From: Ornithinimicrobium pratense
Lineage (GTDB): Bacteria; Actinomycetota; Actinomycetes; Actinomycetales; Dermatophilaceae
Reading direction: 5' to 3'
Length of the DNA: 64,000 bases
NCBI RefSeq assembly: GCF_008843165.1
Contig: NZ_CP044427.1
Span: 2,728,001-2,792,000 of the forward strand
Numbering within the stretch: position 1 is the stretch's first letter; each line of letters begins with the position of its first letter. Below, piece by piece: positions 1-64,000 of the stretch. The notes under the pieces are model-generated. The model searched no databases and was not told where the DNA came from. It saw only the letters and a list, made by a program, of their open reading frames with translations. The position numbers and the translations under genes are program-made.

Positions 1-1
1 G

Positions 2-1075
2 CTGGCCCGCACCGCAATCAACCCCTCGGGACAGGTCGTCGGCACCGTTGCGGTGGCGCTGCCGCTGGACACCACGGAGAGCACGGTGCGCCGGCTGGCG
101 GTCATCATCACCGTCATCGGACTCACCACGCTGGTGCTGGTCGGGGTCCTCGGGTTCTTCGCCGTGCGCCGCGCCTTCCGGCCGCTGACCCGGATCGAGG
201 ACACAGCCGCGGCCATCGCGGCCGGTGACCTGTCGCGGCGGGTTCCGCCTGGCGGAGCCCGGGATGAGGTCGCCTCGCTCTCGGAGTCGGTCAACGCCAT
301 GCTTGCCCAGATCGAGCAGTCGTTCGCGGTGCGGGAGGCCTCCGAGCAGCGCATGCGCGACTTCGTGGCGGACGCCTCGCACGAGCTGCGCACCCCGCTG
401 GCGACCGTCAAGGGGTATGCCGAGCTGCACCGGTTCGGCGCGATGACGGACTCCGAGGACGTGGCCAGCGCGATGCGCCGAATCGAGGGTGAGGCCACCC
501 GGATGACCGCGCTCGTCGAGGACCTGCTCACCCTGACCCGGTGGGACAGCCAACCCACGATGTCCCCCACCCGGGTGGACCTGACCGTACTGGCCTCCGA
601 CGTCGTGCAGGATGCAATCGTGCGCGCGCCGGACCGTCGGGTGACGCTGGTGCCACTGACGCCGTCGGCCCGGGGTGCAGCCGACGAGCCCCCGGCACCG
701 GTGGTGGTGGGTGAGGACGGTGCGCTGCGCCAGGTGCTGACCAACCTGGTGGCCAACGCGCTGGCGCACACCCCCGCCGGCACACCGGTCCAGGTGGCGG
801 TGGGCCGTGAGGGCGACCGGGTGGTCGTGGAGGTGCGCGACCACGGCACCGGCCTGGGGCCGGATGCGGCCGAGCGCGTCTTCGAGCGTTTCTACCGCGC
901 GGACAAGTCCCGTAGCCGCGCCTCTGGGGGCACCGGGCTGGGCCTGGCGATCGTCGCCGCGATCGTGGGCCGGCACCGGGGAAGCGTGCGCTACGTCCCG
1001 ACCCCGGGCGGCGGGGCTACCTTCCGGGTTGAGCTGCCTGCTGCGGCGCCGACACAGTCGGACGACAGCGACTAG
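2..1075 (+). CDS. Two-component sensor histidine kinase, 5'-truncated by window edge
   Basis: C-terminal part of a membrane sensor kinase; the reading frame is open from base 2, so the true start lies outside the window. Visible in order: a transmembrane helix (around bases 95-165), a HAMP linker with the RAFRPLTRIE start, a HisKA dimerisation domain with the phospho-acceptor His in the SHELRTP motif, and a HATPase domain with the N box (LTNLVANALAHTP), the G1 box (DHGTGLG) and the G2 box (GGTGLGLAI). It should autophosphorylate on His and pass the phosphate to a response regulator, presumably encoded upstream. The stimulus cannot be told from this part. It resembles actinobacterial kinases of the TcrY/MprB type in domain order only. 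Confidence 0.93.
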   Translation: MARTAINPSGQVVGTVAVALPLDTTESTVRRLAVIITVIGLTTLVLVGVLGFFAVRRAFRPLTRIEDTAAAIAAGDLSRRVPPGGARDEVASLSESVNAMLAQIEQSFAVREASEQRMRDFVADASHELRTPLATVKGYAELHRFGAMTDSEDVASAMRRIEGEATRMTALVEDLLTLTRWDSQPTMSPTRVDLTVLASDVVQDAIVRAPDRRVTLVPLTPSARGAADEPPAPVVVGEDGALRQVLTNLVANALAHTPAGTPVQVAVGREGDRVVVEVRDHGTGLGPDAAERVFERFYRADKSRSRASGGTGLGLAIVAAIVGRHRGSVRYVPTPGGGATFRVELPAAAPTQSDDSD

Positions 1076-1165
1076 ATCGACGCTGGGCCCTGGGGGCCTC
1101 GGGTGCTTCCGTCTGGCCGGCCCCCGGTCGGCATCTTGACCGGGCGGGCCTCGTCTGGCGGGAGG

Positions 1166-3463
1166 TCACTGTTCTTGGTCGTTGGGGGTGTCTTGGGTGG
1201 GGATGTTGAGGAGGTCGTCGACGGTGGGGGTTTCGGGGTGGGGGCCGGTGCGGGTGTGGCCGGTGTCGGGGTGGGTGTGGGTGAGCTGGACCCAGGCTTC
1301 GTCGCGGAGGGCGGTGCGGTCGCCTGCTCGGTGGAGGTGTCGTTGGTGTTGGGTCTCGTGGGCGTAGACGGCGTGGGAGGCGAGGTCTCGGCGTTGGTCG
1401 AGGTCTTCGGGGTGGGTGGTGTGCAGGTATTGGTTGTAGTCGTGGACGCGGGTGGAGCGGTGTTGGTTGAGCAGGGTGGTGAAGGTCAGGTCCCGGCGGG
1501 TGCCGATGGTGATCTTCCAGTGGCCGAGGGTTTTCTGGTGGTGGGTGCGTTTGTCGAGGGCGGCGAGGTTGGTCTCGGTGGTGGTGCCGCCGGGGGTGGC
1601 GTAGGGGGTGACGTGGTCGATCTGTAGGGCTTGGCCGGTGAGGCGGGAGCCGGGGGCTCGGGAGTACAGGTCGGCGGCCAGGACCTGGCGGCGCAGGTCG
1701 GTGTCGGGCCGGTAGGTGGTGATGGTGCGTTCGATCAGGCGCCCGTCGGCGGGGTCGGTCAGCAACCGGTGCAGCGTCGTGCCGGGTAGTAGGACCAGCT
1801 CTCGGGCGTGCCCGGGGGTCAGGAACATGGGGTGGGAACCGATCAGCTCCCCGACCAGGCCCCGACCCGGCGGCTCCCGACCCAACAACGGCGAGTCCGA
1901 GGATCCACGCGCCGGCAGGGGTTCACGCCCGGGCAGGGGTTCGCGATCTGGTGCTGGTGCTGGCGCTGCTTCGTCTGGTGGTTCTTGGCCTGCCTGCTGA
2001 TTCTCCGGTGGTGGCCCGTCGTCGGGTGGGGTGGCCCAGGGTGGAGGACTGCTGCTGGCGCGGCCGGCTTGGCCCCACGGGGTCACCGGGTTCGCATCGT
2101 CAGGCTGGAGATCGTGCAGCAGGTCCGTGCCGTCCGTGCAGTCTGTGCTGCTGGTGTAGCCCTCACCGTCCGTGCTGGCGCCGCTGGTGTCGTCGGTGCC
2201 GGTGCCGGTGCCGGTGCCGGTGTTGGGGTGGCTGGTGGTGGGGTGGATGTGTTGGGCGCAGGCGGGGCAGAGGGGTAGCCCGGTTTTGAGGGCGTCGACG
2301 GGGATGATGATCTGGGCGTGGATCTTGGGTTGGGCGTGCACGACGGCGATGAGCTCGGCCAGGCGTTCGGGGGTCAGCACCTCATCCAGCACCTCATCCA
2401 CAGCGTCCACGTCGATGTTGGGCAGGTTCAGGGTGCCGTGCAGGTGCAGGGCGGCGGCGAGGTCGAACCGTAACTGGGACAGGGTCCGGTCTTCCCCGGC
2501 CGCGCGTAGGGCCCGGGCGGCGGTGTCGAGGCGGTGGCGGATACCGGCGATGGTGACGGCCGGCCCGGTCAGGGTCAGGGTGGCGGTGCCGTCATCGTGC
2601 AGGCGGACCTGGACGCGGCGGTTGGCGTAGGCACGACGCCGCCGGGAGGCATCGGCGTCGGGGTCTTGGCCGGTGCAGGCGGTGATCTCCCGCGCCAACG
2701 CCGCCTGGTAGGGGTGGTGCGCCCACACCGTGTCCGTATCGAGCTCACCGTCGGGGTCGAACCGTTCCGTACAGGCCAGGGCCGGGTCGGTCCCGAACAG
2801 GGCATAGGCCACCAGCAGCCGCTGGTCGGACGTGAGGCGAGCAGCATGAGTGCGTTCCCAGAACGTCTTGACCTGCACCCAACGGGTCTGCCCGCGACGT
2901 AGCGCACCCAGCAGCATCGAACGGAGCTCGCCGCCGGTGGTGGCGACAGCGAGCAGGGTCTGGGCCTCAGCGGTACTGGTGCCAGTGGCCAGTTCCAGCT
3001 CCATCACCGCCACGTCCCGCACGGCAGCGTCCACGCTGCGGCGGGTCGCCGGGGACAGCGTCACACCGGTGAGACCGCGCCGGTCCAGGACCCGGGCCCG
3101 GCACTCACCCAGCACTTCCGCAGCCGCTTGCAGCAGGTCTGCTTCCACCACGCTGCGGGCCCGGGCAGCAGCATCCACCGCCACCACCGACTCATGCGCC
3201 CCCACCACCGCCTCGGTCCCGGCGACGGCGTCGGCGTCGGCGTCGGTGGCCGGGGCCTCGAGCTCGACCTGGATCCTGACCCACGCCGGGGCAGGGGTGG
3301 CCACCCGCAACCCGAACCGGGCCCGCCGCTCCGCCAACGCCGCCAGGCCAGACGCGGTCAGGACACCCAGGTCACCCAGCTGGGCATAGTCGACCAGCCA
3401 CTGCTCCAACGCCGAGCACCCCTCCGGCTGCCCAGGCTGTGCCGTTGACTGTGGTGTGTCCAT
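1166..3463 (-). CDS. DUF222 / 13E12-repeat family HNH endonuclease-like protein
   Basis: Large actinobacterial protein (765 aa) with an N-terminal DUF222 region (about residues 20-340), a proline/glycine/threonine-rich low-complexity middle (about 400-510) and a C-terminal HNH nuclease fold around residues 600-660, with the motif QIDHVTPYATPGG followed by a second His cluster (RTHHQKT). The family is abundant in actinobacteria and its function is poorly known; a DNA nicking or cutting role is inferred from the HNH motif. I chose the ATG at 3463 because GGGAGAGGG precedes it at normal spacing; an in-frame GTG lies at 3487. It is transcribed alone, with a candidate SOS box over its promoter. 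Confidence 0.85.
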   Translation of the reverse strand: MDTPQSTAQPGQPEGCSALEQWLVDYAQLGDLGVLTASGLAALAERRARFGLRVATPAPAWVRIQVELEAPATDADADAVAGTEAVVGAHESVVAVDAAARARSVVEADLLQAAAEVLGECRARVLDRRGLTGVTLSPATRRSVDAAVRDVAVMELELATGTSTAEAQTLLAVATTGGELRSMLLGALRRGQTRWVQVKTFWERTHAARLTSDQRLLVAYALFGTDPALACTERFDPDGELDTDTVWAHHPYQAALAREITACTGQDPDADASRRRRAYANRRVQVRLHDDGTATLTLTGPAVTIAGIRHRLDTAARALRAAGEDRTLSQLRFDLAAALHLHGTLNLPNIDVDAVDEVLDEVLTPERLAELIAVVHAQPKIHAQIIIPVDALKTGLPLCPACAQHIHPTTSHPNTGTGTGTGTDDTSGASTDGEGYTSSTDCTDGTDLLHDLQPDDANPVTPWGQAGRASSSPPPWATPPDDGPPPENQQAGQEPPDEAAPAPAPDREPLPGREPLPARGSSDSPLLGREPPGRGLVGELIGSHPMFLTPGHARELVLLPGTTLHRLLTDPADGRLIERTITTYRPDTDLRRQVLAADLYSRAPGSRLTGQALQIDHVTPYATPGGTTTETNLAALDKRTHHQKTLGHWKITIGTRRDLTFTTLLNQHRSTRVHDYNQYLHTTHPEDLDQRRDLASHAVYAHETQHQRHLHRAGDRTALRDEAWVQLTHTHPDTGHTRTGPHPETPTVDDLLNIPTQDTPNDQEQ
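2195..2224. repeat. Hexanucleotide microsatellite (ggtgcc)n inside the HNH gene
   Basis: Four perfect ggtgcc units followed by one imperfect unit. On the coding (minus) strand this gives a Gly-Thr dipeptide run in the low-complexity linker. The six-base period means that slippage changes linker length without shifting frame. Confidence 0.8.
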
Positions 3464-3509
3464 CGCGTCCCTCTCCCCGGCGACCACGGCTTCGTCCTAC
3501 ACACCATAC

Positions 3510-3525
3510 TAGCACAAGTGTTCGA
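3510..3525 (-). promoter_or_regulatory. Candidate LexA (SOS) box overlapping a -10 element
   Basis: On the minus strand the sequence is TCGAACACTTGTGCTA, 10 of 12 matches to the actinobacterial SOS palindrome TCGAAC-N4-GTTCGA. The hexamer TAGTAT, a good -10 element for the HNH gene, starts inside its 3' end, so a bound repressor would block the promoter. SOS boxes before 13E12-repeat genes are known from mycobacteria. Confidence 0.5.
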
Positions 3526-3561
3526 GAAGGAGGAAGGGTTGTGGACACCCTTCTTGCCGAT

Positions 3562-4389
3562 CTAGACCACGGCCTCCAGGAACTTCTGGGTCCGCTCGTG
3601 GCGGGGGTTGGTGAACATCTCGTCAGGCGAGGCCTCCTCGATGATCCGGCCGCCGTCGAACATCATCACCCGCTGCGAGACGTCCCGGGCGAACTGCATC
3701 TCGTGGGTGACGATGAGCATGGTGATATCGGTGTTGGCCGCCACATCCTCCAGGACGCCAAGCACCTCGCCGACCAGCTCGGGGTCCAGCGCCGAGGTGA
3801 CCTCGTCCAGCAGCAGGATCTCCGGGTCCATGGCCAGCGCCCGGGCGATCGCCACCCGCTGCTGCTGACCGCCGGAGAGCTCGGTCGGATGAGCGTCGGC
3901 CCGGTGCCGCAGCCCGACCCGGTCCAGCAGGGAGTGGGCCTTCTCCCTGGCCTCCTCCTCGGTAAGGCCAAGGACGTGGACCGGCGCCTCCGTGATGTTC
4001 TGCAGCACGTTCATGTTCGGGAACAGGTTGAACTGCTGGAAGACCATGCCGATCCGTTTGCGCACCTGCGAGACCTCCCGCGGCTTGAGCTCCACGCGCT
4101 TGTCACCGCGCCGGTCATGGGTCAGCGGCTCGCCGTCGATCCAGATGTAGCCGCCGGACAGTCGCTCCAGCGTCATCACCAGCCGCAGGATCGTGGTTTT
4201 CCCCGATCCCGAGGGGCCGATCAGGGTGACGCGCTCGCCGCGGTCCACCGAGAAGTTGAGGTCCTTGAGCACGGTGGTCCGGCCGAACTTCTTCAGCACG
4301 TCCTCGAAGCGGATCCGTGGCTGGCCGTTGACGTTCGTGGCGCCTTCGGTGGATCGTGCTGGGTCGGTGGGGATGGGGTCAGTAGGCAA
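3562..4389 (-). CDS. ehuA: Amino-acid/ectoine ABC transporter ATP-binding protein (EhuA-like)
   Basis: Cytoplasmic ATPase of a polar-amino-acid type importer (275 aa). Walker A is GPSGSGKTT, the Q-loop is in VFQQFNLF, the signature is LSGGQQQR, Walker B is ILLLDEVTSALD and the H-loop is in IVTHEM. It is the last gene of a four-gene minus-strand operon and powers the two permeases upstream. The start is taken as TTG at 4389, 11 bases inside the end of ehuD, since no ATG or GTG fits before the nucleotide-binding fold begins; the true start is uncertain. The ehu assignment rests on gene order and the type of binding protein; another amino-acid substrate is possible. Confidence 0.85.
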   Translation of the reverse strand: MPTDPIPTDPARSTEGATNVNGQPRIRFEDVLKKFGRTTVLKDLNFSVDRGERVTLIGPSGSGKTTILRLVMTLERLSGGYIWIDGEPLTHDRRGDKRVELKPREVSQVRKRIGMVFQQFNLFPNMNVLQNITEAPVHVLGLTEEEAREKAHSLLDRVGLRHRADAHPTELSGGQQQRVAIARALAMDPEILLLDEVTSALDPELVGEVLGVLEDVAANTDITMLIVTHEMQFARDVSQRVMMFDGGRIIEEASPDEMFTNPRHERTQKFLEAVV

Positions 4390-5017
4390 GTCTCTTCTCC
4401 AGCTTTCGCATGAGGATCGCGGTCGGGTAGCTGGCCACCAGGAACAGGATGCCGGCCACGGTGAAGGCCTCGATGTAGGTGAAGTGGCGTCCGCCGAACT
4501 GGCGGGCCTCAGTGACCATCTCCGGCACGGAGATGAAGATCAGAAACGGGGTGTCCTTGAACATCGCGATCGCCCAGTTGCCCAGCGAGGGCAGGGTGTT
4601 GCGGATGGCCTGCGGCAGGATGACCGCCCGCCAGGTGCGCCTCTGCGGCAGCGACAGCGCGGTCGCGGCCTCCCACTGGCCCTTGCCGATCGACTCGATC
4701 CCTGACCGGTAGGACTCGGCCATGTAGGTGGAGTAGTGGATCCCGATGACCACGACCCCGACGGTCATCGCGCTCATCGCGGGGAAGCCGTGGTAGACGA
4801 TCAGGAGGTGAACCGGCAGCGGGGTCATCCGGATGAAGTCCAGCACCCAGCCCAAGGGTCGGGCGATCCAGGCTGGCAGCTCGCGCTGGCCGATGGCCCA
4901 GACCAGCCCTAGGACGGCCGCGATGAACGACCCCAGGACCGTGACCACGAGGGTGATCTCCAGAAAGGCCCGGAGCAGGATCGGGAACGCCTCGAGAAAG
5001 AGCTCGGTCTCCCACAT
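4379..5017 (-). CDS. ehuD: Ectoine/amino-acid ABC transporter permease (EhuD-like)
   Basis: Inner-membrane permease (212 aa) of the PAAT/HisM type, with about five membrane helices and the ATPase-coupling EAA loop, seen as EAATALSLPQRRTWRAVILP. Its start ATG overlaps the stop of the neighbouring permease by one base (TGATG), which indicates translational coupling. Length and motifs match EhuD proteins of hydroxyectoine importers. The substrate itself is inferred from the binding protein of the operon. Confidence 0.83.
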   Translation of the reverse strand: MWETELFLEAFPILLRAFLEITLVVTVLGSFIAAVLGLVWAIGQRELPAWIARPLGWVLDFIRMTPLPVHLLIVYHGFPAMSAMTVGVVVIGIHYSTYMAESYRSGIESIGKGQWEAATALSLPQRRTWRAVILPQAIRNTLPSLGNWAIAMFKDTPFLIFISVPEMVTEARQFGGRHFTYIEAFTVAGILFLVASYPTAILMRKLEKRLAY

Positions 5018-5829
5018 CAGCGGCCGCCCTGCTTCCGGTCGGCGTCCTCATCCGCGCCCGGCGCGGTCCCCAAGCCGCCTCCCATACCGGTCGACCCGCC
5101 GGCGGCGGCCGCCCCGGCCATTGCCCTGTCGGCCTGCGTCCTGGCCTTCGCCAGCTGGGCGTCGCGCAGGCCAAGCTTGCGCTGCGCGTGCCGCTCCATG
5201 CGACGCAGCACGGTGGAGACGACCAGCGCGATCAGGAAGTAGAGGATGAGGACAGCCAGGTAGGCCGGCCAGGTGCCGTAGAGACGCCGGGCCCGGTCAG
5301 CCTCGAAGGTGAGGTCGGCCATCAGCACCAGGCTGACGACCGCGGTGCCCTTGACGAGCATGACCAGCAGGTTGTTGAAGCCGGGCAGTATCAGCGCCCA
5401 GGCCTGGGGCCAGATGACGCGGCGCATTGTGGTCGTCCACGACATCGACAGCGCGGTGCTGGTCTCCCACTGGCCCTTGGGCACAGCGTTGAGGGAGCCC
5501 CGCACGATCTCGGCACCGTAGGCGCCGTAGTTGAGCCCGAGGGCCGCGATCGCGGCCCCGGTGGAGCCCAGGTCGAAACCGGTCAGCGCCGGGAGGACGT
5601 AGAAGAGGAAGAAGAGCTGGACGACGAGGCTGGTGCCCCGGAACAGCTCCACGATGACGCGGGCGACCCCGCGCAGCCAGGCAGGCCCCTGGTGCAGGGA
5701 GAGCCCGAGGATGACGGCTACGACGACCGTCACCAGGGCCCCGCCGCCGAAGGCGGTGAGGGTGGCCAGCAGCCCCTCCCTCACCAGCCGTGGCAGCACC
5801 TCGCCGATGTCGGCGAGAAGATCGATCAC
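5017..5829 (-). CDS. ehuC: Ectoine/amino-acid ABC transporter permease (EhuC-like)
   Basis: Second permease of the importer (270 aa). It has N-terminal membrane helices, the EAA-like loop (ETSTALSMSWTTTMRRVIWP) and a C-terminal tail of about 50 residues rich in Ala, Gly and Asp that is longer than usual for the family. I place the start at the GTG at 5829, 13 bases after the ehuB stop, because the next start upstream (5886) lies well inside ehuB and adds a very basic, non-conserved extension. No strong ribosome-binding site is visible, so translation may be coupled to ehuB. Confidence 0.82.
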   Translation of the reverse strand: MIDLLADIGEVLPRLVREGLLATLTAFGGGALVTVVVAVILGLSLHQGPAWLRGVARVIVELFRGTSLVVQLFFLFYVLPALTGFDLGSTGAAIAALGLNYGAYGAEIVRGSLNAVPKGQWETSTALSMSWTTTMRRVIWPQAWALILPGFNNLLVMLVKGTAVVSLVLMADLTFEADRARRLYGTWPAYLAVLILYFLIALVVSTVLRRMERHAQRKLGLRDAQLAKARTQADRAMAGAAAAGGSTGMGGGLGTAPGADEDADRKQGGR

Positions 5830-5842
5830 GGCAGGGGTCGGC

Positions 5843-6757
5843 TCAGTTGTCCGCCTGGAGCGCCTCGTTGGCCGCCTCCAGGTCACCCTCGCACAGCATC
5901 TCGGTGGTCAGGCCCGACGGCGGGCGCTCGGCGTCAGTAAAGCCGAACTCGCCGACGATCGACTCGAACCGCTCCGGGTCGCCCACGATGTTGGCCAGCT
6001 CCTCGTTGTAGGCCTCGAGCAGCTCGGTGTCGTCCGGTCGGAAGACGGTGGCTCCGGCGCTGACCTGGGCCACGCCGTCCACCTCAGCCACGAAGGCGTC
6101 GGTGGCCTCTAGCCCGGGGTTCTGCTCGGCCAGCGCGTTCATGGTGATCGCGGTCAGCGTGAAGGCGTCGGCGCGGCCGCTGCTGACCGCGTCCATACCG
6201 TCGGTCGAGGAGTTGACGGTCATCGTGTTCTCCAGACCCATCTCCTCGGCGTAACCCTGCTCGATGGCTCCGGACTGCACCGCCAGGACGGCGTCGGAGT
6301 CCTCGAATGAGGACAGGTCGGTCAGACCCTCGGGGTTGCCCTCGGGGACCAGCAGCGCGGTGGTGTACATGAGGCTGGGGTGGGAGAAGGCGGCGCGCGC
6401 GCAGCGGTCCGGCAGGATCGACATCCCGGCCGACACCGAGTCGTAGGAGCCGCGGTTGAGGCCAGGGATCAGCGCGTCCCACTCGACGAGCTGACCGTTG
6501 ACCTCCTCGATGCCAAGGGCGGCATAGATCTCCCGGTCCAGTGCGATGGTCGCGCCGGTGAGCTCACCGTTCTCATCCTCGTAGCTGTAGGGGACCTCGC
6601 CAGCGAACGCGACGGTGATCGACCCCTCCTCGCGCAGGCGCTCCAGCGTGGAGCCGGCCTCGCCGTCCCCGTCGCCGTCGCCGTTGTCACCGCAGGCGGC
6701 GAGCAGCAGGGAGGCCACCGAGACGGTGGCGAGCGTAGTGATCTTGAGATTGGCCAT
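5843..6757 (-). CDS. ehuB: Extracytoplasmic solute-binding lipoprotein (EhuB-like)
   Basis: Substrate-binding protein (304 aa) with a lipoprotein signal peptide whose lipobox LLAAC supplies the anchoring Cys. The mature protein shows the amino-acid-binding SBP_bac_3 fold, beginning RLREEGSITVAFAGEVPYSY and containing LIPGLNRGSYDSVSAGM, which resembles EhuB of actinobacterial ectoine/hydroxyectoine importers. It heads the operon and defines substrate uptake. A GAAAGGAC ribosome-binding site lies 11 bases before the ATG. Ectoine uptake would serve osmoprotection or carbon supply; a general polar amino acid is the alternative. Confidence 0.82.
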   Translation of the reverse strand: MANLKITTLATVSVASLLLAACGDNGDGDGDGEAGSTLERLREEGSITVAFAGEVPYSYEDENGELTGATIALDREIYAALGIEEVNGQLVEWDALIPGLNRGSYDSVSAGMSILPDRCARAAFSHPSLMYTTALLVPEGNPEGLTDLSSFEDSDAVLAVQSGAIEQGYAEEMGLENTMTVNSSTDGMDAVSSGRADAFTLTAITMNALAEQNPGLEATDAFVAEVDGVAQVSAGATVFRPDDTELLEAYNEELANIVGDPERFESIVGEFGFTDAERPPSGLTTEMLCEGDLEAANEALQADN

Positions 6758-7096
6758 GGTGGATCAGGTCCTTTCGGTTGGACGAGGCACATGCCTCCTA
6801 CACCGCATGCGTGGGTACGCCGCAGGCAACACATCGCCCCGATTGGACAGTAGTGACGAGGTCTCGAACATAGCCAGAGCCGAGGGTGAACCTCAATTGC
6901 CGGTCACGGATTGGGGCGAATCGCTGTCATTCGTTACGCCATCGATACCGTTCCGAGATCCTGTCGTGATCAGCCGCACCATGATCGGGCGCTGGCAGTG
7001 CCGGCCCACAACCCTGCCCATGTCGGCCTGACTCTCCCAGGGAAGACTCAGTCAATCATCAGGAAGCATGGACCCGCGAGGTGTTGAATAGGGCGT
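6758..7096. other. Divergent intergenic region between ehuB and the HtrA-type protease gene
   Basis: About 340 bases with no convincing gene. It must hold the promoters of the ehu operon (leftward) and the protease gene (rightward). Apart from the ehuB ribosome-binding site at 6769-6776 I see no clear operator, riboswitch or terminator. A weak -10-like TTGAAT at 7084-7089 sits seven bases before the protease ATG. Confidence 0.5.
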
Positions 7097-8374
7097 ATGA
7101 CCAGCAGCCCGCCCGACCCGACACGCGCCGACCTGGCACACCCCACCGCGCCGCATACCCCTGCCCCGGGAGCACCGCAGACCGCCTCGACTCGCGGACG
7201 CCGGGCGGGTCGCCGGCCGTTCACCGACCTGCTGGCGGTCGGCTTCCTCTCGGCGGCGCTGGCCACCGGCGGCACCTACGCCGCGGTGCGGATCGGGGAG
7301 AGCGTCGAGGATGACAGCCCGGGGGTCGTGCAGAGCGACTCCCCCGCCGACGCGCCAGCGCTCACCGCGGAGCCTGCCACGGACACCACGGACGCCGAGT
7401 CCGACGGCGCCCCGTCGCCGACCGCGCAGGGCGACTGGGCAGCAGTGGCGCAGGCGATCTCCCCCGGCGTGGTCTCCATCGCGGTGCTGGGCCAGCAGGG
7501 GCAGGGGTCCGGTTCGGGGGTGGTCTGGGACAGCGACGGCCACGTGGTGACCAACGCCCACGTCGTCGAGGGCGCCCGGCTGGTCGAGGTGACGCTGGCC
7601 GACGGGCGGACCTACGCCGCGGAGGTGGTGGGCAGTGACACGGCGAGCGACCTGGCTGTGGTCCGGCTGCAGACCGTCCCAGATGACCTGACGCCGCTCG
7701 ACGTGGGCGCCGCCTCGGAGGTGGCGGTGGGCGACCCGGTGATGGCCATCGGGAACCCGTTGGGCCTGTCCGGGACAGTCACCACCGGCATCGTCAGTGC
7801 GTTGGACCGGCCGGTCAGCACCCGTTCGGCCGGGTCGACCCCAGGCGCCCCGTCGGTCCCGGTGGTAACCAACGCCATCCAGACCTCCGCGGCGATCAAC
7901 CCGGGCAACTCCGGCGGCGCCCTCGTCAACGCGGCCGGCGAGCTGATCGGCATCAACAGCGCGATCGCCACACTTTCCCAAGGACCCGAAGGACAGGGCG
8001 GATCCATCGGCATCGGCTTTGCCATCCCCTCTGATGCCGCCCAGCGGGTCGCCGACCAGCTCATCACCACCGGCCGGGCCAGCCACGCCTTCCTTGGAGT
8101 CGGGCTCTCCGACGGCCGGAGCGAGGTGGACGGGGCCATCCTGTCCGGGGCACAGGTGGAGCAGGTGGAGCCCGGCTCCCCCGCCGACGAGGCCGGGCTG
8201 CAGCGGGGTGACCTGGTCACCGCGGTCGACGGGGACCGGGTGTCGAACGCGACGGCCCTGGTCGGTCAGGTCCGGGAGCGCGGCGCCGACGACACCGCCA
8301 CGCTCACCATCGTGCGCGACGGCGCCACTCAGGAGGCCCCCGTCACCTTCGCCGCGCGCCCCGACGAGGGCTGA
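7097..8374 (+). CDS. Membrane-anchored trypsin-like serine protease with PDZ domain (HtrA/DegP family)
   Basis: Protein quality-control protease (425 aa). A cytoplasmic Thr/Pro-rich N-terminus is followed by one membrane helix (about residues 38-60) and an acidic linker. The extracytoplasmic protease domain shows the triad: His in VTNAHVVEG, Asp in ASDLAVVRL, and Ser in NPGNSGGALVN. A single PDZ domain follows (about 345-420; PADEAGLQRGDLVTAVDG). This is the usual layout of actinobacterial PepD/HtrA proteins. It stands alone. The ATG at 7097 has no good ribosome-binding site and may be read from a leaderless mRNA. Confidence 0.92.
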   Translation: MTSSPPDPTRADLAHPTAPHTPAPGAPQTASTRGRRAGRRPFTDLLAVGFLSAALATGGTYAAVRIGESVEDDSPGVVQSDSPADAPALTAEPATDTTDAESDGAPSPTAQGDWAAVAQAISPGVVSIAVLGQQGQGSGSGVVWDSDGHVVTNAHVVEGARLVEVTLADGRTYAAEVVGSDTASDLAVVRLQTVPDDLTPLDVGAASEVAVGDPVMAIGNPLGLSGTVTTGIVSALDRPVSTRSAGSTPGAPSVPVVTNAIQTSAAINPGNSGGALVNAAGELIGINSAIATLSQGPEGQGGSIGIGFAIPSDAAQRVADQLITTGRASHAFLGVGLSDGRSEVDGAILSGAQVEQVEPGSPADEAGLQRGDLVTAVDGDRVSNATALVGQVRERGADDTATLTIVRDGATQEAPVTFAARPDEG

Positions 8375-8474
8375 GCCGCGCGAGGGGGTCTCGGCGCCGG
8401 TTGATACCTTGACGCAACGGCGCCCGCTCACCGGCGTCACCGTGAGCAGGCAGGCAACGACAAGGAGTGTCCCG

Positions 8475-9647
8475 GTGCGGATCGCGATCTTCACCGAGGT
8501 CTTCCTGCCCAAGGTCGACGGCGTCGTCACCCGACTGCAGCGCACCCTGGAGGAGCTGGAACAGCTCGGGCACGAAGCCATCGTCTTCGCTCCCGGTCAC
8601 CCGCCGCGGCGCTTCGGGGTCCACCAGGTCTTCCCGGTCAGGTCGGTGTCTTTCCGGCCCTGGTACCCCGAGATCCGGGTCGGCCTGCCCACCGGCCGGA
8701 TCGGCAGGGAGATGCACGCCTTCCGTCCGGACGTGGTGCACGCGGTCAACCCGGTCTGGCTCGCGGCATACGGTGTGCTCTCGGCCCGCCGGCGCAACCT
8801 GCCGCTGCTGGCCAGCTTCCACACCGACGTGCCGACCTATGCCACCAAGCTCGGCCTCTCCCTGCTCCGGGCGCCCTCGCAAGCCTGGATCGTCCATCTG
8901 CACAACCTGGCCGACGTCAACCTGTGCCCCTCCCCCCAGCTCGTGGACTGGGCGCTCTCCGCAGGGGTGCACGAGATCGGCCTGTGGCCCAAGGCGGTCG
9001 ACACGGTCGGCTACCACCCGTCCCACCGCACCCAGCAGATGCGCGAGCGGCTCACCGGGGGTCACCCGGAGGCGCCGCTGCTGCTCTACGTGGGTCGACT
9101 CTCCCGCGAGAAGGATCTGGACCAGCTGCTCGAGCCGGTCCGGCGCCTGGCCCAGCACGGGGTCCGCGTGGCCATGGTCGGGTCGGGCCCGGCCAAGGCT
9201 GAGCTGGAGCGGGCCTTCGCGGGCACACCGACGGTGTTCACCGGCTACCTAGCCGGCGAGGAGCTGGCCCAGGCCTTTGCCTCCGCCGACGTCTTCGCCT
9301 TCCCCTCGACCACCGACACGCTGGGGCTGGTCGGGCTGGAGGCGATGGCCAGCGGGGTGCCGGTCGTGGGTGCGGACGCCGGCGGCATCCCCTTCGTGGT
9401 CCAGGACGGCGTGACCGGTTATCTGGTGCAGCCGGGCGACACCGACGGCTGGACCGACCGGCTGAGGCACCTGCTGCTGGACCCGCAGGCCCGGCAACAG
9501 ATGTCCCAGGCTGCCCGCGCGGAGGCTGAGCGCTACTCCTGGCGCACGGCCACCGAGTCGGTCGTGGAGTCCTACCAGCTGGCGATCGAGCGTCAGCAGG
9601 ACCGGCCCAAGACGCCCAAGCCGCTCCGGGTCGTCCGCAAACCCTGA
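8475..9647 (+). CDS. GT4-family glycosyltransferase (mannosyltransferase-like)
   Basis: Cytoplasmic GT-B fold glycosyltransferase (390 aa). The N-terminus (VRIAIFTEVFLPKVDGVV) and the C-terminal donor site, with LLYVGRLSREKDL and the E-x7-E-like stretch GLVGLEAMASGVPVVGAD, place it with retaining GDP-mannose or UDP-sugar dependent enzymes such as MgtA/PimB-type mannosyltransferases. It probably adds a hexose to a lipid or glycan of the envelope; the acceptor is not evident. The GTG at 8475 is chosen because AAGGAG sits seven bases upstream; the open frame extends much further up but overlaps the protease gene. Confidence 0.88.
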   Translation: MRIAIFTEVFLPKVDGVVTRLQRTLEELEQLGHEAIVFAPGHPPRRFGVHQVFPVRSVSFRPWYPEIRVGLPTGRIGREMHAFRPDVVHAVNPVWLAAYGVLSARRRNLPLLASFHTDVPTYATKLGLSLLRAPSQAWIVHLHNLADVNLCPSPQLVDWALSAGVHEIGLWPKAVDTVGYHPSHRTQQMRERLTGGHPEAPLLLYVGRLSREKDLDQLLEPVRRLAQHGVRVAMVGSGPAKAELERAFAGTPTVFTGYLAGEELAQAFASADVFAFPSTTDTLGLVGLEAMASGVPVVGADAGGIPFVVQDGVTGYLVQPGDTDGWTDRLRHLLLDPQARQQMSQAARAEAERYSWRTATESVVESYQLAIERQQDRPKTPKPLRVVRKP

Positions 9648-9921
9648 GCCTGGGACTGTCCGGCCTCAGCGCCGCTGAAGCAATCCCTCAAGCACGCTGG
9701 CTTCCCATCATCGCGTCGCCGGCGGTGGGGATGAAGATGCGTCCTGCCTCGCGCGCCACCCGCAGGGCCGGACCGTGCCGTGCCGTGCCGCCGGCCAGGA
9801 TGACCAGGTCGCCGCGGGCATCCGATCGCCGGGCGCGCAGGGTGTAACCTCGTCCCCCGCCCCCCTCGCTCACCCCTCCCTCGACCCACCTTTCCCGGTG
9901 CTCCCCGGACGGAGGCCCACC

Positions 9922-11970
9922 GTGCCCGCGCCCCCACCGCACACCTCCCTCTCTCCCACAGCAGACCCTGCCGTCGAGCTCGCGCAAGAACGCGACCACC
10001 TGGCCCGCGCCCGGTCCGAGCTGGCGCGGATGCGCGAGCACACCCTCTCCCTGCAGGCCGACGGTGGTGACGCGATCGCCGGGGAGGCGCTGGCGCGGAC
10101 GCTGTGGCTGCGGGCCAAGGCGTTGCAGGACGACCCGGGCACCACGCTCTTCTTCGGTCGCGTCGACGGCAAGGAGGCGCTGTACATCGGGCGTCGCCAC
10201 GTCTCCGACGCCGAGGGTGACCCCGTGGTCCTCGACTGGCGGGCCGGGGTCTCCCGGCCGTTCTACCGCGCCAGCGTCACCGACCCGATGGGCCTGGTGC
10301 GCCGCCGTCGGTTCGGCGTCGAGGGCGGGGAGCTGACGGCCTACGAGGACGAGTGGCTGGCGGGAGAGGGCAGCACGGACGAGAGGGGCGCCCCGCGCAC
10401 CAGCGCGCTGCTGGCCCGGGAGATCGAGCGCCCCCGGATCGGGCCGATGCGGGACATCGTGGCCACCATCCAGCCCGAGCAGGACGAGATCGTCCGAGCA
10501 GACGTCGCGACGACCCTGTGCGTCCAGGGGGCACCCGGCACCGGCAAGACCGCGGTCGGGCTGCACCGCGCCGCCTGGCTGCTCTACGCCTATCGCGACC
10601 GGCTTTCCCGCTCCGGGGTCCTGGTCGTCGGTCCCAACCGGGCCTTCCTCGAGCACGTGGGAGCAGTGCTCCCCTCGCTCGGTGAGGTGACCGTGCGGCA
10701 CACCACGGTGGAGGAGCTGGTCGCCCACGGGCAGCTCCGGGCCGTCGACACCCCGCACGTGGCTGGGCTCAAGGGGGAGGCCCGGATGGCCGACGTGCTG
10801 CGAGAGGCCCTATGGGCCCACGTCCGGCCGGCGACCGAGGCGCTGGTGGTGCCTCGCGGGTCGCGCAAGTGGCGGGTGCCGGCCTACGAGGTGCAGGACA
10901 TGCTCGACGAGCTGCGCACTCGGGGGGTCCGGTATGCCGCGGCTCGCGCCATGCTCCCCCAGCGGCTCGCGCACGCGGTGCTGGTCGCGATGGAGCGCTC
11001 CGGCGACTCCCCCGACGACCGGGTGCAGGACGCTGTGGCCAGGTCGGCAGCGGTGAAGGCCTACGTCAAGCAGATCTGGCCCGAGGCCACACCGACGACA
11101 GTGCTCGCCAGGGTGCTGTCGACCGGTGAGGGGCTGGCGGAGGACCAGCAGGCCATCGTGTGGCACACGGCGCCGCGATTCCCGGGCTCGGCCCGGTGGA
11201 GCGCCGCGGACCTCGTGCTGCTGGACGAGCTGAGCGACCTGATCGAACGCACCCCCAGCCTGGGCCACGTCATCCTCGACGAGGCGCAGGACCTGTCCCC
11301 CATGCAGCTGCGCGCCGTCGGCCGCCGGGCCTCGACCGGCTCCCTCACCGTGCTTGGCGACCTAGCCCAGGGCACCACCCCCTGGGCCACCGGGTCGTGG
11401 GCGGAGTCGTTGCACCATCTCGGCAAGGACCTGGCCGCGCCCGGCACCCACCTGGAGGAGCTGATCCGCGGCTTCCGCGTGCCCGGTGCCGTCATTGACT
11501 TCGCCGCCCGGCTGCTGCCCTCGATCGCGCCGGGCCTCACCCCGCCGGAGTCGGTGCGAAGCAACCCGGGACGGCTGGACGTCCTCGCCGTGCCCGACGC
11601 TGTCAGCGGCGCTGCCCGTGCCACGCACGAGTCGTGGACCGCCCACCCCGGCACGGTCGGGGTGATCGTCCCCGACGGATGGACCGCCGAGGTCTCCGGC
11701 GCCCTACAGTCGGTGGGGCTAGAGCACGAGGTGCTTGACGGTGGGCACGTCCAGGAGCACTTGCACAGGGTGCTTCTGGTGCCGGCGACCGTGGCCAAGG
11801 GGCTGGAGTTCGACCAGGTGGTCGTCGTGGAGCCTGCGGCCATCGCGGCGGTCGAGCCGGACCAGCGCACGGGTCTGCGGCGCCTCTACGTAGTCCTCAC
11901 CCGGGCCGTGTCCGGGTTGACCGTGGTCCACGCCGACCCGCTGCCGGACGCACTCACCGTCGACGGATGA
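9922..11970 (+). CDS. helR: HelD/HelR-like RNA polymerase recycling ATPase (UvrD-type superfamily 1)
   Basis: Superfamily 1 ATPase (682 aa) with a coiled-coil N-terminal arm (about residues 12-45), Walker A GAPGTGKTAVGLHR, Walker B in HVILDEAQDLSPMQ, motif III/IV GDLAQGTTPWATGSW, and a C-terminal motif VVLTRAVSGLTV. The absence of full helicase motifs and the overall order match HelD/HelR proteins, which remove RNA polymerase from DNA and in actinomycetes can protect it from rifamycins. I chose the GTG at 9922 since GGAGG lies six bases upstream. No clear rifamycin-associated element was seen upstream. HelR rather than generic UvrD is a family-level judgement. Confidence 0.82.
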   Translation: MPAPPPHTSLSPTADPAVELAQERDHLARARSELARMREHTLSLQADGGDAIAGEALARTLWLRAKALQDDPGTTLFFGRVDGKEALYIGRRHVSDAEGDPVVLDWRAGVSRPFYRASVTDPMGLVRRRRFGVEGGELTAYEDEWLAGEGSTDERGAPRTSALLAREIERPRIGPMRDIVATIQPEQDEIVRADVATTLCVQGAPGTGKTAVGLHRAAWLLYAYRDRLSRSGVLVVGPNRAFLEHVGAVLPSLGEVTVRHTTVEELVAHGQLRAVDTPHVAGLKGEARMADVLREALWAHVRPATEALVVPRGSRKWRVPAYEVQDMLDELRTRGVRYAAARAMLPQRLAHAVLVAMERSGDSPDDRVQDAVARSAAVKAYVKQIWPEATPTTVLARVLSTGEGLAEDQQAIVWHTAPRFPGSARWSAADLVLLDELSDLIERTPSLGHVILDEAQDLSPMQLRAVGRRASTGSLTVLGDLAQGTTPWATGSWAESLHHLGKDLAAPGTHLEELIRGFRVPGAVIDFAARLLPSIAPGLTPPESVRSNPGRLDVLAVPDAVSGAARATHESWTAHPGTVGVIVPDGWTAEVSGALQSVGLEHEVLDGGHVQEHLHRVLLVPATVAKGLEFDQVVVVEPAAIAAVEPDQRTGLRRLYVVLTRAVSGLTVVHADPLPDALTVDG

Positions 11971-11986
11971 CCCACTGAGCGCCGAT

Positions 11987-12964
11987 CTACGGCTGGGCCT
12001 GCTGACCCGGCGCCTGCGGCTGCCCCGACGCGAGGTCCGCCGAGTCGTGGGCCACGTAGTAGGTCGGCCGGGCCAGCTGGGCGGTGTACATGCGGCCGAC
12101 GTACTCGCCCAGGATGCCCAGGCACAGCAGCTGGGTGCCGCCGACGAAGGTGACGATGACGATGGTGGAGGCCCATCCGGGGACGGTGAGGCCGACGACA
12201 TACCCGACCAGGGCGTAGATCAGCAGCAGCATCGCGACCACGAAGCCCAGCACGCCCGTCCACGTCGCCAGCCGCAGGGGCGCGATGCTGGCACCGGTGA
12301 TGCTGTCCACCGCCAGGCGCAACATCTTGGACAGCGGGTACTTGGACCGTCCGGCGGCGCGCTCCTCGCGACGGTAGGTCAGCACCCCGCTGGGGAAGCC
12401 GAACTGGGGCACGACCAGCCTCAGCACCCGGTGGTGCTCGGGCAAGGCGTTGACCGCGTCCACCGTGGCGCGCGACATCAGCCGGTAGTCCCCGGCGTGC
12501 CTGGGCCCGTGGTCGGCCCCGAGGCGGCGCATCGTGTCGTAGTAGCCACGGGCGGTGACCCGCTTGAACGCGCTGTCGGTCGAGCGGTCCGAGCGCGCGC
12601 CGTAGACGACGTCGAGCTGCTCGTCCCGGGCCAGCTGCAGCATCTGCCCGATCAGCTCGGGCGGGTCCTGCAGGTCGGCGTCGATCGTGACCGCGTAGTC
12701 ACCCCGAGACCGGGCCAGGCCGGCGGAGATCGCCGCCTGGTGGCCGGCGTTGGCGCGCAGCCGCAACACCCTGAGCTCGGGCCAGGTATGCCGATGCTGC
12801 TGCAGCAGGATCGGGGTGCGGTCACGGCTGCCGTCGTCGACGACGAGGACCTCGTAGGGCACACCGAGCCCGTCGACGACGGGGCGCAGCCGTTGCACGA
12901 ACAGGGGCAGCACGTCCTCCTCGTCGAACATGGGCACCACGACCGTCAGCACCGGCTGCGGCAT
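11987..12964 (-). CDS. GT2 family polyprenyl-phosphate glycosyltransferase (DPM1/GtrB-like)
   Basis: Membrane glycosyltransferase (325 aa). The N-terminal GT-A domain begins LTVVVPMFDEEDVLP and carries DDGSRDRT and the metal-binding DADLQDPPE motif. Two C-terminal membrane helices (about 235-262 and 268-295) are as in GtrB/ArnC-type enzymes that transfer a sugar from a nucleotide donor to polyprenyl phosphate on the cytoplasmic face. The product would feed envelope glycan assembly. Its gene converges on helR with a 16-base gap. A GGAG ribosome-binding site lies five bases before the ATG. Confidence 0.9.
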   Translation of the reverse strand: MPQPVLTVVVPMFDEEDVLPLFVQRLRPVVDGLGVPYEVLVVDDGSRDRTPILLQQHRHTWPELRVLRLRANAGHQAAISAGLARSRGDYAVTIDADLQDPPELIGQMLQLARDEQLDVVYGARSDRSTDSAFKRVTARGYYDTMRRLGADHGPRHAGDYRLMSRATVDAVNALPEHHRVLRLVVPQFGFPSGVLTYRREERAAGRSKYPLSKMLRLAVDSITGASIAPLRLATWTGVLGFVVAMLLLIYALVGYVVGLTVPGWASTIVIVTFVGGTQLLCLGILGEYVGRMYTAQLARPTYYVAHDSADLASGQPQAPGQQAQP

Positions 12965-13138
12965 ACCTGCTCCGTTCCTCGTGGGGCGTCATCCGGGCGC
13001 GTCGGCTGCACTGGTGGCGGCGTGGCCGGGGCGAGGACGCGATATCCCGGCATCCTACGGGGGGCCGGGTCGCAGCTCGGCGCCACAAGGCATACGGTTG
13101 GAGCACGGACCCCCTCCCCTCTGACAGAAGGAGCGACA

Positions 13139-13789
13139 ATGCACCCCACCCACGTCCCGCTGCGCGTCCTCACCGGTGCCTACATCCTCAACTCCGGCAT
13201 CAACAAGCTCAAGACCGGGACGGAGGAGCAGGAGCAGATGCACGGATGGGCGTCGGGCGTCTACCCGATCTTCAAGGACCTCAAGCCTGGCGAGTTCACC
13301 AAGTTGCTGGCCTACAGCGAGATCGGCCTGGGCGCCGCGCTGCTCATCCCCAAGGTGCCCTCCGCCGTTGCCGGTGCGGGTCTGGCCGGCTTCGGTGCGG
13401 CCCTGACCGGGCTGTACCTGAACACCCCGGGCATGACCCAGGACGACGGGATCCGCCCCACCGCCGAGGGCACAGGGCTGGCCAAGGACGTCTGGCTGGT
13501 CGGCGCGGGCCTGACCCTGGCGATGCAGTCCTTCCTGTCCGGCACCAAGAGCGCCGCCAAGAACGTCGTGGGCGGCGTCACCGGCGCAGCCGGGGCCGTG
13601 GCTGGTGGTGTCACCGGTGCGGCGAGCTCGGTGGGCCACGGCATCACCGACGTCTTCAGCTCCGGCTCCACCAAGAGCAAGAGCGGGGTCTCGGGCCTCA
13701 TCGGCTCGGCCATGTCGACCGCGCACGACAAGCGCGAGGACCTGGCCGACGCGCTGGCCGACCTCGCCGACTCCCTCGTGCGTCGCTGA
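13139..13789 (+). CDS. DoxX family membrane protein
   Basis: Small integral membrane protein (216 aa). The N-terminal part (LRVLTGAYILNSGINKL) and the following two or three helices (about 55-75, 80-100, 118-135) fit the DoxX family. The tail contains Ala/Gly/Val-rich repeats (GGVTGAAGAVAGGVTGAASS), then a charged helical end. DoxX proteins are tied to redox or quinone chemistry in some bacteria, but the role here is unknown. The start ATG is preceded by AGAAGGAG at good spacing, and TACGGT at 13093-13098 is a plausible -10 element. Confidence 0.85.
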   Translation: MHPTHVPLRVLTGAYILNSGINKLKTGTEEQEQMHGWASGVYPIFKDLKPGEFTKLLAYSEIGLGAALLIPKVPSAVAGAGLAGFGAALTGLYLNTPGMTQDDGIRPTAEGTGLAKDVWLVGAGLTLAMQSFLSGTKSAAKNVVGGVTGAAGAVAGGVTGAASSVGHGITDVFSSGSTKSKSGVSGLIGSAMSTAHDKREDLADALADLADSLVRR

Positions 13790-13852
13790 CCCGACCCTGC
13801 CTGCGCCCCCGCGACCCCGATCCCGGGGGCGCTGGTGGAAGGAGCCCGCGCG

Positions 13853-14560
13853 ATGACCTCGGCCGGCACGGCGCTCGCCGAACCTCTGCTGGACCGGTGG
13901 CTCTCCGACGCAGCCCACCTGGCCCCGGACGCGGGCCGTGACCTGTGGCTGGCCGAGGGCTCGCTGCTGCTGCGAGGCTGGTCCGAGCCGCACCGGCGCT
14001 ACCACACGGCTGAGCACCTCACGGAGACGCTGGCCGCCGTGGACGAGCTGGAGGGGGCCGGGTCGGTGGACGCCGACGAGGCGCTCGTGGCCCGAGGAGT
14101 GCTGTGGTATCACGACCTCGTCTATGACCCCCGGGCCGCCCCGGGCAGCAACGAGCACCGCTCAGCCATGATGGCGCGCGACCACCTGCACCGGCTCGGG
14201 GTGCACGCCGCGACCGTCGACGCCATCGAGGCGGGCGTGCTGATGACCTTTGGCCACGACGTCCCGTCCGCTGCCGCTGCGCCCCGCATGCTCGACGCCG
14301 TGCACGACGCGGACCTGTGGATCCTGGGTGCCCCCGTCGAACGCTATGCGGCCTACCGCCGGCAGGTGCGCCAGGAGTACGCCCACGTGCCCGACCCTGC
14401 CTTCCGCCTCGGCCGGACGACTGTCATGGCCCCCTTCCTGCAGCGCGAGCGCATCTACCGGACCGAGCACGCCCACTTCGCCTGGACCGACCCGGCCCGC
14501 ACCAACCTCGCCACCGAGCTGGCCGACCTCTCCCCCGACCCCGAGGCGCCACGGCCCTGA
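13853..14560 (+). CDS. HD-superfamily-like predicted metal-dependent hydrolase
   Basis: Soluble protein (235 aa) of the family described as predicted metal-dependent HD-superfamily phosphohydrolase. Metal-ligand candidates are the His of RRYHTAEHL, the His-Asp of LWYHDLVYDP, and the His and Asp of HDADLWILG. The substrate is not known for the family. AAGGAG lies eight bases before the chosen ATG; a GTG six codons upstream is less likely. It follows the DoxX gene by 63 bases and could be cotranscribed with it. Confidence 0.83.
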   Translation: MTSAGTALAEPLLDRWLSDAAHLAPDAGRDLWLAEGSLLLRGWSEPHRRYHTAEHLTETLAAVDELEGAGSVDADEALVARGVLWYHDLVYDPRAAPGSNEHRSAMMARDHLHRLGVHAATVDAIEAGVLMTFGHDVPSAAAAPRMLDAVHDADLWILGAPVERYAAYRRQVRQEYAHVPDPAFRLGRTTVMAPFLQRERIYRTEHAHFAWTDPARTNLATELADLSPDPEAPRP

Positions 14561-14690
14561 CGCGGCCGGGGCATCCCGAACGCGCTGCCGGGCAGCAGAC
14601 CTCCATGACGAGCACGATGCCCTTCCACGGCATCACCGCCAGCAGCGACGCGCCTGGTGGGGCCGGTGCTTCTGGCGCACCAGCGGAGCG

Positions 14691-15467
14691 TCAGCGGTCC
14701 ACGGGTCGGTCGCGCCACCGGGCCAGGAGCGGCCAGAAGACCTGGGTGCCGGTCCGGCGCTCGACCTCGGTCCACGACACCCACTCCGCCTCGGCGATCT
14801 CGACCGGGTCGGGGCGCAGCGGCTCCGGGGCGGGCAGCTGGACGCCGAAGACCGCCAGATGGTTGATCTGGTCCCACGGCGGTGGCGCCGCAGCCTGGGT
14901 CGGGAAGACGATCCGCTGGTAGCCCACCGGGGTCAACCGGCCCGGGTCCAGCCCGAGGCCGACCTCTTCCTGGAGCTCCCGGACCGCCGCCTGCCTGACG
15001 CTCTCCCCCGGGTCGCGTTTGCCACCGGGCGCGGCCCAGCCCGCCCGGCTGGTGTTGCGCACGAGCAGGAGCAGGTCGGCGGTAGTCACCAGGACCACTG
15101 CGGCCCCCGCCGACGAGGGCGGCTCCAGGGGTGAGGCCACCACCTCGACGACGTGGTCGCCGGGGATCCACTCCAGCCCGTTCCTGCGCCGCTCCAGGGG
15201 CCGTTCTCCCCGGCGCTTGCGGAAGCGCAGCCCGCTGTCGCGCAGCCGCCGGGCCAGCTCGCCCGCCGACACCGGCACGGCACCCGCGGCGACGGCGTCG
15301 GCATACCTCTCCTGCGGCACGTCGTAGTGGTCGCCCTCAAAGGCCTGCGGCGGCATCCCGGCCCGGCGGGCGATCTCGTGCAGCTCCTCCAGGGAGGTGT
15401 CGCTGGCCAGGTGCGAGAACAGGCGCCCGTGCGCGGCCCAGGCCGGCGGGTCGATGAGCACGGTCAC
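14691..15467 (-). CDS. DUF4031 and Nudix hydrolase fusion protein
   Basis: 258 aa protein with two domains. Residues 1-85 form a DUF4031 domain (TVLIDPPAWAAHGRLFSHLA). Residues about 110-245 form a Nudix hydrolase with a complete Nudix box, GKRDPGE-x7-RELQEEVGL, which binds metal and cleaves nucleoside diphosphate derivatives. The substrate is unknown. The gene is convergent with the HD-like hydrolase gene. The GTG start at 15467 is preceded by TAGGGT with a six-base gap and no ribosome-binding site, so the mRNA is probably leaderless. Confidence 0.88.
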   Translation of the reverse strand: MTVLIDPPAWAAHGRLFSHLASDTSLEELHEIARRAGMPPQAFEGDHYDVPQERYADAVAAGAVPVSAGELARRLRDSGLRFRKRRGERPLERRRNGLEWIPGDHVVEVVASPLEPPSSAGAAVVLVTTADLLLLVRNTSRAGWAAPGGKRDPGESVRQAAVRELQEEVGLGLDPGRLTPVGYQRIVFPTQAAAPPPWDQINHLAVFGVQLPAPEPLRPDPVEIAEAEWVSWTEVERRTGTQVFWPLLARWRDRPVDR

Positions 15468-15593
15468 GCAGCGACCCTACCTGCGGCCAGGCCCGGCCGG
15501 CCTGTGGACAACTTCTGCGGGCCTCAGCCGCCCCCGCCTAGCGTCGTGTCCATCAGGTGGCAGACCGTCACCGATCACTGGAGGGGATAGACC

Positions 15594-15890
15594 ATGAGCA
15601 ACACCTTCGCCGTCGACACCGCCCGGATCGCTGGCGCATCCGGGGACATCGAGCGGATCGCGGCCAGCATCGAGTCCGAGGTCCGCGCCATGATGGCCAA
15701 GCTCAACGCGCTGCAGGACTGCTGGCGGGGATCGGCCGCGGGTCAGTTCCACACCGTCACCCAGGACTGGAGCGCTACCCAGGAACGGGTGCGGGCCTCG
15801 CTGCAGCAGATCTCCACGACACTGCGCACCGCGGGTCAGGACTACGAGCTGGTCGAGCAGACCAACCGGATGCGCTTCACGCCGGCCTGA
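15594..15890 (+). CDS. WXG100 family (ESAT-6-like) protein
   Basis: 98-residue helical hairpin protein. The central WRG tripeptide (LQDCWRGSAAGQF) sits at the turn, as in WXG100 proteins exported by type VII secretion. No second WXG100 gene or secretion ATPase lies nearby, so it is an orphan copy in this window. GGAGGGG precedes the ATG at suitable spacing. A strong hairpin follows about 75 bases after the stop. Confidence 0.88.
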   Translation: MSNTFAVDTARIAGASGDIERIAASIESEVRAMMAKLNALQDCWRGSAAGQFHTVTQDWSATQERVRASLQQISTTLRTAGQDYELVEQTNRMRFTPA

Positions 15891-15964
15891 CCCCCGGGCC
15901 GCCCCCGACTCCCGGCGCCGTGGCTGCCCCTGGCGCTACCCCGTGTCACAGCCCGGGACGCCGC

Positions 15965-16001
15965 AGGGCGGCCCCCGCAGCAGATCTGCGAGGGCCGCCC
16001 T
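15965..16001. terminator. Bidirectional hairpin terminator between WXG100 and groEL
   Basis: Two 15-base arms (15965-15979 and 15987-16001) pair with one mismatch around a seven-base loop. The stem is GC-rich with no T run. It lies between two convergent genes and can serve both. Confidence 0.7.
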
Positions 16002-16049
16002 GTCGTGCTCATGCCAGGCGGCGGTCGAGCCGCCCGGTGGGGGGATGGA

Positions 16050-17789
<1,740 letters not shown>

Positions 17790-17816
17790 TTATCACTCTC
17801 GCCATGAGAGTGCTAG
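17790..17816. promoter_or_regulatory. CIRCE element 1 (HrcA operator)
   Basis: Inverted repeat TTATCACTC-N9-GAGTGCTAG, close to the CIRCE consensus TTAGCACTC-N9-GAGTGCTAA. It lies about 120 bases before groEL. Confidence 0.9.
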
Positions 17817-17824
17817 GTCCATCA

Positions 17825-17851
17825 TTAGCACTCGACCCCCTCGAGTGCAAA
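17825..17851. promoter_or_regulatory. CIRCE element 2 (HrcA operator)
   Basis: Inverted repeat TTAGCACTC-N9-GAGTGCAAA, with a perfect left arm. It is separated from the first CIRCE by eight bases and lies only about 12 bases from the end of the neighbouring hydrolase gene. Confidence 0.92.
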
Positions 17852-17862
17852 TGCCGGACGGC

Positions 17863-18699
17863 CTAGTGTCGCAGCTCCAGGACCCGCACCGCGGCCTCCC
17901 GCAGGGTGTGGGTGTCCAGGCCGATGCCCCGGCAGGCGCTGACGAAGGCCTCGACCCCGACCCCGCCGTCCGAGACCACCTCGGCGCACCGGGCGGCCAG
18001 CTCGGCTAGGACGTCCGCCTGCTCGTCGACGAAGGCGCGGTCGACCACGTCACCGTGTCCAGGGACCCAGAGGTCGGCCTGCGCCGCCGGGCCCTTGTCC
18101 GCCAGGGCGGCCAGGGTCTGCGCCCACTCCAGCGGGAAGGCGTCCTCCATCGCTGGGTCGGCGCCCTCCTCCACCAGGTCACCGGCGAAGACGACCCCGA
18201 CGTCCGGCACCGCCACCGCGAGGTCGTGGTCGGTGTGCCCGCGGCCGGCGTAGAGCAGCCCGGCGGTCCGCCCACCGAGGTCGATCGTGGTGTCCCCGTC
18301 GACCAGGTAGAACGGCAGCACGATCTCGGTGGAGGCCATGGCGTTGGCCATGTGGGCACGCTGGGTGCGGCGCAGGTGGGCCACGACCTGCTCGCGCTGG
18401 TCCTCCCCCGAGCGGCGCAGCTCCTCGGCGGCGCCGACGTGGGCGTAGATCTGGGAGTCGCGGAAGGCCGAGTTGCCGAAGCAGTGGTCGTAATGAGCGT
18501 GGGTGTTGACCACGACGATCTCCAGGTCGGTGATCTCGCGGACCGCGGCGAGCAGCTCCATACCGTGCTCGTGGTAGCTGCGGGTGTCCACGAGCAATGC
18601 CCGCTGCTCCCCCACGACCAGCCCGCAGTTGAGGTTGAGCTCCTCGTGCCGGCGGACGTGCACACCGGGCGCGATCTGCCTGAAGGTCACCTCCGCCAT
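17863..18699 (-). CDS. MBL-fold metallo-hydrolase
   Basis: 278 aa metallo-beta-lactamase fold protein. The metal-binding motif THAHYDH is present at about residues 79-85, with later ligands in [10 protein letters not shown] and near [10 protein letters not shown]. Substrate unknown; sequence style is that of broad-specificity hydrolases or lactonases. An upstream in-frame ATG exists, but the ATG at 18699 is chosen because TAGACT lies exactly seven bases before it, the layout of a leaderless mRNA. Its 3' end abuts the groEL operators. Confidence 0.87.
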
Positions 18700-18766
18700 G
18701 CCTGGCAGTCTAGGAGGGGGCGCCTGCGGCACGACCAGGCCCGGGGGTGGGCCGGGGCGTGCCGCA

Positions 18767-20434
18767 TCAGGACAGCCCGACGATCGTGCCGTCGTCGAAG
18801 ATGTCCATCCCGTTGGCCGCGGGCACCTTGGGCAGCCCGGGCATCCGCATGATGTCGCCGGTCAGGGCCACGACGAAACCGGCCCCGGCGTTGACGACGA
18901 GCTCGCGGACGGTGATCCGAAAGCCCCGCGGTGCGCCGAGCAGGGCGGGGTCGTCGGAGAAGGAGTACTGGGTCTTGGCCATGCACACGGGCAGGGTGCC
19001 GTAGCCCTCCTGCTCGATCTGCGAGAGCTGACCCAGGGCCGGCCCGGCGTAGTCGACACCGTCGGCGCGGTAGATCTCGGTGGCGATCTTCTCGATCTTG
19101 GCCCGGATGCTGTCCCCGGGCTCGTAGAGCGGTGTGTAGGAGCTGTCCTGCTCGCACAGCTCGACGACTTTGCGGGCCAGGTCCTCACCCCCCTCGCCGC
19201 CCTGGGCGAAGACCTCCGAGAGCGCGACGTCGGCGCCCAGTTGCGCGCAGCGCTCGCGGATCAGCTCCAGCTCGGCCTCGGTGTCGGAGGGGAAGCGGTT
19301 GAGGGCCACGACCGCGGGGACGCCGAACTTCTGCAGGTTCTCCAGGTGCTGCTCGAGGTTGACCAGCCCGGCGCCCAGCGCGTCGAGGTCCTCCTCGGCC
19401 AGCTGCTTCTTGTCCTTGCCACCGTTGAGCTTCAACGCACGCACGGTCGCGACGACCACGACCGCGTCCGGCTGCAGCTCCCCGGCCGGGCAGACGATGT
19501 TGAAGAACTTCTCGGCGCCGAGGTCAGCACCGAAACCGGCCTCGGTGACCACGTAGTCGGCCAGCTTCAGGGCGGTCTGGGTGGCGATCACGGAGTTGTT
19601 GCCGTGCGCGATGTTGGCGAACGGGCCCCCGTGAATGATCGCCGGGGTGTTCTCCAGGGTCTGCACCAGGTTCGGCTTGACGGCGTCCTTCATCAGCAGC
19701 GCCATGGCGCCCGGGGCCTGGAGCTGGGCAGCGGTCACCGGCTCCTTGTCGTACGTGTAGGCCACCACCATCTGGCCGAACCGTTCCTTGAGGTCCTCCA
19801 GCCCGGTGGCCAGGCACAGCGCGGCCATGATCTCGCTGGCCACGGTGATCTCGAAGCCGGACTCCCGCACCACCCCGTCGCCGATCTTGCCCATGCCGAC
19901 CACGATGTTGCGCAGGGCGCGGTCGTTCATGTCGAGCACGCGCTTCCAGACGATTCGCTTGGGGTTGATACCGAGCGGGTTGCCCTGGTGGATCGAGTTG
20001 TCCAGCAGTGCCGAGAGCAGGTTGTGCGCCGAAGTGATGGCGTGGAAGTCACCGGTGAAGTGCAAGTTGATGTCGTCCATCGGCACCACCTGGGCAAAGC
20101 CGCCGCCGGCCGCGCCGCCCTTCATCCCAAAGCACGGCCCCAGTGAGGGCTCGCGCAGGGTGGTCATCGCCTTCTTGCCGATGCGGTTCAGCGCCATCGA
20201 CAATCCCACGTTGGTCGTGGTCTTGCCCTCCCCAGCGGCCGTGGGGTTGATCCCCGTGCACAGGATGAGCTTGCCGTCCGGCTGGTCCTTGCGTCGGGCA
20301 AGCACGTCCAGGCTGATCTTGGCCTTGTCGTGGCCGTAGGGCTCGTAGTCGCTCTCCTGCAGCCCCAGCCCCGCCGCGATCTCACCGATCGGCTTCAAAG
20401 TTGCTGCCTGCGCGATCTCGACATCGGTCTGCAT
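18767..20434 (-). CDS. fhs: Formate-tetrahydrofolate ligase
   Basis: ATP-dependent enzyme making 10-formyltetrahydrofolate from formate and tetrahydrofolate for one-carbon metabolism (555 aa, the normal length). The P-loop is seen in [16 protein letters not shown], followed by [19 protein letters not shown], a family hallmark, and the C-terminal [15 protein letters not shown]. The ATG at 20434 is preceded by GAGGAGG at eight bases; an ATG eight codons upstream lacks a site. Confidence 0.97.
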
Positions 20435-20526
20435 CGACCCGGCCTCCTCGCCGTCCACGGGCCCAGTGTGGCCCTGTCCAGGCCCAAACTACCCCGTGGT
20501 CCGGGGTGGGTATGAGGTGGGCGAGG

Positions 20527-20817
20527 TCAGACCTGCATCCCCAGCCGACGCATCGAGCGGGTGCGCTGGCGTCGGGAGCGCTCCCGGCGCAGCCGCTTGA
20601 CCAGCAGCGGCTTGTGGGCCAGGGCCGCCTCGGTGTCGATGAGCTGGTTGAGGATCTGGTAGTAACGCGTCGTGGAGAGGTCGAAGAGGTCCTTGATGGA
20701 CTCCTCCTTCGACCCCGGGTAGGTCCAGTGCTGGCCCTCGAACTCCAGGATCTGCCGGTCGCGCTCGGAGAGACCGGAAGAGGGGTCGGCCTGCTCGACG
20801 CGGGTGACGGCGCCCAT
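20527..20817 (-). CDS. DUF3263 domain protein
   Basis: Small basic protein (96 aa) with the DUF3263 core [20 protein letters not shown] followed by a helix-turn-helix-like stretch ([13 protein letters not shown]) and an Arg-rich tail ([17 protein letters not shown]). The family is confined to actinobacteria and is probably DNA binding. I take the ATG at 20817 as start because AAGGA lies seven bases before it; the ATG two codons upstream is too close to that site. Confidence 0.88.
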
Positions 20818-20963
20818 GCACATGTCCTTTCATCGACTCGGCAGTGGTGCTCCTCATCCTAGGGCACCGGACTTACACCGGTGTCATTCGACGCGCGGCC
20901 AGACGTGAACGCCAGGGCCAGCCCACAGCCGGACCGGCGCGGGGACGACATACAGTGGCTGGC

Positions 20964-21644
20964 GTGAACGCCGCCACACCCCTGCGTGACCTCGTGCACC
21001 CGAGCTGGGCGGAGGCACTGGCCCCGGCCGAGGGGACCGTCGCCGCGCTGGGCGACTTCCTGCGCTCCGAGCTGGCGGCCGGGCGCGGCTACCTGCCGGT
21101 GGGTCAGCACGTTCTGCGTGTCTTCGAGCAGCCGCTGGAGCAGGTGCGGGTCCTCATCGTCGGGCAGGACCCGTACCCGACGCCAGGGCACGCGGTGGGG
21201 CTGAGCTTCTCGGTCGCCCCCGAGGTGGCGCCGATCCCCCGCAACCTGGCCAACATCTACACCGAGCTGGTCGAGGACCTCGGCGTCGCTCGCCCCTCGA
21301 CCGGTGACCTCTCGCCCTGGGCGGAGCGTGGGGTCATGCTGCTCAACCGGGTGCTCACCGTGCGCCCAGGGGCCCCGGCCAGCCACCGGGGCAAGGGCTG
21401 GGAGGAGGTCACCGAGCTGGCGATCGAGGCCTTGGTCGCCCGCGGCGGGCCGTTGGTCGCGATCCTGTGGGGCCGCGACGCCCGCACGCTGGGGTCGCGG
21501 CTCGGCGAGGTGCCCCGCGTCGAGTCCGCCCACCCGTCCCCGCTGTCGGCCCGCGGCGGCTTCTTCGGCAGCCGTCCGTTCAGCCGGACCAACGACCTGC
21601 TCGCCCGCCAGGGCGGCGACCCGATCGACTGGAGCCTGCCGTGA
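20964..21644 (+). CDS. ung: Uracil-DNA glycosylase
   Basis: Removes uracil from DNA at the start of base-excision repair (226 aa). Family 1 motifs: the water-activating [17 protein letters not shown] and the minor-groove loop [18 protein letters not shown]. The GTG at 20964 is preceded by TACAGT with seven bases between and no ribosome-binding site, so the mRNA is probably leaderless. Its stop overlaps the start of the next gene (GTGA). Confidence 0.96.
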
Positions 21645-22528
21645 CCAGACCATCCAATGGCGCCGGGGACCACGGCCCGCTCCTGCTCGTCCATGGTGAC
21701 GCGGGCCCGACCGTCCACGGCCGGGCGGGCAGCATCCGGCCGCAGCCGCGCGCGTGGAGCCGCTACGTGGCGATCGGCGACTCCTTCACCGAAGGGATGA
21801 GCGACCCGGACCCGGCCACCCCCGGGGCCTACATCGGCTGGGCCGACCGGCTCGCAGCCCTGCTGTCGGCCCACGCCCCCGACTTCGCCTACGCCAACCT
21901 GGCGGTGCGCGGCCGCAAGCTCGCCGACGTCGCCGGGCCCCAGCTGGAAGCCGCCCTCGACCTCGGGCCGGACCTGGTGAGCATCGTCGGCGGGGGCAAC
22001 GACATCCTGCGTCCCCGCGCCGATGTCGACGCGCTCGCCGCCCAACTCGACCAGGCAGTGGCGCGGATCCGGGCGACCGGAGCGGACGTGCTCATGGCCA
22101 CCCCCACCGACCCGGTCGGCGCACCGATCATCGGCCGCACCCGCGGCCGGGCCGCAACCTACATCTCCCACATCTGGTCGATCGCCCAGCGGCACGGCTG
22201 CTACGTGCTCAACCAGTGGGCCTGCGACTTCCTCAAGGACTGGCGCATGTGGGCCGAGGACCGCATCCACATGACGCCGGAAGGGCACCGCCGCGTCGCG
22301 CTGACGGCCTATGTGGCGCTCGGGCACACGGCCGAGGAGGCCGACTGGCGCGCGCCGCTGCCGCCGCAGGTCCCGCCCGGGACGATGGAACGTCTGCGCG
22401 GCCACGCCCAGTGGGCCCGGGTGTACGCCGGGCCCTGGGTGCAGCGGCGCCTCCAGGGCCGGTCCTCGGGCGACCTGATCAACCCCAAGCGTCCCGAACT
22501 GGGACCTGCGGCACCCCCGGAGAGCTGA
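21641..22528 (+). CDS. SGNH/GDSL-family esterase or lipase
   Basis: 295 aa hydrolase coupled to ung by a GTGA overlap. It has the SGNH blocks: Ser in [10 protein letters not shown], Gly in LAVRGRKL, Asn in GGGNDI, and the Asp-x2-His of [12 protein letters not shown]. No signal peptide is visible, so it should be cytoplasmic. The first 40 residues are not conserved-looking, and the true start may be further in. Substrate unknown; acyl esters are likely. Confidence 0.88.
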
Positions 22529-22557
22529 GGTCCTGACCCTGGCACCGGCGGCCGGCC

Positions 22558-23400
22558 TCAGCCCGAGCCGCGCGGCTCCCACCGGAAGAAGCGCGAGGCC
22601 AGGAAGGTGCCCAGCAGGCCCCAGGCAGCCAGCACCCCCAGCTCCTGCCAGGCGATGGCTAGCCCGCTGGTCGCGGGGTCCAAAGCCTGCTGCAGCGCCA
22701 TCCCAAACGGCCGGACCGGCATCAGGTCCATCGCGGTGATCAGCGCCTGGGGCGCCCCCTCCAGCGGGAAGAAGACGCCTGCGGCGAAGAGCAGCGGGAA
22801 AGACAGGAACATGACGATCGGGATCGAGGTCTCCTGCGTCGGAACGATGTTGGCTACCGCCATCCCCAGCGCGGAGTAGGCCAGCACGCCCACCAGCAGG
22901 GCCAGGAGGCCGGCTATGGCAGGCAGCGGCTTGAGCTGGAGGCCGAACACCGCCCAGGCCACGAACACCATGAGCAGGGTGGAGAACAAGGCGACCAGGC
23001 TGTTGGTCAGGACCCGCGACAGCACGTAGACCCCGGGCGGGAGCGGGGTGCTACGCATACGGCGCAGGGTGCCCGCCTCGCGGCTGAAGACGGTCGCGAT
23101 CGCCAGGTTGATGAAGCAGGACGAAGCCACCACGAAGACGGTGATCCCCGCGAGGTTCCACTGCACGAAGGGCAGGCCGTCATAGAGCTCGCCCCGGTCC
23201 GTCAGCACGTTGAACAGGACCAGGAAGAACATCGGCAGGACGAGGGCGAAGAGCACCCCGATCGGGTTACGGAGGAAGATCTTGGTCGACCAGACGATCT
23301 CGCTGGCGAGCAGGGACATCGTCCCCGCCCGGCCGCTCGTCTGTGGTGTCGGTTGGTGGGTCGTCGTAGCGTCGGCGCTCAGCACCCGTGCGGTCGTCAT
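22558..23400 (-). CDS. ABC-2 type exporter permease of the RiPP cluster
   Basis: Inner-membrane permease (280 aa) with about six helices and the ABC-2 fold: an N-terminal cytoplasmic segment, then FLRNPIGVLFALVLPMFFLV, and a central loop REAGTLRRMRSTPLPPGVY. The start ATG overlaps the stop of the ATPase gene (ATGA), so the two are coupled. With the ATPase it forms a drug- or peptide-exporter, here most likely for the finished thiopeptide and for self-protection; that role is inferred from position. It is the last gene of the cluster. Confidence 0.88.
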   Translation of the reverse strand: MTTARVLSADATTTHQPTPQTSGRAGTMSLLASEIVWSTKIFLRNPIGVLFALVLPMFFLVLFNVLTDRGELYDGLPFVQWNLAGITVFVVASSCFINLAIATVFSREAGTLRRMRSTPLPPGVYVLSRVLTNSLVALFSTLLMVFVAWAVFGLQLKPLPAIAGLLALLVGVLAYSALGMAVANIVPTQETSIPIVMFLSFPLLFAAGVFFPLEGAPQALITAMDLMPVRPFGMALQQALDPATSGLAIAWQELGVLAAWGLLGTFLASRFFRWEPRGSG

Positions 23401-24395
23401 GACTGGCCATCCTTCGAACTGAGGTCGTTGTCGGCGGTCAGGGCGAGGTAGACGTCCTCGAGGCTCGCCCTGGAAATGTGGCTGTCGAGGACCTGGTGCT
23501 TGTGCTCCCTGCTCCACGACCGGAGCACGCCCAGCGCGGCCTCCGGGTCGTCCATGAGGAGTTCGATGTCGCGACCGACCTCCCGGGCGTGGCCCCGGAC
23601 CGAGTCCGGGAGGTCGTCGACGGTGAGGTGGTGACCGGCGCGGTCGGCCATCCGGACGATGAGCCGGCGCTGGCCGAGGTGCTCGGTGAGCTGGCTCGGC
23701 GTGCCCTCCGCGACCACGCGCCCGCTCACGATGACCGCGATCCGGTCGCACAGACGAGCGGCTTCGTCCATGTCGTGCGTGGTGAGAAGCACGGACGTGC
23801 CGAGCCGGCGCAGGCTCTCCACCAGTGACCACGCCTGCTGACGTGCCGACGGGTCGAACCCCGTCGTCGGCTCGTCGAGGAAGAGCAGCTCGGGACGGCC
23901 GATGATGGCTAGGGCCAGGTCCAGACGCCTGCGCTGACCCCCGGAGAGCCGCGAGACACGGCGTTGACCCATGTCACCGAGGCCCACGAAGTCGAGCACC
24001 TCCTGGCCACCGCGGGGGTTGTCGTAGTACGACGCGAACATCGACACCGTCTGGGTGACGCGGAGCTCCGGCGGGGGCCCCGCATACTGCAGCATGACCC
24101 CGACGCGGGCCCGGAAGTCGATGCCGGCCGTGGCGGGATCCACGCCCAGGACGTCGATCTGACCGCTGTCGGCCGTGCGCTGCCCTTCCAGGATCTCCAC
24201 GGTCGTGGTCTTGCCGGCACCGTTCGGGCCGAGCAGGCCGAGCACCTCTCCGCGGTGCACGTCGAGGTCGACGCCGCGCAGGGCGTCCACGCTGCCGTAG
24301 GACTTGCACAGGCCGCGGACGGAGAGGGCGAGATCGCGCCCGGAATGTCTGGGGTCAGCGGCGTTTCCGGTGGAGTGCTCTTCGAGGGTGCGCAC
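23397..24395 (-). CDS. ABC exporter ATP-binding protein of the RiPP cluster
   Basis: ATPase of a DrrA/CcmA-like exporter (332 aa). Walker A GPNGAGKTTT, signature LSGGQRRRLDLALA, Walker B LLFLDEPTTGFD and switch His in LTTHDMDEA are all intact. The C-terminal about 90 residues are a DrrA-type regulatory extension. I place the start at the GTG at 24395 because GGAGG sits six bases upstream; an ATG 18 codons earlier would add a basic stretch. It lies downstream of the precursor gene on the same strand, separated by a strong hairpin. Confidence 0.9.
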   Translation of the reverse strand: MRTLEEHSTGNAADPRHSGRDLALSVRGLCKSYGSVDALRGVDLDVHRGEVLGLLGPNGAGKTTTVEILEGQRTADSGQIDVLGVDPATAGIDFRARVGVMLQYAGPPPELRVTQTVSMFASYYDNPRGGQEVLDFVGLGDMGQRRVSRLSGGQRRRLDLALAIIGRPELLFLDEPTTGFDPSARQQAWSLVESLRRLGTSVLLTTHDMDEAARLCDRIAVIVSGRVVAEGTPSQLTEHLGQRRLIVRMADRAGHHLTVDDLPDSVRGHAREVGRDIELLMDDPEAALGVLRSWSREHKHQVLDSHISRASLEDVYLALTADNDLSSKDGQS

Positions 24396-24558
24396 TGTGT
24401 GCCTCCAATGTCGTCGGGGACCGCTACGTCGGAGTGACGGCTTCTTCAACTATGGGTCGGTCATGGGTGCCTGTGAAGGCTTTTCAGCCGCCACTAGCGG
24501 CCATGTCCTCGGGCGGACAAGCAGGCCCGGTCGGCCCGCCGTCAGGGGCCGCAGAACC

Positions 24559-24598
24559 GAGGTGGCCCATGCATCCACAGGGATGCATGGGCCACCTC
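24559..24598 (-). terminator. Perfect 18-bp hairpin after the precursor gene
   Basis: Arms at 24559-24576 and 24581-24598 are perfectly complementary with a four-base loop, 20 bases past the precursor stop. There is no T run. Because the exporter genes follow on the same strand, it may act as a partial terminator or 3' stabiliser, keeping precursor mRNA more abundant than exporter mRNA. Confidence 0.75.
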
Positions 24599-24617
24599 TA
24601 ACCGGGCTGCGCCGGGC

Positions 24618-24800
24618 TCAGGTGCAGCAGCTGCTGCAGGAGCAGGTGCCGCAGCACGAGGTCGAGTGGCAGCTGCTGCTGCCGGAGGAGGCGCCCGTCT
24701 CGGGCAACGCCATGGCGTCACGCACCTGGCTGACCTCGAGGACGTCCAGGTCCAGGTCGGCGAGGTCCAGGCCAAGGTCGAGGGTGTCGGTGTTCTGCAT
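24618..24800 (-). CDS. Thiopeptide-type precursor peptide with C-terminal Thr
   Basis: 60-residue peptide. Residues 1-37 are an acidic leader (LDLGLDLADLDLDVLEVSQV, then RDAMALPETGA) very like thiopeptide leaders such as that of lactazole. The rest is Ser/Cys/Thr/Gly rich with seven Cys and ends in Thr. The last 13 residues, SCCGTCSCSSCCT, match the micrococcin/nosiheptide pattern: Ser1 and Ser10 as the pair for the pyridine of a 26-atom ring, Cys at 2, 11 and 12, and a terminal Thr. The core could instead begin after the Ala at residue 37, giving 23 residues. The ribosome-binding site is weak. It is the substrate of the enzymes encoded at 26.5-39.6 kb. Confidence 0.88.
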   Translation of the reverse strand: MQNTDTLDLGLDLADLDLDVLEVSQVRDAMALPETGASSGSSSCHSTSCCGTCSCSSCCT

Positions 24801-24938
24801 GATGATCTGCTTTCTGTGTGATTCTTCGTGGACGAGCCCTAGGAGGGCCCCGGGACTCGGTTACTGCATGGATGGGTCGATGGTTCGGCAGGTCCGCTGA
24901 GCGGCACGGGGGGCCACGGCCCTGTGGCCAACGGCGGG

Positions 24939-25367
24939 TCATACCGCGTACCCGATCCCGACGGAGAGGAACGCGGCGATGCTCCAGCCGACGGTGGTCA
25001 CCCAGTTGCCCGACACCATGCGGCGGTGGACCTCCGGGTCGAAGCTCTTCATCAGGCGCTGGTGGTGGGCGCTCTGGACCGACCCGGCGAGGAAGCCCAC
25101 CAGCATCAGCACGGTCACCAGGGCGATGGCCATCCAGGTGGCGGCCCGGGTGTCGGCGCCGATCGCCACCGCGACGCCCGCTCCCAGGGCCAGCAGCGTC
25201 GCGGGCGTGGACAGGACCATGAGGCGGGCCTGGTTGGACCGGTTGACGGCCGGGGCGTCCTCGGGCGGGACGGAGGCGAGGGCGGGGTAGCTCACCAGCT
25301 GCGTGAGCCACATCAGGCCGGCCATGAACCAGCATGCGGCGAGCAGGCCGATCATCATCAGTGACAT
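24939..25367 (-). CDS. Four-helix membrane protein, daptide MpaC-like candidate
   Basis: 142 aa integral membrane protein with helices at about 1-28, 45-70, 73-95 and 120-141. Motifs WLTQLVSYPALASVPPE and FDPEVHRRMVSGNWVTTVGW mark a widespread family of four-helix proteins of unknown function. In daptide clusters a membrane protein (MpaC) accompanies the iron-ADH-like oxidase (MpaB) in C-terminal Thr processing. Here the two genes are divergent neighbours 29 bases apart, which supports the same partnership, but equivalence is inferred. AAGGAG lies seven bases before the ATG. The gene lies just upstream of the precursor gene. Confidence 0.75.
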   Translation of the reverse strand: MSLMMIGLLAACWFMAGLMWLTQLVSYPALASVPPEDAPAVNRSNQARLMVLSTPATLLALGAGVAVAIGADTRAATWMAIALVTVLMLVGFLAGSVQSAHHQRLMKSFDPEVHRRMVSGNWVTTVGWSIAAFLSVGIGYAV

Positions 25368-25396
25368 CAGTGAACTCCTTCGGTTAGGTTGATCTG

Positions 25397-26584
25397 GTGG
25401 TGCGAGGCTTCGTATGGACCGTTCCCACGCGCGTCGTCGCCGCACCTGGGCGCGGGGCGGAAGTGGTCGCCGCCATGGTCGGCACCGCGCCTGCGCTGGT
25501 CGTGGGGGACGCTGCCGTGCGCGACCGGGCCGAGCTCCTGGCGACCCACCTCGGCTGCGAGACCCATGAGGTGAGCACGCCGTGCGACTTCGGCGCCGTG
25601 GATCGACTCGCGGCCCTGGTGAGCCAGGCGTCTGCCCGCGTGGTCGTGGCGGTGGGCGGGGGCACGGTGATGGACCTGGCGCGGGTCGCGGCCCTGGCAG
25701 CGGCGGACCGGTCGCTCGCCGGACCCGACGGCTGGCCCGGTGAGGGGTTGCGCGGCAGAGCCGCGACGTCCGTGACGCAGGCCGCTCCGGCGGTGGTGGC
25801 GGTCCCCTCGACGGTGGGCACCGGAGCCGAGGTGAGCTCCCTGGCGGTCGTGGCCGAGGCTGGACGCACGCTGCGTGCGGTGCTGGCCGACCCTGGATTG
25901 CATCCCCGGGCGGCGGTCCTGGACGTCGAGATGCTGCGGTCGCTGCCACGACAGCTCGTCCGAGACGGTCTGCTCGAGACCGCGGCTCGTGCCCTCGGAC
26001 CCGCTCTCGCCGACGACGGGGCTCACCCGGCTGCCGACGAGTTCGCCGCGGTCTTCGTGCGCCGGGCGATGGCGCTCAGCGCGAAGGTCGGCGGCGGCCG
26101 GGCCGGAACCGTCCTGCCCGACCGGGTGCTCGCCGAGGCGGCCTGGCTGGCCACCTCCAGCGCCACCCAGTTGGCGTCGGTCGGACGGACGGTCTCCGAC
26201 AGCCCCTTGTGGCTGCTGCAGCATGCCGTGACTGGCTCCTCCGGCCAGCCCAAGGCGGCTGCGCTGCGGGCGCTGCTGCCGGTCCTGCTGGAGAGAGTCA
26301 CCCAGCAGGAGGACGTTGGGCCGCTGGTGACCCCCGGACGCTCCGCCACCCTGGCCAGCCTGATCACCGGGCCGGTCGGTTCGGAGGTCGCCGGGGCGCG
26401 AGCGCTGCACTCCGCCCTGCGGGACTGCGGTCTGCTCGACGGCCCCAGCGCCGCGATCGACCCGCAGGTCCATGCCGCCGACCTGGTCGAGCACGGCTTC
26501 ACCCGGAAGGGAGCTCTTGAGGGACAGTCGGTCGCGTCGTTGGCTCATGCGATATCCCCCTCGGTGGGATCCCAGCCCTCGTGA
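25397..26584 (+). CDS. Iron-containing alcohol dehydrogenase-like oxidase, daptide MpaB-like
   Basis: 395 aa group III ADH fold. The NAD site is intact (VVAVGGGTVMDLARV; AVPSTVGTGAE). The usual metal site is degenerate: the second-ligand His of the DAxxH motif is missing (DGLLETAARAL) and the HG-x-AN motif reads SSGQPKAAAL, though a His remains in LLQHAV. In daptides the homologous MpaB oxidatively decarboxylates the C-terminal Thr to a ketone; the precursor here ends in Thr. TAGGTT lies six bases before the GTG, implying a leaderless mRNA. Its last 40 bases overlap the end of the convergent operon. Confidence 0.82.
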   Translation: MVRGFVWTVPTRVVAAPGRGAEVVAAMVGTAPALVVGDAAVRDRAELLATHLGCETHEVSTPCDFGAVDRLAALVSQASARVVVAVGGGTVMDLARVAALAAADRSLAGPDGWPGEGLRGRAATSVTQAAPAVVAVPSTVGTGAEVSSLAVVAEAGRTLRAVLADPGLHPRAAVLDVEMLRSLPRQLVRDGLLETAARALGPALADDGAHPAADEFAAVFVRRAMALSAKVGGGRAGTVLPDRVLAEAAWLATSSATQLASVGRTVSDSPLWLLQHAVTGSSGQPKAAALRALLPVLLERVTQQEDVGPLVTPGRSATLASLITGPVGSEVAGARALHSALRDCGLLDGPSAAIDPQVHAADLVEHGFTRKGALEGQSVASLAHAISPSVGSQPS

Positions 26585-28317
26585 CCCAACGGCACCAGGT
26601 AGAGCGGCGCGTCGTCGACACCGTCCAGTCCCAGGGCCAGGGACAACCGGTCGTCGTAGATGCCTCCCAGCGGCACGCTGCGCAGGCCGAGCGCGGCCCC
26701 TACAAGAAGCAGGTTCTGCGTCAGGTGGCCGGCCTCCAGCAGCTGGAACCGCAAGGAGCGCAGGCCGTAGCGCTGGCGGGGATAGGCCAGGTCGGCCACG
26801 ACGGCTAGGAAGGCGGGAGCATCAACGGCATCGACCGTGGGCTGACCGTCCGGGTCGAGGAAGGGGGAGCAGCGCAGGAGGTCGGCCGTGCGTGTGGGGA
26901 CGGGCACCCGCTCCAGGGCGTGGCCGGAAGGCCGGTACTCGTACAGGCCGCTCGGGATCCCGTCGATGTGCGCGACCTGCACCAGCAAGCGGGTGGCCGA
27001 GCGCGCTCCGGCACTGGGGTAGGGCCGGACGGGGTAGGCGTCCTCAGGCCCGGCGCCCGGAGGGCGCAGCTCGTCGACGTCGCCGGCGGAGTACCACAGC
27101 AGGGTGCTGAGCTGACCGGAGGTGAGTTGCCCGTGGTAGCGGCCGTAGGCCGAACGGCGGTTCAGCAGCGCACTCAGCAGGGCCACCTGACCGGCCCCGC
27201 CCGGCTCGGGCCTCGGAAGCTGCACGATCTCGCCGGTGCCCACGACCGCGTTGCGGTGCAGCGGAGCGTCGGGGTCAGGGAACTGTGCGGCGCCGCGGGC
27301 GGGGAAGAACTTGGACCGCTCGTGGTAGACCCGGTCCGGGGCGTCCGGCGCCGGCGGGTGCATGCCACCGGAGTGGTCCACACCCAGGTAGGGGAAGGAG
27401 GCCAGCCAGGACAGGTGGCACTCGTCAGAGATCGTCAGTCCGAGCCTGTTGTGCATCATGTGCAGCTGGGACCCGAGGACCCACGGGATCGGCGTGGTCA
27501 GCTCGCCCGAGGAGTCCAGGGCCTGCAGCCCTCGCACGTAGCGGGCCACGGCCGCTCCCCACAGGCCGACCGCGCCGGTGCCTTCCTGGACCCGGCGACG
27601 GACCACCTCGCGGCGGGCTGCATGAGCTGCAGGCGCAGTCAGCAGGTCCCTCTCGGCCGCGTGACGCGCGGCGTCCAGGTCGACGTTCGGCGCCTCCGCC
27701 AGGGTCGGCCAGCCAAGCACGAAGCCGCGCAGGAAGCGGGCGGCCTCCGGGCCGTCGACGTCGGCGCCGGCGAGCAGGGCGTGCGCGAGGTCCAGGGCGA
27801 GGGCGACCCGTTGGGGGCCCGCAACGGTGCCCTTGACCACGCTCTCAGCGAGCCGCGAGGAGACCGCGAAGAGCTCCTCCGCCAGGGTCAGGGCGGCGGG
27901 CCCACCGTAGCGGTCAGTCTCCGGCTCGTAGTCGACCCGGTTGACCGTGCCGTGGCCGAACCAGTCCGACCCCTCCGGCGGCTGCCCCATGCCCGCCAGG
28001 AAGACGGCGGGGTCCACCGGGCTCGCGGGTGCGTGCCCGTGCAAAAACTCCTCGAGCGCCCCGGCGGCCCTGGCCACCACTGTGTCGTCGGCGTCGCGGA
28101 GGCGCCAGCGCACATGGGGGCCGCCGTCCCAGTAGCGCAGGAAGAACTGCGAAGAGATCTCGCCCGACCTCTCCATGGCCCGCCCCACCGGACCGACGAC
28201 CTCGGTGATGAGCCGGTCGGCCACGGCGGCGTCGTGCACGTAGGCGTGCAGCGTGGTCCAGCCTGCGCCCGGCGCCCGGGTGCTGGCGATGTGGTGGTCC
28301 GCGTCGATGGTCCTCAC
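26545..28317 (-). CDS. LazF-like fusion: glutamate-elimination domain and SagB-type azoline dehydrogenase
   Basis: 590 aa two-domain enzyme. Residues about 1-290 are the small LanB C-terminal (thiopeptide-type) domain that eliminates glutamate from Ser/Thr to give dehydroamino acids; note GWTTLHAYVHD and FFLRYWDGGPHVRWRLR. Residues about 370-580 are an FMN nitroreductase of the SagB family (RRSAYGRYHG, PYPSAGARSATRLL, GIPSGLYEYRPSG, LLEAGHLTQNLLLVGAALG) that oxidises azolines to azoles. The same fusion is known as LazF in lactazole synthesis. A GTG start has AAAGGAG five bases upstream, 17 bases after the previous stop. It is the last gene of the operon. Confidence 0.9.
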   Translation of the reverse strand: MRTIDADHHIASTRAPGAGWTTLHAYVHDAAVADRLITEVVGPVGRAMERSGEISSQFFLRYWDGGPHVRWRLRDADDTVVARAAGALEEFLHGHAPASPVDPAVFLAGMGQPPEGSDWFGHGTVNRVDYEPETDRYGGPAALTLAEELFAVSSRLAESVVKGTVAGPQRVALALDLAHALLAGADVDGPEAARFLRGFVLGWPTLAEAPNVDLDAARHAAERDLLTAPAAHAARREVVRRRVQEGTGAVGLWGAAVARYVRGLQALDSSGELTTPIPWVLGSQLHMMHNRLGLTISDECHLSWLASFPYLGVDHSGGMHPPAPDAPDRVYHERSKFFPARGAAQFPDPDAPLHRNAVVGTGEIVQLPRPEPGGAGQVALLSALLNRRSAYGRYHGQLTSGQLSTLLWYSAGDVDELRPPGAGPEDAYPVRPYPSAGARSATRLLVQVAHIDGIPSGLYEYRPSGHALERVPVPTRTADLLRCSPFLDPDGQPTVDAVDAPAFLAVVADLAYPRQRYGLRSLRFQLLEAGHLTQNLLLVGAALGLRSVPLGGIYDDRLSLALGLDGVDDAPLYLVPLGHEGWDPTEGDIA

Positions 28318-28334
28318 GGGAACTCCTTTCGGTC

Positions 28335-31300
28335 TCAGGGGAAGGGATGGGGGTCGAGGGCCAGGTCACGTTCGATCGGGTCCTGCGGCAGGACGGCATC
28401 CAGTCGGGGCAGGCCTGTGACCCGGGCCGCTGCGTGGCCGAAGGACATGGGGATGAGGCCGGGAGCCAGGACCTTGGCGGCCCGCAGGCCGGCGGCCCTG
28501 ACTGCGGGGGTGGTGATGTCGACGACCAGTGCCCGGGAGCCCACGGCCTCGCACCTGCTCACCACGTGGCCCAGGACTTCCCGGAGGTCGGCCGCCCCCG
28601 TCGGCCAGGGACGCTGGGTCGGCGCCTCGACGGTCGGTGTCTGCCACAGGTGGCCCCACCTCGGCTCCACCGCCGGATCCTCGTGCAGGGTCACGTGGTC
28701 CTCCAGGGTGCGCACCTGGTAGGGATCGGCCACCATGGCCGCTCGCCTACCCTCCGGTGCGGGCTCCTTGGCCGGCGCGAGGGCTAGCGAGGTCACCAGC
28801 TCGACGACGGCTGCTGCCGCCGCCTTGGCCGGGTCCGGGTTGGCCCCGGCGGCACAGTAGAAGGCTCCGCGTTGCCCAGGCTGCGGGTCCCTGGCCCGTG
28901 CCGTCGCCACCACGGACGGCACCCCGACGTCACTGGTGATGTCCAGCAGGCGGATGTCGTAGCCCAGCGTGCCGGCGTGGTCCAGCAGATGCCTGGTCAG
29001 GCGGTCATCCGGGTCCGGCCGTACCTGACCTCGCACGCCCCGGCGGCCCCACCAGGCAAGCAGGAAGGCGTCTCTCTCGATGAGTTCCATCAGTCCGTGC
29101 AGCGCGGCCTCGGTCAGGCTGGCACCGAGAGCGCACCCGTTGCTGGTGTCCCGCAGCCAGAGGGGCGGGTCGGTGTGCCGGTGCGGATAACGGTGATGGA
29201 CGGCATGGGCCGGGACCAGGACCGGGTTACCGTCGGAGAGGTCGATGGCGGGCAGCCAGTCGACGCTCTCCTCGGGGTCGAAGGCCCGCAACCCCACGGT
29301 GCGGTGCACGCGCGCCGGCTCCGGCAGCCCCAGGGTCCGTGGGTCCAGCGCTGCAGACCCCAGCTCCGTTGCGGAGGCACGGACAGCGGCCGGTTTCAGG
29401 GCCGACCAGGCGGCGCCAGCATCGCGTTCCAGCGCTTCCAGCAGGGCGACACGCTCGGCCTCGTCGTGGTCGCTGGCCCGCCCGTAACCACCGATACGTT
29501 CATCGGTGCCCGGCACGACCAGCTCGGCGACGGAGAAGGCCAAGGGTGTCGACAGGTCCCGGTAGAGGTGAGCGACCGGCCCGAAGCGGTGGTCGACCAG
29601 GACCTCGCGCAGGCCTGCCACATCCGGCGGCTGGCACTGCCGCAGCGAGCCCGCGTGGGACGGCGGCAGGGCCACCCCCGGATCGAGGTCCAGCCCCGTC
29701 TCGCTCGCGAGGGCGGTGGTGGCGCCGGCGGCGCTCCCGTCGTCGCAGACCGGGCATCCCGGGACGGCGATCACGCGGTGCTCGGCCACCGATGGTGACC
29801 TGGGGACGAGCACCAGAGCTCGCCGCGGGCCACCCATCTGGTGGTCATCGGCGGCCAAGTCCCGGGCGATGGTCTCCACCACGGGCGTCCAGCCGATCGC
29901 CGGTCCCCCACCACCCTCACCCAGCATCGGGTCGGTGCCCGGCGCCTTGAGCGTGGCGTGGTAACGCGCGACGGCGCACTGGGCGCACCCGGCTGCGCCG
30001 GGCCGGTCGACCGGGCCGATCAGCAGGGACGACCCCAGCGCCACCACCGGGACGCACGTCCCCCCGGCCTCCCGGGAGGACGACAGCTCGCCCGCCAGGT
30101 GGTCCAGGTCTGAGACGGCCAGCACCGGGACCGCCGGCGTCGGAAGGGCGTCCTCGGGGGTCTCGGTCCGGCCCTCGTCCGGCGCCGCGTCCGCCACAAG
30201 GACGACCAGACCGGCCTCGTCGAGGACTGACAGCCCCATGAGCGTCCGGCAGCGCGGCATACCCCCGCCTTGCTTGACCACGGCGGCCGGCTCGCCCTCT
30301 ACGAGGACTGCAGGCCCGGCGACACCCGGCCCCGCAGCCTCCAGCACCTGCCAGGCCAAGAGCGCTTCCCGTTCGCCTCGCTCCAGGTCCTCCTGGGTTG
30401 AGCCCACGACGACCACCTCCCGGTCGCCCGCGTGCACCCTTCGGAGGGGAAGCGACGAGCTCTCCCCCTCGGCGGCGCGCTGCCGCGCCACGAGCAGAGC
30501 GACGGCGTGCACGGGGTCGACACCGGCGACCACTCGCTGGGGATCGACGCGCAGGACCTCGGCCACCCAACGCTCCACGGTGGCACCGATCGCGCGGCGT
30601 CGCGCGATCCTCTCGGTGGCACCCCATCCGCAGACCGCTGCTCCGGCGTGGTCGGCGCCGATCACGACAGGAACCGGCACCTGTGGCAGATCGAGCGGGT
30701 GAGGCTCGCCCAGCGGGCCCAGGTCGTCGTCGAAGAGGACGTCGTGCTGTCGGTCGAGCGCCGCCTCCTCGTCCGCGTGGTTTCTCGGCGTCGCGGAGCA
30801 CGGGGGTGCGGGCCTCAGCACCGGGTGGATCCGGCCCACGCTCTCCGGCAGGATCCGCGCACGTGCACCGGGGCCCACGAGCACGGGTGCCATGGGTGAG
30901 CCGATGGCTCCACGCAAGGCGTGCTCGATCGCAGTCGCCACCAGCACGTCGTGCATCGCCTCCGTGTCGACCTCCTCCGGGGACGGTCGGCCGCGCGTGG
31001 TGAGTGCCGACGCCAGCCTGGTCGCCCGCGCCGTCTCATCCACCCCCAGGACCAGGTGACGCAGACCCGTGTCGTGCACGGCGACCACCTGCGATCCCCA
31101 GCGCTCCACGGCTCCGGAGCCCTGGTGGTCCCAGCTGGCCACCACACGCAGGGGCACATCGCCCCCGTCGGAGGAGGAGGTGCTCCCGCCATCCCGGACG
31201 GCGAGTCCGAGGTCGCCCATGATCGAGGCTGCGGTCGCCCGCAGCCGCTCGGTCCCGACGACGTCCCAGGTCGCGTCGAGCAAGCGGGCTGCGGCTGCGG

Positions 31301-31634
31301 CCGGGACGTCACATTCGTGCAGCGCCCACGAACGCAGCTGCTCCGACGCCTGCCCCCACTGCTCGCCCTCCGGCCTGACCACCGTGACCCCGCCTCGCCG
31401 CAGCTCGGCGACGACCTGCCCCAGCGCGGCCTCGGGCGTCCTCGCGCCCCGGTCCAAGACCGTGAGGTCCAGACCGTTCTCCAGCAGCGGGCGGAGCAGT
31501 GCCCAGACGGGACCTGCGGCGCTCCCCAGCCGGATCCGCACTCCGCGCTCGCCCGAGGTGGCCACCAGGACGTCCCCCGCGGTGCGCACCCGGGCACCAG
31601 GGCGCAGCATGACGAGCTCAGGGGTGATGTTCAT
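28335..31634 (-). CDS. Fused E1-like leader-binding protein and YcaO cyclodehydratase (LazD-LazE-like)
   Basis: 1099 aa enzyme forming thiazolines/oxazolines from Cys and Ser/Thr. The N-terminal half is the ocin-ThiF/E1-like partner with a leader-recognition (RRE) region and two Cys pairs for zinc, CAQC and CPVC (around residues 550-640). The C-terminal half is a YcaO domain with ATP-site motifs (GYGRASDHDEAERVALLEAL, GCALGASLTEAALHGLMELIERD) and ends in PHPFP, the PxPxP tail of azoline-forming YcaO proteins. In lactazole the two parts are separate genes, lazD and lazE. The ATG at 31634 overlaps the previous stop (ATGA). Confidence 0.92.
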   Translation of the reverse strand: MNITPELVMLRPGARVRTAGDVLVATSGERGVRIRLGSAAGPVWALLRPLLENGLDLTVLDRGARTPEAALGQVVAELRRGGVTVVRPEGEQWGQASEQLRSWALHECDVPAAAAARLLDATWDVVGTERLRATAASIMGDLGLAVRDGGSTSSSDGGDVPLRVVASWDHQGSGAVERWGSQVVAVHDTGLRHLVLGVDETARATRLASALTTRGRPSPEEVDTEAMHDVLVATAIEHALRGAIGSPMAPVLVGPGARARILPESVGRIHPVLRPAPPCSATPRNHADEEAALDRQHDVLFDDDLGPLGEPHPLDLPQVPVPVVIGADHAGAAVCGWGATERIARRRAIGATVERWVAEVLRVDPQRVVAGVDPVHAVALLVARQRAAEGESSSLPLRRVHAGDREVVVVGSTQEDLERGEREALLAWQVLEAAGPGVAGPAVLVEGEPAAVVKQGGGMPRCRTLMGLSVLDEAGLVVLVADAAPDEGRTETPEDALPTPAVPVLAVSDLDHLAGELSSSREAGGTCVPVVALGSSLLIGPVDRPGAAGCAQCAVARYHATLKAPGTDPMLGEGGGGPAIGWTPVVETIARDLAADDHQMGGPRRALVLVPRSPSVAEHRVIAVPGCPVCDDGSAAGATTALASETGLDLDPGVALPPSHAGSLRQCQPPDVAGLREVLVDHRFGPVAHLYRDLSTPLAFSVAELVVPGTDERIGGYGRASDHDEAERVALLEALERDAGAAWSALKPAAVRASATELGSAALDPRTLGLPEPARVHRTVGLRAFDPEESVDWLPAIDLSDGNPVLVPAHAVHHRYPHRHTDPPLWLRDTSNGCALGASLTEAALHGLMELIERDAFLLAWWGRRGVRGQVRPDPDDRLTRHLLDHAGTLGYDIRLLDITSDVGVPSVVATARARDPQPGQRGAFYCAAGANPDPAKAAAAAVVELVTSLALAPAKEPAPEGRRAAMVADPYQVRTLEDHVTLHEDPAVEPRWGHLWQTPTVEAPTQRPWPTGAADLREVLGHVVSRCEAVGSRALVVDITTPAVRAAGLRAAKVLAPGLIPMSFGHAAARVTGLPRLDAVLPQDPIERDLALDPHPFP

Positions 31635-32788
31635 GCGCGCGCGCCCGTCCCCATCATCGCGGAGGCATCCTCCGCCGCCTCCGACAGCAGGTCCATCCAG
31701 GTGGTGCCGGTGACATCCTCGACCGCCTGCGTGAGCAGCGCGCACAGCAGGTAGCGCTGCGAGGCTGTCACGTCGAGCAGCGGGAGGACCCGGTAGGCCT
31801 GATTGGTCAGGAACCGGTAGGCCGAGAACTCGGTCGCGGCGACCGGCTCCGGGAGCATCGAGAGGCTGCGCTGCTTCTCGTGGAAGGCAGAGTAGGTGCG
31901 GTTCTCGCCGTAGGCCCAGCGGCGCTTCTCGGCCTCACCCAGCCGCTCAGCCTTGGCGGCATAAGCCTCCCCCGGTTCGTAGCCCAGGATGCCCGACGCG
32001 GCTGCCTCCAGCGCCTGCGGCCAGCTCTGGTCAAGGAGGTCTGACCAGGACCGGAGCAGGGGGTCCTCCCCGTCGTACCGCCCGTCGGGGGCGGTCTGGA
32101 GAAGGTGGGCGACCAGGCCCCTGGCACCGTCCAGGTGCCGGGCGACCGCTGCCTGGACGGCGGCTCGCAGCTCATCCCCACCGTGCAGGTGCAGGTGGTC
32201 CTCGAGATGGCTGCGATAGGTCAGCTGCCCCACCTCGATCCCGCCGAGGGGCCACCGGCTCCCGTGCAGCGCCAGCAGGCGCAGCGCCGATCCCATGGCG
32301 TCGCCCTGGGCCAGGGTCTGACCGACCGCCGGCACGGCTGCGGCCAGGAACCGCTCCTTGAGCGGATAAGCCTCGGCACCGACCAGCTCGATCGAGGACG
32401 GACGATAGCGCTCGACCGTGACGGCGCGGTCCGGTCGCAAGGGCCCGTAGGGCGGCTCGATCAGCTCGGCCTTCCCGAGCGTGGCCGCCTGCTGCAACCA
32501 CTCCTTCTCCTTCAGCGGCGGGCCACCCGCGAGTGGCGCCACGGCTTGGGTCAGGCGTCGGCGCGAGTCGTCCAGGTCGACCTGCCCGGGCTCAGCGTCG
32601 GGCACGATCACCGCGACGTGCGGGCCCTTGACCCAGTGCCGCTCGGCATAGGTTGCGGGGTGTTCCCTCTGCAGCTGGCGCACCTCGGGCAGAACTGCCG
32701 TGCTGAGCAGGTCGGCCGCACGCTGCGCATGCCAACTCACGACAATGGCGTGGCGGACACCAGGGTCTCTCAGGGTGGTGTTCATCAC
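31631..32788 (-). CDS. Thiopeptide [4+2] pyridine synthase (LazC/TclM-like)
   Basis: 385 aa LanB C-terminal-like protein. Motifs: RHAIVVSWHAQRAADLLSTA, ERHWVKGPHVAVIV, RPSSIELVGAEAYPL. Such stand-alone enzymes join two dehydroalanines and a backbone amide into the pyridine or related six-membered ring, closing the thiopeptide macrocycle and releasing the leader. Position between the glutamylase and cyclodehydratase genes matches lazC. Start may be the GTG at 32788 (GGAGG seven bases upstream) or the adjoining ATG at 32785; both overlap the previous stop. Sequence in this family diverges strongly, so context carries much of the call. Confidence 0.88.
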   Translation of the reverse strand: MMNTTLRDPGVRHAIVVSWHAQRAADLLSTAVLPEVRQLQREHPATYAERHWVKGPHVAVIVPDAEPGQVDLDDSRRRLTQAVAPLAGGPPLKEKEWLQQAATLGKAELIEPPYGPLRPDRAVTVERYRPSSIELVGAEAYPLKERFLAAAVPAVGQTLAQGDAMGSALRLLALHGSRWPLGGIEVGQLTYRSHLEDHLHLHGGDELRAAVQAAVARHLDGARGLVAHLLQTAPDGRYDGEDPLLRSWSDLLDQSWPQALEAAASGILGYEPGEAYAAKAERLGEAEKRRWAYGENRTYSAFHEKQRSLSMLPEPVAATEFSAYRFLTNQAYRVLPLLDVTASQRYLLCALLTQAVEDVTGTTWMDLLSEAAEDASAMMGTGARA

Positions 32789-35466
32789 CGGATCGCCTCC
32801 TCGACGAGCTGGGTGGTCAGGTGCTGCTCGGATGGCTGCTCGGTGGCCATCTCAAAGACGTGCTCGGTGCAGGTCGGCTCGCCGGGCACCGACCCGGGTG
32901 CGGGAAGGGTCTCGGTGATCCACAGTGAGGGGGCCTCACCGAACCAGGAATGGAGCTGGCTCACATGGAGCGGTGACCCCCAGCGGACCCGCAGCGGTTT
33001 GGCCGTGAGGGCTGCGAGCTGGGTCCGCCAGCGCTCGGCGGCGTCCAGCGTCTCCCCAGGCTCGGCCGACGCGGCCGGCTCCGACATGGCGGTGACGAAG
33101 CAGTCCTCCGGTATGCCGTGCTGCAGGCGCCACGTCAGCAGGTCCGCGGCGGCAGCGACGGGGTCGGTGCCCGGTCCCGGTAGGGGGATCTGTGCGGCTG
33201 GGACCGCCCAGACCCGCCGGGAGAGCACCAGGGACCCCAGCACCACCCGTGGGTAGGCGCGGACCACCTGCCGGTCCTCGCCGACGAGGTCGTCGTCCGC
33301 CTCACCCGCGGGGTCGAGCTGGACCAGGGGCGAGTCGCCCAGGACGTAGTAGATGGCAGTCTCGTAGGGCAGCAGGAAGGGCACCAGCAGACCCAGGTAG
33401 ATCGGCTCCACGTCCTCACCGTCGGGACCCTGCAGCCGTAGTCTGCGCTCCGCGGGGTCATCGACGACGGTGAGGTCGTCGATGCCGAGGTCGTGGCCCG
33501 ACCGTGGTCCCATCAGGGTGTGCAGCTGCTCCTCGAGCAGCGGCGGATGAACGTTGGCGTTGAAGCCTTGGACCGGCCGCAGCTCGCGAGCACCCGGGGG
33601 GCACACCTCGGCCACCCACTCACGCACCTCACGCAACGCCGACTCTCCCCACATGTCCAGGAACCGGGAGGCGAACTGACCGCGCCCGCCGTAGATGTTG
33701 TTCAGGACGGCGCCGCCCTCGGCGGTCCGCTGCAGGAACACGGCGTAGGCGCGACCGTGGCGGTCCTTCGCCGGCACGGCGGCTGCGGCACTCGCCGCCC
33801 AGTCACGGTCCAGCTCCAGCACCTCCTGCCCAGCCAGACCAGCTCGACGAACCTGGTCGGCCAGGGTCGCCCGCGGGGCCATCGCTGCTGCGGCCTGGGG
33901 GTGGGTGCGGCCCAGCCCCTCGACCGCCTGCGCGAGGCTGTCCGTCGCGCTGGAGAAGACGTCGGGGAGGAGCTCCACGAGATCCCTCAGCGGGCGCCTT
34001 GCCCCCTCGCCGTGCGCCTCCACGAAGCTGGAGCGGATGGCAGCGCGGGTGATGGCGAGGTTGTCGAACGCCGGGAGGGCGGGGACCAGACACTCCAGGT
34101 CACGCTGCACCGTCGACCAGTCCTCCGGGCGGCGTGCCATCGAGCGCGTGAGCACGACGTCCTCGTAGATGGTGAACCCGGCCGCGGGGCGCGGCTGACC
34201 CAGGGCGGCGAAAGACTCCTCGACCGCCCGGTCGCAGGCCTCCACCTGCGCAGCTGCCTCCTCGCCACCCGAGCTCGGGGCGGACGCCAGCGCAGTGACC
34301 GCCTCGTCCAGGCAGGCCAGTGCCGCGTCAACCGCGCCCAGCACCACCCTGACGGCTGGCGGGGACTTCTCCGTGACTGCAGCCAGGATGTGCCGCGCGT
34401 CAGCCACGGGGTCTTCGACGTGGTCGTCGACGGGAAGGACAGGGATCACGAGACCGATCGCCAGCAGCCGGTCGACGGCCTGGCGCGCGCGGGGGTCCGC
34501 GCCCCCAATGCTGAGCGCCAGATCGGCCGGACGCACGTGGCGTCCGTCGCTGAGCAGGTCCAGCACAGCGTCGACGAGCGCCGATCGCCGGACGGTGGTG
34601 CGAGCCGTCTGCGTGGCGAAGACGCGAGGTTGCTGCTCCGGGGTGTCCAGGTGTTGCTCGAGGACGACCGCGTCGTCGTCGCGACGCACGACCCGGGCAG
34701 CCTGGTGCGGCCAGGCACTGCGGATGAGCGGATGTCTGGACGCGGCGTCCAGCAGGCGCAACAGGAGAACCCGGTTGACCTCCACGCGGTTCACCCGCTC
34801 GCCACCGGCGGGCACCGGCTCGGTCCCATCGGTGCCGGTGGCCCAGTGGGCGCGGCCGACGATCGTATAGGTGCTGAATGGGCTGGTCCGCCCGATCGCC
34901 CTCTCGGCGAACCGCAGGAGCCGGCCCTCGTGCTTGCGTGCACGCTTCTGGGGTCGCGCGCCGTCCCGCACGTAGGAGTCCACGGTCCGGGCCAGCCCGG
35001 GCGAGGACAGCGCGGTGGCCCGCCGCATGTCGGTGACACTCAGCACTTCCCGCAGTCCGGCACGCTCCGCGGTACGACGGCCCTCCAGGGCTGCGGCGAG
35101 CTCCTCTCGGGCACTCTCGGCCTGGCTCTGAGCCTGCAGGACACGGCGGGTCCGACCCAGAGCTGCCTGGATGTCATGGCCCTTGTCAGACAACGCATTC
35201 AGGGTGCTCAGGAGCTCCGGGCCGCGGGTCACGGGCCGGCTGGCGTGCAGGGAGCGTCGGCAGTGCAGCAGGCAGCGACGCTCGATCGCGTCCACCAGCG
35301 GGACCAGCTCGTAGAGGTCGTCCGCCAGCGCCTGCGCCTCCTGCCGTCGGGCCCGCTCGGCCGTCTCAAGGGTGCGGAGCGCGGTGGTCCAGGCGTCCTC
35401 GACCTGCCAAACCTCCGGCTCGGCGACGGGGTTGACCCGGATCAGTGACCAGGATGCGTGCTTCAT
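32785..35466 (-). CDS. LanB-type dehydratase N-terminal glutamylase (LazB-like)
   Basis: 893 aa enzyme of the class I lantibiotic dehydratase N-terminal family. It transfers glutamate from Glu-tRNA to Ser/Thr side chains of the azole-bearing precursor; elimination is done by the separate domain in the LazF-like protein. Key stretch RLLRFAERAIGRTSPFSTYT matches the (R)-P-T-P-F-G region of the family, and the C-terminal part has GRGQFASRFLDMWG and GFNANVHPPLLEE. The split dehydratase is the rule in thiopeptide pathways. The ATG at 35466 overlaps the aminotransferase stop (ATGA), and GGAGCAG lies upstream. Confidence 0.93.
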   Translation of the reverse strand: MKHASWSLIRVNPVAEPEVWQVEDAWTTALRTLETAERARRQEAQALADDLYELVPLVDAIERRCLLHCRRSLHASRPVTRGPELLSTLNALSDKGHDIQAALGRTRRVLQAQSQAESAREELAAALEGRRTAERAGLREVLSVTDMRRATALSSPGLARTVDSYVRDGARPQKRARKHEGRLLRFAERAIGRTSPFSTYTIVGRAHWATGTDGTEPVPAGGERVNRVEVNRVLLLRLLDAASRHPLIRSAWPHQAARVVRRDDDAVVLEQHLDTPEQQPRVFATQTARTTVRRSALVDAVLDLLSDGRHVRPADLALSIGGADPRARQAVDRLLAIGLVIPVLPVDDHVEDPVADARHILAAVTEKSPPAVRVVLGAVDAALACLDEAVTALASAPSSGGEEAAAQVEACDRAVEESFAALGQPRPAAGFTIYEDVVLTRSMARRPEDWSTVQRDLECLVPALPAFDNLAITRAAIRSSFVEAHGEGARRPLRDLVELLPDVFSSATDSLAQAVEGLGRTHPQAAAAMAPRATLADQVRRAGLAGQEVLELDRDWAASAAAAVPAKDRHGRAYAVFLQRTAEGGAVLNNIYGGRGQFASRFLDMWGESALREVREWVAEVCPPGARELRPVQGFNANVHPPLLEEQLHTLMGPRSGHDLGIDDLTVVDDPAERRLRLQGPDGEDVEPIYLGLLVPFLLPYETAIYYVLGDSPLVQLDPAGEADDDLVGEDRQVVRAYPRVVLGSLVLSRRVWAVPAAQIPLPGPGTDPVAAAADLLTWRLQHGIPEDCFVTAMSEPAASAEPGETLDAAERWRTQLAALTAKPLRVRWGSPLHVSQLHSWFGEAPSLWITETLPAPGSVPGEPTCTEHVFEMATEQPSEQHLTTQLVEEAIR

Positions 35467-36833
35467 CGGGACTGCTCCTTCGAGGTCGTGACCGGGCGGG
35501 AGGGAACGGCCCGCACGTGCGCACGACCCGGATGGGGAATCCGTTCCAGGACGTCGAGCACCGTGCGGACGCTCCGTTCCCAGAGGGACTCGTCGATGGT
35601 CAGCGGTGGGAAGAGGCTGATCCCGCGCGGCGAGCCGTGGACGATGACGCCGGCATCGGCGCATCGCCCGATGACGGCCCCGACCAGGTCTGAGGATGGA
35701 CGCTGCGCACCAGGTGCTCCGTGCAGGTGGAGGCCGATCATCAGGCCTGCACCGGTACGCCTGGTGAGCGCGGCGGGCCATCTCTCATCGATGAGATCGG
35801 CTGCGGCAGAGCCGAGTCGGGCGGCTCGTGCGGGAAGGTCCTCGTGCACGATGACGTCGAGCGTCGCCAACGCCGCGGCACAGGCCAGAGGGTTCCCGCC
35901 CTGGGTCTCCCCGTGGAGGAAGGGAGCTGAGCCCCGGTCGAGCGCTCTGGCCACGTCCTGCGAGACCAGCACGGCTCCCAGCGGCAGGTAGCCGGCTGTC
36001 AGGGCTTTACTCGTGACCAGCAGGTCGGGGCGCAACCCGCGAGCTGTCGACGCCCACAGGTGTCCCGTCCGACCCAGGCCGGTGGCGACCTCGTCGGCGA
36101 TGACGAGGAAGCCGTGCCGGTCCGCGAGTTCGCGCAGGGTGCGGCACCAGGAGTCAGGGAGGTCGAGGACCCCGGCGCTGCCCAGGACCGGCTCGACGAC
36201 GACGGCGGCGATGCGGCCGCCCAGCAGCGCCGCCGTCTCCAGCAGGACCTCAGTCGCCTCGTCATCGGCTCGGCCGTCGCCGGGGGTCGGGAGTCGGAGG
36301 ACCCCGTCCGAGCTGACCCCGTCCAAGGCCTGGTCCAGATCCTCCCCGGTCAGCGCTGCGCTCCCGATGAGAGTCCCGTGGTAGCCGTCCGAGAGCACCG
36401 CGACGAGGTCGCGACGCTGGCCACAGTTGGCCGCGACCCTGTGGGCGAGCATCACGGCCGTCTCCACGCCCGCCGCCCCCCCGGTGCAGAGCAGTGCGCG
36501 GCCGGTTCCCTCTGGGCCGAGCTCGATGAGCCGCTGGGCGAGCCGGACGGCCGGGACCGACTGCCCACGGAAGAGCGTTGCGTAGGCCACCTGATCCAGC
36601 TGTCCACGGACCGCGTCGTCCACCTCGTGGCGCCGGTGCCCCAGGGCCACGTTCCACAGGCCGGAGGTGCCGATGACACTCACTCGTCCGGCGCGGTCGA
36701 GCTCGACGTCGCCCTCCCCTTCCACGACGGTGCGGGCAGCGCCGCGGAACAGGGTGCGGTCGGTCATCGGGTGGTGCAGCGGGTGATCGATGGCCAGGCT
36801 TTCCAAGCCGGAATGGACGCTCGCTGGTCTCAT
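35463..36833 (-). CDS. Class-III PLP aminotransferase, daptide MpaD-like
   Basis: 456 aa fold-type I aminotransferase. PLP motifs: VLSDGYHGTLIGSAALTG, the Asp of LVIADEVATGLGRTGHLW, and the Schiff-base Lys in LLVTSKALTAGYLPLG (around residue 276); FLHGETQGGNPLACAAAL follows. In daptides the aminotransferase MpaD converts the C-terminal ketone made by MpaB to a primary amine. Its coupling (ATGA overlaps at both ends) between the methyltransferase and the thiopeptide glutamylase genes is the strongest sign that both chemistries act on one peptide. Other roles, such as supplying an amino acid, cannot be excluded. GGAGG precedes the start at seven bases. Confidence 0.85.
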   Translation of the reverse strand: MRPASVHSGLESLAIDHPLHHPMTDRTLFRGAARTVVEGEGDVELDRAGRVSVIGTSGLWNVALGHRRHEVDDAVRGQLDQVAYATLFRGQSVPAVRLAQRLIELGPEGTGRALLCTGGAAGVETAVMLAHRVAANCGQRRDLVAVLSDGYHGTLIGSAALTGEDLDQALDGVSSDGVLRLPTPGDGRADDEATEVLLETAALLGGRIAAVVVEPVLGSAGVLDLPDSWCRTLRELADRHGFLVIADEVATGLGRTGHLWASTARGLRPDLLVTSKALTAGYLPLGAVLVSQDVARALDRGSAPFLHGETQGGNPLACAAALATLDVIVHEDLPARAARLGSAAADLIDERWPAALTRRTGAGLMIGLHLHGAPGAQRPSSDLVGAVIGRCADAGVIVHGSPRGISLFPPLTIDESLWERSVRTVLDVLERIPHPGRAHVRAVPSRPVTTSKEQSR

Positions 36834-39589
36834 GCCGGAACCTCCAGCTCCACGGGGGCGGACGTCGGCCGCTCAACGGCGCGGCGCTGATCGACCAGGT
36901 CGGAGGCGGTGGCGTGCGTCTCGACGGCTCGGGCGCGCGCCAGCCGGACAGGTCGGGGGTCCGCGGCGCTGTCGGTCGGCGTGGCAACGTCCACCAGACG
37001 CAGACCCGCTCGCCTCATGACCTGGCTGAGGATGGTGCGCGGCCAGCGGTGATGGCGGTCGGTGGTCAGGTAGGTGGCGCCGTCCGGGGCCCACCACAAC
37101 CAGGTCGCGACGCTCGTCAGCCCCCGGCCACCCGGCTCGACCCGCTCGCTGGCGACGAGGGTGCCGGTGGATTCCAGTGAGGGCACTCGCTCCACGGCTC
37201 CAGTCAGGTCCTCCGCCGGGATGTCGCCGCTCACGTAGTCGATGAGCAGGGCGCCGCCAGGATGCAGGTGCCTGCGGGCTGCGCGCAGCAGGTGCTCGAG
37301 CTCCTCGGGTGCGAGCACCGAGATGGATGTCTCGCCAACGATGACCGCGTCATAGCGCTGGGGCAGGTGCAGGGTGGTGGCATCCGCGCAGACGAGATCG
37401 ACCCGTTCGCTGACCTCGGCCGGGCTGTCCGCGAGCCGCTCGCGGGCCTTGTCCAGCATGCCTTGCTCCCGGTCTACAGCGGTGACCAGGTGCCCAGCCG
37501 CTGCCAGCGCAAGGGCCAGGCGTCCACCGCCGGAGAGCAGCTCGAGCACCCGGGCCCCGCCGCCGACGGCCTGCTCGACCTCGAGGACCCATCGCTGTTC
37601 GTCCGGCAGACCGGACAGCGGCAGGGCGTTCCACAGCTCCGCCCCCTCCTGGTGGTAGAGACGGATCCATCGTGGGTTGTCTGCCAGGACGGCCACCTGC
37701 GGGTCCGGCTCAGGCTCGGGGCGCGCGACTCCGGGCAGGGAGATCCCGCGGCGTGCCAATGCGTCCAGCAGTCTCCAGAGCCGCTCCTGGCGAGAGGGGT
37801 CCGGGTCGGGTGCGAAGGCTGCGTCCTCCCAGGCGTGGCGGACCAGGTGGTGGCGCAGCACGAGGGCGGCCTGGCGGGAGACGAGCACGGTCTGCGCGGC
37901 CTCAGGCGCGTGGACGGCGCCGCGCAGCCGGCCGACGAGGACACCCACGCCGAGTTTCTCCTGCGCCGGCGGGTGCCAGGAGGCTCCCGGGTCTGGCTCG
38001 TCACCGGCTGTGGCGAGCGCCCGAAGGCAGGCTGCGAGGGCGGCGGAGACGGGATGGCTCGCGCGGTGCCTGGCTGCCGCCAGCTCGCCGGCGGCGACCC
38101 AGAGGCTCGCCGCCTGCCCTTCGCTGGCTGCGACGGCGGGCATCACCGGCGCCGGAAGTGCGGGCCGCAGGCCGTGGTTCCAGACCGCGGAGGCTGACGT
38201 CCGGCACGCCGGATCCAGCGCGGCCGGCCAGGCCAGGGTGTCGATGGTCGGGGCGTCCGCCCCCGTCGCCCAGGTCGAGGCGGCGCGCGCCCACAGGGTT
38301 GGATCGGTCAGGCGCGCCCGCGCCTCGTCCACCACCTCTGCGGGCAAGGGCAGGTAGGTCCCCTCCAGCGCCGAGGGCAGGTCGAGGTGACCTGGTGGCG
38401 TCCAGATGAGGGTTGAGCTCCCTGTCAGATCTGCGATGGGGGCGAGCTCCTCCTCGTGCTCGGGCAGCCGGTCGACCAGCACGAGGTCGCCCAGCACGTC
38501 CACGACCTCCGGTCGCGGCAGGTCGCCCCGCAGTGCCCCCCGAGCACGGTCACGCAAGGTCCTGCGCTGCTGGTCGACCTGGGCACCGATGGAACCGTCC
38601 GGCCAGTTTGCCGCGGCGGTCGATGGGCTCAGCACCCACGACGGGTCCACCAGGGCCGCCACTCGGGCGGCGTCAAAGCCCTGGAGGCTGCTTGCCATAG
38701 CGGGGTCCGGCGCCAGTGGCTGACCGCCCGGACCCATCAGGGTGATCGAGCACGGGGCGTCTGCGGCAATCAGACTCTCGACCGTCAGCGGGGAGTCGGT
38801 GCAGACGCACACCTGCGCACCGGTGCTACGGACATCCTGGACGATGTCGACGGCCTGGCTCTTCGAGTCCTCGCCGGCAATCCGCACCACGACGACGACT
38901 GGAGTGCGTTGCGGCAAGAGCTGGCGCAGGCGGTGCAGGGTCCGGCGTGCCTCGCCTCGTCGCGCCGGTGACCAGGCCGAGCTCACGAGCAGCAAGGGCT
39001 CGGAGCCGCTGAGGTCTACAGCCGCCGCCAGGACGCGCTGCGTCGCCTCGGCGCCTAACCCCTCCTCGGACAGGAAAAGACCGGCTCGCAGCTCGGCCAG
39101 CGGGTGCAAGGTCGTCGACAGTCCCTCGCCATCGGGCGGAAGCAGCCGGTGTAGCGACCCGTCGCACGGCCTGGCCGCCGCATCGCGCACGCCGTCCTGG
39201 ATCTCCCCGGTGGACAGATTGAGGCCACGCTGGGCTGCCACGGCACGCATGATGTCCTCGGGGGCCTCGCAGGTCTGCAAGTCGGCAGACGTCGGAACAC
39301 CTGCGGACCAGCCGTCCCCGACCACCACGGCGCACCCCTGCGCGGCCAGGCCCGCGGTCGCGGGCATGACCTCGCCGCGGCGGACCACCACCCGCTCCGG
39401 GAGGAGCGCGACCGGCATACCCAGCCGCGTCAGCGCACGAGCCGCCACCAGGACAGAGGCGTTGTCACGCACCACCGCCGGCCGGCCGAGCTCGCCACCG
39501 GAGAGGATCCGGCCGGCCAGCAGGTCGTCCCCCACGGCCACGCCGCGGTGAGGGACCCAGGCCAGAGCCGTGCGTGCGTCGATGGACAT
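36830..39589 (-). CDS. SAM methyltransferase with long N-terminal region, daptide MpaM-like
   Basis: 919 aa protein. The C-terminal part (about residues 640-800) is a class I SAM methyltransferase with motif I VLELLSGGGRLALALAAAG, an acidic end of strand 2 (VTAVDREQG), DLVCADATTLHLP and GGALLIDYVSGD. The preceding 600 or so residues are unassigned; they include Rossmann-like or nucleotidyl-type stretches (PAVVRDNASVLVAARALTR, GSEPLLLVSSAWSPARRGEA). In daptides MpaM dimethylates the new terminal amine, which suits a gene coupled to the aminotransferase. The ATG follows the repeat-peptide stop by six bases. Confidence 0.8.
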   Translation of the reverse strand: MSIDARTALAWVPHRGVAVGDDLLAGRILSGGELGRPAVVRDNASVLVAARALTRLGMPVALLPERVVVRRGEVMPATAGLAAQGCAVVVGDGWSAGVPTSADLQTCEAPEDIMRAVAAQRGLNLSTGEIQDGVRDAAARPCDGSLHRLLPPDGEGLSTTLHPLAELRAGLFLSEEGLGAEATQRVLAAAVDLSGSEPLLLVSSAWSPARRGEARRTLHRLRQLLPQRTPVVVVVRIAGEDSKSQAVDIVQDVRSTGAQVCVCTDSPLTVESLIAADAPCSITLMGPGGQPLAPDPAMASSLQGFDAARVAALVDPSWVLSPSTAAANWPDGSIGAQVDQQRRTLRDRARGALRGDLPRPEVVDVLGDLVLVDRLPEHEEELAPIADLTGSSTLIWTPPGHLDLPSALEGTYLPLPAEVVDEARARLTDPTLWARAASTWATGADAPTIDTLAWPAALDPACRTSASAVWNHGLRPALPAPVMPAVAASEGQAASLWVAAGELAAARHRASHPVSAALAACLRALATAGDEPDPGASWHPPAQEKLGVGVLVGRLRGAVHAPEAAQTVLVSRQAALVLRHHLVRHAWEDAAFAPDPDPSRQERLWRLLDALARRGISLPGVARPEPEPDPQVAVLADNPRWIRLYHQEGAELWNALPLSGLPDEQRWVLEVEQAVGGGARVLELLSGGGRLALALAAAGHLVTAVDREQGMLDKARERLADSPAEVSERVDLVCADATTLHLPQRYDAVIVGETSISVLAPEELEHLLRAARRHLHPGGALLIDYVSGDIPAEDLTGAVERVPSLESTGTLVASERVEPGGRGLTSVATWLWWAPDGATYLTTDRHHRWPRTILSQVMRRAGLRLVDVATPTDSAADPRPVRLARARAVETHATASDLVDQRRAVERPTSAPVELEVPA

Positions 39590-39595
39590 CTTGGC

Positions 39596-39991
39596 TCACA
39601 CCGCCGACGAGCTGTCTGCCAGGTTCGTCGCGGCGGCACCCCAGATCAGGCCACCGTCCGGATCACCGTCCTGCACGCTCCCGCCACCCCAGATCAGGCC
39701 ACCGTCCAGATCACCGTCCTGCACGCTCCCGCCACCCCAGATCAGGCCACCGTCCGGATCACCGTCCTGCACGCTCCCGCCACCCCAGATCAGGCCACCG
39801 TCCAGGTCACCGTCCTGCACGCTCCCGCCACCCCAGATCAGGCCACCGTCCGGATCACCGCTGCCGCCGGCTGCACCGGCGAGCATCGCTCCACCCAGCA
39901 GTGCAGTGGCGCAGGCTCGGGACAGGGCGCTGGTGGTGCGAGTGATCGGACGGGCGAAGGGGCGAACTTCCTTGCTCACGCTGTGTCTCAT
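39596..39991 (-). CDS. Small tandem-repeat peptide of unknown function at the head of the RiPP operon
   Basis: 131 residues from the ATG at 39991. The first about 45 residues are basic then hydrophobic (ALSRACATALLGGAMLAGAA), like a Sec signal peptide or leader. They are followed by 4.5 copies of a 16-residue unit DPDGGLIWGGGSVQDG, with Pro and Leu alternating at position 2, and a short tail AAATNLADSSSAV. It is the first gene of the operon, six bases from the methyltransferase start. AAGGAG sits five bases before the chosen ATG (two before an adjacent ATG at 39994). I do not recognise the family. Options are a secreted immunity or binding protein, or a second, multi-core precursor. Confidence 0.7.
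   Translation of the reverse strand: MRHSVSKEVRPFARPITRTTSALSRACATALLGGAMLAGAAGGSGDPDGGLIWGGGSVQDGDLDGGLIWGGGSVQDGDPDGGLIWGGGSVQDGDLDGGLIWGGGSVQDGDPDGGLIWGAAATNLADSSSAV
39638..39856 (-). repeat. 48-bp in-frame tandem repeat, about 4.6 copies
   Basis: Near-identical 48-base units differing at one or two positions that alternate Pro (gatccggac) and Leu (gatctggac or gacctggac) codons, giving a 96-base higher-order period. There are no spacers, so it is not a CRISPR array. Confidence 0.95.
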
Positions 39992-40069
39992 CATTGCTCC
40001 TTGACGGATCGGGCTAGAGATCGACTAAGTGGGTGCGGAGCCGGCTGCTCGTCAGCTCTGACCACCATG

Positions 40070-40086
40070 CTTGACCCCGGATCAAG
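40070..40086. promoter_or_regulatory. Candidate operator in the divergent promoter region of the RiPP cluster
   Basis: CTTGACCCCGGATCAAG is a 17-base palindrome with seven of eight arm positions paired. It lies between the divergent biosynthetic operon and the regulator gene. The half-site CTTGAC recurs at 40000 (before the operon start) and 40193 (before the regulator start), as expected for an autoregulated switch. Confidence 0.4.
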
Positions 40087-40215
40087 GGTTTGGGAAGGCT
40101 TTTCGATGGCCTGCCGAGGCCTTGGCCGCAGGTAGACATCGCAGGCTTGCTGGCGTCTTATCCGACCGGTTGCGGAAGGGCGCTGCTACCCTCTTGACCG
40201 GAACGGGGAGGTTCG

Positions 40216-41241
40216 ATGCTTGAGTGGTTGAGCTTGGACAAGGACCACGAGCGGGTCTATCGCCTTCTGCTTGCCTCGCCCCGCTCCACCGTGGACCAGG
40301 TGGCCACGTCCTTGGCCCTGGATGTGGACGAGGCCCAGCGCCGGATCGACGCACTCGTGGCGGCCAAGCTCCTCGATGCGGCCGGCGTTGACGGCCTGCT
40401 GAAGGTGCCTGCGCCGTTGGCAGCCATCGGCGGCCTCATCAGCACCCAGCAGGCTGAGCTGGCACAACGCCAGGAGGAGCTTGAGCTGGCCAGGGAGTCT
40501 ATGGGGGCGCTGGTGGACGAGTTTCTGACCGGGTACGACACGAAGGTCTCCCAGGAGATCGAGTTCCTGCCGTCCGCCGACCTCGTGCGAGCCCGCCTCT
40601 ACCAGCTTTCGCGCTCGGTGCAGCGCGAGGTGCAGACCGTGCTGCCGAACGTCCAGATCGCCCGGGAGGCCCTGGAGGCGAGCCTGCCACTCGATCTGGA
40701 GATCCTGGCGCGAGGGGTGACGGTGCGCACCGTGTGCTCGCCCAAGCTCCTGTCCGAGAAGGGCGCTCACGAGCACTTCGCGCGCCTCGCGGAGGCCGGA
40801 GGACGGGTCCGGGTGCACCCTGGCCCGCCGAGCCGCATGGTGCTGGTGGACGGCCAGCAAGGTCTCATTCCGGTGGATCCGGACGATCCTGCTCGCGGCG
40901 CCTACCTACTCAAGAGACCGGCCCTGACGGCGCCCCTGGTCACGCTGTTCCAGGAGATCTGGTGCAAGGCGGTCCCGTTCGAGAGCACACAGCGCTCGGA
41001 GGCAGAGATCGACGATGCGGGCCTCGGGGAGCGGGTGCGGATGGCAGTCGTCCTGCTGGCGCAGGGCCAGAAGGACGCCGCGGTCGCGCGCCGCATGAAT
41101 GTCTCCACCCGCACGGTGCGGCGATGGTTGGCGCAGGCCATGCAGACCCTGGGTACGGACAGCCGCTTCGAGCTGGCGGTGGAGGCGACGCGGAGAGGAT
41201 GGCTGCCCGCAGCCGCCGTCCACGTGGACGGCGAGTTCTGA
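40216..41241 (+). CDS. Cluster-situated HTH transcriptional regulator (TrmB-like N-terminus, LuxR-type C-terminus)
   Basis: 341 aa DNA-binding protein. The N-terminus is a winged-helix of TrmB type (VYRLLLASPRSTVDQVATSL). The middle (about residues 110-250) is a TrmB/PLD-like domain. The C-terminus is a LuxR-type HTH (AQGQKDAAVARRMNVSTRTV, about 278-330). It is transcribed away from the biosynthetic operon over a shared 221-base region and is the likely pathway-specific regulator; the ligand is unknown. GGGGAGG precedes the ATG by four bases, and TACCCT at 40187-40192 is a possible -10 element. Confidence 0.87.
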   Translation: MLEWLSLDKDHERVYRLLLASPRSTVDQVATSLALDVDEAQRRIDALVAAKLLDAAGVDGLLKVPAPLAAIGGLISTQQAELAQRQEELELARESMGALVDEFLTGYDTKVSQEIEFLPSADLVRARLYQLSRSVQREVQTVLPNVQIAREALEASLPLDLEILARGVTVRTVCSPKLLSEKGAHEHFARLAEAGGRVRVHPGPPSRMVLVDGQQGLIPVDPDDPARGAYLLKRPALTAPLVTLFQEIWCKAVPFESTQRSEAEIDDAGLGERVRMAVVLLAQGQKDAAVARRMNVSTRTVRRWLAQAMQTLGTDSRFELAVEATRRGWLPAAAVHVDGEF

Positions 41242-41351
41242 CCCTCGCGACCCGTGACGCGGCCCCGGCAAGAGCAACCTAGCCGGTCACGGCGCAGGTG
41301 CGCCCCGCAGGGCAGCCCTTGAGCCGCGAAAGCGGTGTTATCGTCGCAGTC

Positions 41352-41747
41352 ATGACGCAGTTGCGCATTGCCGAAGCCGCTGACCTGCTGGGCGTGTCGA
41401 CCGACACCGTCCGGCGGGCGATCGAGGCCGGGCGGCTCACGGCCGCCAAGGACACGAGGGGTCGCACGGTGGTCGAGGGCAGGGACGTCGCCGCCCTGGC
41501 CCAGGACCAGGCGCATCCGGCCGAGGTCGGGACCATCGGGTCCAGCTCGGCCCGCAACCAGATGCGCGGGGTCGTCACCCGCGTCAAGAGCGACCTGGTG
41601 ATGTCCCAGGTCGACGTCCAGGCCGGGCCGTTCCGACTCGTCTCCCTCCTGTCCACCGAGGCGGTGGAGGAGATGGGCCTGGTGCCGGGCAGCGTGGTCA
41701 TCGCCTCGGTCAAGGCCACTCACGTGACCGTCGGCACCCCATCATGA
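41352..41747 (+). CDS. MerR/excisionase-type HTH and TOBE molybdate-responsive regulator
   Basis: 131 aa protein. The N-terminal HTH of excisionase type (LRIAEAADLLGVSTDTVRRA) is followed by a molybdate-binding TOBE (Mop) domain (NQMRGVVTRVKSDLVMSQVD to VIASVKATHVTVG). It is the first gene of a molybdate-uptake operon and overlaps modA by ATGA, so it likely senses molybdate and controls the operon. TATCGT lies seven bases before the ATG and no ribosome-binding site is visible, pointing to a leaderless mRNA. Confidence 0.9.
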   Translation: MTQLRIAEAADLLGVSTDTVRRAIEAGRLTAAKDTRGRTVVEGRDVAALAQDQAHPAEVGTIGSSSARNQMRGVVTRVKSDLVMSQVDVQAGPFRLVSLLSTEAVEEMGLVPGSVVIASVKATHVTVGTPS

Positions 41748-42505
41748 GCCGTCGAAGCGCGCCGTGCGCCGCGGTCGCTCTGACGCTGACCCTGGCGGCC
41801 TGCAGCTCCGGCACCGACCCGGCGAAGGGAGGCGGGACCGTCGAGCAGACCCTCACCGTGTTGGCCGCAGCCTCGCTGACTGAGGTCTTCGGGCTCATGG
41901 CCGAGGACTTCGAGGCCGACCATCCCGGGGTCAGCGTGGAGCAGAGCTTCGCGGCCAGCTCCACCATCGTCCAACAGGTCAACGAGGGTGCGCCGGCCGA
42001 CGTCATCGCCCTGGCCGGGATGAGCTCCCTGGAGCCCCTGGCGGAGGAGCACCGGGTCGGTGAGGTGCACGAGTTCACCACCAACAGCCTCCAGCTGGCG
42101 GTGCCGCCGGATAACCCGGCCGGGATCACGGGCGTCGAGGACCTCACCCAGGACGGCATCCGGCTCGTGGTCTGCGCCGAGCAGGTCCCGTGCGGCACGG
42201 CCAGCGCGTCCCTCTTCCAGGCCCAGGGCATCTCACCGGCCATCGCCTCCCTCGAGTATGACGTGCGAGCGACACTGACCAAGGTCGAGCTCGGCGAGGC
42301 CGACGTGGGCATCGTCTACCGCAGCGACGTCACCGAGGCTGGCGACCGGGTGCGGGGCGTGGAGATCCCCGACGACGTCAACGTGGTCAACAGCTACCCC
42401 ATCCTGGCCGTCTCCGACTCCCCGCTCGCCCAGGCGTTCGTCGAAGAGGTGCTGTCGGAGCGGGGCCAGCAGCACCTGACCGACGCGGGCTTCGTCGCCC
42501 CGTGA
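41744..42505 (+). CDS. modA: Molybdate ABC transporter substrate-binding lipoprotein
   Basis: 253 aa surface lipoprotein; lipobox LAAC at about residues 17-20. Mature ModA motifs include VLAAASLTEVFGLMAEDFE, FAASSTIVQQVNEGAPADV and the ligand-loop region ADVGIVYRSDV. It captures molybdate (or tungstate) and delivers it to ModBC. Its start and stop overlap the flanking genes, indicating a tightly coupled operon. Confidence 0.95.
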   Translation: MSRRSAPCAAVALTLTLAACSSGTDPAKGGGTVEQTLTVLAAASLTEVFGLMAEDFEADHPGVSVEQSFAASSTIVQQVNEGAPADVIALAGMSSLEPLAEEHRVGEVHEFTTNSLQLAVPPDNPAGITGVEDLTQDGIRLVVCAEQVPCGTASASLFQAQGISPAIASLEYDVRATLTKVELGEADVGIVYRSDVTEAGDRVRGVEIPDDVNVVNSYPILAVSDSPLAQAFVEEVLSERGQQHLTDAGFVAP

Positions 42506-43389
42506 GCAGCGTCCGGTGGCCAGCCCCACCCGAGGCGACGCCCGACGGATCCGGCTCCCCGCGCAGCGGCCCCCCACGCACCCGCACCCGCACCCGCACC
42601 CCACGCACCCGCGGAGCGACCCGGGCCCGGTTGCCGCTGCTGGTCCCGGCCTGGCTGGGCGTCGCCTTCATCGTGCTGCCCCTGGTCGCCTTGTTCATCC
42701 GGGCTGACTGGGCCAACATCACCACCCACCTGGCGGCACCTGTCGTCGGTCAGGCGCTGCGGCTGTCGGCGATCACGACCTCTATCACCATGGTGGTGGT
42801 CTGGGCGGTGGGCACGCCGCTGGCCTGGCTGCTGGCCCGTTCCGACCATCCTCTCACCGCCTGGGGACGGGCGCTGATCACGGTGCCGCTCGTCCTGCCC
42901 CCCGTCGTCGGCGGCGTGGCGCTGCTGATGACCTGGGGCCGCCGCGGGGTGCTCGGCGGCTGGCTCGACGAGACCTTCGGGATCACCCTGCCGTTCACCA
43001 CCGCCGCAGTGGTGATGGCCGAGATCTTCGTCGCGTTGCCGTTCTACGTCATCGCGGTCGAGGGCTCGATGCGCAGCCTGGACCGCCGCTACGACGAGAT
43101 CGCGGCCACCCTGGGCGCCGGGCCGGTCCGCACCTTCTCCACCGTCGCCCTCCCCATGGTGCTGCCCGGCATCGCGGCCGGGTCCGCGCTGGCCTGGGCC
43201 CGGGCGCTGGGTGAGTTCGGGGCCACGATCACCTTCGCCGGCAACTTCCCGGGCCGGACCCAGACCGCCCCGCTCGGGGTCTACTCCGCGCTGGAGAGCG
43301 ACCCGCAGGCGGCCATCGCGCTGTCGCTGGTCATGCTGGTCGTCAGCGTCCTGGTGCTGGGGCTGCTGCGCAGCAGGTGGCTGCGGTGA
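42502..43389 (+). CDS. modB: Molybdate ABC transporter permease
   Basis: 295 aa membrane protein with about six helices and the EAA loop region (DEIAATLGAGPVRTFSTVAL), then GALGEFGATITFAGN-like residues (ALGEFGATITFAGNFPGRTQ) typical of ModB. The first about 45 residues are a Pro/Arg/Thr-rich cytoplasmic extension with an (RT)n run and are unlikely to be structured. The GTG start overlaps the modA stop (GTGA). Confidence 0.94.
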   Translation: MSSVRWPAPPEATPDGSGSPRSGPPRTRTRTRTPRTRGATRARLPLLVPAWLGVAFIVLPLVALFIRADWANITTHLAAPVVGQALRLSAITTSITMVVVWAVGTPLAWLLARSDHPLTAWGRALITVPLVLPPVVGGVALLMTWGRRGVLGGWLDETFGITLPFTTAAVVMAEIFVALPFYVIAVEGSMRSLDRRYDEIAATLGAGPVRTFSTVALPMVLPGIAAGSALAWARALGEFGATITFAGNFPGRTQTAPLGVYSALESDPQAAIALSLVMLVVSVLVLGLLRSRWLR

Positions 43390-44486
43390 GCCTGCTGGAG
43401 GCCCGGCTGGCCGTCGACCTCGGCGACTTCCGCCTCGACCTCGACCTGCGCTGCGACCGGGGTGTCACCGCCGTGCTCGGACCGAACGGGTCCGGCAAGA
43501 CCACGGCGCTGAAAGCGGTGGCGGGGCTGCATACCCTCACCTCCGGGCATGTCCGGGCGGGCGGCCGAGCCTGGGCCGACCACGGGGCGCGCCTGCACCT
43601 CCCACCCGAGGCCCGCAGCGTGGGGATGCTGCTCGCCGACCCGCTGCTCTTCCCGCACCTGAACCTGCTGGACAACGTCGCCTACGGCCCCAGGTCGCGC
43701 GGTATGCCGCGCCGCGCCGCCCGCGAGCGCGCCGCCACCGAGCTCGGCCGGGTCGGTCTGGCCGAGCTGGCCCGCCGCCGGCCAGCGCAGGTCTCCCAGG
43801 GCCAGGCGCAGCGGGCAGCGCTGGCCCGGGCCCTGGCCACTGACCCGGCGGTGCTGCTGCTGGACGAGCCGCTCTCCGCGCTCGACCCCCAGACCCGGTC
43901 GGCGACCCGGGCCGAACTCTCGCACCGGCTGCGGGAGTTCGACGGGGTGACCGTGCTGGTCACCCACGACGCGCTGGATGCGCTGACCCTCGGCGACCGG
44001 CTGGTCTTCCTCGAGGAGGGCCGGGAGGTGCAGTCCGGGACCCCGGCGGAGGTCATCTCCCGGCCGCGCTCCCCCTACGTGGCGGGTGTGGTGGGGCTCA
44101 ACCTGCTGCGCGGCACCCTGGCGCAGAGGGCCAGCGCGACGGGGCGGCCGGCCTCCGCGAACGCACTCGACCTCGGCGCCGGCGAGCAGCTGGTCGTCGC
44201 CGAGGTCCCGGACGGCACGCGGCCCGGGGATCCCCTCCTGGCCACCATCGCCCCCGAGGCGGTCGCCCTGTTCACCCGGCGCCCGCAGACCTCTGCCCGC
44301 AACCTGTGGCCGTTGACGGTCTCAGCGGTGACGGTGACCGGCCCACGGGCGCGAATCCACCTCACCGGTGCCGTCGACCTTGTGGCGGAGGTGACGCTGG
44401 GTGCGGTGGCCGAGCTGGAGCTGGTCGCCGGACGCGAGGTGTGGGTGAGCGTGAAGGCCACGGAGGTGACCGCATACCCGGCCTGA
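43386..44486 (+). CDS. modC: Molybdate ABC transporter ATP-binding protein
   Basis: 366 aa ATPase with Walker A GPNGSGKTTAL, signature VSQGQAQRAALARAL (a variant of LSGGQ), Walker B LLLDEPLSALD and switch His in LVTHDALDAL. The C-terminal 130 residues hold a TOBE domain. I take the GTG at 43386, which overlaps the modB stop; a GTG three codons upstream is also possible. Confidence 0.94.
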   Translation: MSLLEARLAVDLGDFRLDLDLRCDRGVTAVLGPNGSGKTTALKAVAGLHTLTSGHVRAGGRAWADHGARLHLPPEARSVGMLLADPLLFPHLNLLDNVAYGPRSRGMPRRAARERAATELGRVGLAELARRRPAQVSQGQAQRAALARALATDPAVLLLDEPLSALDPQTRSATRAELSHRLREFDGVTVLVTHDALDALTLGDRLVFLEEGREVQSGTPAEVISRPRSPYVAGVVGLNLLRGTLAQRASATGRPASANALDLGAGEQLVVAEVPDGTRPGDPLLATIAPEAVALFTRRPQTSARNLWPLTVSAVTVTGPRARIHLTGAVDLVAEVTLGAVAELELVAGREVWVSVKATEVTAYPA

Positions 44487-44544
44487 GGTGGGGCGCACCT
44501 GCCGGTTAGCGGCTGACGCGACGTCCACGTCTACCCTGCTGGCC

Positions 44545-45726
44545 ATGGCCCCGACCCCGTCGCCCCAGCGCGTCCTTCCCACCGAGGAGGCCCGAGACCT
44601 GCTCGCCCTCGTCCGCGAGATCGCCGACGAGCAGCTCCTGCCCCAGGTGGACCAGGCGGAGGCCGAGCACCGCTTCCCGCGGGAGGTCTTCACCATGCTC
44701 GGGCAGACCGGGCTGCTGTCGCTGGCCTACCCCGAGGAGTTCGGTGGCGGCGGACAGCCCTACGAGGTCTACCTGCAGGTGGTCGAGGAGATCGCCCGCG
44801 CCTGGATGTCGGTCGCGGTCGGCGTCTCCGTGCACTCGCTGACCGCCTTCCCGCTGGCGACCTTCGGCACCCCTGAGCAGCAGCAGCGGTGGCTGCCCGG
44901 GATGCTCGGCGGCGAGCAGCTGGGCGCCTACTGCCTCTCCGAGCCGCAGGCCGGCTCCGATGTCGCCGCGATCCGCACCCGCGCCCGCAGGATCGGCACG
45001 GGCGAGGGTGCCGACTATCTACTGACCGGCGGCAAGGCGTGGATCAGCCACGCCGGGCACGCCGACTTCTACACCACCTTCGTGCGGACCTCCGACGACG
45101 GCGGGCGGGGCCTGGCCTGCTTCCACGTCCCCGCGGACGCCCCGGGCCTGTCCTTCGCCGAGCCCGAGCGCAAGATGGGCCTGCACAGCGACACGGTCGG
45201 CGAGGTGCTCCTCGACGGGGTCCAGCTGCCGGCCGACCACCTCATCGGGCAGGAGGGGCAAGGTATGGCGATCGCGCTGGCCGCCCTCGACTCCGGCCGA
45301 CTCGGCATCGCCGCGGCCGCGACCGGGCTGGCCCAGCGGGCGCTGGAGGTCGCCTCGGCGTACGCGACCGAGCGGGAGCAGTTCGGCCGCCCGATCGCCG
45401 ACAACCAGGGGCTGGCCTTCCTCATCGCCGACATGGCCGCGGCCGTGGGCTCGGCCCGCGCGACCTACCTGCACGCCGCCCGGCTCAAGGACGCCGACCT
45501 GCCGCACACCCAGGAGGCGTCCATCGCCAAGCTGGTCTGCACCGACGCCGCGATGAAGGTCACCACCGACGCCGTCCAGGTCCTCGGGGGGTACGGCTAC
45601 ACCACCGACTTCCCCGCCGAGCGGATGATGCGCGAGGCGAAGGTGACGCAGATCTTCGAAGGCACCAACCAGATTCAGCGGCTGGTCATCAGCCGCCAGC
45701 AGCTCGCCCGCGTCGCCGGGCGCTGA
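44545..45726 (+). CDS. Acyl-CoA dehydrogenase
   Basis: 393 aa FAD enzyme oxidising acyl-CoA to enoyl-CoA. It carries the family signatures AYCLSEPQAGSDVAAIRTRA and QVLGGYGYTTDFPAERMMRE, the latter with the Tyr-Gly loop near the FAD; length is standard. Together with the SDR enzyme that follows, it suggests beta-oxidation of short or branched acyl-CoA. The ATG at 44545 has TACCCT seven bases upstream and no ribosome-binding site, so a leaderless mRNA is likely. Confidence 0.95.
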   Translation: MAPTPSPQRVLPTEEARDLLALVREIADEQLLPQVDQAEAEHRFPREVFTMLGQTGLLSLAYPEEFGGGGQPYEVYLQVVEEIARAWMSVAVGVSVHSLTAFPLATFGTPEQQQRWLPGMLGGEQLGAYCLSEPQAGSDVAAIRTRARRIGTGEGADYLLTGGKAWISHAGHADFYTTFVRTSDDGGRGLACFHVPADAPGLSFAEPERKMGLHSDTVGEVLLDGVQLPADHLIGQEGQGMAIALAALDSGRLGIAAAATGLAQRALEVASAYATEREQFGRPIADNQGLAFLIADMAAAVGSARATYLHAARLKDADLPHTQEASIAKLVCTDAAMKVTTDAVQVLGGYGYTTDFPAERMMREAKVTQIFEGTNQIQRLVISRQQLARVAGR

Positions 45727-45764
45727 GCCGCCCGACCTGCCCGACCCGCACACCTGGAGGAAGC

Positions 45765-46547
45765 ATGCAGATCACCGACTCGACCGTCGCCCTCATCACC
45801 GGCGCCGCCAGCGGCCTGGGCGAGGCGACCGCCCGGCGCCTGCTCGACGCCGGCGCCCGCGTCCTGCTGGTCGACCTGCCAGGTGGGCGCGGCCAGGAGC
45901 TGGCCGAGGACCTGGGCGAGCGGGCTGCCTTCGCCGCCGCCGACGTCCGCGACCCCGAGCAGGTCGGCGCCGCCATGGCTGCGGCGACGGCGATGGGCCA
46001 ACTGCGGATCGTGGTCAACTGCGCCGGCGTGGCCACCCCGGGCCGCATCCTGTCCCGCCGCGGAGTGCTGGACCTGGACGCCTACCGCACCGTGGTCGAG
46101 ATCAACCTCATCGGCACCTTCAACGTCCTGCGCCTGGCCGCCGAGGCGATGGCCACCAACGAGCCGGACGACGACGGCACCGGCAGCCACGGGGACCGGG
46201 GCGTCATCGTCATGACCGCCAGCGTCGCCGCCTACGACGGCCAGATCGGCCAGGCCGCCTACGCCAGCTCCAAGGCCGGCGTCGTCGGCCTGACCCTCAC
46301 CGCCGCCCGCGACCTGGCCGACAAGGCCATCCGGGTGATGACCATCGCCCCCGGCGTCTTCGAGACCCCGATGATGGCCGGTCTCGGTGAGGACGTGAAG
46401 TCCTCCCTGGAGGCCCTCGTCCCCCACCCCTCACGGCTCGGCAGGCCCGAGGAGTACGCCTCCCTGGTCGCCCACATCGTCGACAACCCCCTGCTCAACG
46501 GCGAGGTCATCCGCCTCGACGGCGCGCTGCGGATGCCCCCGCGCTAG
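45765..46547 (+). CDS. Short-chain dehydrogenase, 3-hydroxyacyl-CoA dehydrogenase type
   Basis: 260 aa SDR. NAD motif TGAASGLGEATARRL, NAG-like NCAG, and catalytic Ser in MTASVAAYDGQ with the Tyr-x3-Lys of AYASSKAG. Overall similarity is to HSD17B10/FadB2-like 3-hydroxy-2-methylbutyryl-CoA dehydrogenases. It follows the acyl-CoA dehydrogenase gene by 38 bases with GGAGGAAG before its ATG, so the two probably act in one beta-oxidation step series. Confidence 0.93.
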   Translation: MQITDSTVALITGAASGLGEATARRLLDAGARVLLVDLPGGRGQELAEDLGERAAFAAADVRDPEQVGAAMAAATAMGQLRIVVNCAGVATPGRILSRRGVLDLDAYRTVVEINLIGTFNVLRLAAEAMATNEPDDDGTGSHGDRGVIVMTASVAAYDGQIGQAAYASSKAGVVGLTLTAARDLADKAIRVMTIAPGVFETPMMAGLGEDVKSSLEALVPHPSRLGRPEEYASLVAHIVDNPLLNGEVIRLDGALRMPPR

Positions 46548-46560
46548 GCCACCCGGGGGC

Positions 46561-46968
46561 TCACCCCACGCGGTGCAACTCAAGCTGGTCCAGCTCGGCG
46601 ACCAGCACGCCCGGCAGCACCACGGGCTTGCCCTCCACCAGGGCGGTGACGCGGCGGGCGTCCTGGCCGGGGTGATCGGTGCCCAGTTGCTCCACCTGAG
46701 CCCACGCCACCCGCCGGGTGACCGGGCCGCGATGCAGCGTCATACCCTCCCGGTCTGCGGTGGTGCCGGACCGCATAGCCCCCACCCAGAAGAGCACCAT
46801 CGCCAGGATGAAGACGGCCCGCACCGCCGTCCCCGCCGTCCAGCCGTCCTCGCGCAGCCCGATCACACCGACCGCGACCGAGGACAGCACCATGACCAGC
46901 ACGGCCCAGAAGAGGAAGGTGCGGTGCGGGGGGCGCAGCGTGAGGTAGGTGGTGCCGGCGTCGGTCAT
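46561..46968 (-). CDS. Small membrane protein with PH-like (bPH2) domain
   Basis: 135 aa protein with two N-terminal membrane helices (about 16-37 and 45-63) and a C-terminal stretch (MTLHRGPVTRRVAWAQVEQL) like bacterial PH domains. Function unknown. The ATG at 46968 is preceded by TACCCT and a six-base gap, a leaderless arrangement; GGAGG is present but too close to serve. Confidence 0.78.
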   Translation of the reverse strand: MTDAGTTYLTLRPPHRTFLFWAVLVMVLSSVAVGVIGLREDGWTAGTAVRAVFILAMVLFWVGAMRSGTTADREGMTLHRGPVTRRVAWAQVEQLGTDHPGQDARRVTALVEGKPVVLPGVLVAELDQLELHRVG

Positions 46969-47032
46969 GCCTCCAGGGTACGGACGTCCGGGGATGGCCC
47001 CGTGCGTCCGTGTGCCGGTGCCGGCGGGTCGG

Positions 47033-47305
47033 TCACCCGTCGTCGGTTGCCGGTTCCCGGTCGTCGACACCCGGCGCGTCGCCGATGCGGCGCAGGATCT
47101 CCTCGGCGTCCAGGCCCTTGGCGACGGCGGCGCCGAGGGCGTAGGTGGCGATCGGCGCCAGCGGTCGAGCCCTACCGTGAGCCGTGCGCTTGGCCAGCCC
47201 CAGGATGCGGGTGACCACCTCGAGGTCCAGCGGCTCCCCGGTCACCTCCGAGACCCAGGTCAGCCACTCTCGGTGCTCGGCCTCGATCTGCACTGGGGTG
47301 CTCAT
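47033..47305 (-). CDS. DUF6457 protein, possibly linked to molybdenum cofactor synthesis
   Basis: 90 aa acidic helical protein (REWLTWVSEVTGEPLDLEVV, RPLAPIATYALGAAVAKG). This domain is often found fused to, or beside, MobA-type molybdopterin guanylyltransferases in actinobacteria, so its place a few kilobases from modABC fits. No catalytic residues are evident. The start is taken at the first ATG after an open stretch; it lacks a clear ribosome-binding site. Confidence 0.75.
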   Translation of the reverse strand: MSTPVQIEAEHREWLTWVSEVTGEPLDLEVVTRILGLAKRTAHGRARPLAPIATYALGAAVAKGLDAEEILRRIGDAPGVDDREPATDDG

Positions 47306-47480
47306 CGCCCCATTGTGCCGACGCCGTCGGACCGGCACCAGAGGACCGGTGCCCGTAAGCGAGCGCGAAGCGGCCTCGCTTGGGCGGGGGCCCGGCGTAC
47401 CCTCGCCCGACAGCAGGAGGCAACGTGGCAGCACTGACGGTCCATGACGTGGCTCCCCCGGCGGCCCTAGGGTGACCGGG

Positions 47481-50057
47481 GTGGAATCGATCACGCAGTC
47501 GGTCAACCCTGCCCCCTTCCCGCTCCCCGGCGGGCTCGAGAGTCCTCCGCAGCGCTGGAGCCTGGACGACGTCGCCGAGCAGCTCTCCGCCCTGCGAGTG
47601 CAGGGAGGTTCGCCGTCCTACTCCGTGATCGCCCGCCGGATTCGTCAGCTCCGTGTCGATCGAGGGCTGCCTCCCGGGGAGAGCGAGCCGGGGCGGATCA
47701 CCGTCTACGACTGTTTCCGGCAGGGTCGACGCCGTATGCAGCCTGAGCTGGTCGCCGACATCGTGCTTGCCCTGGGCGCCTCCCCCGACCAGGCCAACCT
47801 CTGGGCCCAGGCCTGCACGGTGGCCCAGATGCAGGCCGACGCCGCTGCCGTGGTGACCGTGCGCACCGAACTGCCCAGCAGCCCCGGCCCGTTCGTCGGC
47901 CGCACGGATCAGATCGACCAGGTCGTGCGCACCGCCGTGCACTCGCCCGGCTCAGTCATGGTCCTGCACGGCATGCCGGGCAGCGGCAAGAGCCGCCTCG
48001 CCTTCCGGTCCGCAGCTGCGCTGCTCTCGGCAGGGCTGGCCCGCCGCGTCCTGGTGGCGGAGCTGCGGGGACATCACGCCAGACGCCCCCCGGCTGCCCC
48101 TGCTGCCGTCCTCGACGCCCTGCTGCGGGCCGCCGGAGTGCCCGGCCGTGAGGTGCCCGCGGCGGTCGCCGACCGTCGGGCGCTGCTGGCCAGCAAGCTG
48201 ACGGAGGAGCGGGCCGTCCTCGTGCTGGACGACGCCCACGACGTCACACAGGTCCGGGCCCTGCTGCCCAGCTCGGCCGCGCCGGTGCTCATCACCAGCC
48301 GGCACCGGCTGCCGGAGCTGAGCACCCAACTCTCCCTGCCCATCGGCACCCTGGACCAGGCGCAGGCGGTGGAGCTGCTGGCGCACATCGCCGGTCTGCG
48401 CCTGAGCCTCGCCGACCAGGAGACCGCCGTTGACCTGGTGCGGGCGGCCGGGCTGCTGCCGCTCTCGATCGGACTGCTCGCAGCTCGGGTGGCGGCGCGC
48501 CCGGACTGGAGCCTGACTGACCACCTCCAGGCCCTGCAGAGCAGGCGCCAGGCCCTGCGGCTGGACGACGACGTCGAGGTGGCGCTGCACCTGTCCTACC
48601 GGCACCTTGATGACCAGATGCGGCACGGTCTGCGGATGCTGGCGACCCACCCGTGCGACGAGCTCGACCCGCTCGCCTGTGCCGCCCTGTTGGGTCTGGA
48701 GCCGGAGGACGCTGCCCAGACGCTCCAACGGCTGTCCGAGCACCACCTGGTGGTCGAGCGCTCGCCGCAGCGCTACGGCCTGCACGACCTGACGCGCACC
48801 TTCGCCCTGGCCCGCTCTTACGACGAGGAGCGTCCCGCCGACCGCGGGCAGGCGCTGGCCCGCCTGCATGCCCACCTGGCCGGGTCGGTCAGGTCTGCCG
48901 CTGCCCAGCTGGGGATCGGGGGCGAGCCACGGCTGGACGTCGCCGTGTCGAACCGCCACTTTGAGGACGAGAAGCAGGCCGCCGCGTGGGTCACCCAGGA
49001 GTTCGAGACGCTGCTGGCCCTCTCGGCTCATGGCCTGGCCCACGGCCACCCCCGCACCTCGGTGCAGATCAGCGAGGACCTGGGCTTTTGGTTGATCCGC
49101 TGCGCCGAGCGAGCGGATCTGGCCGACCTGCACGAGTATGCCTTGGGCGCCGCCGAGCGCCTGGGTGATGAGGAGGGCGTCGCCCGGGCGGCGCTGGCCA
49201 TCGGGCAGGTGCTGGTGCGGGAGTCGCGCTTCGCCGAGGCGATCCCCGCCCTGCACCGGGCGGCGACCGCCTTCGCGACGGCGGGTGACCGCCTCGGCGC
49301 CTCGCGGGCGACGACCGCGCTGGCGATGATCGACGTGCACCAGGGGCGTCTGGAGGCCGCTATCGCGCGGTTCACCGAGGTGGTGGAGGCCACCAAGGGC
49401 ACCGCTGCGTTCCGGCACGGCATCGCTTTGGACAACCTGGCTGTGGCCTACATCCGGGCGGGCCGGCTCCAGGAGGCGCTGGCCTGCCAGCAGGAGTCGC
49501 TGCTCATGGCCGAGGAGAGCGGGGACACCTACACCCGGGCCAACGTGCTGGCCAACATGGCCTCAGTGCACCAGCAGCGGGGCGCGGCCGCGGAGGCCCA
49601 CCGGGCAGCCGAGGAGAGCCTTGCCCTGAGCACCGACCTCGACAGCGTGCCGATCACCGCCTACGCGTTGTCGACCCAGGGGCGGGCGCTGGTCGACCTG
49701 GGCCGCCTGGACGAGGCGGAGCCGAGGCTGCGCCGCGCCGAGGAGCTCGCCACCGGACTGCACGACCAGGTCCTGCTCTGCGGCGTGACCGGGCATCTGG
49801 CAACGCTGGCCCAGCATCAGGGTGAGGTGGAGCAGGCCCGCGCCGGTTTCGTGAAGGCCCGTGACCTGGCCGCTGCCGTCGGCGCCGCCTACGAGGAGGC
49901 CTGCGCGTCGCGCTCGCTCGGTGAGCTGGCGCTGGCGCACGATGACCCCCAGACGGCCCGCCAGCACTGGGCGGCCGCGCTGGAGACCTTCGAGACGATG
50001 GGCTCCCCGGAGGCGGCCCGGGTGCGCTCGCTGCTGCAGGCCGTGGACCACAGCTGA
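47481..50057 (+). CDS. STAND NTPase with TPR repeats (AfsR-like without SARP domain)
   Basis: 858 aa protein. An N-terminal XRE-like region (about 20-110; YSVIARRIRQLRVDRGLPP) precedes an NB-ARC type ATPase with P-loop HGMPGSGKSRLAF and Walker B AVLVLDDAHD, then ITSRHRLPE. A winged-helix segment and about seven TPR units (from about residue 480) complete it. Such proteins act as signal-gated scaffolds or regulators; the SARP output domain of AfsR is absent. TAGGGT lies seven bases before the GTG at 47481, implying a leaderless mRNA; another GTG lies three codons upstream. It converges on the sdp operon. Confidence 0.87.
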   Translation: MESITQSVNPAPFPLPGGLESPPQRWSLDDVAEQLSALRVQGGSPSYSVIARRIRQLRVDRGLPPGESEPGRITVYDCFRQGRRRMQPELVADIVLALGASPDQANLWAQACTVAQMQADAAAVVTVRTELPSSPGPFVGRTDQIDQVVRTAVHSPGSVMVLHGMPGSGKSRLAFRSAAALLSAGLARRVLVAELRGHHARRPPAAPAAVLDALLRAAGVPGREVPAAVADRRALLASKLTEERAVLVLDDAHDVTQVRALLPSSAAPVLITSRHRLPELSTQLSLPIGTLDQAQAVELLAHIAGLRLSLADQETAVDLVRAAGLLPLSIGLLAARVAARPDWSLTDHLQALQSRRQALRLDDDVEVALHLSYRHLDDQMRHGLRMLATHPCDELDPLACAALLGLEPEDAAQTLQRLSEHHLVVERSPQRYGLHDLTRTFALARSYDEERPADRGQALARLHAHLAGSVRSAAAQLGIGGEPRLDVAVSNRHFEDEKQAAAWVTQEFETLLALSAHGLAHGHPRTSVQISEDLGFWLIRCAERADLADLHEYALGAAERLGDEEGVARAALAIGQVLVRESRFAEAIPALHRAATAFATAGDRLGASRATTALAMIDVHQGRLEAAIARFTEVVEATKGTAAFRHGIALDNLAVAYIRAGRLQEALACQQESLLMAEESGDTYTRANVLANMASVHQQRGAAAEAHRAAEESLALSTDLDSVPITAYALSTQGRALVDLGRLDEAEPRLRRAEELATGLHDQVLLCGVTGHLATLAQHQGEVEQARAGFVKARDLAAAVGAAYEEACASRSLGELALAHDDPQTARQHWAAALETFETMGSPEAARVRSLLQAVDHS

Positions 50058-50081
50058 GTCACCTCGCACCCGGGCCTCACC

Positions 50082-51071
50082 TCACCGCGGGCCGGCTGCG
50101 GCCGGCAGCAGCTCTACCCTGTCGTGCTCAGGCTGCACGCGCAGCCGGTCGCGCCAGCGCCGCCAGGCCGGCCCCACCTCTTGCAGGTCGGCACCGGGTG
50201 GCGTCAGCAGCAGGATGCACGCCCCCACCATCACCAGGGAGAAGCTCCACAGCCCCATGGTGACTGCGATCGAGAGGTGCAGAGAGACACCGAGGAGCAG
50301 CAGCCCCCAGCGTGACCACTGAGGCAGTAGGAGGCTCAGTGCCAGCAGGAACTCGACGACCAACGGCAGCCAGGTCAGGGTGAGCAGCAGCAGCTGCTGG
50401 TCCACGACCGCGTCCATCAGCGGCCGCATCCAGGCGGCCGGTCCGAAGATGTCGTCGCTCATCCAGTAGTACATGCTCGTGCCGTCGACCCACTCCGGCT
50501 GGCCCAGCTTGGCCACCGAGGCCTGGAAGTAGATGACGGCCACCTGCAGCTTGATCGCGAGCAGCGCCACGACGGCCAGGGCCACCGCCCACGTCCGCGG
50601 CCGGGCCGGGGTCGCAGTGGCGGCTGCGTGCGTGCGGGGCGAGCGCTGCCAGTGCCAGCGGCGGTCGTCGGTGAGCAGCACCGGCAGGAGCAGGGTGGTG
50701 AGCACAATTGAAGCCTGGTCACCGCCGTCGGTGATGGCCACCGAGTTGAAGACGCTGAACGCGACCCACCAGTGCGCCAGCGCCGTCCACCGGGGCCGCC
50801 AGCCGGAGGCGACGACGAGCAGGATGACTACGCAGACCCACTTCAGCAGGGACAGCTGCTCACGCGGCAGCAGGCAGAAGATGCTGAGCGCGCCCAGCCC
50901 TTCGCACGCCGGCGCCAGGGGCAGGCCGACGACCGGCGAGAAGAGCACGTCGGCGCCGCTGAGGGCCAGGGTGCCGGCGGTCCCGAGGGCCATCAGGGTG
51001 CGGGCCAGGCCCAGCCAGGACCCCCAGGGCAGGTCGAGCACGACTGATCCGAAGAGCCACCGCCTCAACAT
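50082..51071 (-). CDS. sdpB: SdpB-like membrane protein (HTTM family) for SDP-type peptide maturation
   Basis: 329 aa membrane protein with about seven helices and the horizontally transferred transmembrane domain seen in SdpB and vitamin-K carboxylase-like proteins (LQVAVIYFQASVAKLGQPEW, VDGTSMYYWMSDDIFG). In Bacillus SdpA and SdpB together mature the SDP killing peptide from SdpC. It overlaps sdpA by seven bases. Family membership is clear from gene order plus motif. Confidence 0.88.
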   Translation of the reverse strand: MLRRWLFGSVVLDLPWGSWLGLARTLMALGTAGTLALSGADVLFSPVVGLPLAPACEGLGALSIFCLLPREQLSLLKWVCVVILLVVASGWRPRWTALAHWWVAFSVFNSVAITDGGDQASIVLTTLLLPVLLTDDRRWHWQRSPRTHAAATATPARPRTWAVALAVVALLAIKLQVAVIYFQASVAKLGQPEWVDGTSMYYWMSDDIFGPAAWMRPLMDAVVDQQLLLLTLTWLPLVVEFLLALSLLLPQWSRWGLLLLGVSLHLSIAVTMGLWSFSLVMVGACILLLTPPGADLQEVGPAWRRWRDRLRVQPEHDRVELLPAAAGPR

Positions 51072-51709
51072 GTCGCCTCCACCACGGCATACTGCGTGCT
51101 GCGGACGTTGTCCGCGACCAGGTCGCGGTAGGCCCAGGCGCCGGCGCGTTCGATGCTGAGCACCACGGGGCCGCAGATGGTGGTCCGAAGGGCTGGGTTG
51201 GCCACCTCGGGCAGGTCGCCGTCACGGGCCTGCACGAGAGCCTGCTCCAGGCACTCGGGCCGGGGCCCTTCACAGTCGACCCAGGCGCCGGCCGGAGCGG
51301 CATACTGCACCAGGGCGGACTCGGTGCCCTGCGCGCGCACCGCGCGGTCGAGACCGAAGGCGTGGCCGGGGTCGGCGATGGCCGCCTGGACGTGCGGGGC
51401 CAGGCCGTCCGCCGTGACGGGGTAGACCCGCAGGTTCTCCTCCCGGGGCGAGCGGGTGAAGAAGGCCCATCCCTGCGGCAGCGTCGCGCGCAGCACGGGC
51501 TTGACCTGTGCGTGGACGGGCAGGTCGAGGATGTTGGCCGGGACGTGCGTCTTGACGTCGTAGACACCGACCAGCGCCAGGACCGCGGCGCAGAGCAGCA
51601 GGATCACTCGGGGCACCTTGACCTCGGGCCGCGCCGGCCCCGGGTCCCCCGGAGGGGCTGACACCTCAGTGGCAGCCACCTCCGGTTGTGCCATCGTCTC
51701 GATGGCCAT
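51065..51709 (-). CDS. sdpA: SdpA-like protein for SDP-type peptide maturation
   Basis: 214 aa protein with one membrane helix (about residues 33-52) and an extracytoplasmic domain. The stretch LPQGWAFFTRSPREENLRVY is the hallmark of SdpA proteins. Four or more Cys in the second half (DCEGPRPEC, TTICG, EATC) could pair. It is needed with SdpB to produce active SDP peptide in Bacillus. The start lies three bases after the sdpC stop with AAGGGG upstream. Confidence 0.88.
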   Translation of the reverse strand: MAIETMAQPEVAATEVSAPPGDPGPARPEVKVPRVILLLCAAVLALVGVYDVKTHVPANILDLPVHAQVKPVLRATLPQGWAFFTRSPREENLRVYPVTADGLAPHVQAAIADPGHAFGLDRAVRAQGTESALVQYAAPAGAWVDCEGPRPECLEQALVQARDGDLPEVANPALRTTICGPVVLSIERAGAWAYRDLVADNVRSTQYAVVEATC

Positions 51710-51712
51710 GCC

Positions 51713-52384
51713 TCACCCCTTCTGGAAGGCCGTGGGACTCGCCAGGGCGCGGGTGAGAGACGCGATCTGACGCTCCGCGTCCAGCGCCCGACCGCCCATC
51801 ACGACATACCTGCTGAAGACGGCTACCTTGACCGCGGCAGCAGTGTGGACCACTGCGGCCCCCATCGTCGCGACCGCCGCGACCGCGACGAAGACCACCA
51901 TCACGACGAGCATGGCGACGGCAGCCGCTGAATGCTCGTCGCCGCCGAACGCCACTGCTCCCACCTCGTTGAGCAGGTCGGTGCCGTCCATCAGCCCTGC
52001 CTCGACCTGGAACGGGTCGCCGCTGCGCAGCTGCTCGGACAAGGTCGTGAAGAAGGTCGGGTCGGCCTTGTGCATCGCCTCGACGACCTGGTCGATGACG
52101 GCTGCCGCCTCCGGTGACTGGTTCGCCATGTCTGCGGCGGCAGCAGAGTCGAGGGCCCCTTTCGCCAGCAGGACGTCGGCCATGTCTCCCTGCATGAAGA
52201 AGACCGCCCGGAAGAGGTCCATGCCGTCCTGCTGGGCGTCATCGGCCTCGATGGCCGTGATGCTGATCGGTGTGTGGGCGGAGCTGGTGTCCATCGCTGT
52301 CGCCGGGGCCAGACCGATCGTCGCGGCCGCAACTGCGGCCGCGACCGGCACCGCGATGAGACGGCGCCTGAATTGTCGAGTCAT
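51713..52384 (-). CDS. sdpC: SdpC-like antimicrobial peptide precursor
   Basis: 223 aa secreted pro-protein. A Sec signal peptide (residues 1-30, RRRLIAVPVAAAVAAATIGL, cut near ATA-MD) precedes the conserved SdpC segment DGMDLFRAVFFMQGDMADVL. Residues about 150-190 are a long hydrophobic stretch rich in Ala and Val, the position of the mature SDP toxin. Unlike Bacillus SdpC no Cys is present, so the disulfide of SDP is lacking. AAGGAGAG precedes the ATG. No SdpI-type immunity gene is visible nearby. Confidence 0.87.
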   Translation of the reverse strand: MTRQFRRRLIAVPVAAAVAAATIGLAPATAMDTSSAHTPISITAIEADDAQQDGMDLFRAVFFMQGDMADVLLAKGALDSAAAADMANQSPEAAAVIDQVVEAMHKADPTFFTTLSEQLRSGDPFQVEAGLMDGTDLLNEVGAVAFGGDEHSAAAVAMLVVMVVFVAVAAVATMGAAVVHTAAAVKVAVFSRYVVMGGRALDAERQIASLTRALASPTAFQKG

Positions 52385-52448
52385 CTGTGACTCTCCTTTC
52401 CTCGTGGGTGCCGCCATCCTTGGGTGTAGGGACTGCCCAGCGCGCTCT

Positions 52449-52466
52449 TCCCGAACGATCCCGAAC
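52449..52466 (-). promoter_or_regulatory. Direct repeat upstream of sdpC, possible activator site
   Basis: TCCCGAAC-GA-TCCCGAAC (plus strand) repeats with a ten-base period. It lies about 20-38 bases upstream of a -10-like TACACC (52423-52428, minus strand) for sdpC, thus across the -35 region, as activator boxes with one-helix-turn spacing often do. Confidence 0.4.
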
Positions 52467-52643
52467 GCTGGTTGACGGTGGTGGCCCGCCCGACCGGGGG
52501 CGGGCCACCCGCCGGCCCCGGCACCGCCCTCCCGTAGGCTGCGCGGCCATGTGCCCGCCTCTCCTCATGCCCGCGGCTGCTCGACCCGGCGCCCCCGCTG
52601 GCGCCCCCGCTGGCCTGGACTCGCACACCCTGGGGGTGACGCG

Positions 52644-53375
52644 GTGAAGGTGCTCCTGTTCGGCGGCACCGCCGAGGCGCGCGACCTGGCGCAGGCGCTG
52701 GTCGACGAGGGCGTGGACGTGCTGTCCTCCCTCGCCGGCCGGGTGGCCCGCCCCCGGCTGCCCGTCGGGCGGGTCCGGGTCGGCGGCTTCGGCGGCGTCG
52801 ACGGCCTCGTCGCCGCCCTGGCCGGCCTCGGCATCGACGTGGTCGTCGACGCCACCCACCCTTTCGCGCGGGGCATGACCGCCAACGCCGCCGCGGCCTG
52901 CGCCTCCACCGGCGTGCCGCTGCTGCGGCTGGAGCGGCCCGGGTGGGACCCGGACCCGTCCTGGCACCGGGCAGCCGACCACGCCGCCGCGGCGCAGCTG
53001 GCCGCCGGGCTGGGCCGGCGTCCCTTCCTCACCGTGGGCCGCCAGGAGCTGGTCCGCTTCGTGCCGCACCTCGGCCGGCTCGACGTCCTCGCCCGGGTCG
53101 TTGACCCGCCCCAGGACCCGCTGCCGGCCTCGTGGACGCTCGTCACGAGCCGCGGCCCCTACACCCTCGACGGCGATCGGGACCTGATGGCCGGGCACGG
53201 GGCGGACGTGCTCGTGACCAAGGACTCGGGAGGCAGTTACACCTGGCCCAAGATGCAGGCTGCGGCACAGCTGGGCATCCCCGTCGTCGTCGTCGAGCGG
53301 CCGGCGCCCGAGCCCGGCGCGCTCGTCGTCGACGGCGTGGCCCCGGCGCTGGAGTGGGTGCTGGGGCGGCGCTGA
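52644..53375 (+). CDS. cobK: Precorrin-6A reductase
   Basis: NADPH-dependent enzyme of aerobic cobalamin synthesis reducing precorrin-6A (243 aa). Conserved features: start [33 protein letters not shown], and the C-terminal [17 protein letters not shown]. The GTG at 52644 begins the conserved strand directly. It is convergent with cobN with a ten-base gap between stops. Confidence 0.94.
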
Positions 53376-53385
53376 GCCGGGCGCC

Positions 53386-56300
53386 TCACTCCTCCAGGTC
53401 GCCCTCCACCTCCAGGTATGCCTGCTGCATCGCGGCGAAGACCTCGGGGTCGGGCTGCTGCCACAGGCCCCGGTCAGCCGCTTCGACGAGCCGCTCGACG
53501 ATGGAGCGCAGCGCCCAGGGGTTGGCGTGGCGCAGGAACGCCTGGGTCTCCTCGTCGAGGACGTACTCGCGGGCAAGGCGGTCGAACATCCAGTCCGGGA
53601 CAACGCCGGCCGTCGCGGCGAAGCCGAAGACGTAGTCGGTCGTCGCCGCGAGCTCGAAGGCGCCCTTGTAGCCGTGCCGCCGCATCGCCCCCACCCAACG
53701 CGGGTTGACGACTCGGGAGCGGAACACGCGGGCCGTCTCCTCCGAGAGCGTGCGCGTGCGGACCGCGTCGGGGGTCGTGGAGTCCCCGACGTAGGCTCGC
53801 GGCTCAGCGCCGGCCAGCGCCCGGACGGTCGCGATCATGCCGCCGTGGTACTGGTAGTAGTCGTCGGAGTCGAGGATGTCGGACTCACGGTTGTCGACGT
53901 TCTTGGCGGCGACCTGGATGCGGCGGTAGGTGCGCTCCATGTCCTCCCGAGCCGGCGCACCGTCCAGGTCGCGGCCGTAGGCGTAACCGCCCCAGGCGGT
54001 GTAGACCTCCGCCAGGTCGGCGCCGTCGCGCCAGCCGCCGGACTCGACGGCTTGGAGCACGCCCGCCCCATAGCTGCCCGGTTTGGAGCCGAAGATCCGG
54101 GTCCGCGCCCGCCGCTCGTCGCCGTGCTCGGCCAGGTCCGCGCGGGCGTGGGCGCGCACGTAGTTGTCCTCGTCCGCCTCGTCCAGGCCGGCGACGAGCG
54201 CGACGGCGTCGTCGAGCATCGCGACGACGTGGGGGAAGGCGTCGCGGAAGAAGCCGCTGATCCGCACCGTCACGTCCACGCGGGGGCGGCCCAGCTGGGC
54301 TAGCGGCACCGGCTCGAGCCCGGTGACCCGCCGCGACTGCTCGTCCCACACCGGCCGCACCCCGAGGAGGGCCAGGACCTCGCCGATGTCGTCGCCGGAG
54401 GTACGCATCGCGCTCGTGCCCCATGCCGACAGGCCGACCGAGCGGGGCAGCTCGCCGGTCTCCTCCCGGTACCGCTGCAGCAGCGACTCCGCCATCGCCA
54501 CCCCGGTGTCGTAGGCGAGCCGGCTCGGGATGGCCTTCGGGTCGACGGAGTAGAAGTTGCGCCCGGTCGGCAGCACGTTGACCAGGCCGCGCAGCGGGGA
54601 GCCCGAGGGCCCCGCTGGGACGTAGCCACCGTCGAGGGCGTGCAGCACCATCGGGACCTCCCGGGTCGTGGCGGCCAGGCGGGGCACGACCTCCTGGCAG
54701 CCAAAGCGCAGCGATGCCTCGACCCCGGCGACGTCCAGGCCGGGCAGGTCGGTGCTGGCCAGCACGTCTCGGACCACCCGGGGCACCTGCCCGGCGTCCC
54801 AGCCGGTCTCGGCGACGGCCTCGACGAGGTTGCGGGCCACCTGCTCGACCCGGTCCGTACGGGTGACTGACTCGGCGCCTTCCCCGCCGCTCAGCCCCAG
54901 GGCCGCGCGCAGGCCGGGCACGCCGTCGCCGGAGCCGCCGAAGAGCTGTCCGGCCCGCAGCACCGCCAGAACGAGGTTGACCAGGCCCTCTCCCTCGGGA
55001 GCGGCGCCCAGCACGTGCAGGCCGTCGCGGATCTGCACGTCCTTGATCTCGCAGAGCCAGCCGTCGATGTGCATGACGAGGTCGTCGAAGCCGTCGGCGT
55101 CCTCGAGGTCGGCCTCCTCGGTGAGGCCCAGGTCGCGGTGCATCTCCGCGGCCTTGAGCAGGGTCCAGATCTCCCCGCGCAGGGCCGGGGCCTTGGCCGG
55201 GTCCATGACGCTGACGTTGCCGTACTCGTCGAGCAGCTGCTCCAACCGCGCGATATCGCCGTAGGTCTCGGCCCGCGCCATCGGCGGGACCAGGTGGTCC
55301 ACGACCGTGGCGTGGGCCCGGCGCTTGGCCTGGGTCCCCTCCCCCGGGTCGTTGACGAGGAAGGGGTAGACGAGAGGCAGGTTGCCCAGGGCGGCGTCGG
55401 CGCCGCAGTCGGCCGACAGCGCGAGGTTCTTGCCCGGGAGCCACTCCAGGTTGCCGTGCTTGCCCACGTGGACGACCGCGTGCGCGCCGAACTCCTCCTC
55501 GATCCACCGGTAGGTCGCGACGTAGTGGTGGCTCGGCGGCAGGTCGGGGTCGTGGTAGATCGCCACGGGGTTCTCCCCGAAGCCGCGCGGCGGCTGCACG
55601 AGGACCGTCACGTTGCCGGCCCGGAGCGCGGCGGCGACGATCGCCGGCTCATCGCCCTCCTCGTCGACGTAGAGCGTCCCCGGCGCGGGACCCCAGTGCT
55701 CGGTCATCTCCGCGCGAAGGGCGGGAGACAGGCGGGCGAACCAGCCCTCGTAGCGGCTGCGCGGGATCCGGACGTGATGCTCGGTGAGCTGGGCCTGGGT
55801 GAGCCACTCCGGGTCCTGCCCGCCAGCGGCGATGAGCGCGTGGATGAGCGCGTTGCCGGCGGTGGTCTCCAGGTCCTCCCCCGGCACCGGCTCCAGGAGG
55901 TCCTCGTCGAGGCCGGGCACCTGGCCGGGCACGCCCAGGTCGTAGCCGGCGTCCCGCATGGCGCGCAGCAGCCGGACCGTCGACACCGGCGTGTCCAGGC
56001 CGACGGCGTTGCCGATCCGGGCGTGCTTGGTCGGGTAGGCCCCCAGGACCACCGCGACCCGCCGGTCGGCCGGCGCGGTATGCCGCAGCCGGGCGTGCGC
56101 CACCGCCGTGCCGGCGACGCGGGCGCACCGCTCCGGGTCGGGCACGTAGGAGGGCAGCCCATCCTCGCCGATCTCCTTGAAGGAGAAGGCGACCGTGATC
56201 AGCCGCCCGTCGAATTCCGGCACCGCGACCTGCGTGGCCACGTCGAGGGGCGACATCCCGTCGTCCGAGCTCGCCCAGTCCTCCCGACCCCAGGTCAGGC

Positions 56301-57060
56301 ACAGACCCTGGAGGATGGGGATGTCGAGGGCGGCGAGGGCGCGCACGTCCCAGGCCTCATCGTCACCGCCCGCCTGCGCCCCGGCCGGGCGGGTCCCCCC
56401 GGCGGCGAGGACGGTCGTGACGAGGGCGTCGTAGCTGCCCAGGTGCGCGAGGAGGTCCTCCGACGCCTGGCGCAAGGACGTGGCCCAGACGACCCCGGCG
56501 TGACCGCCGGCTGCGTCGACCGCGTCGGCGAGCGCCTGCACGTAGGCGGTGTTACCGGCCGCGTGCTGGGCCCGGTAGAAGAGGATGCCCACGGCCGGAC
56601 GCGTGCCGCCGTCGGGCAGCGGCGGGGGCACCGGACGGTCGAGCACGCCCCAGGACGGCAGCTCCCGGGGCGGCTCGAAGCCCTCGCCGGTGAGCAGCAG
56701 GGTGTCGGAGAGGAAGTGGTGCAGCTGGGTGAGGTTGTCCACCCCGCCCTCCGCCAGGTAGCGGTGCGCCTCGGCCACGACGCCGGCGGGGGCGGTCGAG
56801 AGTTCCATGAGCGCCGCGTCCGGCTGCTGCTCCCCGCCGAGGACCACCAGCGGCACGCCGGTGCCACGCAGTCGTCGGACCTCCTCGGGCAGGTCGTCGG
56901 GGCCGCCGAGGATCCGGGCGACGACGATGTCGGCCGCGGCCAGCACCTCCGGCAGCCGGGCCGGCCGGGCCGGGTTGGCGTAGACGTACCGGGCGTCGGC
57001 CGCCCGGGCGCAGAGCAGGTCGGTGTCCGAGGTGGAGATGATTGCGATGGCAGGGGTCAT
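53386..57060 (-). CDS. cobN: Cobaltochelatase subunit CobN
   Basis: Large subunit (1224 aa, usual size) of the ATP-dependent aerobic cobalt chelatase that inserts cobalt into hydrogenobyrinate diamide. Typical CobN/BchH-type motifs include VHVGKHGNLEWLPGKNLALS, VNPRWVGAMRRHGYKGAFE and GLSAWGTSAMRTSGDDIGE. The partner CobS/CobT-like subunits are not in the window. A cobalamin riboswitch lies between the start and the upstream gene, so expression should fall when B12 is plentiful. Confidence 0.96.
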   Translation of the reverse strand: MTPAIAIISTSDTDLLCARAADARYVYANPARPARLPEVLAAADIVVARILGGPDDLPEEVRRLRGTGVPLVVLGGEQQPDAALMELSTAPAGVVAEAHRYLAEGGVDNLTQLHHFLSDTLLLTGEGFEPPRELPSWGVLDRPVPPPLPDGGTRPAVGILFYRAQHAAGNTAYVQALADAVDAAGGHAGVVWATSLRQASEDLLAHLGSYDALVTTVLAAGGTRPAGAQAGGDDEAWDVRALAALDIPILQGLCLTWGREDWASSDDGMSPLDVATQVAVPEFDGRLITVAFSFKEIGEDGLPSYVPDPERCARVAGTAVAHARLRHTAPADRRVAVVLGAYPTKHARIGNAVGLDTPVSTVRLLRAMRDAGYDLGVPGQVPGLDEDLLEPVPGEDLETTAGNALIHALIAAGGQDPEWLTQAQLTEHHVRIPRSRYEGWFARLSPALRAEMTEHWGPAPGTLYVDEEGDEPAIVAAALRAGNVTVLVQPPRGFGENPVAIYHDPDLPPSHHYVATYRWIEEEFGAHAVVHVGKHGNLEWLPGKNLALSADCGADAALGNLPLVYPFLVNDPGEGTQAKRRAHATVVDHLVPPMARAETYGDIARLEQLLDEYGNVSVMDPAKAPALRGEIWTLLKAAEMHRDLGLTEEADLEDADGFDDLVMHIDGWLCEIKDVQIRDGLHVLGAAPEGEGLVNLVLAVLRAGQLFGGSGDGVPGLRAALGLSGGEGAESVTRTDRVEQVARNLVEAVAETGWDAGQVPRVVRDVLASTDLPGLDVAGVEASLRFGCQEVVPRLAATTREVPMVLHALDGGYVPAGPSGSPLRGLVNVLPTGRNFYSVDPKAIPSRLAYDTGVAMAESLLQRYREETGELPRSVGLSAWGTSAMRTSGDDIGEVLALLGVRPVWDEQSRRVTGLEPVPLAQLGRPRVDVTVRISGFFRDAFPHVVAMLDDAVALVAGLDEADEDNYVRAHARADLAEHGDERRARTRIFGSKPGSYGAGVLQAVESGGWRDGADLAEVYTAWGGYAYGRDLDGAPAREDMERTYRRIQVAAKNVDNRESDILDSDDYYQYHGGMIATVRALAGAEPRAYVGDSTTPDAVRTRTLSEETARVFRSRVVNPRWVGAMRRHGYKGAFELAATTDYVFGFAATAGVVPDWMFDRLAREYVLDEETQAFLRHANPWALRSIVERLVEAADRGLWQQPDPEVFAAMQQAYLEVEGDLEE

Positions 57061-57109
57061 GGCAGGCGCCGTCCTCCTGCGGGGTCCGCGCCCCGCTGGT
57101 CGTGAGGAG

Positions 57110-57260
57110 GGCGCCGGTCGGCGCCCCCGGCCGTGGTGACAGCTCTGACTCGGGGCCGGGAGGGTGTGCGGCGTCGCCGCCCTCCTGGCCGCTCACAGTG
57201 GCGGGACCGTCCCGGAGTCGCACCGGGTTCCGTCGCCGTCGGCCGCCGTCAGTGTAGGGG
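57110..57260 (-). promoter_or_regulatory. Cobalamin riboswitch controlling cobN
   Basis: On the minus strand the core reads GGAACCCGGTGCGACTCCGG, then GACGGTCCC and the B12-box GCCACTGTGA (57193-57202), followed by GCCAGGAGG. These are conserved cobalamin-riboswitch blocks. Limits are approximate. Translational control of cobN is likely. Confidence 0.88.
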
Positions 57261-57324
57261 CATGTCCCAGAGGCTCGGTCCCCTGGTATGTTCCTGTTCG
57301 ACCGGACACCCCGGTCGACGTCGG

Positions 57325-57480
57325 TGGCCCCCCACAGGGTGCAAGGGAATCCGGTCTAAGTCCGGAGCTGACGCGCAGCGGTAGGGGTGACGGTCGGGGC
57401 GATTCGCCACTGGGCTCATGGTGCCCGGGAAGGTGCCCCGGCTGGATGAGCCCGAGCCCGAAGACCTGCCGACGTCGTTG
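57325..57480 (+). promoter_or_regulatory. Cobalamin riboswitch controlling the BtuFCD-like importer
   Basis: Blocks in order: GGTGCAAGGGAATCCGGTCT, GTCCGGAGCTGACGCGCAGC, the B12 box GATTCGCCACTGGGC, CCCGGGAAGG, and the terminal AGCCCGAAGACCTGCC (57456-57471). The latter is the classic conserved end of this class. Limits are approximate. It lies about 45 bases before the importer start. Confidence 0.92.
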
Positions 57481-57523
57481 ATGAAGGCCTCGCGCATGGG
57501 CCTGGAACAGCGAAAGAGCAACC

Positions 57524-58549
57524 ATGAACCGACGTCGTCATCGTGTCCTGCCAGCCCTGGCCCTGATGTCCCTGCCCTTGACGGCCTGCGCCGGTGCCCC
57601 GGACGGGCAGCCCGAACCCGCACCCGATGCTGGGACGACGCAGGAGGCCGAGGCGAGGCAGGACCCGAGCTCGACCTTCCCGGTCACCGTGGACAACTGC
57701 GGTGTCGAGGTCACGGTCGCAGCGCCGCCCGAGCGCATCGTCACCCTCAACCAGGGGGCGACCGAGGTCGCGTTGGCCTTGCGTCTGGCCGACCAGATGG
57801 CGGGCACCGCATACCTGGACGACGAGGTCGCCGAGCGCTTCGCCGAGGACTACGCGCAGGTGCCGGTGCTCTCGACCGAGTACCCGACGGTGGAGCAGTT
57901 CCTCGCGGCGGAGCCCGACCTGGCCATCGCCTCCTACTCCAGCGCCTTCGGCGACAACGGCGTGGGCACCCGGGAGGAGCTCGCCGGCCGGGGCACCGCC
58001 ACCTACGTCAGCCCGCTCACCTGCCCCGACGAGTCCGGTCTGGAACCGACCTTCGAGTCGGTCTGGACCGAGCTGCGCGAGGTGGGCCTGCTGACCGGGG
58101 CCGCGGACACCGCCGAGGATGAGGTCCAGGACCAACAAACCGCGATGGAGGAGATCGAGGCCACGGCGGCCGGGGAAGGCCTGAGCATTCTCTGGTACGA
58201 CTCGGGCGACGACACCCCCCTCGTCGGGGCGGGCGGTGGCGGCCCCCAGCTGCTGATGGATGCCGTGGGTGCCACGAACGTCTTCGCCGATCTCGACGGG
58301 GGCTGGGCCGACGGATCCTGGGAGACCGGGCTCGCGGCCGACCCCGACGTCATCGTGCTGGCCGACGCAGCCTGGTCTACGGCCGAGGACAAGCGCGCCT
58401 ACCTCGAGTCCGATCCCGTGCTTGGTCAGCTCTCCGCGGTCCAGGACGAGCGGTATGTCGTCGTGCCCTTCAGCGAGAGCACGCCCGGCGTTCGCATGGT
58501 GGACGGGGCGCGTGGGTTGTCCGACCAGCTCCACGCACTCAACCGGTGA
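57524..58549 (+). CDS. Cobalamin/corrinoid ABC transporter substrate-binding lipoprotein (BtuF-like)
   Basis: 341 aa lipoprotein (lipobox LTAC). It has the FecB/BtuF fold with RIVTLNQGATEVALALRLAD near the start and PDVIVLADAAWSTAEDK in the second lobe. Because a cobalamin riboswitch precedes it and cobalamin genes follow, the substrate is probably a corrinoid; a siderophore binding protein would look similar. It is the first gene of a long coupled operon. Confidence 0.88.
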   Translation: MNRRRHRVLPALALMSLPLTACAGAPDGQPEPAPDAGTTQEAEARQDPSSTFPVTVDNCGVEVTVAAPPERIVTLNQGATEVALALRLADQMAGTAYLDDEVAERFAEDYAQVPVLSTEYPTVEQFLAAEPDLAIASYSSAFGDNGVGTREELAGRGTATYVSPLTCPDESGLEPTFESVWTELREVGLLTGAADTAEDEVQDQQTAMEEIEATAAGEGLSILWYDSGDDTPLVGAGGGGPQLLMDAVGATNVFADLDGGWADGSWETGLAADPDVIVLADAAWSTAEDKRAYLESDPVLGQLSAVQDERYVVVPFSESTPGVRMVDGARGLSDQLHALNR

Positions 58550-59604
58550 CCGCGCCGGCCCTGCAGCGGGACCGGCCCCGCATCGGGGCCCGGCCCGCCG
58601 GACTGGCGCTCGCTACGCTCCTGCTGCTCAGTGTCGTCATGGTCCTCGGCGTGGGTTCGGTGAGCGTCGAGGCCCGGGACGTGGTGCACGTGGTGGCCCG
58701 TCGGCTCCATCTGGTCGACGGAGCCTCGGTGGGCGTCCTGGAGGACCAGATCGTCTGGCAGCTGCGGCTGCCCAGGGTGCTGGCCGCGGCCGCGGTCGGT
58801 GCCGTGCTTGCGCTGTCCGGGGCAGTGATGCAGTCGTTGCTGACCAACGAGCTGGCCGACCCTTTCCTGCTGGGCATCTCCAGCGGCGCAGCCTTCGGAG
58901 CGGTGCTCGCCCTGACCTTCGGGGTCACGGTGATGGGAACCGGGCTGGGGGTGGGCGTCGCAGCGATGCTCGGCGCAGTAGTGGCCCTGGGTCTCGTGCT
59001 TGCCCTGGCGACCAGTCGCAGCGGAGCGCTGCCCCCGGTGCGCACTATCCTGGCCGGCGTCGCGGTCGCCCAGCTCAGCGGGGCAGGCACCTCGATGCTC
59101 ATCATGGTCTTCGGCAGCCGGGACACGGCCCGGCAGGTCCTCGCCTGGACCCTAGGCTCCTTTGCCGGCGTCCGCACCCGCCACGCCGTGGTCCTCGTCG
59201 CGGTCGCCCTCCTGGTGGTGCTCTGCGTTCTGGCTGCCGCGCGGACCCTGGATGCCTTCGCGTTCGGGGAGACCGCGGCCCGCTCCGTCGGGGTGGACGT
59301 CCGGCGCATCACCTGGGTGCTGCTGGTCGGCAGCGCCCTGGCTGCCGCCGCGACGGTCGGGGTGGTCGGACCGATCGGTTTCGTCGGGCTGGTCGTGCCG
59401 CACCTGGTCCGCCTGGTGGTCGGTCCGGGGCATCGCCGGCTACTGCCGCTGGCCGCACTGACCGGCGCGCTGCTCATGGTGTGGGCCGACACCGCCGCCC
59501 GGTCCCTGGCCCCGGACCGTGAGATCCCGGTCGGAGTGGTCACCGCGATCGTCGGGGCCCCCGTGCTCATCGCCTTGCTGCGTCGGCAGGCCAGGACATC
59601 GTGA
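58546..59604 (+). CDS. Cobalamin/corrinoid ABC transporter permease (BtuC/FecCD-like)
   Basis: 352 aa membrane protein with about ten helices, family FecCD. Motifs WQLRLPRVLAAAAVGAVLAL, GAVMQSLLTNELADPFLLGI and VGPIGFVGLVVPHLVRLVVG are diagnostic. The GTG start overlaps the upstream stop. Assigned to corrinoid uptake by the riboswitch and neighbours. Confidence 0.92.
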   Translation: MTAPALQRDRPRIGARPAGLALATLLLLSVVMVLGVGSVSVEARDVVHVVARRLHLVDGASVGVLEDQIVWQLRLPRVLAAAAVGAVLALSGAVMQSLLTNELADPFLLGISSGAAFGAVLALTFGVTVMGTGLGVGVAAMLGAVVALGLVLALATSRSGALPPVRTILAGVAVAQLSGAGTSMLIMVFGSRDTARQVLAWTLGSFAGVRTRHAVVLVAVALLVVLCVLAAARTLDAFAFGETAARSVGVDVRRITWVLLVGSALAAAATVGVVGPIGFVGLVVPHLVRLVVGPGHRRLLPLAALTGALLMVWADTAARSLAPDREIPVGVVTAIVGAPVLIALLRRQARTS

Positions 59605-60386
59605 TGGGTGTGTTGCAGGTGCAGGACCTGGCCTGGAGGGCTGCGGGTCGTCTCATCGTCTCCGGCGTCGACCTGACCGTCGCCCCCGGCCGGGTGACCG
59701 GCATCGTCGGTCCCAACGGGTCCGGCAAGACGACCGTGCTCCACCTCATCGCCGGGTTGCGGATCCCTGCCCGGGGGCGGGTGCTCCTCGGTGGAGAGGA
59801 CGTGCTGGCGCTCTCGCCCCGGGAACGGGCCCGCCGGATCGCCCTCGTGGAGCAGAAGGCCGGCACCAACCTCGACCTGACGGCGCGCGAGGTGGTCGCC
59901 CTGGGCCGGCACGCCCGGCGCCCCAGGTGGGGCCGACCCGACCGGGATGACGCGGTGGACCGCGCGCTGCAGATGGCCGACGCGGCAGGACTGGCCGACC
60001 GTTCCTGGGCCACCATGTCCGGCGGTGAGCAGCAACGCGTGCACCTGGCCCGGGCGCTGGCCCAGGAACCCCAGGTCCTCCTGCTGGACGAGCCGACGAA
60101 CCACCTGGACCTGGCTCACCAGATCGGCCTCCTCCAGCTCGTGCGGTCCCTGGACTGCACCACGCTCGTCGTCCTGCACGACCTCGACCTTGCCGCCGCG
60201 TCGTGCGACGAGCTGGTCGTCATGGACGCCGGAAGAGTGGTGGCTTCCGGGTCAACCGCGGAGGTGCTGGCCCCGGGCCTGCTCGAGGACGTCTTCGCCG
60301 TGCGCACCTCGGTGCGGCACGAGGAGCGGCTGCGCGTCCTGTGGCACGGTCTCGCTGAGTCCTCGCCCCGGAGGGATGCCGGATGA
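59601..60386 (+). CDS. Cobalamin/corrinoid ABC transporter ATP-binding protein (BtuD-like)
   Basis: 261 aa ATPase with Walker A GPNGSGKTTVL, signature MSGGEQQRVHLARALA, Walker B LLLDEPTNHLD and switch His in VLHDLDLAAA. The start is the GTG at 59601 or the ATG at 59604; both overlap the permease stop. It drives the BtuFC-like importer. Confidence 0.92.
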   Translation: MMGVLQVQDLAWRAAGRLIVSGVDLTVAPGRVTGIVGPNGSGKTTVLHLIAGLRIPARGRVLLGGEDVLALSPRERARRIALVEQKAGTNLDLTAREVVALGRHARRPRWGRPDRDDAVDRALQMADAAGLADRSWATMSGGEQQRVHLARALAQEPQVLLLDEPTNHLDLAHQIGLLQLVRSLDCTTLVVLHDLDLAAASCDELVVMDAGRVVASGSTAEVLAPGLLEDVFAVRTSVRHEERLRVLWHGLAESSPRRDAG

Positions 60387-61066
60387 CGCAGACTGCCGGG
60401 CATCTCGTGCTTGTCACGGTCGACCTTCAGGATCCGCGCACCCATTCCGGGCTGGTGCGGACCGCCGGCGAGTTGGGAGCCGTGCTGGCCACCGTCAACG
60501 GTTCGGGCCCCGCGCTCGTCGACGTCCTGGACTCGCTCGCAGCGCGCCGGGTCGTCCAGGACGATGCCGTGCTCGTTCCGGTCCCCGGTCACGAACCGGG
60601 GACCGGCTGGTCGTGGGTGCGCAGGGTCGCCGCTCACTGGTGGCGCACCCACCCCTACCCGCCGTTCTCCCTCTCGGTCAGCGCACCGGCGCAGGACCAC
60701 ACCGCACAGGCGGTCCGGGCCTGCCTGGAAGGTGCGCACCAACCAGTCACCGGGTCCGAGGCGGGCCTGACCAACTCAGCCTGGGAGCAGGTCCCTGAGC
60801 ACCGCCACCACCTGCTGCTGTGCCGCGGGCCACGGTGCAGCGCCCAGGGCGCGAGCCAGACGGTCCGCGCCGTCGCCGCCGAGATGCGGCGCCGGGGGTG
60901 GGGCGATGAGCAGATCCTGCTCACCCAGACCGGTTGCCTCTTCCCCTGCAACAAGGCACCGGTCGTCTGCGTCCATCCCGGGAGCCAGTGGCTCGGGCCG
61001 ATCCACCCGGTGGACGTCCCCTCCCTGCTCGATGACCTGCACAGCGCAGAAAAGGCGGAACAATGA
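60383..61066 (+). CDS. Thioredoxin-like (2Fe-2S) ferredoxin domain protein with CbiX-like N-terminus
   Basis: 227 aa protein. The C-terminal half (about 140-220) has the four Cys of thioredoxin-like [2Fe-2S] ferredoxins, in LLCRGPRCSAQGA and TGCLFPCNKAPVV. The N-terminal half (HLVLVTVDLQDPRTHSGLV) resembles a degenerate CbiX/sirohydrochlorin-chelatase domain lacking clear metal-binding His pairs. Genes of this kind often sit in actinobacterial cobalamin operons, perhaps feeding electrons to corrin-ring enzymes such as CobG next door; that role is inferred. ATGA overlaps bind it to both neighbours. Confidence 0.83.
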   Translation: MTQTAGHLVLVTVDLQDPRTHSGLVRTAGELGAVLATVNGSGPALVDVLDSLAARRVVQDDAVLVPVPGHEPGTGWSWVRRVAAHWWRTHPYPPFSLSVSAPAQDHTAQAVRACLEGAHQPVTGSEAGLTNSAWEQVPEHRHHLLLCRGPRCSAQGASQTVRAVAAEMRRRGWGDEQILLTQTGCLFPCNKAPVVCVHPGSQWLGPIHPVDVPSLLDDLHSAEKAEQ

Positions 61067-61914
61067 CGGACGTTCGGCAGATCCGTGTCATCGGCGTCGG
61101 CGTCGGAGGGCCGGGCCAGCTGACCCTCGACGCGGTTGCCGCACTCAAGGAACTGGACGTCGTGCTCGTCGCCGACAAGGGCGAGGGTCTGGCGCAGCTC
61201 GTGGACGCGCGGCGGGCGCTGCTGGAGACCCACCGTCCGGCCCCGGGCGGCGGCACGGCGGTGCGCGTGGTGCAGGTGCCCGACCCTCGCCGCGGGCCGG
61301 ACCCGCAGGAGACCGCCTCCTACCTGGAGGGCGTGCGCAGCTGGCACGAGGCCCGGGTCGACGCCTACGCCGCCACCCTGGACTCGCTCGAGCCGCACCT
61401 CGTCGTCGGGTTCCTCGTGTGGGGAGACCCCGCGCTCTACGACTCCATCCTGCGCGTCGTCCGGGCGCTGGGCGAGCGCACCCCGGTCGCCGTGCGCACC
61501 GTGCCGGGCGTCACCGCGCTCTCCGCCCTGGCCGCCGCCCACGACGAGGTGCTCCACGCCATCGGCGAACCGGTCCACGTCACAACCGGCCGGCGCCTCG
61601 TGCGCGAGTGGCGCCCCGGGCTCGGCACGGTCGTCGTCATGCTGGACGGCCAACTGCGCTGCCGCGACCTCCTGGCAGCCCGCCCTGAGACCGCCGACCT
61701 CGAGCTCCTCTGGGGCGCGTGCCTCGGGCTCCCACAGCAACGGCTGGCCCGCGGCCGCCTCGGCGACGTCCTCGACGACGTGGCCGCGGCCCGCGCCCAG
61801 CTGCGGGAGGAGCACGGCTGGGTGATGGACGTCTACGCGCTGCGGCCCGCACCAGCACGGTCGGCCGCCCCGCCGGCAGCTCCCGCGTCGACCACCGGCG
61901 AGGTCGCGCCGTGA
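61063..61914 (+). CDS. cobF: Precorrin-6A synthase (deacetylating)
   Basis: 283 aa SAM-dependent C-1 methyltransferase of the aerobic cobalamin route; it also removes the acetyl group. Features: IRVIGVGVGGPGQLTLDAV at the start (CobF type, with an extra Gly-rich loop), GFLVWGDPALYDSILRVV and VTALSALAAAHDEVLHAIGEP-like context. The C-terminal 25 residues are an Ala/Pro tail. Presence of cobF marks the oxygen-dependent route. Confidence 0.95.
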   Translation: MTDVRQIRVIGVGVGGPGQLTLDAVAALKELDVVLVADKGEGLAQLVDARRALLETHRPAPGGGTAVRVVQVPDPRRGPDPQETASYLEGVRSWHEARVDAYAATLDSLEPHLVVGFLVWGDPALYDSILRVVRALGERTPVAVRTVPGVTALSALAAAHDEVLHAIGEPVHVTTGRRLVREWRPGLGTVVVMLDGQLRCRDLLAARPETADLELLWGACLGLPQQRLARGRLGDVLDDVAAARAQLREEHGWVMDVYALRPAPARSAAPPAAPASTTGEVAP

Positions 61915-63092
61915 ACGCCGCCGACCACCGCGGTCAGCGACCGGACGCCACCCTCGCCCTGCCCGCGCGGACGGGGGGTGACGCCTGCCCGGGGACCCTA
62001 CGCCCGCACCCCGCGCTCGACGGCTCCCTCGTCCGGCTGCGGCTGCCCGGCGGCGGCGTCGACCCCGCCGCGCTCGATCGGCTCATGGGACTCGCGCGCC
62101 GGCACGGGTCACCGATGCTGCAGCTCACCTCGCGGGGCAACCTCCAGGTGCGCGGCCTGCCCGACCCGCTGCCCAGCGCCCTCGTGGATGAGGTCGAGGC
62201 GTTGGGGCTGCTGCCCTCCCGCACCCACGAGCGCGCCCGCGGCATCCTCGCCGTGCCCGACCCGGTCGCGCAGGCCCTGGCCCGGCAGGTCGACGAGGCC
62301 GTCCAGGCCCAGCCTGACCTCACCGAGCTGCCCGGTCGCTTCCTCACCGTCGTCAGCGACGGCTCCGCCCAGCTGCTCGCGGAGCGGTGGGACCTGGCGC
62401 TGCAGGTGACCGACCCCGCTCATATCGCCTCGGCTGGGGTGCGGGTGCTCGTGGCGCCGGGCCACGCAGTCCGGCACGCCGTACCACCGACCCGTGCCGT
62501 TGCCGAGCTGGTCGGGCTCATGCGGGCCTTCCTGCGGCGGCGCCCCGACGAGCGCACCTGGAACGTCCGCGACCTGCTCGATCCGGCGAGCCTGCACCCC
62601 GACCTCGTCCCGGCCGGGCTGTGCCCGCCCCCGCCCCTGCGCCCCGGCGACTGCCCCGGCCCGGGGCAGCTCGTGGCCGCCGTGCCGCTCGGCCTGCTCC
62701 GCCCCCAGCACACGGCCGCTTTCCTGCGGGCCGCGGGCGACGGGGGCCGAGTCGTCCTGACGCCGTGGCGCTCAGTGGTCCTCGACCTCGGCCAGGAGGA
62801 GGGTTCGGAGAGCGCGGTGCGCCCGGCGGCGAGCATCCTCGCCGACGCCGGCCTGGTCGTCGGCCACGGGTCGCCCTGGGCGCGGCTGAGCGCCTGCGTC
62901 GGCGCCCCCCACTGCCGACGCACGACCTCCCCCACTCTCGCCCTCACCGCCGAGGCGGCGGGCCGCGTGCCGGAGCACGGGGCCCGCGTGCACGTCGTGG
63001 GGTGCGGGCGGGCCTGTGGCCGGCCGCAGGGCGACCACATACTCGTCGTCGACCCCACCCACCCCGACCAGATTGTGCAGGAGGCGCGTTGA
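61911..63092 (+). CDS. cobG: Precorrin-3B synthase
   Basis: 393 aa oxygen-dependent monooxygenase of the aerobic cobalamin route, related to nitrite/sulfite reductases. The ferredoxin-like half-domain has LQLTSRGNLQVRGLP, and the iron-sulfur cluster Cys are in ACVGAPHC and VVGCGRACG. GTG start overlapping the cobF stop (GTGA). Confidence 0.93.
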   Translation: MNAADHRGQRPDATLALPARTGGDACPGTLRPHPALDGSLVRLRLPGGGVDPAALDRLMGLARRHGSPMLQLTSRGNLQVRGLPDPLPSALVDEVEALGLLPSRTHERARGILAVPDPVAQALARQVDEAVQAQPDLTELPGRFLTVVSDGSAQLLAERWDLALQVTDPAHIASAGVRVLVAPGHAVRHAVPPTRAVAELVGLMRAFLRRRPDERTWNVRDLLDPASLHPDLVPAGLCPPPPLRPGDCPGPGQLVAAVPLGLLRPQHTAAFLRAAGDGGRVVLTPWRSVVLDLGQEEGSESAVRPAASILADAGLVVGHGSPWARLSACVGAPHCRRTTSPTLALTAEAAGRVPEHGARVHVVGCGRACGRPQGDHILVVDPTHPDQIVQEAR

Positions 63093-63877
63093 GCGCGACC
63101 CATCCCACCGGCAGCCACCCCGACGACGGGGGCCCGGAGCTGGCGGCCCCGTCCGCAGCGGAGGAACCGACGCAACATGTGGGCACGACCCCGACGGCCG
63201 ACCCGGTCGCGCCCCGTCGCCCGACCCGCCGCTACGCCTACCTCACCGACGGGCAGGAGATCTACCGGCGCTCGTTCGGCACCGTGCGCGCCGAGCTGGC
63301 CGGCCGACTCGGCGCCCTCGACCCGCAGCTGGCCACCGTCGTGACCCGAATCGTGCACGCCGCCGGCGACACCGGCGTCGTTGACGACGTCGACGCCCAT
63401 CCCGACGTCGTCCGTGCGGCCCGGGAGGCCCTGCGCGCCGGAGCCCACGTGCTGACCGACTCGCACATGCTCGCCAGCGGCATCACCGCTCGCCGGCTGC
63501 CGGCGGCCAACCGGGTCATCTGCAGCCTGCGGGACCCACGGGTGCCGGGGTTGGCGCAGCGGTGGGGCACCACCCGCGCCGCCGCAGCGGTGTCGCTGTG
63601 GGAGCCGTGGCTGGAGGGGGCGGTCGTGGCGGTGGGCAATGCCCCGACCGCGCTCTTCCACCTGCTCGAGCTGCTCCATGACGGCGCCCCGCGTCCGGCG
63701 GCCGTCGTCGGGATGCCGGTGGGCTTCATCGGCTCGGCCGAGTCCAAGGTCGCCCTCGCTGGGCACGACCTGCCCGGGGGTCCGGTGCCGTGGTTGACCC
63801 TGCACGGGCGGCGCGGCGGGTCGGCGGTCGCCGCCGCCGCGATCAACGCCCTGGCCACCCCCGAGGAGCTGGCGTGA
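63089..63877 (+). CDS. cobH: Precorrin-8X methylmutase
   Basis: 262 aa enzyme moving a methyl group to form hydrogenobyrinic acid. Conserved catalytic His is in TRIVHAAGDTG; others are VLTDSHMLASGI, VGNAPTALFHLLE and GMPVGFIGSAESK. The first about 45 residues are a disordered, non-conserved extension. A TTG start at 63089 overlaps the cobG stop and has GGAGG upstream; a GTG about 30 codons further in is an alternative. Confidence 0.94.
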   Translation: MSATHPTGSHPDDGGPELAAPSAAEEPTQHVGTTPTADPVAPRRPTRRYAYLTDGQEIYRRSFGTVRAELAGRLGALDPQLATVVTRIVHAAGDTGVVDDVDAHPDVVRAAREALRAGAHVLTDSHMLASGITARRLPAANRVICSLRDPRVPGLAQRWGTTRAAAAVSLWEPWLEGAVVAVGNAPTALFHLLELLHDGAPRPAAVVGMPVGFIGSAESKVALAGHDLPGGPVPWLTLHGRRGGSAVAAAAINALATPEELA

Positions 63878-64000
63878 GCGCGGTGGGGGCCGGAGGGCCG
63901 GCCGCCCGGGGCGGTCACCTTTACGGCGTCGGGGTCGGCCCCGGGTCCCCCGAACTACTGACCTTGCGGGCGGCCCGGCTGGTCGCTACCGCCGACGTGG
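63874..64000 (+). CDS. cobI: Precorrin-2 C20-methyltransferase, 3'-truncated by window edge
   Basis: Only the first 42 codons are present. After a short Gly/Ala-rich lead, the segment HLYGVGVGPGSPELLTLRAA is the SAM-binding start of a precorrin-2 C20-methyltransferase; in actinobacteria this is often fused to CobJ, which cannot be judged here. GTG start overlapping the cobH stop. Confidence 0.85.
   Translation, partial: MSAVGAGGPAARGGHLYGVGVGPGSPELLTLRAARLVATADV

What the first reader, a model, noticed from the sequence alone, without database searches (positions are those of the whole stretch)
22558..41241. Hybrid thiopeptide-daptide biosynthetic gene cluster
A complete lactazole-type thiopeptide set (precursor, glutamylase, pyridine synthase, E1-YcaO, elimination-SagB) is interleaved with a daptide-like tailoring set (iron-ADH-like oxidase, four-helix membrane protein, class-III aminotransferase, SAM methyltransferase). 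The aminotransferase and methyltransferase genes are coupled to the thiopeptide genes by ATGA overlaps, so both sets should act on one peptide. Known: daptide enzymes turn a C-terminal Thr into a dimethylated diamine; thiopeptides otherwise end as acids, amides, or (micrococcin) a decarboxylated Thr made by short-chain dehydrogenases. Inferred: a thiopeptide with a basic tertiary-amine tail, a combination I do not know to be described.
Basis: partly seen in the sequence, partly recalled or inferred. Interest (0 to 1): 0.94.

Follow-up and report, generated by a model that had tools for sequence, protein, structure and literature searches.

The report
Thiopeptide cluster with amine-tail enzymes
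An actinobacterial gene cluster holds a complete thiopeptide-antibiotic gene set together with three daptide-type enzymes, and its product is predicted to be a thiopeptide whose tail ends in a basic dimethylated amine, which would be a chemical ending not yet reported for this antibiotic class as far as the searched papers show.

Summary
The genes are real. A lactazole-type thiopeptide set sits with a dehydrogenase (DH), an aminotransferase (AT) and a methyltransferase whose best NCBIfam models are the three daptide models, all below cut-off. The precursor ends in Thr. The DH has E/R/W/K at the four Fe-ADH metal-ligand columns, as do 23 of 23 daptide DHs; generic Fe-ADHs do not. Predicted product: a thiopeptide with an N,N-dimethyl-1,2-propanediamine end. 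Instead the methyltransferase is fused to a ~640-aa N-terminal part in which residues 549-619 weakly match the DapB RRE (not supported by AF2). The cluster is an ~18 kb insertion: flanks lie 22.0 kb apart here, 3.3-5.0 kb in 18 of 30 congeners. Co-occurrence of daptide and thiopeptide genes was already mentioned in print (PMC10036551, PMC12670281), so this is a new, DapB-less variant of a known kind. No chemistry was tested.

The parts
22558..23400 (-). ABC-2 type permease, likely exporter
   Evidence: PF01061 4.9e-21 and PF12698 1.1e-20 on the longer ORF; start codon; six hydrophobic peaks
23397..24395 (-). ABC transporter ATPase (overlaps the permease by ATGA)
   Evidence: Walker A, LSGGQ and Walker B read by eye (motif names recalled, no family search was run on it); start
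24618..24800 (-). thiopeptide precursor, 60 aa, ends in Thr60; S54 is the only column invariant over six aligned precursors
   Evidence: NF033400 48.7 bits (cut-off 30), TIGR03892 45.5 (25), PF19409 46.7 (23.5); alignment A4
24939..25367 (-). 142-aa membrane protein, four hydrophobic peaks, weak HemJ/UPF0093 likeness; role unknown (immunity is a guess)
   Evidence: (below cut-off)
25397..26584 (+). daptide-type dehydrogenase (DapC-like) on the opposite strand; metal-ligand columns read E/R/W/K
   Evidence: NF041822 1.2e-32, 113 of 300 cut-off bits; signature
26545..28317 (-). LazF-like fusion: glutamate-elimination domain + SagB-type azoline dehydrogenase
   Evidence: TIGR03891 107.7 bits (cut-off 48.45), TIGR03605 98.2 (78.4)
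28335..31634 (-). leader-binding/E1-like partner fused to YcaO cyclodehydratase (LazD+LazE equivalent)
   Evidence: TIGR03604 275.6 bits (cut-off 219.25), TIGR03882 44.4 (36.9), PF02624 1.5e-72; start
31631..32788 (-). pyridine synthase (LazC/TbtD-like)
   Evidence: NF045556 4.9e-40, below equivalog cut-off
32785..35466 (-). glutamylase (LazB-like)
   Evidence: PF04738 4.9e-23, above cut-off (longer ORF scanned); true start from ATGA overlap
35463..36833 (-). class III aminotransferase, daptide-like (DapD-like); ATGA overlaps on both sides
   Evidence: NF041821 7.6e-100, 334 of 450 cut-off bits; tree; overlaps
36830..39589 (-). 919-aa fusion: residues 1-540 without a match, 549-619 RRE-like, 644-876 methyltransferase (DapM-like)
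   Evidence: NF041820 7.6e-37, 127 of 175 cut-off bits; one relative besides itself in the protein search
37733..37945 (-). RRE-like stretch of the fusion (residues 549-619) weakly matching the C-terminal RRE of DapB
   Evidence: hhalign score 34.4, P 7.4e-5, probability 62%; hmmsearch with the DapB profile does not see it and AF2 of the piece alone shows no strands
36962..37660 (-). methyltransferase domain of the fusion (residues 644-876)
   Evidence: PF13649 2.8e-16, NF041820
39596..39994 (-). 132-aa repeat protein just upstream of the fusion gene; signal-peptide-like start (by eye), repeats around GGLIWGGGSVQDGD; role unknown
   Evidence: 48-bp repeat x4.7; no Pfam or NCBIfam hit
40216..41241 (+). 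divergent HTH (LuxR/GerE-type C-terminus) regulator
   Evidence: PF00196 1.3e-6, PF13384 4.7e-8

Best explanation
This ~18 kb cluster encodes a lactazole-type thiopeptide gene set together with a dehydrogenase, an aminotransferase and a methyltransferase of daptide type, and these three enzymes are predicted to turn the C-terminal Thr60 of the thiopeptide precursor into a dimethylated diamine. Inferred route: the E1-YcaO and SagB proteins make thiazoles from the core cysteines; the glutamylase and elimination domain make dehydroalanines; the DapC-like DH oxidises and decarboxylates Thr60 (aminoacetone end); the AT converts the ketone to an amine; the methyltransferase domain adds two methyls (Dmp end); the pyridine synthase closes the ring, probably between S43 and S54, and releases the leader. 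The order of the C-terminal steps relative to azole formation is open. Substrate delivery, done by the separate DapB in daptides, would here come from the RRE-like stretch fused to the methyltransferase and/or from the thiopeptide leader-binding protein. The ABC pair would export the product. Shown: gene content, overlaps, Thr end, DH signature, tree place of the AT, no DapB detected by profile, insertion. Everything chemical is inferred.
For: Family hits. Precursor ends in Thr, the one strict substrate need of daptide enzymes named in PMC10036551/PMC12670281 (passages). DH: D,H,H,H metal ligands (8, 8, 7 and 7 of 8 generic Fe-ADHs; ligand columns assigned from recalled FucO ligands) are E,R,W,K in the window DH, 23 of 23 daptide DHs (L062 and L173 are one genome), 2 of 2 thiopeptide-context DHs and 3 of 3 others. 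AT: with three metagenomic ATs it is sister to 24 daptide ATs (88/79), inside a daptide-like half (97/81) that leaves out 21 generic ATs. ATGA overlaps. Co-occurrence elsewhere: the two closest ATs (P0004, P0005) and two of the three closest pyridine synthases outside the window (P0125, P0126) are listed on contigs of the same two lengths, 16926 and 22178 bases, most simply the same contigs. Series: of 394 genomes of the class two others carry pyridine synthase and daptide DH close together: G379 with a Thr-ending berninamycin-type precursor and no AT found, G092 with DH + AT. Aminoacetone is a known thiopeptide part (TP-1161, PMC7345825 passage). Fusion: DapB-RRE match and dapB-dapM-dapD order in 16 of 23 daptide loci with all three found.
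Against: All three daptide models score below their cut-offs, and the AT and methyltransferase models also ring below cut-off in 14 of 14 control genomes, so their E-values alone are not specific; the DH model rings in 1 of 14. The pyridine synthase is below cut-off too. The DH has a very long branch (2.58), its place with daptides is not starred (82/87), and at a neighbouring column it keeps His where daptides have N (20 of 23) or T. The daptide-like half of the AT tree also holds Crossiella L004, which lies among polyketide-like genes (by eye), and 12 ungrouped ATs of which only P0006 lies in the window's clade; their contexts were not seen. Methyltransferase tree unresolved (49/40). No DapB found, which PMC10036551 found essential in E. 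coli; PMC12670281 saw no activity without it on one substrate and minimal activity on another. hmmsearch with DapB profiles does not detect the fusion; AF2 of the fusion is poor (pLDDT 37) and of the RRE-like piece gives helices only (pLDDT 62). The leader lacks the ELExMEAP motif. A Thr end is not diagnostic: 1 of 8 distinct precursor-like ORFs at thiopeptide loci without detected daptide genes also ends in Thr. The G092 precursor candidate ends in Ser. No product is known.
Confidence: 0.72

Rival explanations
1. The tail stops short of the tertiary amine: DH gives an aminoacetone end or DH + AT give a primary amine, and the methyltransferase methylates another place (for example an N-terminal, His45 or side-chain site) or has lost its role.
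For: Methyltransferase tree unresolved; domain fused to a part without known kin; thiopeptide loci exist with DH and no AT found (G379) or DH + AT and no such methyltransferase found (G092).
Against: Best family model is daptide_MTase, 127 bits against 68 for the next; two post hoc motifs, both in the window and P0002, are found in 18 of 23 and 15 of 23 daptide methyltransferases and in 0 of 9 generic ones; ATGA overlap with the AT gene.
Confidence: 0.15
2. The DH, AT and methyltransferase act on a second peptide, for example the 132-aa repeat protein upstream of the fusion gene, and the thiopeptide ends as an ordinary acid.
For: The repeat protein gene lies directly before the fusion gene (6 bases apart) and has no Pfam or NCBIfam hit.
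Against: The repeat protein ends in Val, not Thr, and has a signal-peptide-like start (by eye); the thiopeptide precursor ends in Thr; AT and pyridine synthase relatives appear to share contigs.
Confidence: 0.05
3. The DH/AT/methyltransferase belong to a small-molecule tailoring route (an amino-sugar or amino-ketone) that merely neighbours the thiopeptide genes.
For: Class III ATs and Fe-ADHs are common; an AT of the daptide-like half occurs outside an evident RiPP cluster (Crossiella L004).
Against: DH ligand signature of the daptide class; ATGA overlap AT/glutamylase; repeated co-occurrence.
Confidence: 0.06
4. The cluster is a decayed or silent hybrid that makes nothing.
For: Found in 1 of 31 genomes of the genus; few relatives.
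Against: Frames open, third-position GC 0.84-0.90 in the seven large enzyme genes, overlaps kept, PLP-lysine region and YcaO PxPxP end intact.
Confidence: 0.02

Closest known systems
Lactazole (laz) cluster, PMC7210931
   Same: Same division of labour: LazB glutamylase, LazC pyridine synthase, LazD/E leader binding + YcaO, LazF elimination-dehydrogenase fusion (passages); counterparts of all found here.
   Different: LazD and LazE are separate there, fused here; here DH, AT and methyltransferase are added and the precursor ends in Thr.
Daptides (mpa, tfDap, saDap; PMC10036551, PMC12670281)
   Same: DapC-, DapD- and DapM-type enzymes and a C-terminal Thr; metal-ligand loss in DapC.
   Different: No separate DapB detected, no DapP in the cluster, no ELExMEAP leader motif, enzymes below family cut-offs, methyltransferase fused to an RRE-like stretch plus a ~540-aa unknown part, thiopeptide core.
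TP-1161 / berninamycin-type thiopeptides (locus L153 here; TP-1161 from a PMC7345825 passage)
   Same: Thiopeptide genes with a Thr-ending precursor and a daptide-type DH; TP-1161 contains aminoacetone.
   Different: In L153 no AT or daptide-like methyltransferase was found, and it has three YcaO-domain genes and a TsnR methylase. That L153 makes TP-1161 or a relative is not shown.
Micrococcin/thiocillin C-terminal decarboxylation
   Same: Oxidative decarboxylation of a C-terminal Thr in a thiopeptide.
Hominicin
   Same: Dmp end on a peptide with other RiPP modifications (PMC10036551 passage).
   Different: Dehydrobutyrine peptide, not a thiopeptide; the kin cluster has DapBCDM homologs.

Membership tests
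Thiopeptide (lactazole type) | thiopeptide precursor with Cys/Ser-rich core | tested here: met
   three models above cut-off; alignment A4
Thiopeptide (lactazole type) | YcaO cyclodehydratase with leader-binding partner | tested here: met
   TIGR03604 and TIGR03882 above cut-off
Thiopeptide (lactazole type) | split dehydratase: glutamylase + elimination domain fused to SagB | tested here: met
Thiopeptide (lactazole type) | pyridine synthase | tested here: met
   NF045556 4.9e-40; below the equivalog cut-off; the model rings in 0 of 14 control genomes
Thiopeptide (lactazole type) | pyridine-centred macrocycle in the product | not testable with these tools
   no product data
Daptide | DapB (DUF-RRE) annotated in the cluster (inclusion rule of PMC10036551) | tested here: not met
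   profile A3: 0 hits in the whole genome; controls G325 5.6e-108, G040 2.3e-40. An RRE-like stretch fused to the methyltransferase is inconclusive
Daptide | DapC dehydrogenase | tested here: met
   best model NF041822 (113 of 300 bits); E/R/W/K signature; tree place not starred
Daptide | DapD aminotransferase | tested here: met
   best model NF041821 (334 of 450 bits; next best place in this genome 159 bits); sister to 24 daptide ATs, weakly supported
Daptide | DapM methyltransferase | tested here: inconclusive
   best model NF041820 (127 of 175 bits; next best place in this genome 50 bits); tree unresolved
Daptide | precursor with invariant C-terminal Thr | tested here: met
Daptide | ELExMEAP leader motif | tested here: not met
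   absent from the 60-aa precursor, read by eye
Daptide | DapP RRE-peptidase | tested here: not met
   no peptidase hit among the cluster proteins scanned with Pfam; not searched genome-wide
Daptide | Dmp-modified product | not testable with these tools
   no product data

The most novel reading that the evidence does not exclude
A distinct thiopeptide subclass with a tertiary-amine (Dmp) end, made by a DapB-free daptide module in which the leader-reading RRE of DapB has been fused onto the methyltransferase, so that thiopeptide and daptide machineries read one leader and finish both ends of one peptide.
Probability: 0.4. Interest if true: 0.8.

Novelty: new variant of a known kind. Interest (0 to 1): 0.62.

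Why it matters
Thiopeptides are potent but poorly soluble ribosome-targeting antibiotics (recalled). A natural route to a basic tail would bear on that problem and show how two unrelated modification systems share one precursor. The DapB question is directly testable: either the DH works without DapB on an azole-rich substrate, or the fused RRE replaces it. The series DH, DH + AT, DH + AT + methyltransferase in thiopeptide loci (L153, L152, window) gives a ready set for testing stepwise evolution of the C-terminal module. The E/R/W/K signature offers a simple marker for finding DapB-less clusters, which the 2023 inclusion rule discards.

Tried and rejected
Rejected: the four-helix membrane protein as MpaB (MpaB is DUF-RRE per PMC10036551; no DapB-profile match). 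Rejected: filing the cluster as a daptide (DapB and leader motif not met). Led nowhere: AF2 of the fusion from two sequences (pLDDT 37) and of residues 530-640 alone (helices only, pLDDT 62), which does not support the RRE reading; no fold search was run. The methyltransferase tree gave no resolved place. Fusion residues 1-540: no Pfam/NCBIfam hit at E<=1, no hhalign match to nine other profiles, the thiopeptide E1/leader-binding set among them. The RRE match grew with the DapB set (P 0.17 with 8 DapBs; 0.0071 with more) and the sub-region was then chosen, so it is post hoc; controls: 0 of 100 column shuffles and 0 of 43 windows from AT and pyridine-synthase pairs reach it. The two methyltransferase motifs were also written after seeing the alignment. 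The glutamylase search in the family gave 8 distant matches (26-32% identity) in 185 other genomes and was not followed. Glycomyces ATs fall with the generic ATs. Rows dropped: AT segments covering 250 residues or fewer; two of ten generic Fe-ADH loci without the motif used to cut them (L151, L181); two of the ten listed generic methyltransferase loci (L183, L184), which gave no row. The 'atp' query was cut one base out of frame and supports no claim. Passages of PMC8448680 and PMC4603692 added nothing decisive. The original TP-1161 papers are not held.


Full report
What is there. Eleven genes from 22558 to 39589 form the core, ten of them on the minus strand: ABC permease and ATPase, thiopeptide precursor, a 142-aa membrane protein, then (plus strand) a Fe-ADH-like dehydrogenase, then elimination-SagB, E1-YcaO, pyridine synthase, glutamylase, class III aminotransferase and a 919-aa fusion with a C-terminal methyltransferase. 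A repeat protein (39596-39994) lies just upstream and a divergent HTH regulator (40216-41241) faces the run. ATGA overlaps join methyltransferase/aminotransferase, aminotransferase/glutamylase and pyridine synthase/E1-YcaO.

Thiopeptide half. The precursor passes three thiopeptide models. Leader and core align with precursors from two genomes whose thiopeptide loci show no daptide gene by blast (L162, L163: SGSSSC[HT]STSCCG in common, 55-57% identity), and S54 is the only residue invariant over six precursors, the expected second pyridine Ser; the tail differs and ends CCT here. Enzyme set and domain make-up match the lactazole system as described in PMC7210931 (passages), with LazD and LazE fused.

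Daptide half. The best NCBIfam models of the three enzymes are daptide_DH (1.2e-32), daptide_amino (7.6e-100) and daptide_MTase (7.6e-37), each below its cut-off. Sub-cut-off matches of the AT and methyltransferase models occur in all 14 control genomes, so more is needed. For the DH a sharper test exists: the four metal-ligand columns of Fe-ADHs (assigned from recalled FucO ligands) read D,H,H,H in 8, 8, 7 and 7 of 8 generic proteins, and E,R,W,K in 23 of 23 daptide DHs (L062 and L173 are the same genome), in both thiopeptide-context DHs, in three further DHs and in the window DH; at a neighbouring column the window keeps His where 20 of 23 daptides have Asn. PMC12670281 reports loss of metal ligands and metal-independent, NAD-dependent activity for TfDapC (section 7). 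The AT forms a clade with three metagenomic ATs, sister to 24 daptide ATs (88/79), within a half of the tree that leaves out 21 generic ATs (97/81); that half also holds ATs whose context was not seen and one Crossiella AT among polyketide-like genes. The methyltransferase tree does not resolve.

Missing DapB and a candidate replacement. A 13-row DapB profile finds nothing in this genome, nor in G092 and G379, while controls score 5.6e-108 and 2.3e-40. The fusion protein has one relative in the protein search (which scored the 7996 candidates sharing most words), 891 aa, 45% identical over its full length. hhalign of this pair against DapB finds residues 549-619 matching the C-terminal RRE of DapB: score 34.4, P 7.4e-5, probability 62%; the best of 43 windows from two other protein pairs scores 20.3, and none of 100 column shuffles reaches it; nine other profiles give P of 0.34 or more with the whole N-terminal part and 0.12 or more with the sub-region. 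In 16 of 23 daptide loci with all three genes found the order is dapB-dapM-dapD, the order fusion-aminotransferase here. Against it: hmmsearch with DapB profiles sees nothing, and single-sequence AF2 of the piece shows no RRE fold. I read this as a likely, not shown, take-over of the DapB RRE by the methyltransferase gene.

Spread. Among 394 genomes of the class (own included), 41 match the pyridine synthase model and 92 the daptide_DH model at E<=1e-20 (11 over its cut-off); besides the window genome, two carry both close together. In G379 (L153) the precursor is berninamycin-type and ends in Thr, and a DH but no AT was found; in G092 (L152) DH + AT were found and the precursor candidate ends in Ser. 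A 7.2-kb record titled as a Phaeobacter MAG (L006) holds a TIGR03891 protein and a methyltransferase-AT fusion (daptide_amino 5e-96) beside a gene that blasts to the glutamylase. The two closest ATs and two of the three closest pyridine synthases lie on contigs of the same lengths (16926, 22178). In 57 relatives (30 of the same genus) no match at E<=0.001 reaches the first 615 residues of the fusion. The flanking genes FTHFS (18767-20458) and ModB (42502-43389) lie 22,047 bases apart here and 3,276-4,974 bases apart in 18 of 30 congeners; in the other 12 one gene is missing or the two are on different contigs or far apart. The cluster is therefore an insertion particular to this genome among those held.

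Prior art. PMC10036551 (passages) says that major subgroups of daptide BGCs encode YcaOs and thiopeptide-like pyridine synthases, and its inclusion rule demanded DapB. PMC12670281 and its preprint PMC12338566 (first part, section 7 and passages) say that some daptide-associated YcaOs are annotated as thiopeptide-type. What I read of them describes no product of such a hybrid and no DapB-less cluster; the supplements were not read. Searches list no characterised thiopeptide with a Dmp end; the library lacks most subscription journals.

Verdict. A real thiopeptide cluster with a daptide-type C-terminal module, best read as making a Dmp-ended thiopeptide (0.72). It works like a daptide at its tail but is not filed as a daptide, because DapB and the leader motif were tested and not met. 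New variant of a known kind.

Noticed in passing
39596-39994 (-): 132-aa protein with signal-peptide-like start and 4.7 copies of a 48-bp repeat (GGLIWGGGSVQDGD[PL]D), directly upstream of the fusion gene, no family hit; could be a second secreted product or a scaffold.
   Followed up: partly
24939-25367 (-): Four-peak membrane protein with weak HemJ/UPF0093 likeness inside a thiopeptide cluster; immunity or oxidase role unknown.
   Followed up: partly
L152 3260-3472 (+), 14996-17544 (-): Thiopeptide cluster with daptide-type DH and AT, no daptide-like methyltransferase found, precursor candidate (no family hit) ending in CCCCS; a Ser end would give another diamine.
   Followed up: partly
L153 10773-12029 (-), 16043-16210 (-): Berninamycin-type precursor ending in Thr with a daptide-type DH and no AT found; could explain an aminoacetone end of the TP-1161 kind.
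   Followed up: partly
L006 946-6657 (+): Glutamylase-like gene (by blast), TIGR03891 protein and methyltransferase-AT fusion in a record titled Phaeobacter MAG; possible non-actinobacterial hybrid.
   Followed up: partly
L172 2604-5099, L177 11155-13614: Two of the DapB genes fetched carry an N-terminal extension of about 450 aa.
   Followed up: no
L154 1185-2627, L155 10163-11350, L156 10069-11217: DHs with the E/R/W/K signature but no other daptide or thiopeptide gene found by blast beside them; possible unrecognised C-terminal-modifying clusters.
   Followed up: no
26545-26584 and 25367-25397: The plus-strand DH gene overlaps the end of the elimination-SagB gene by 40 bases and starts 29 bases from the divergent membrane-protein gene, so any shared promoter region is very short.
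   Followed up: no
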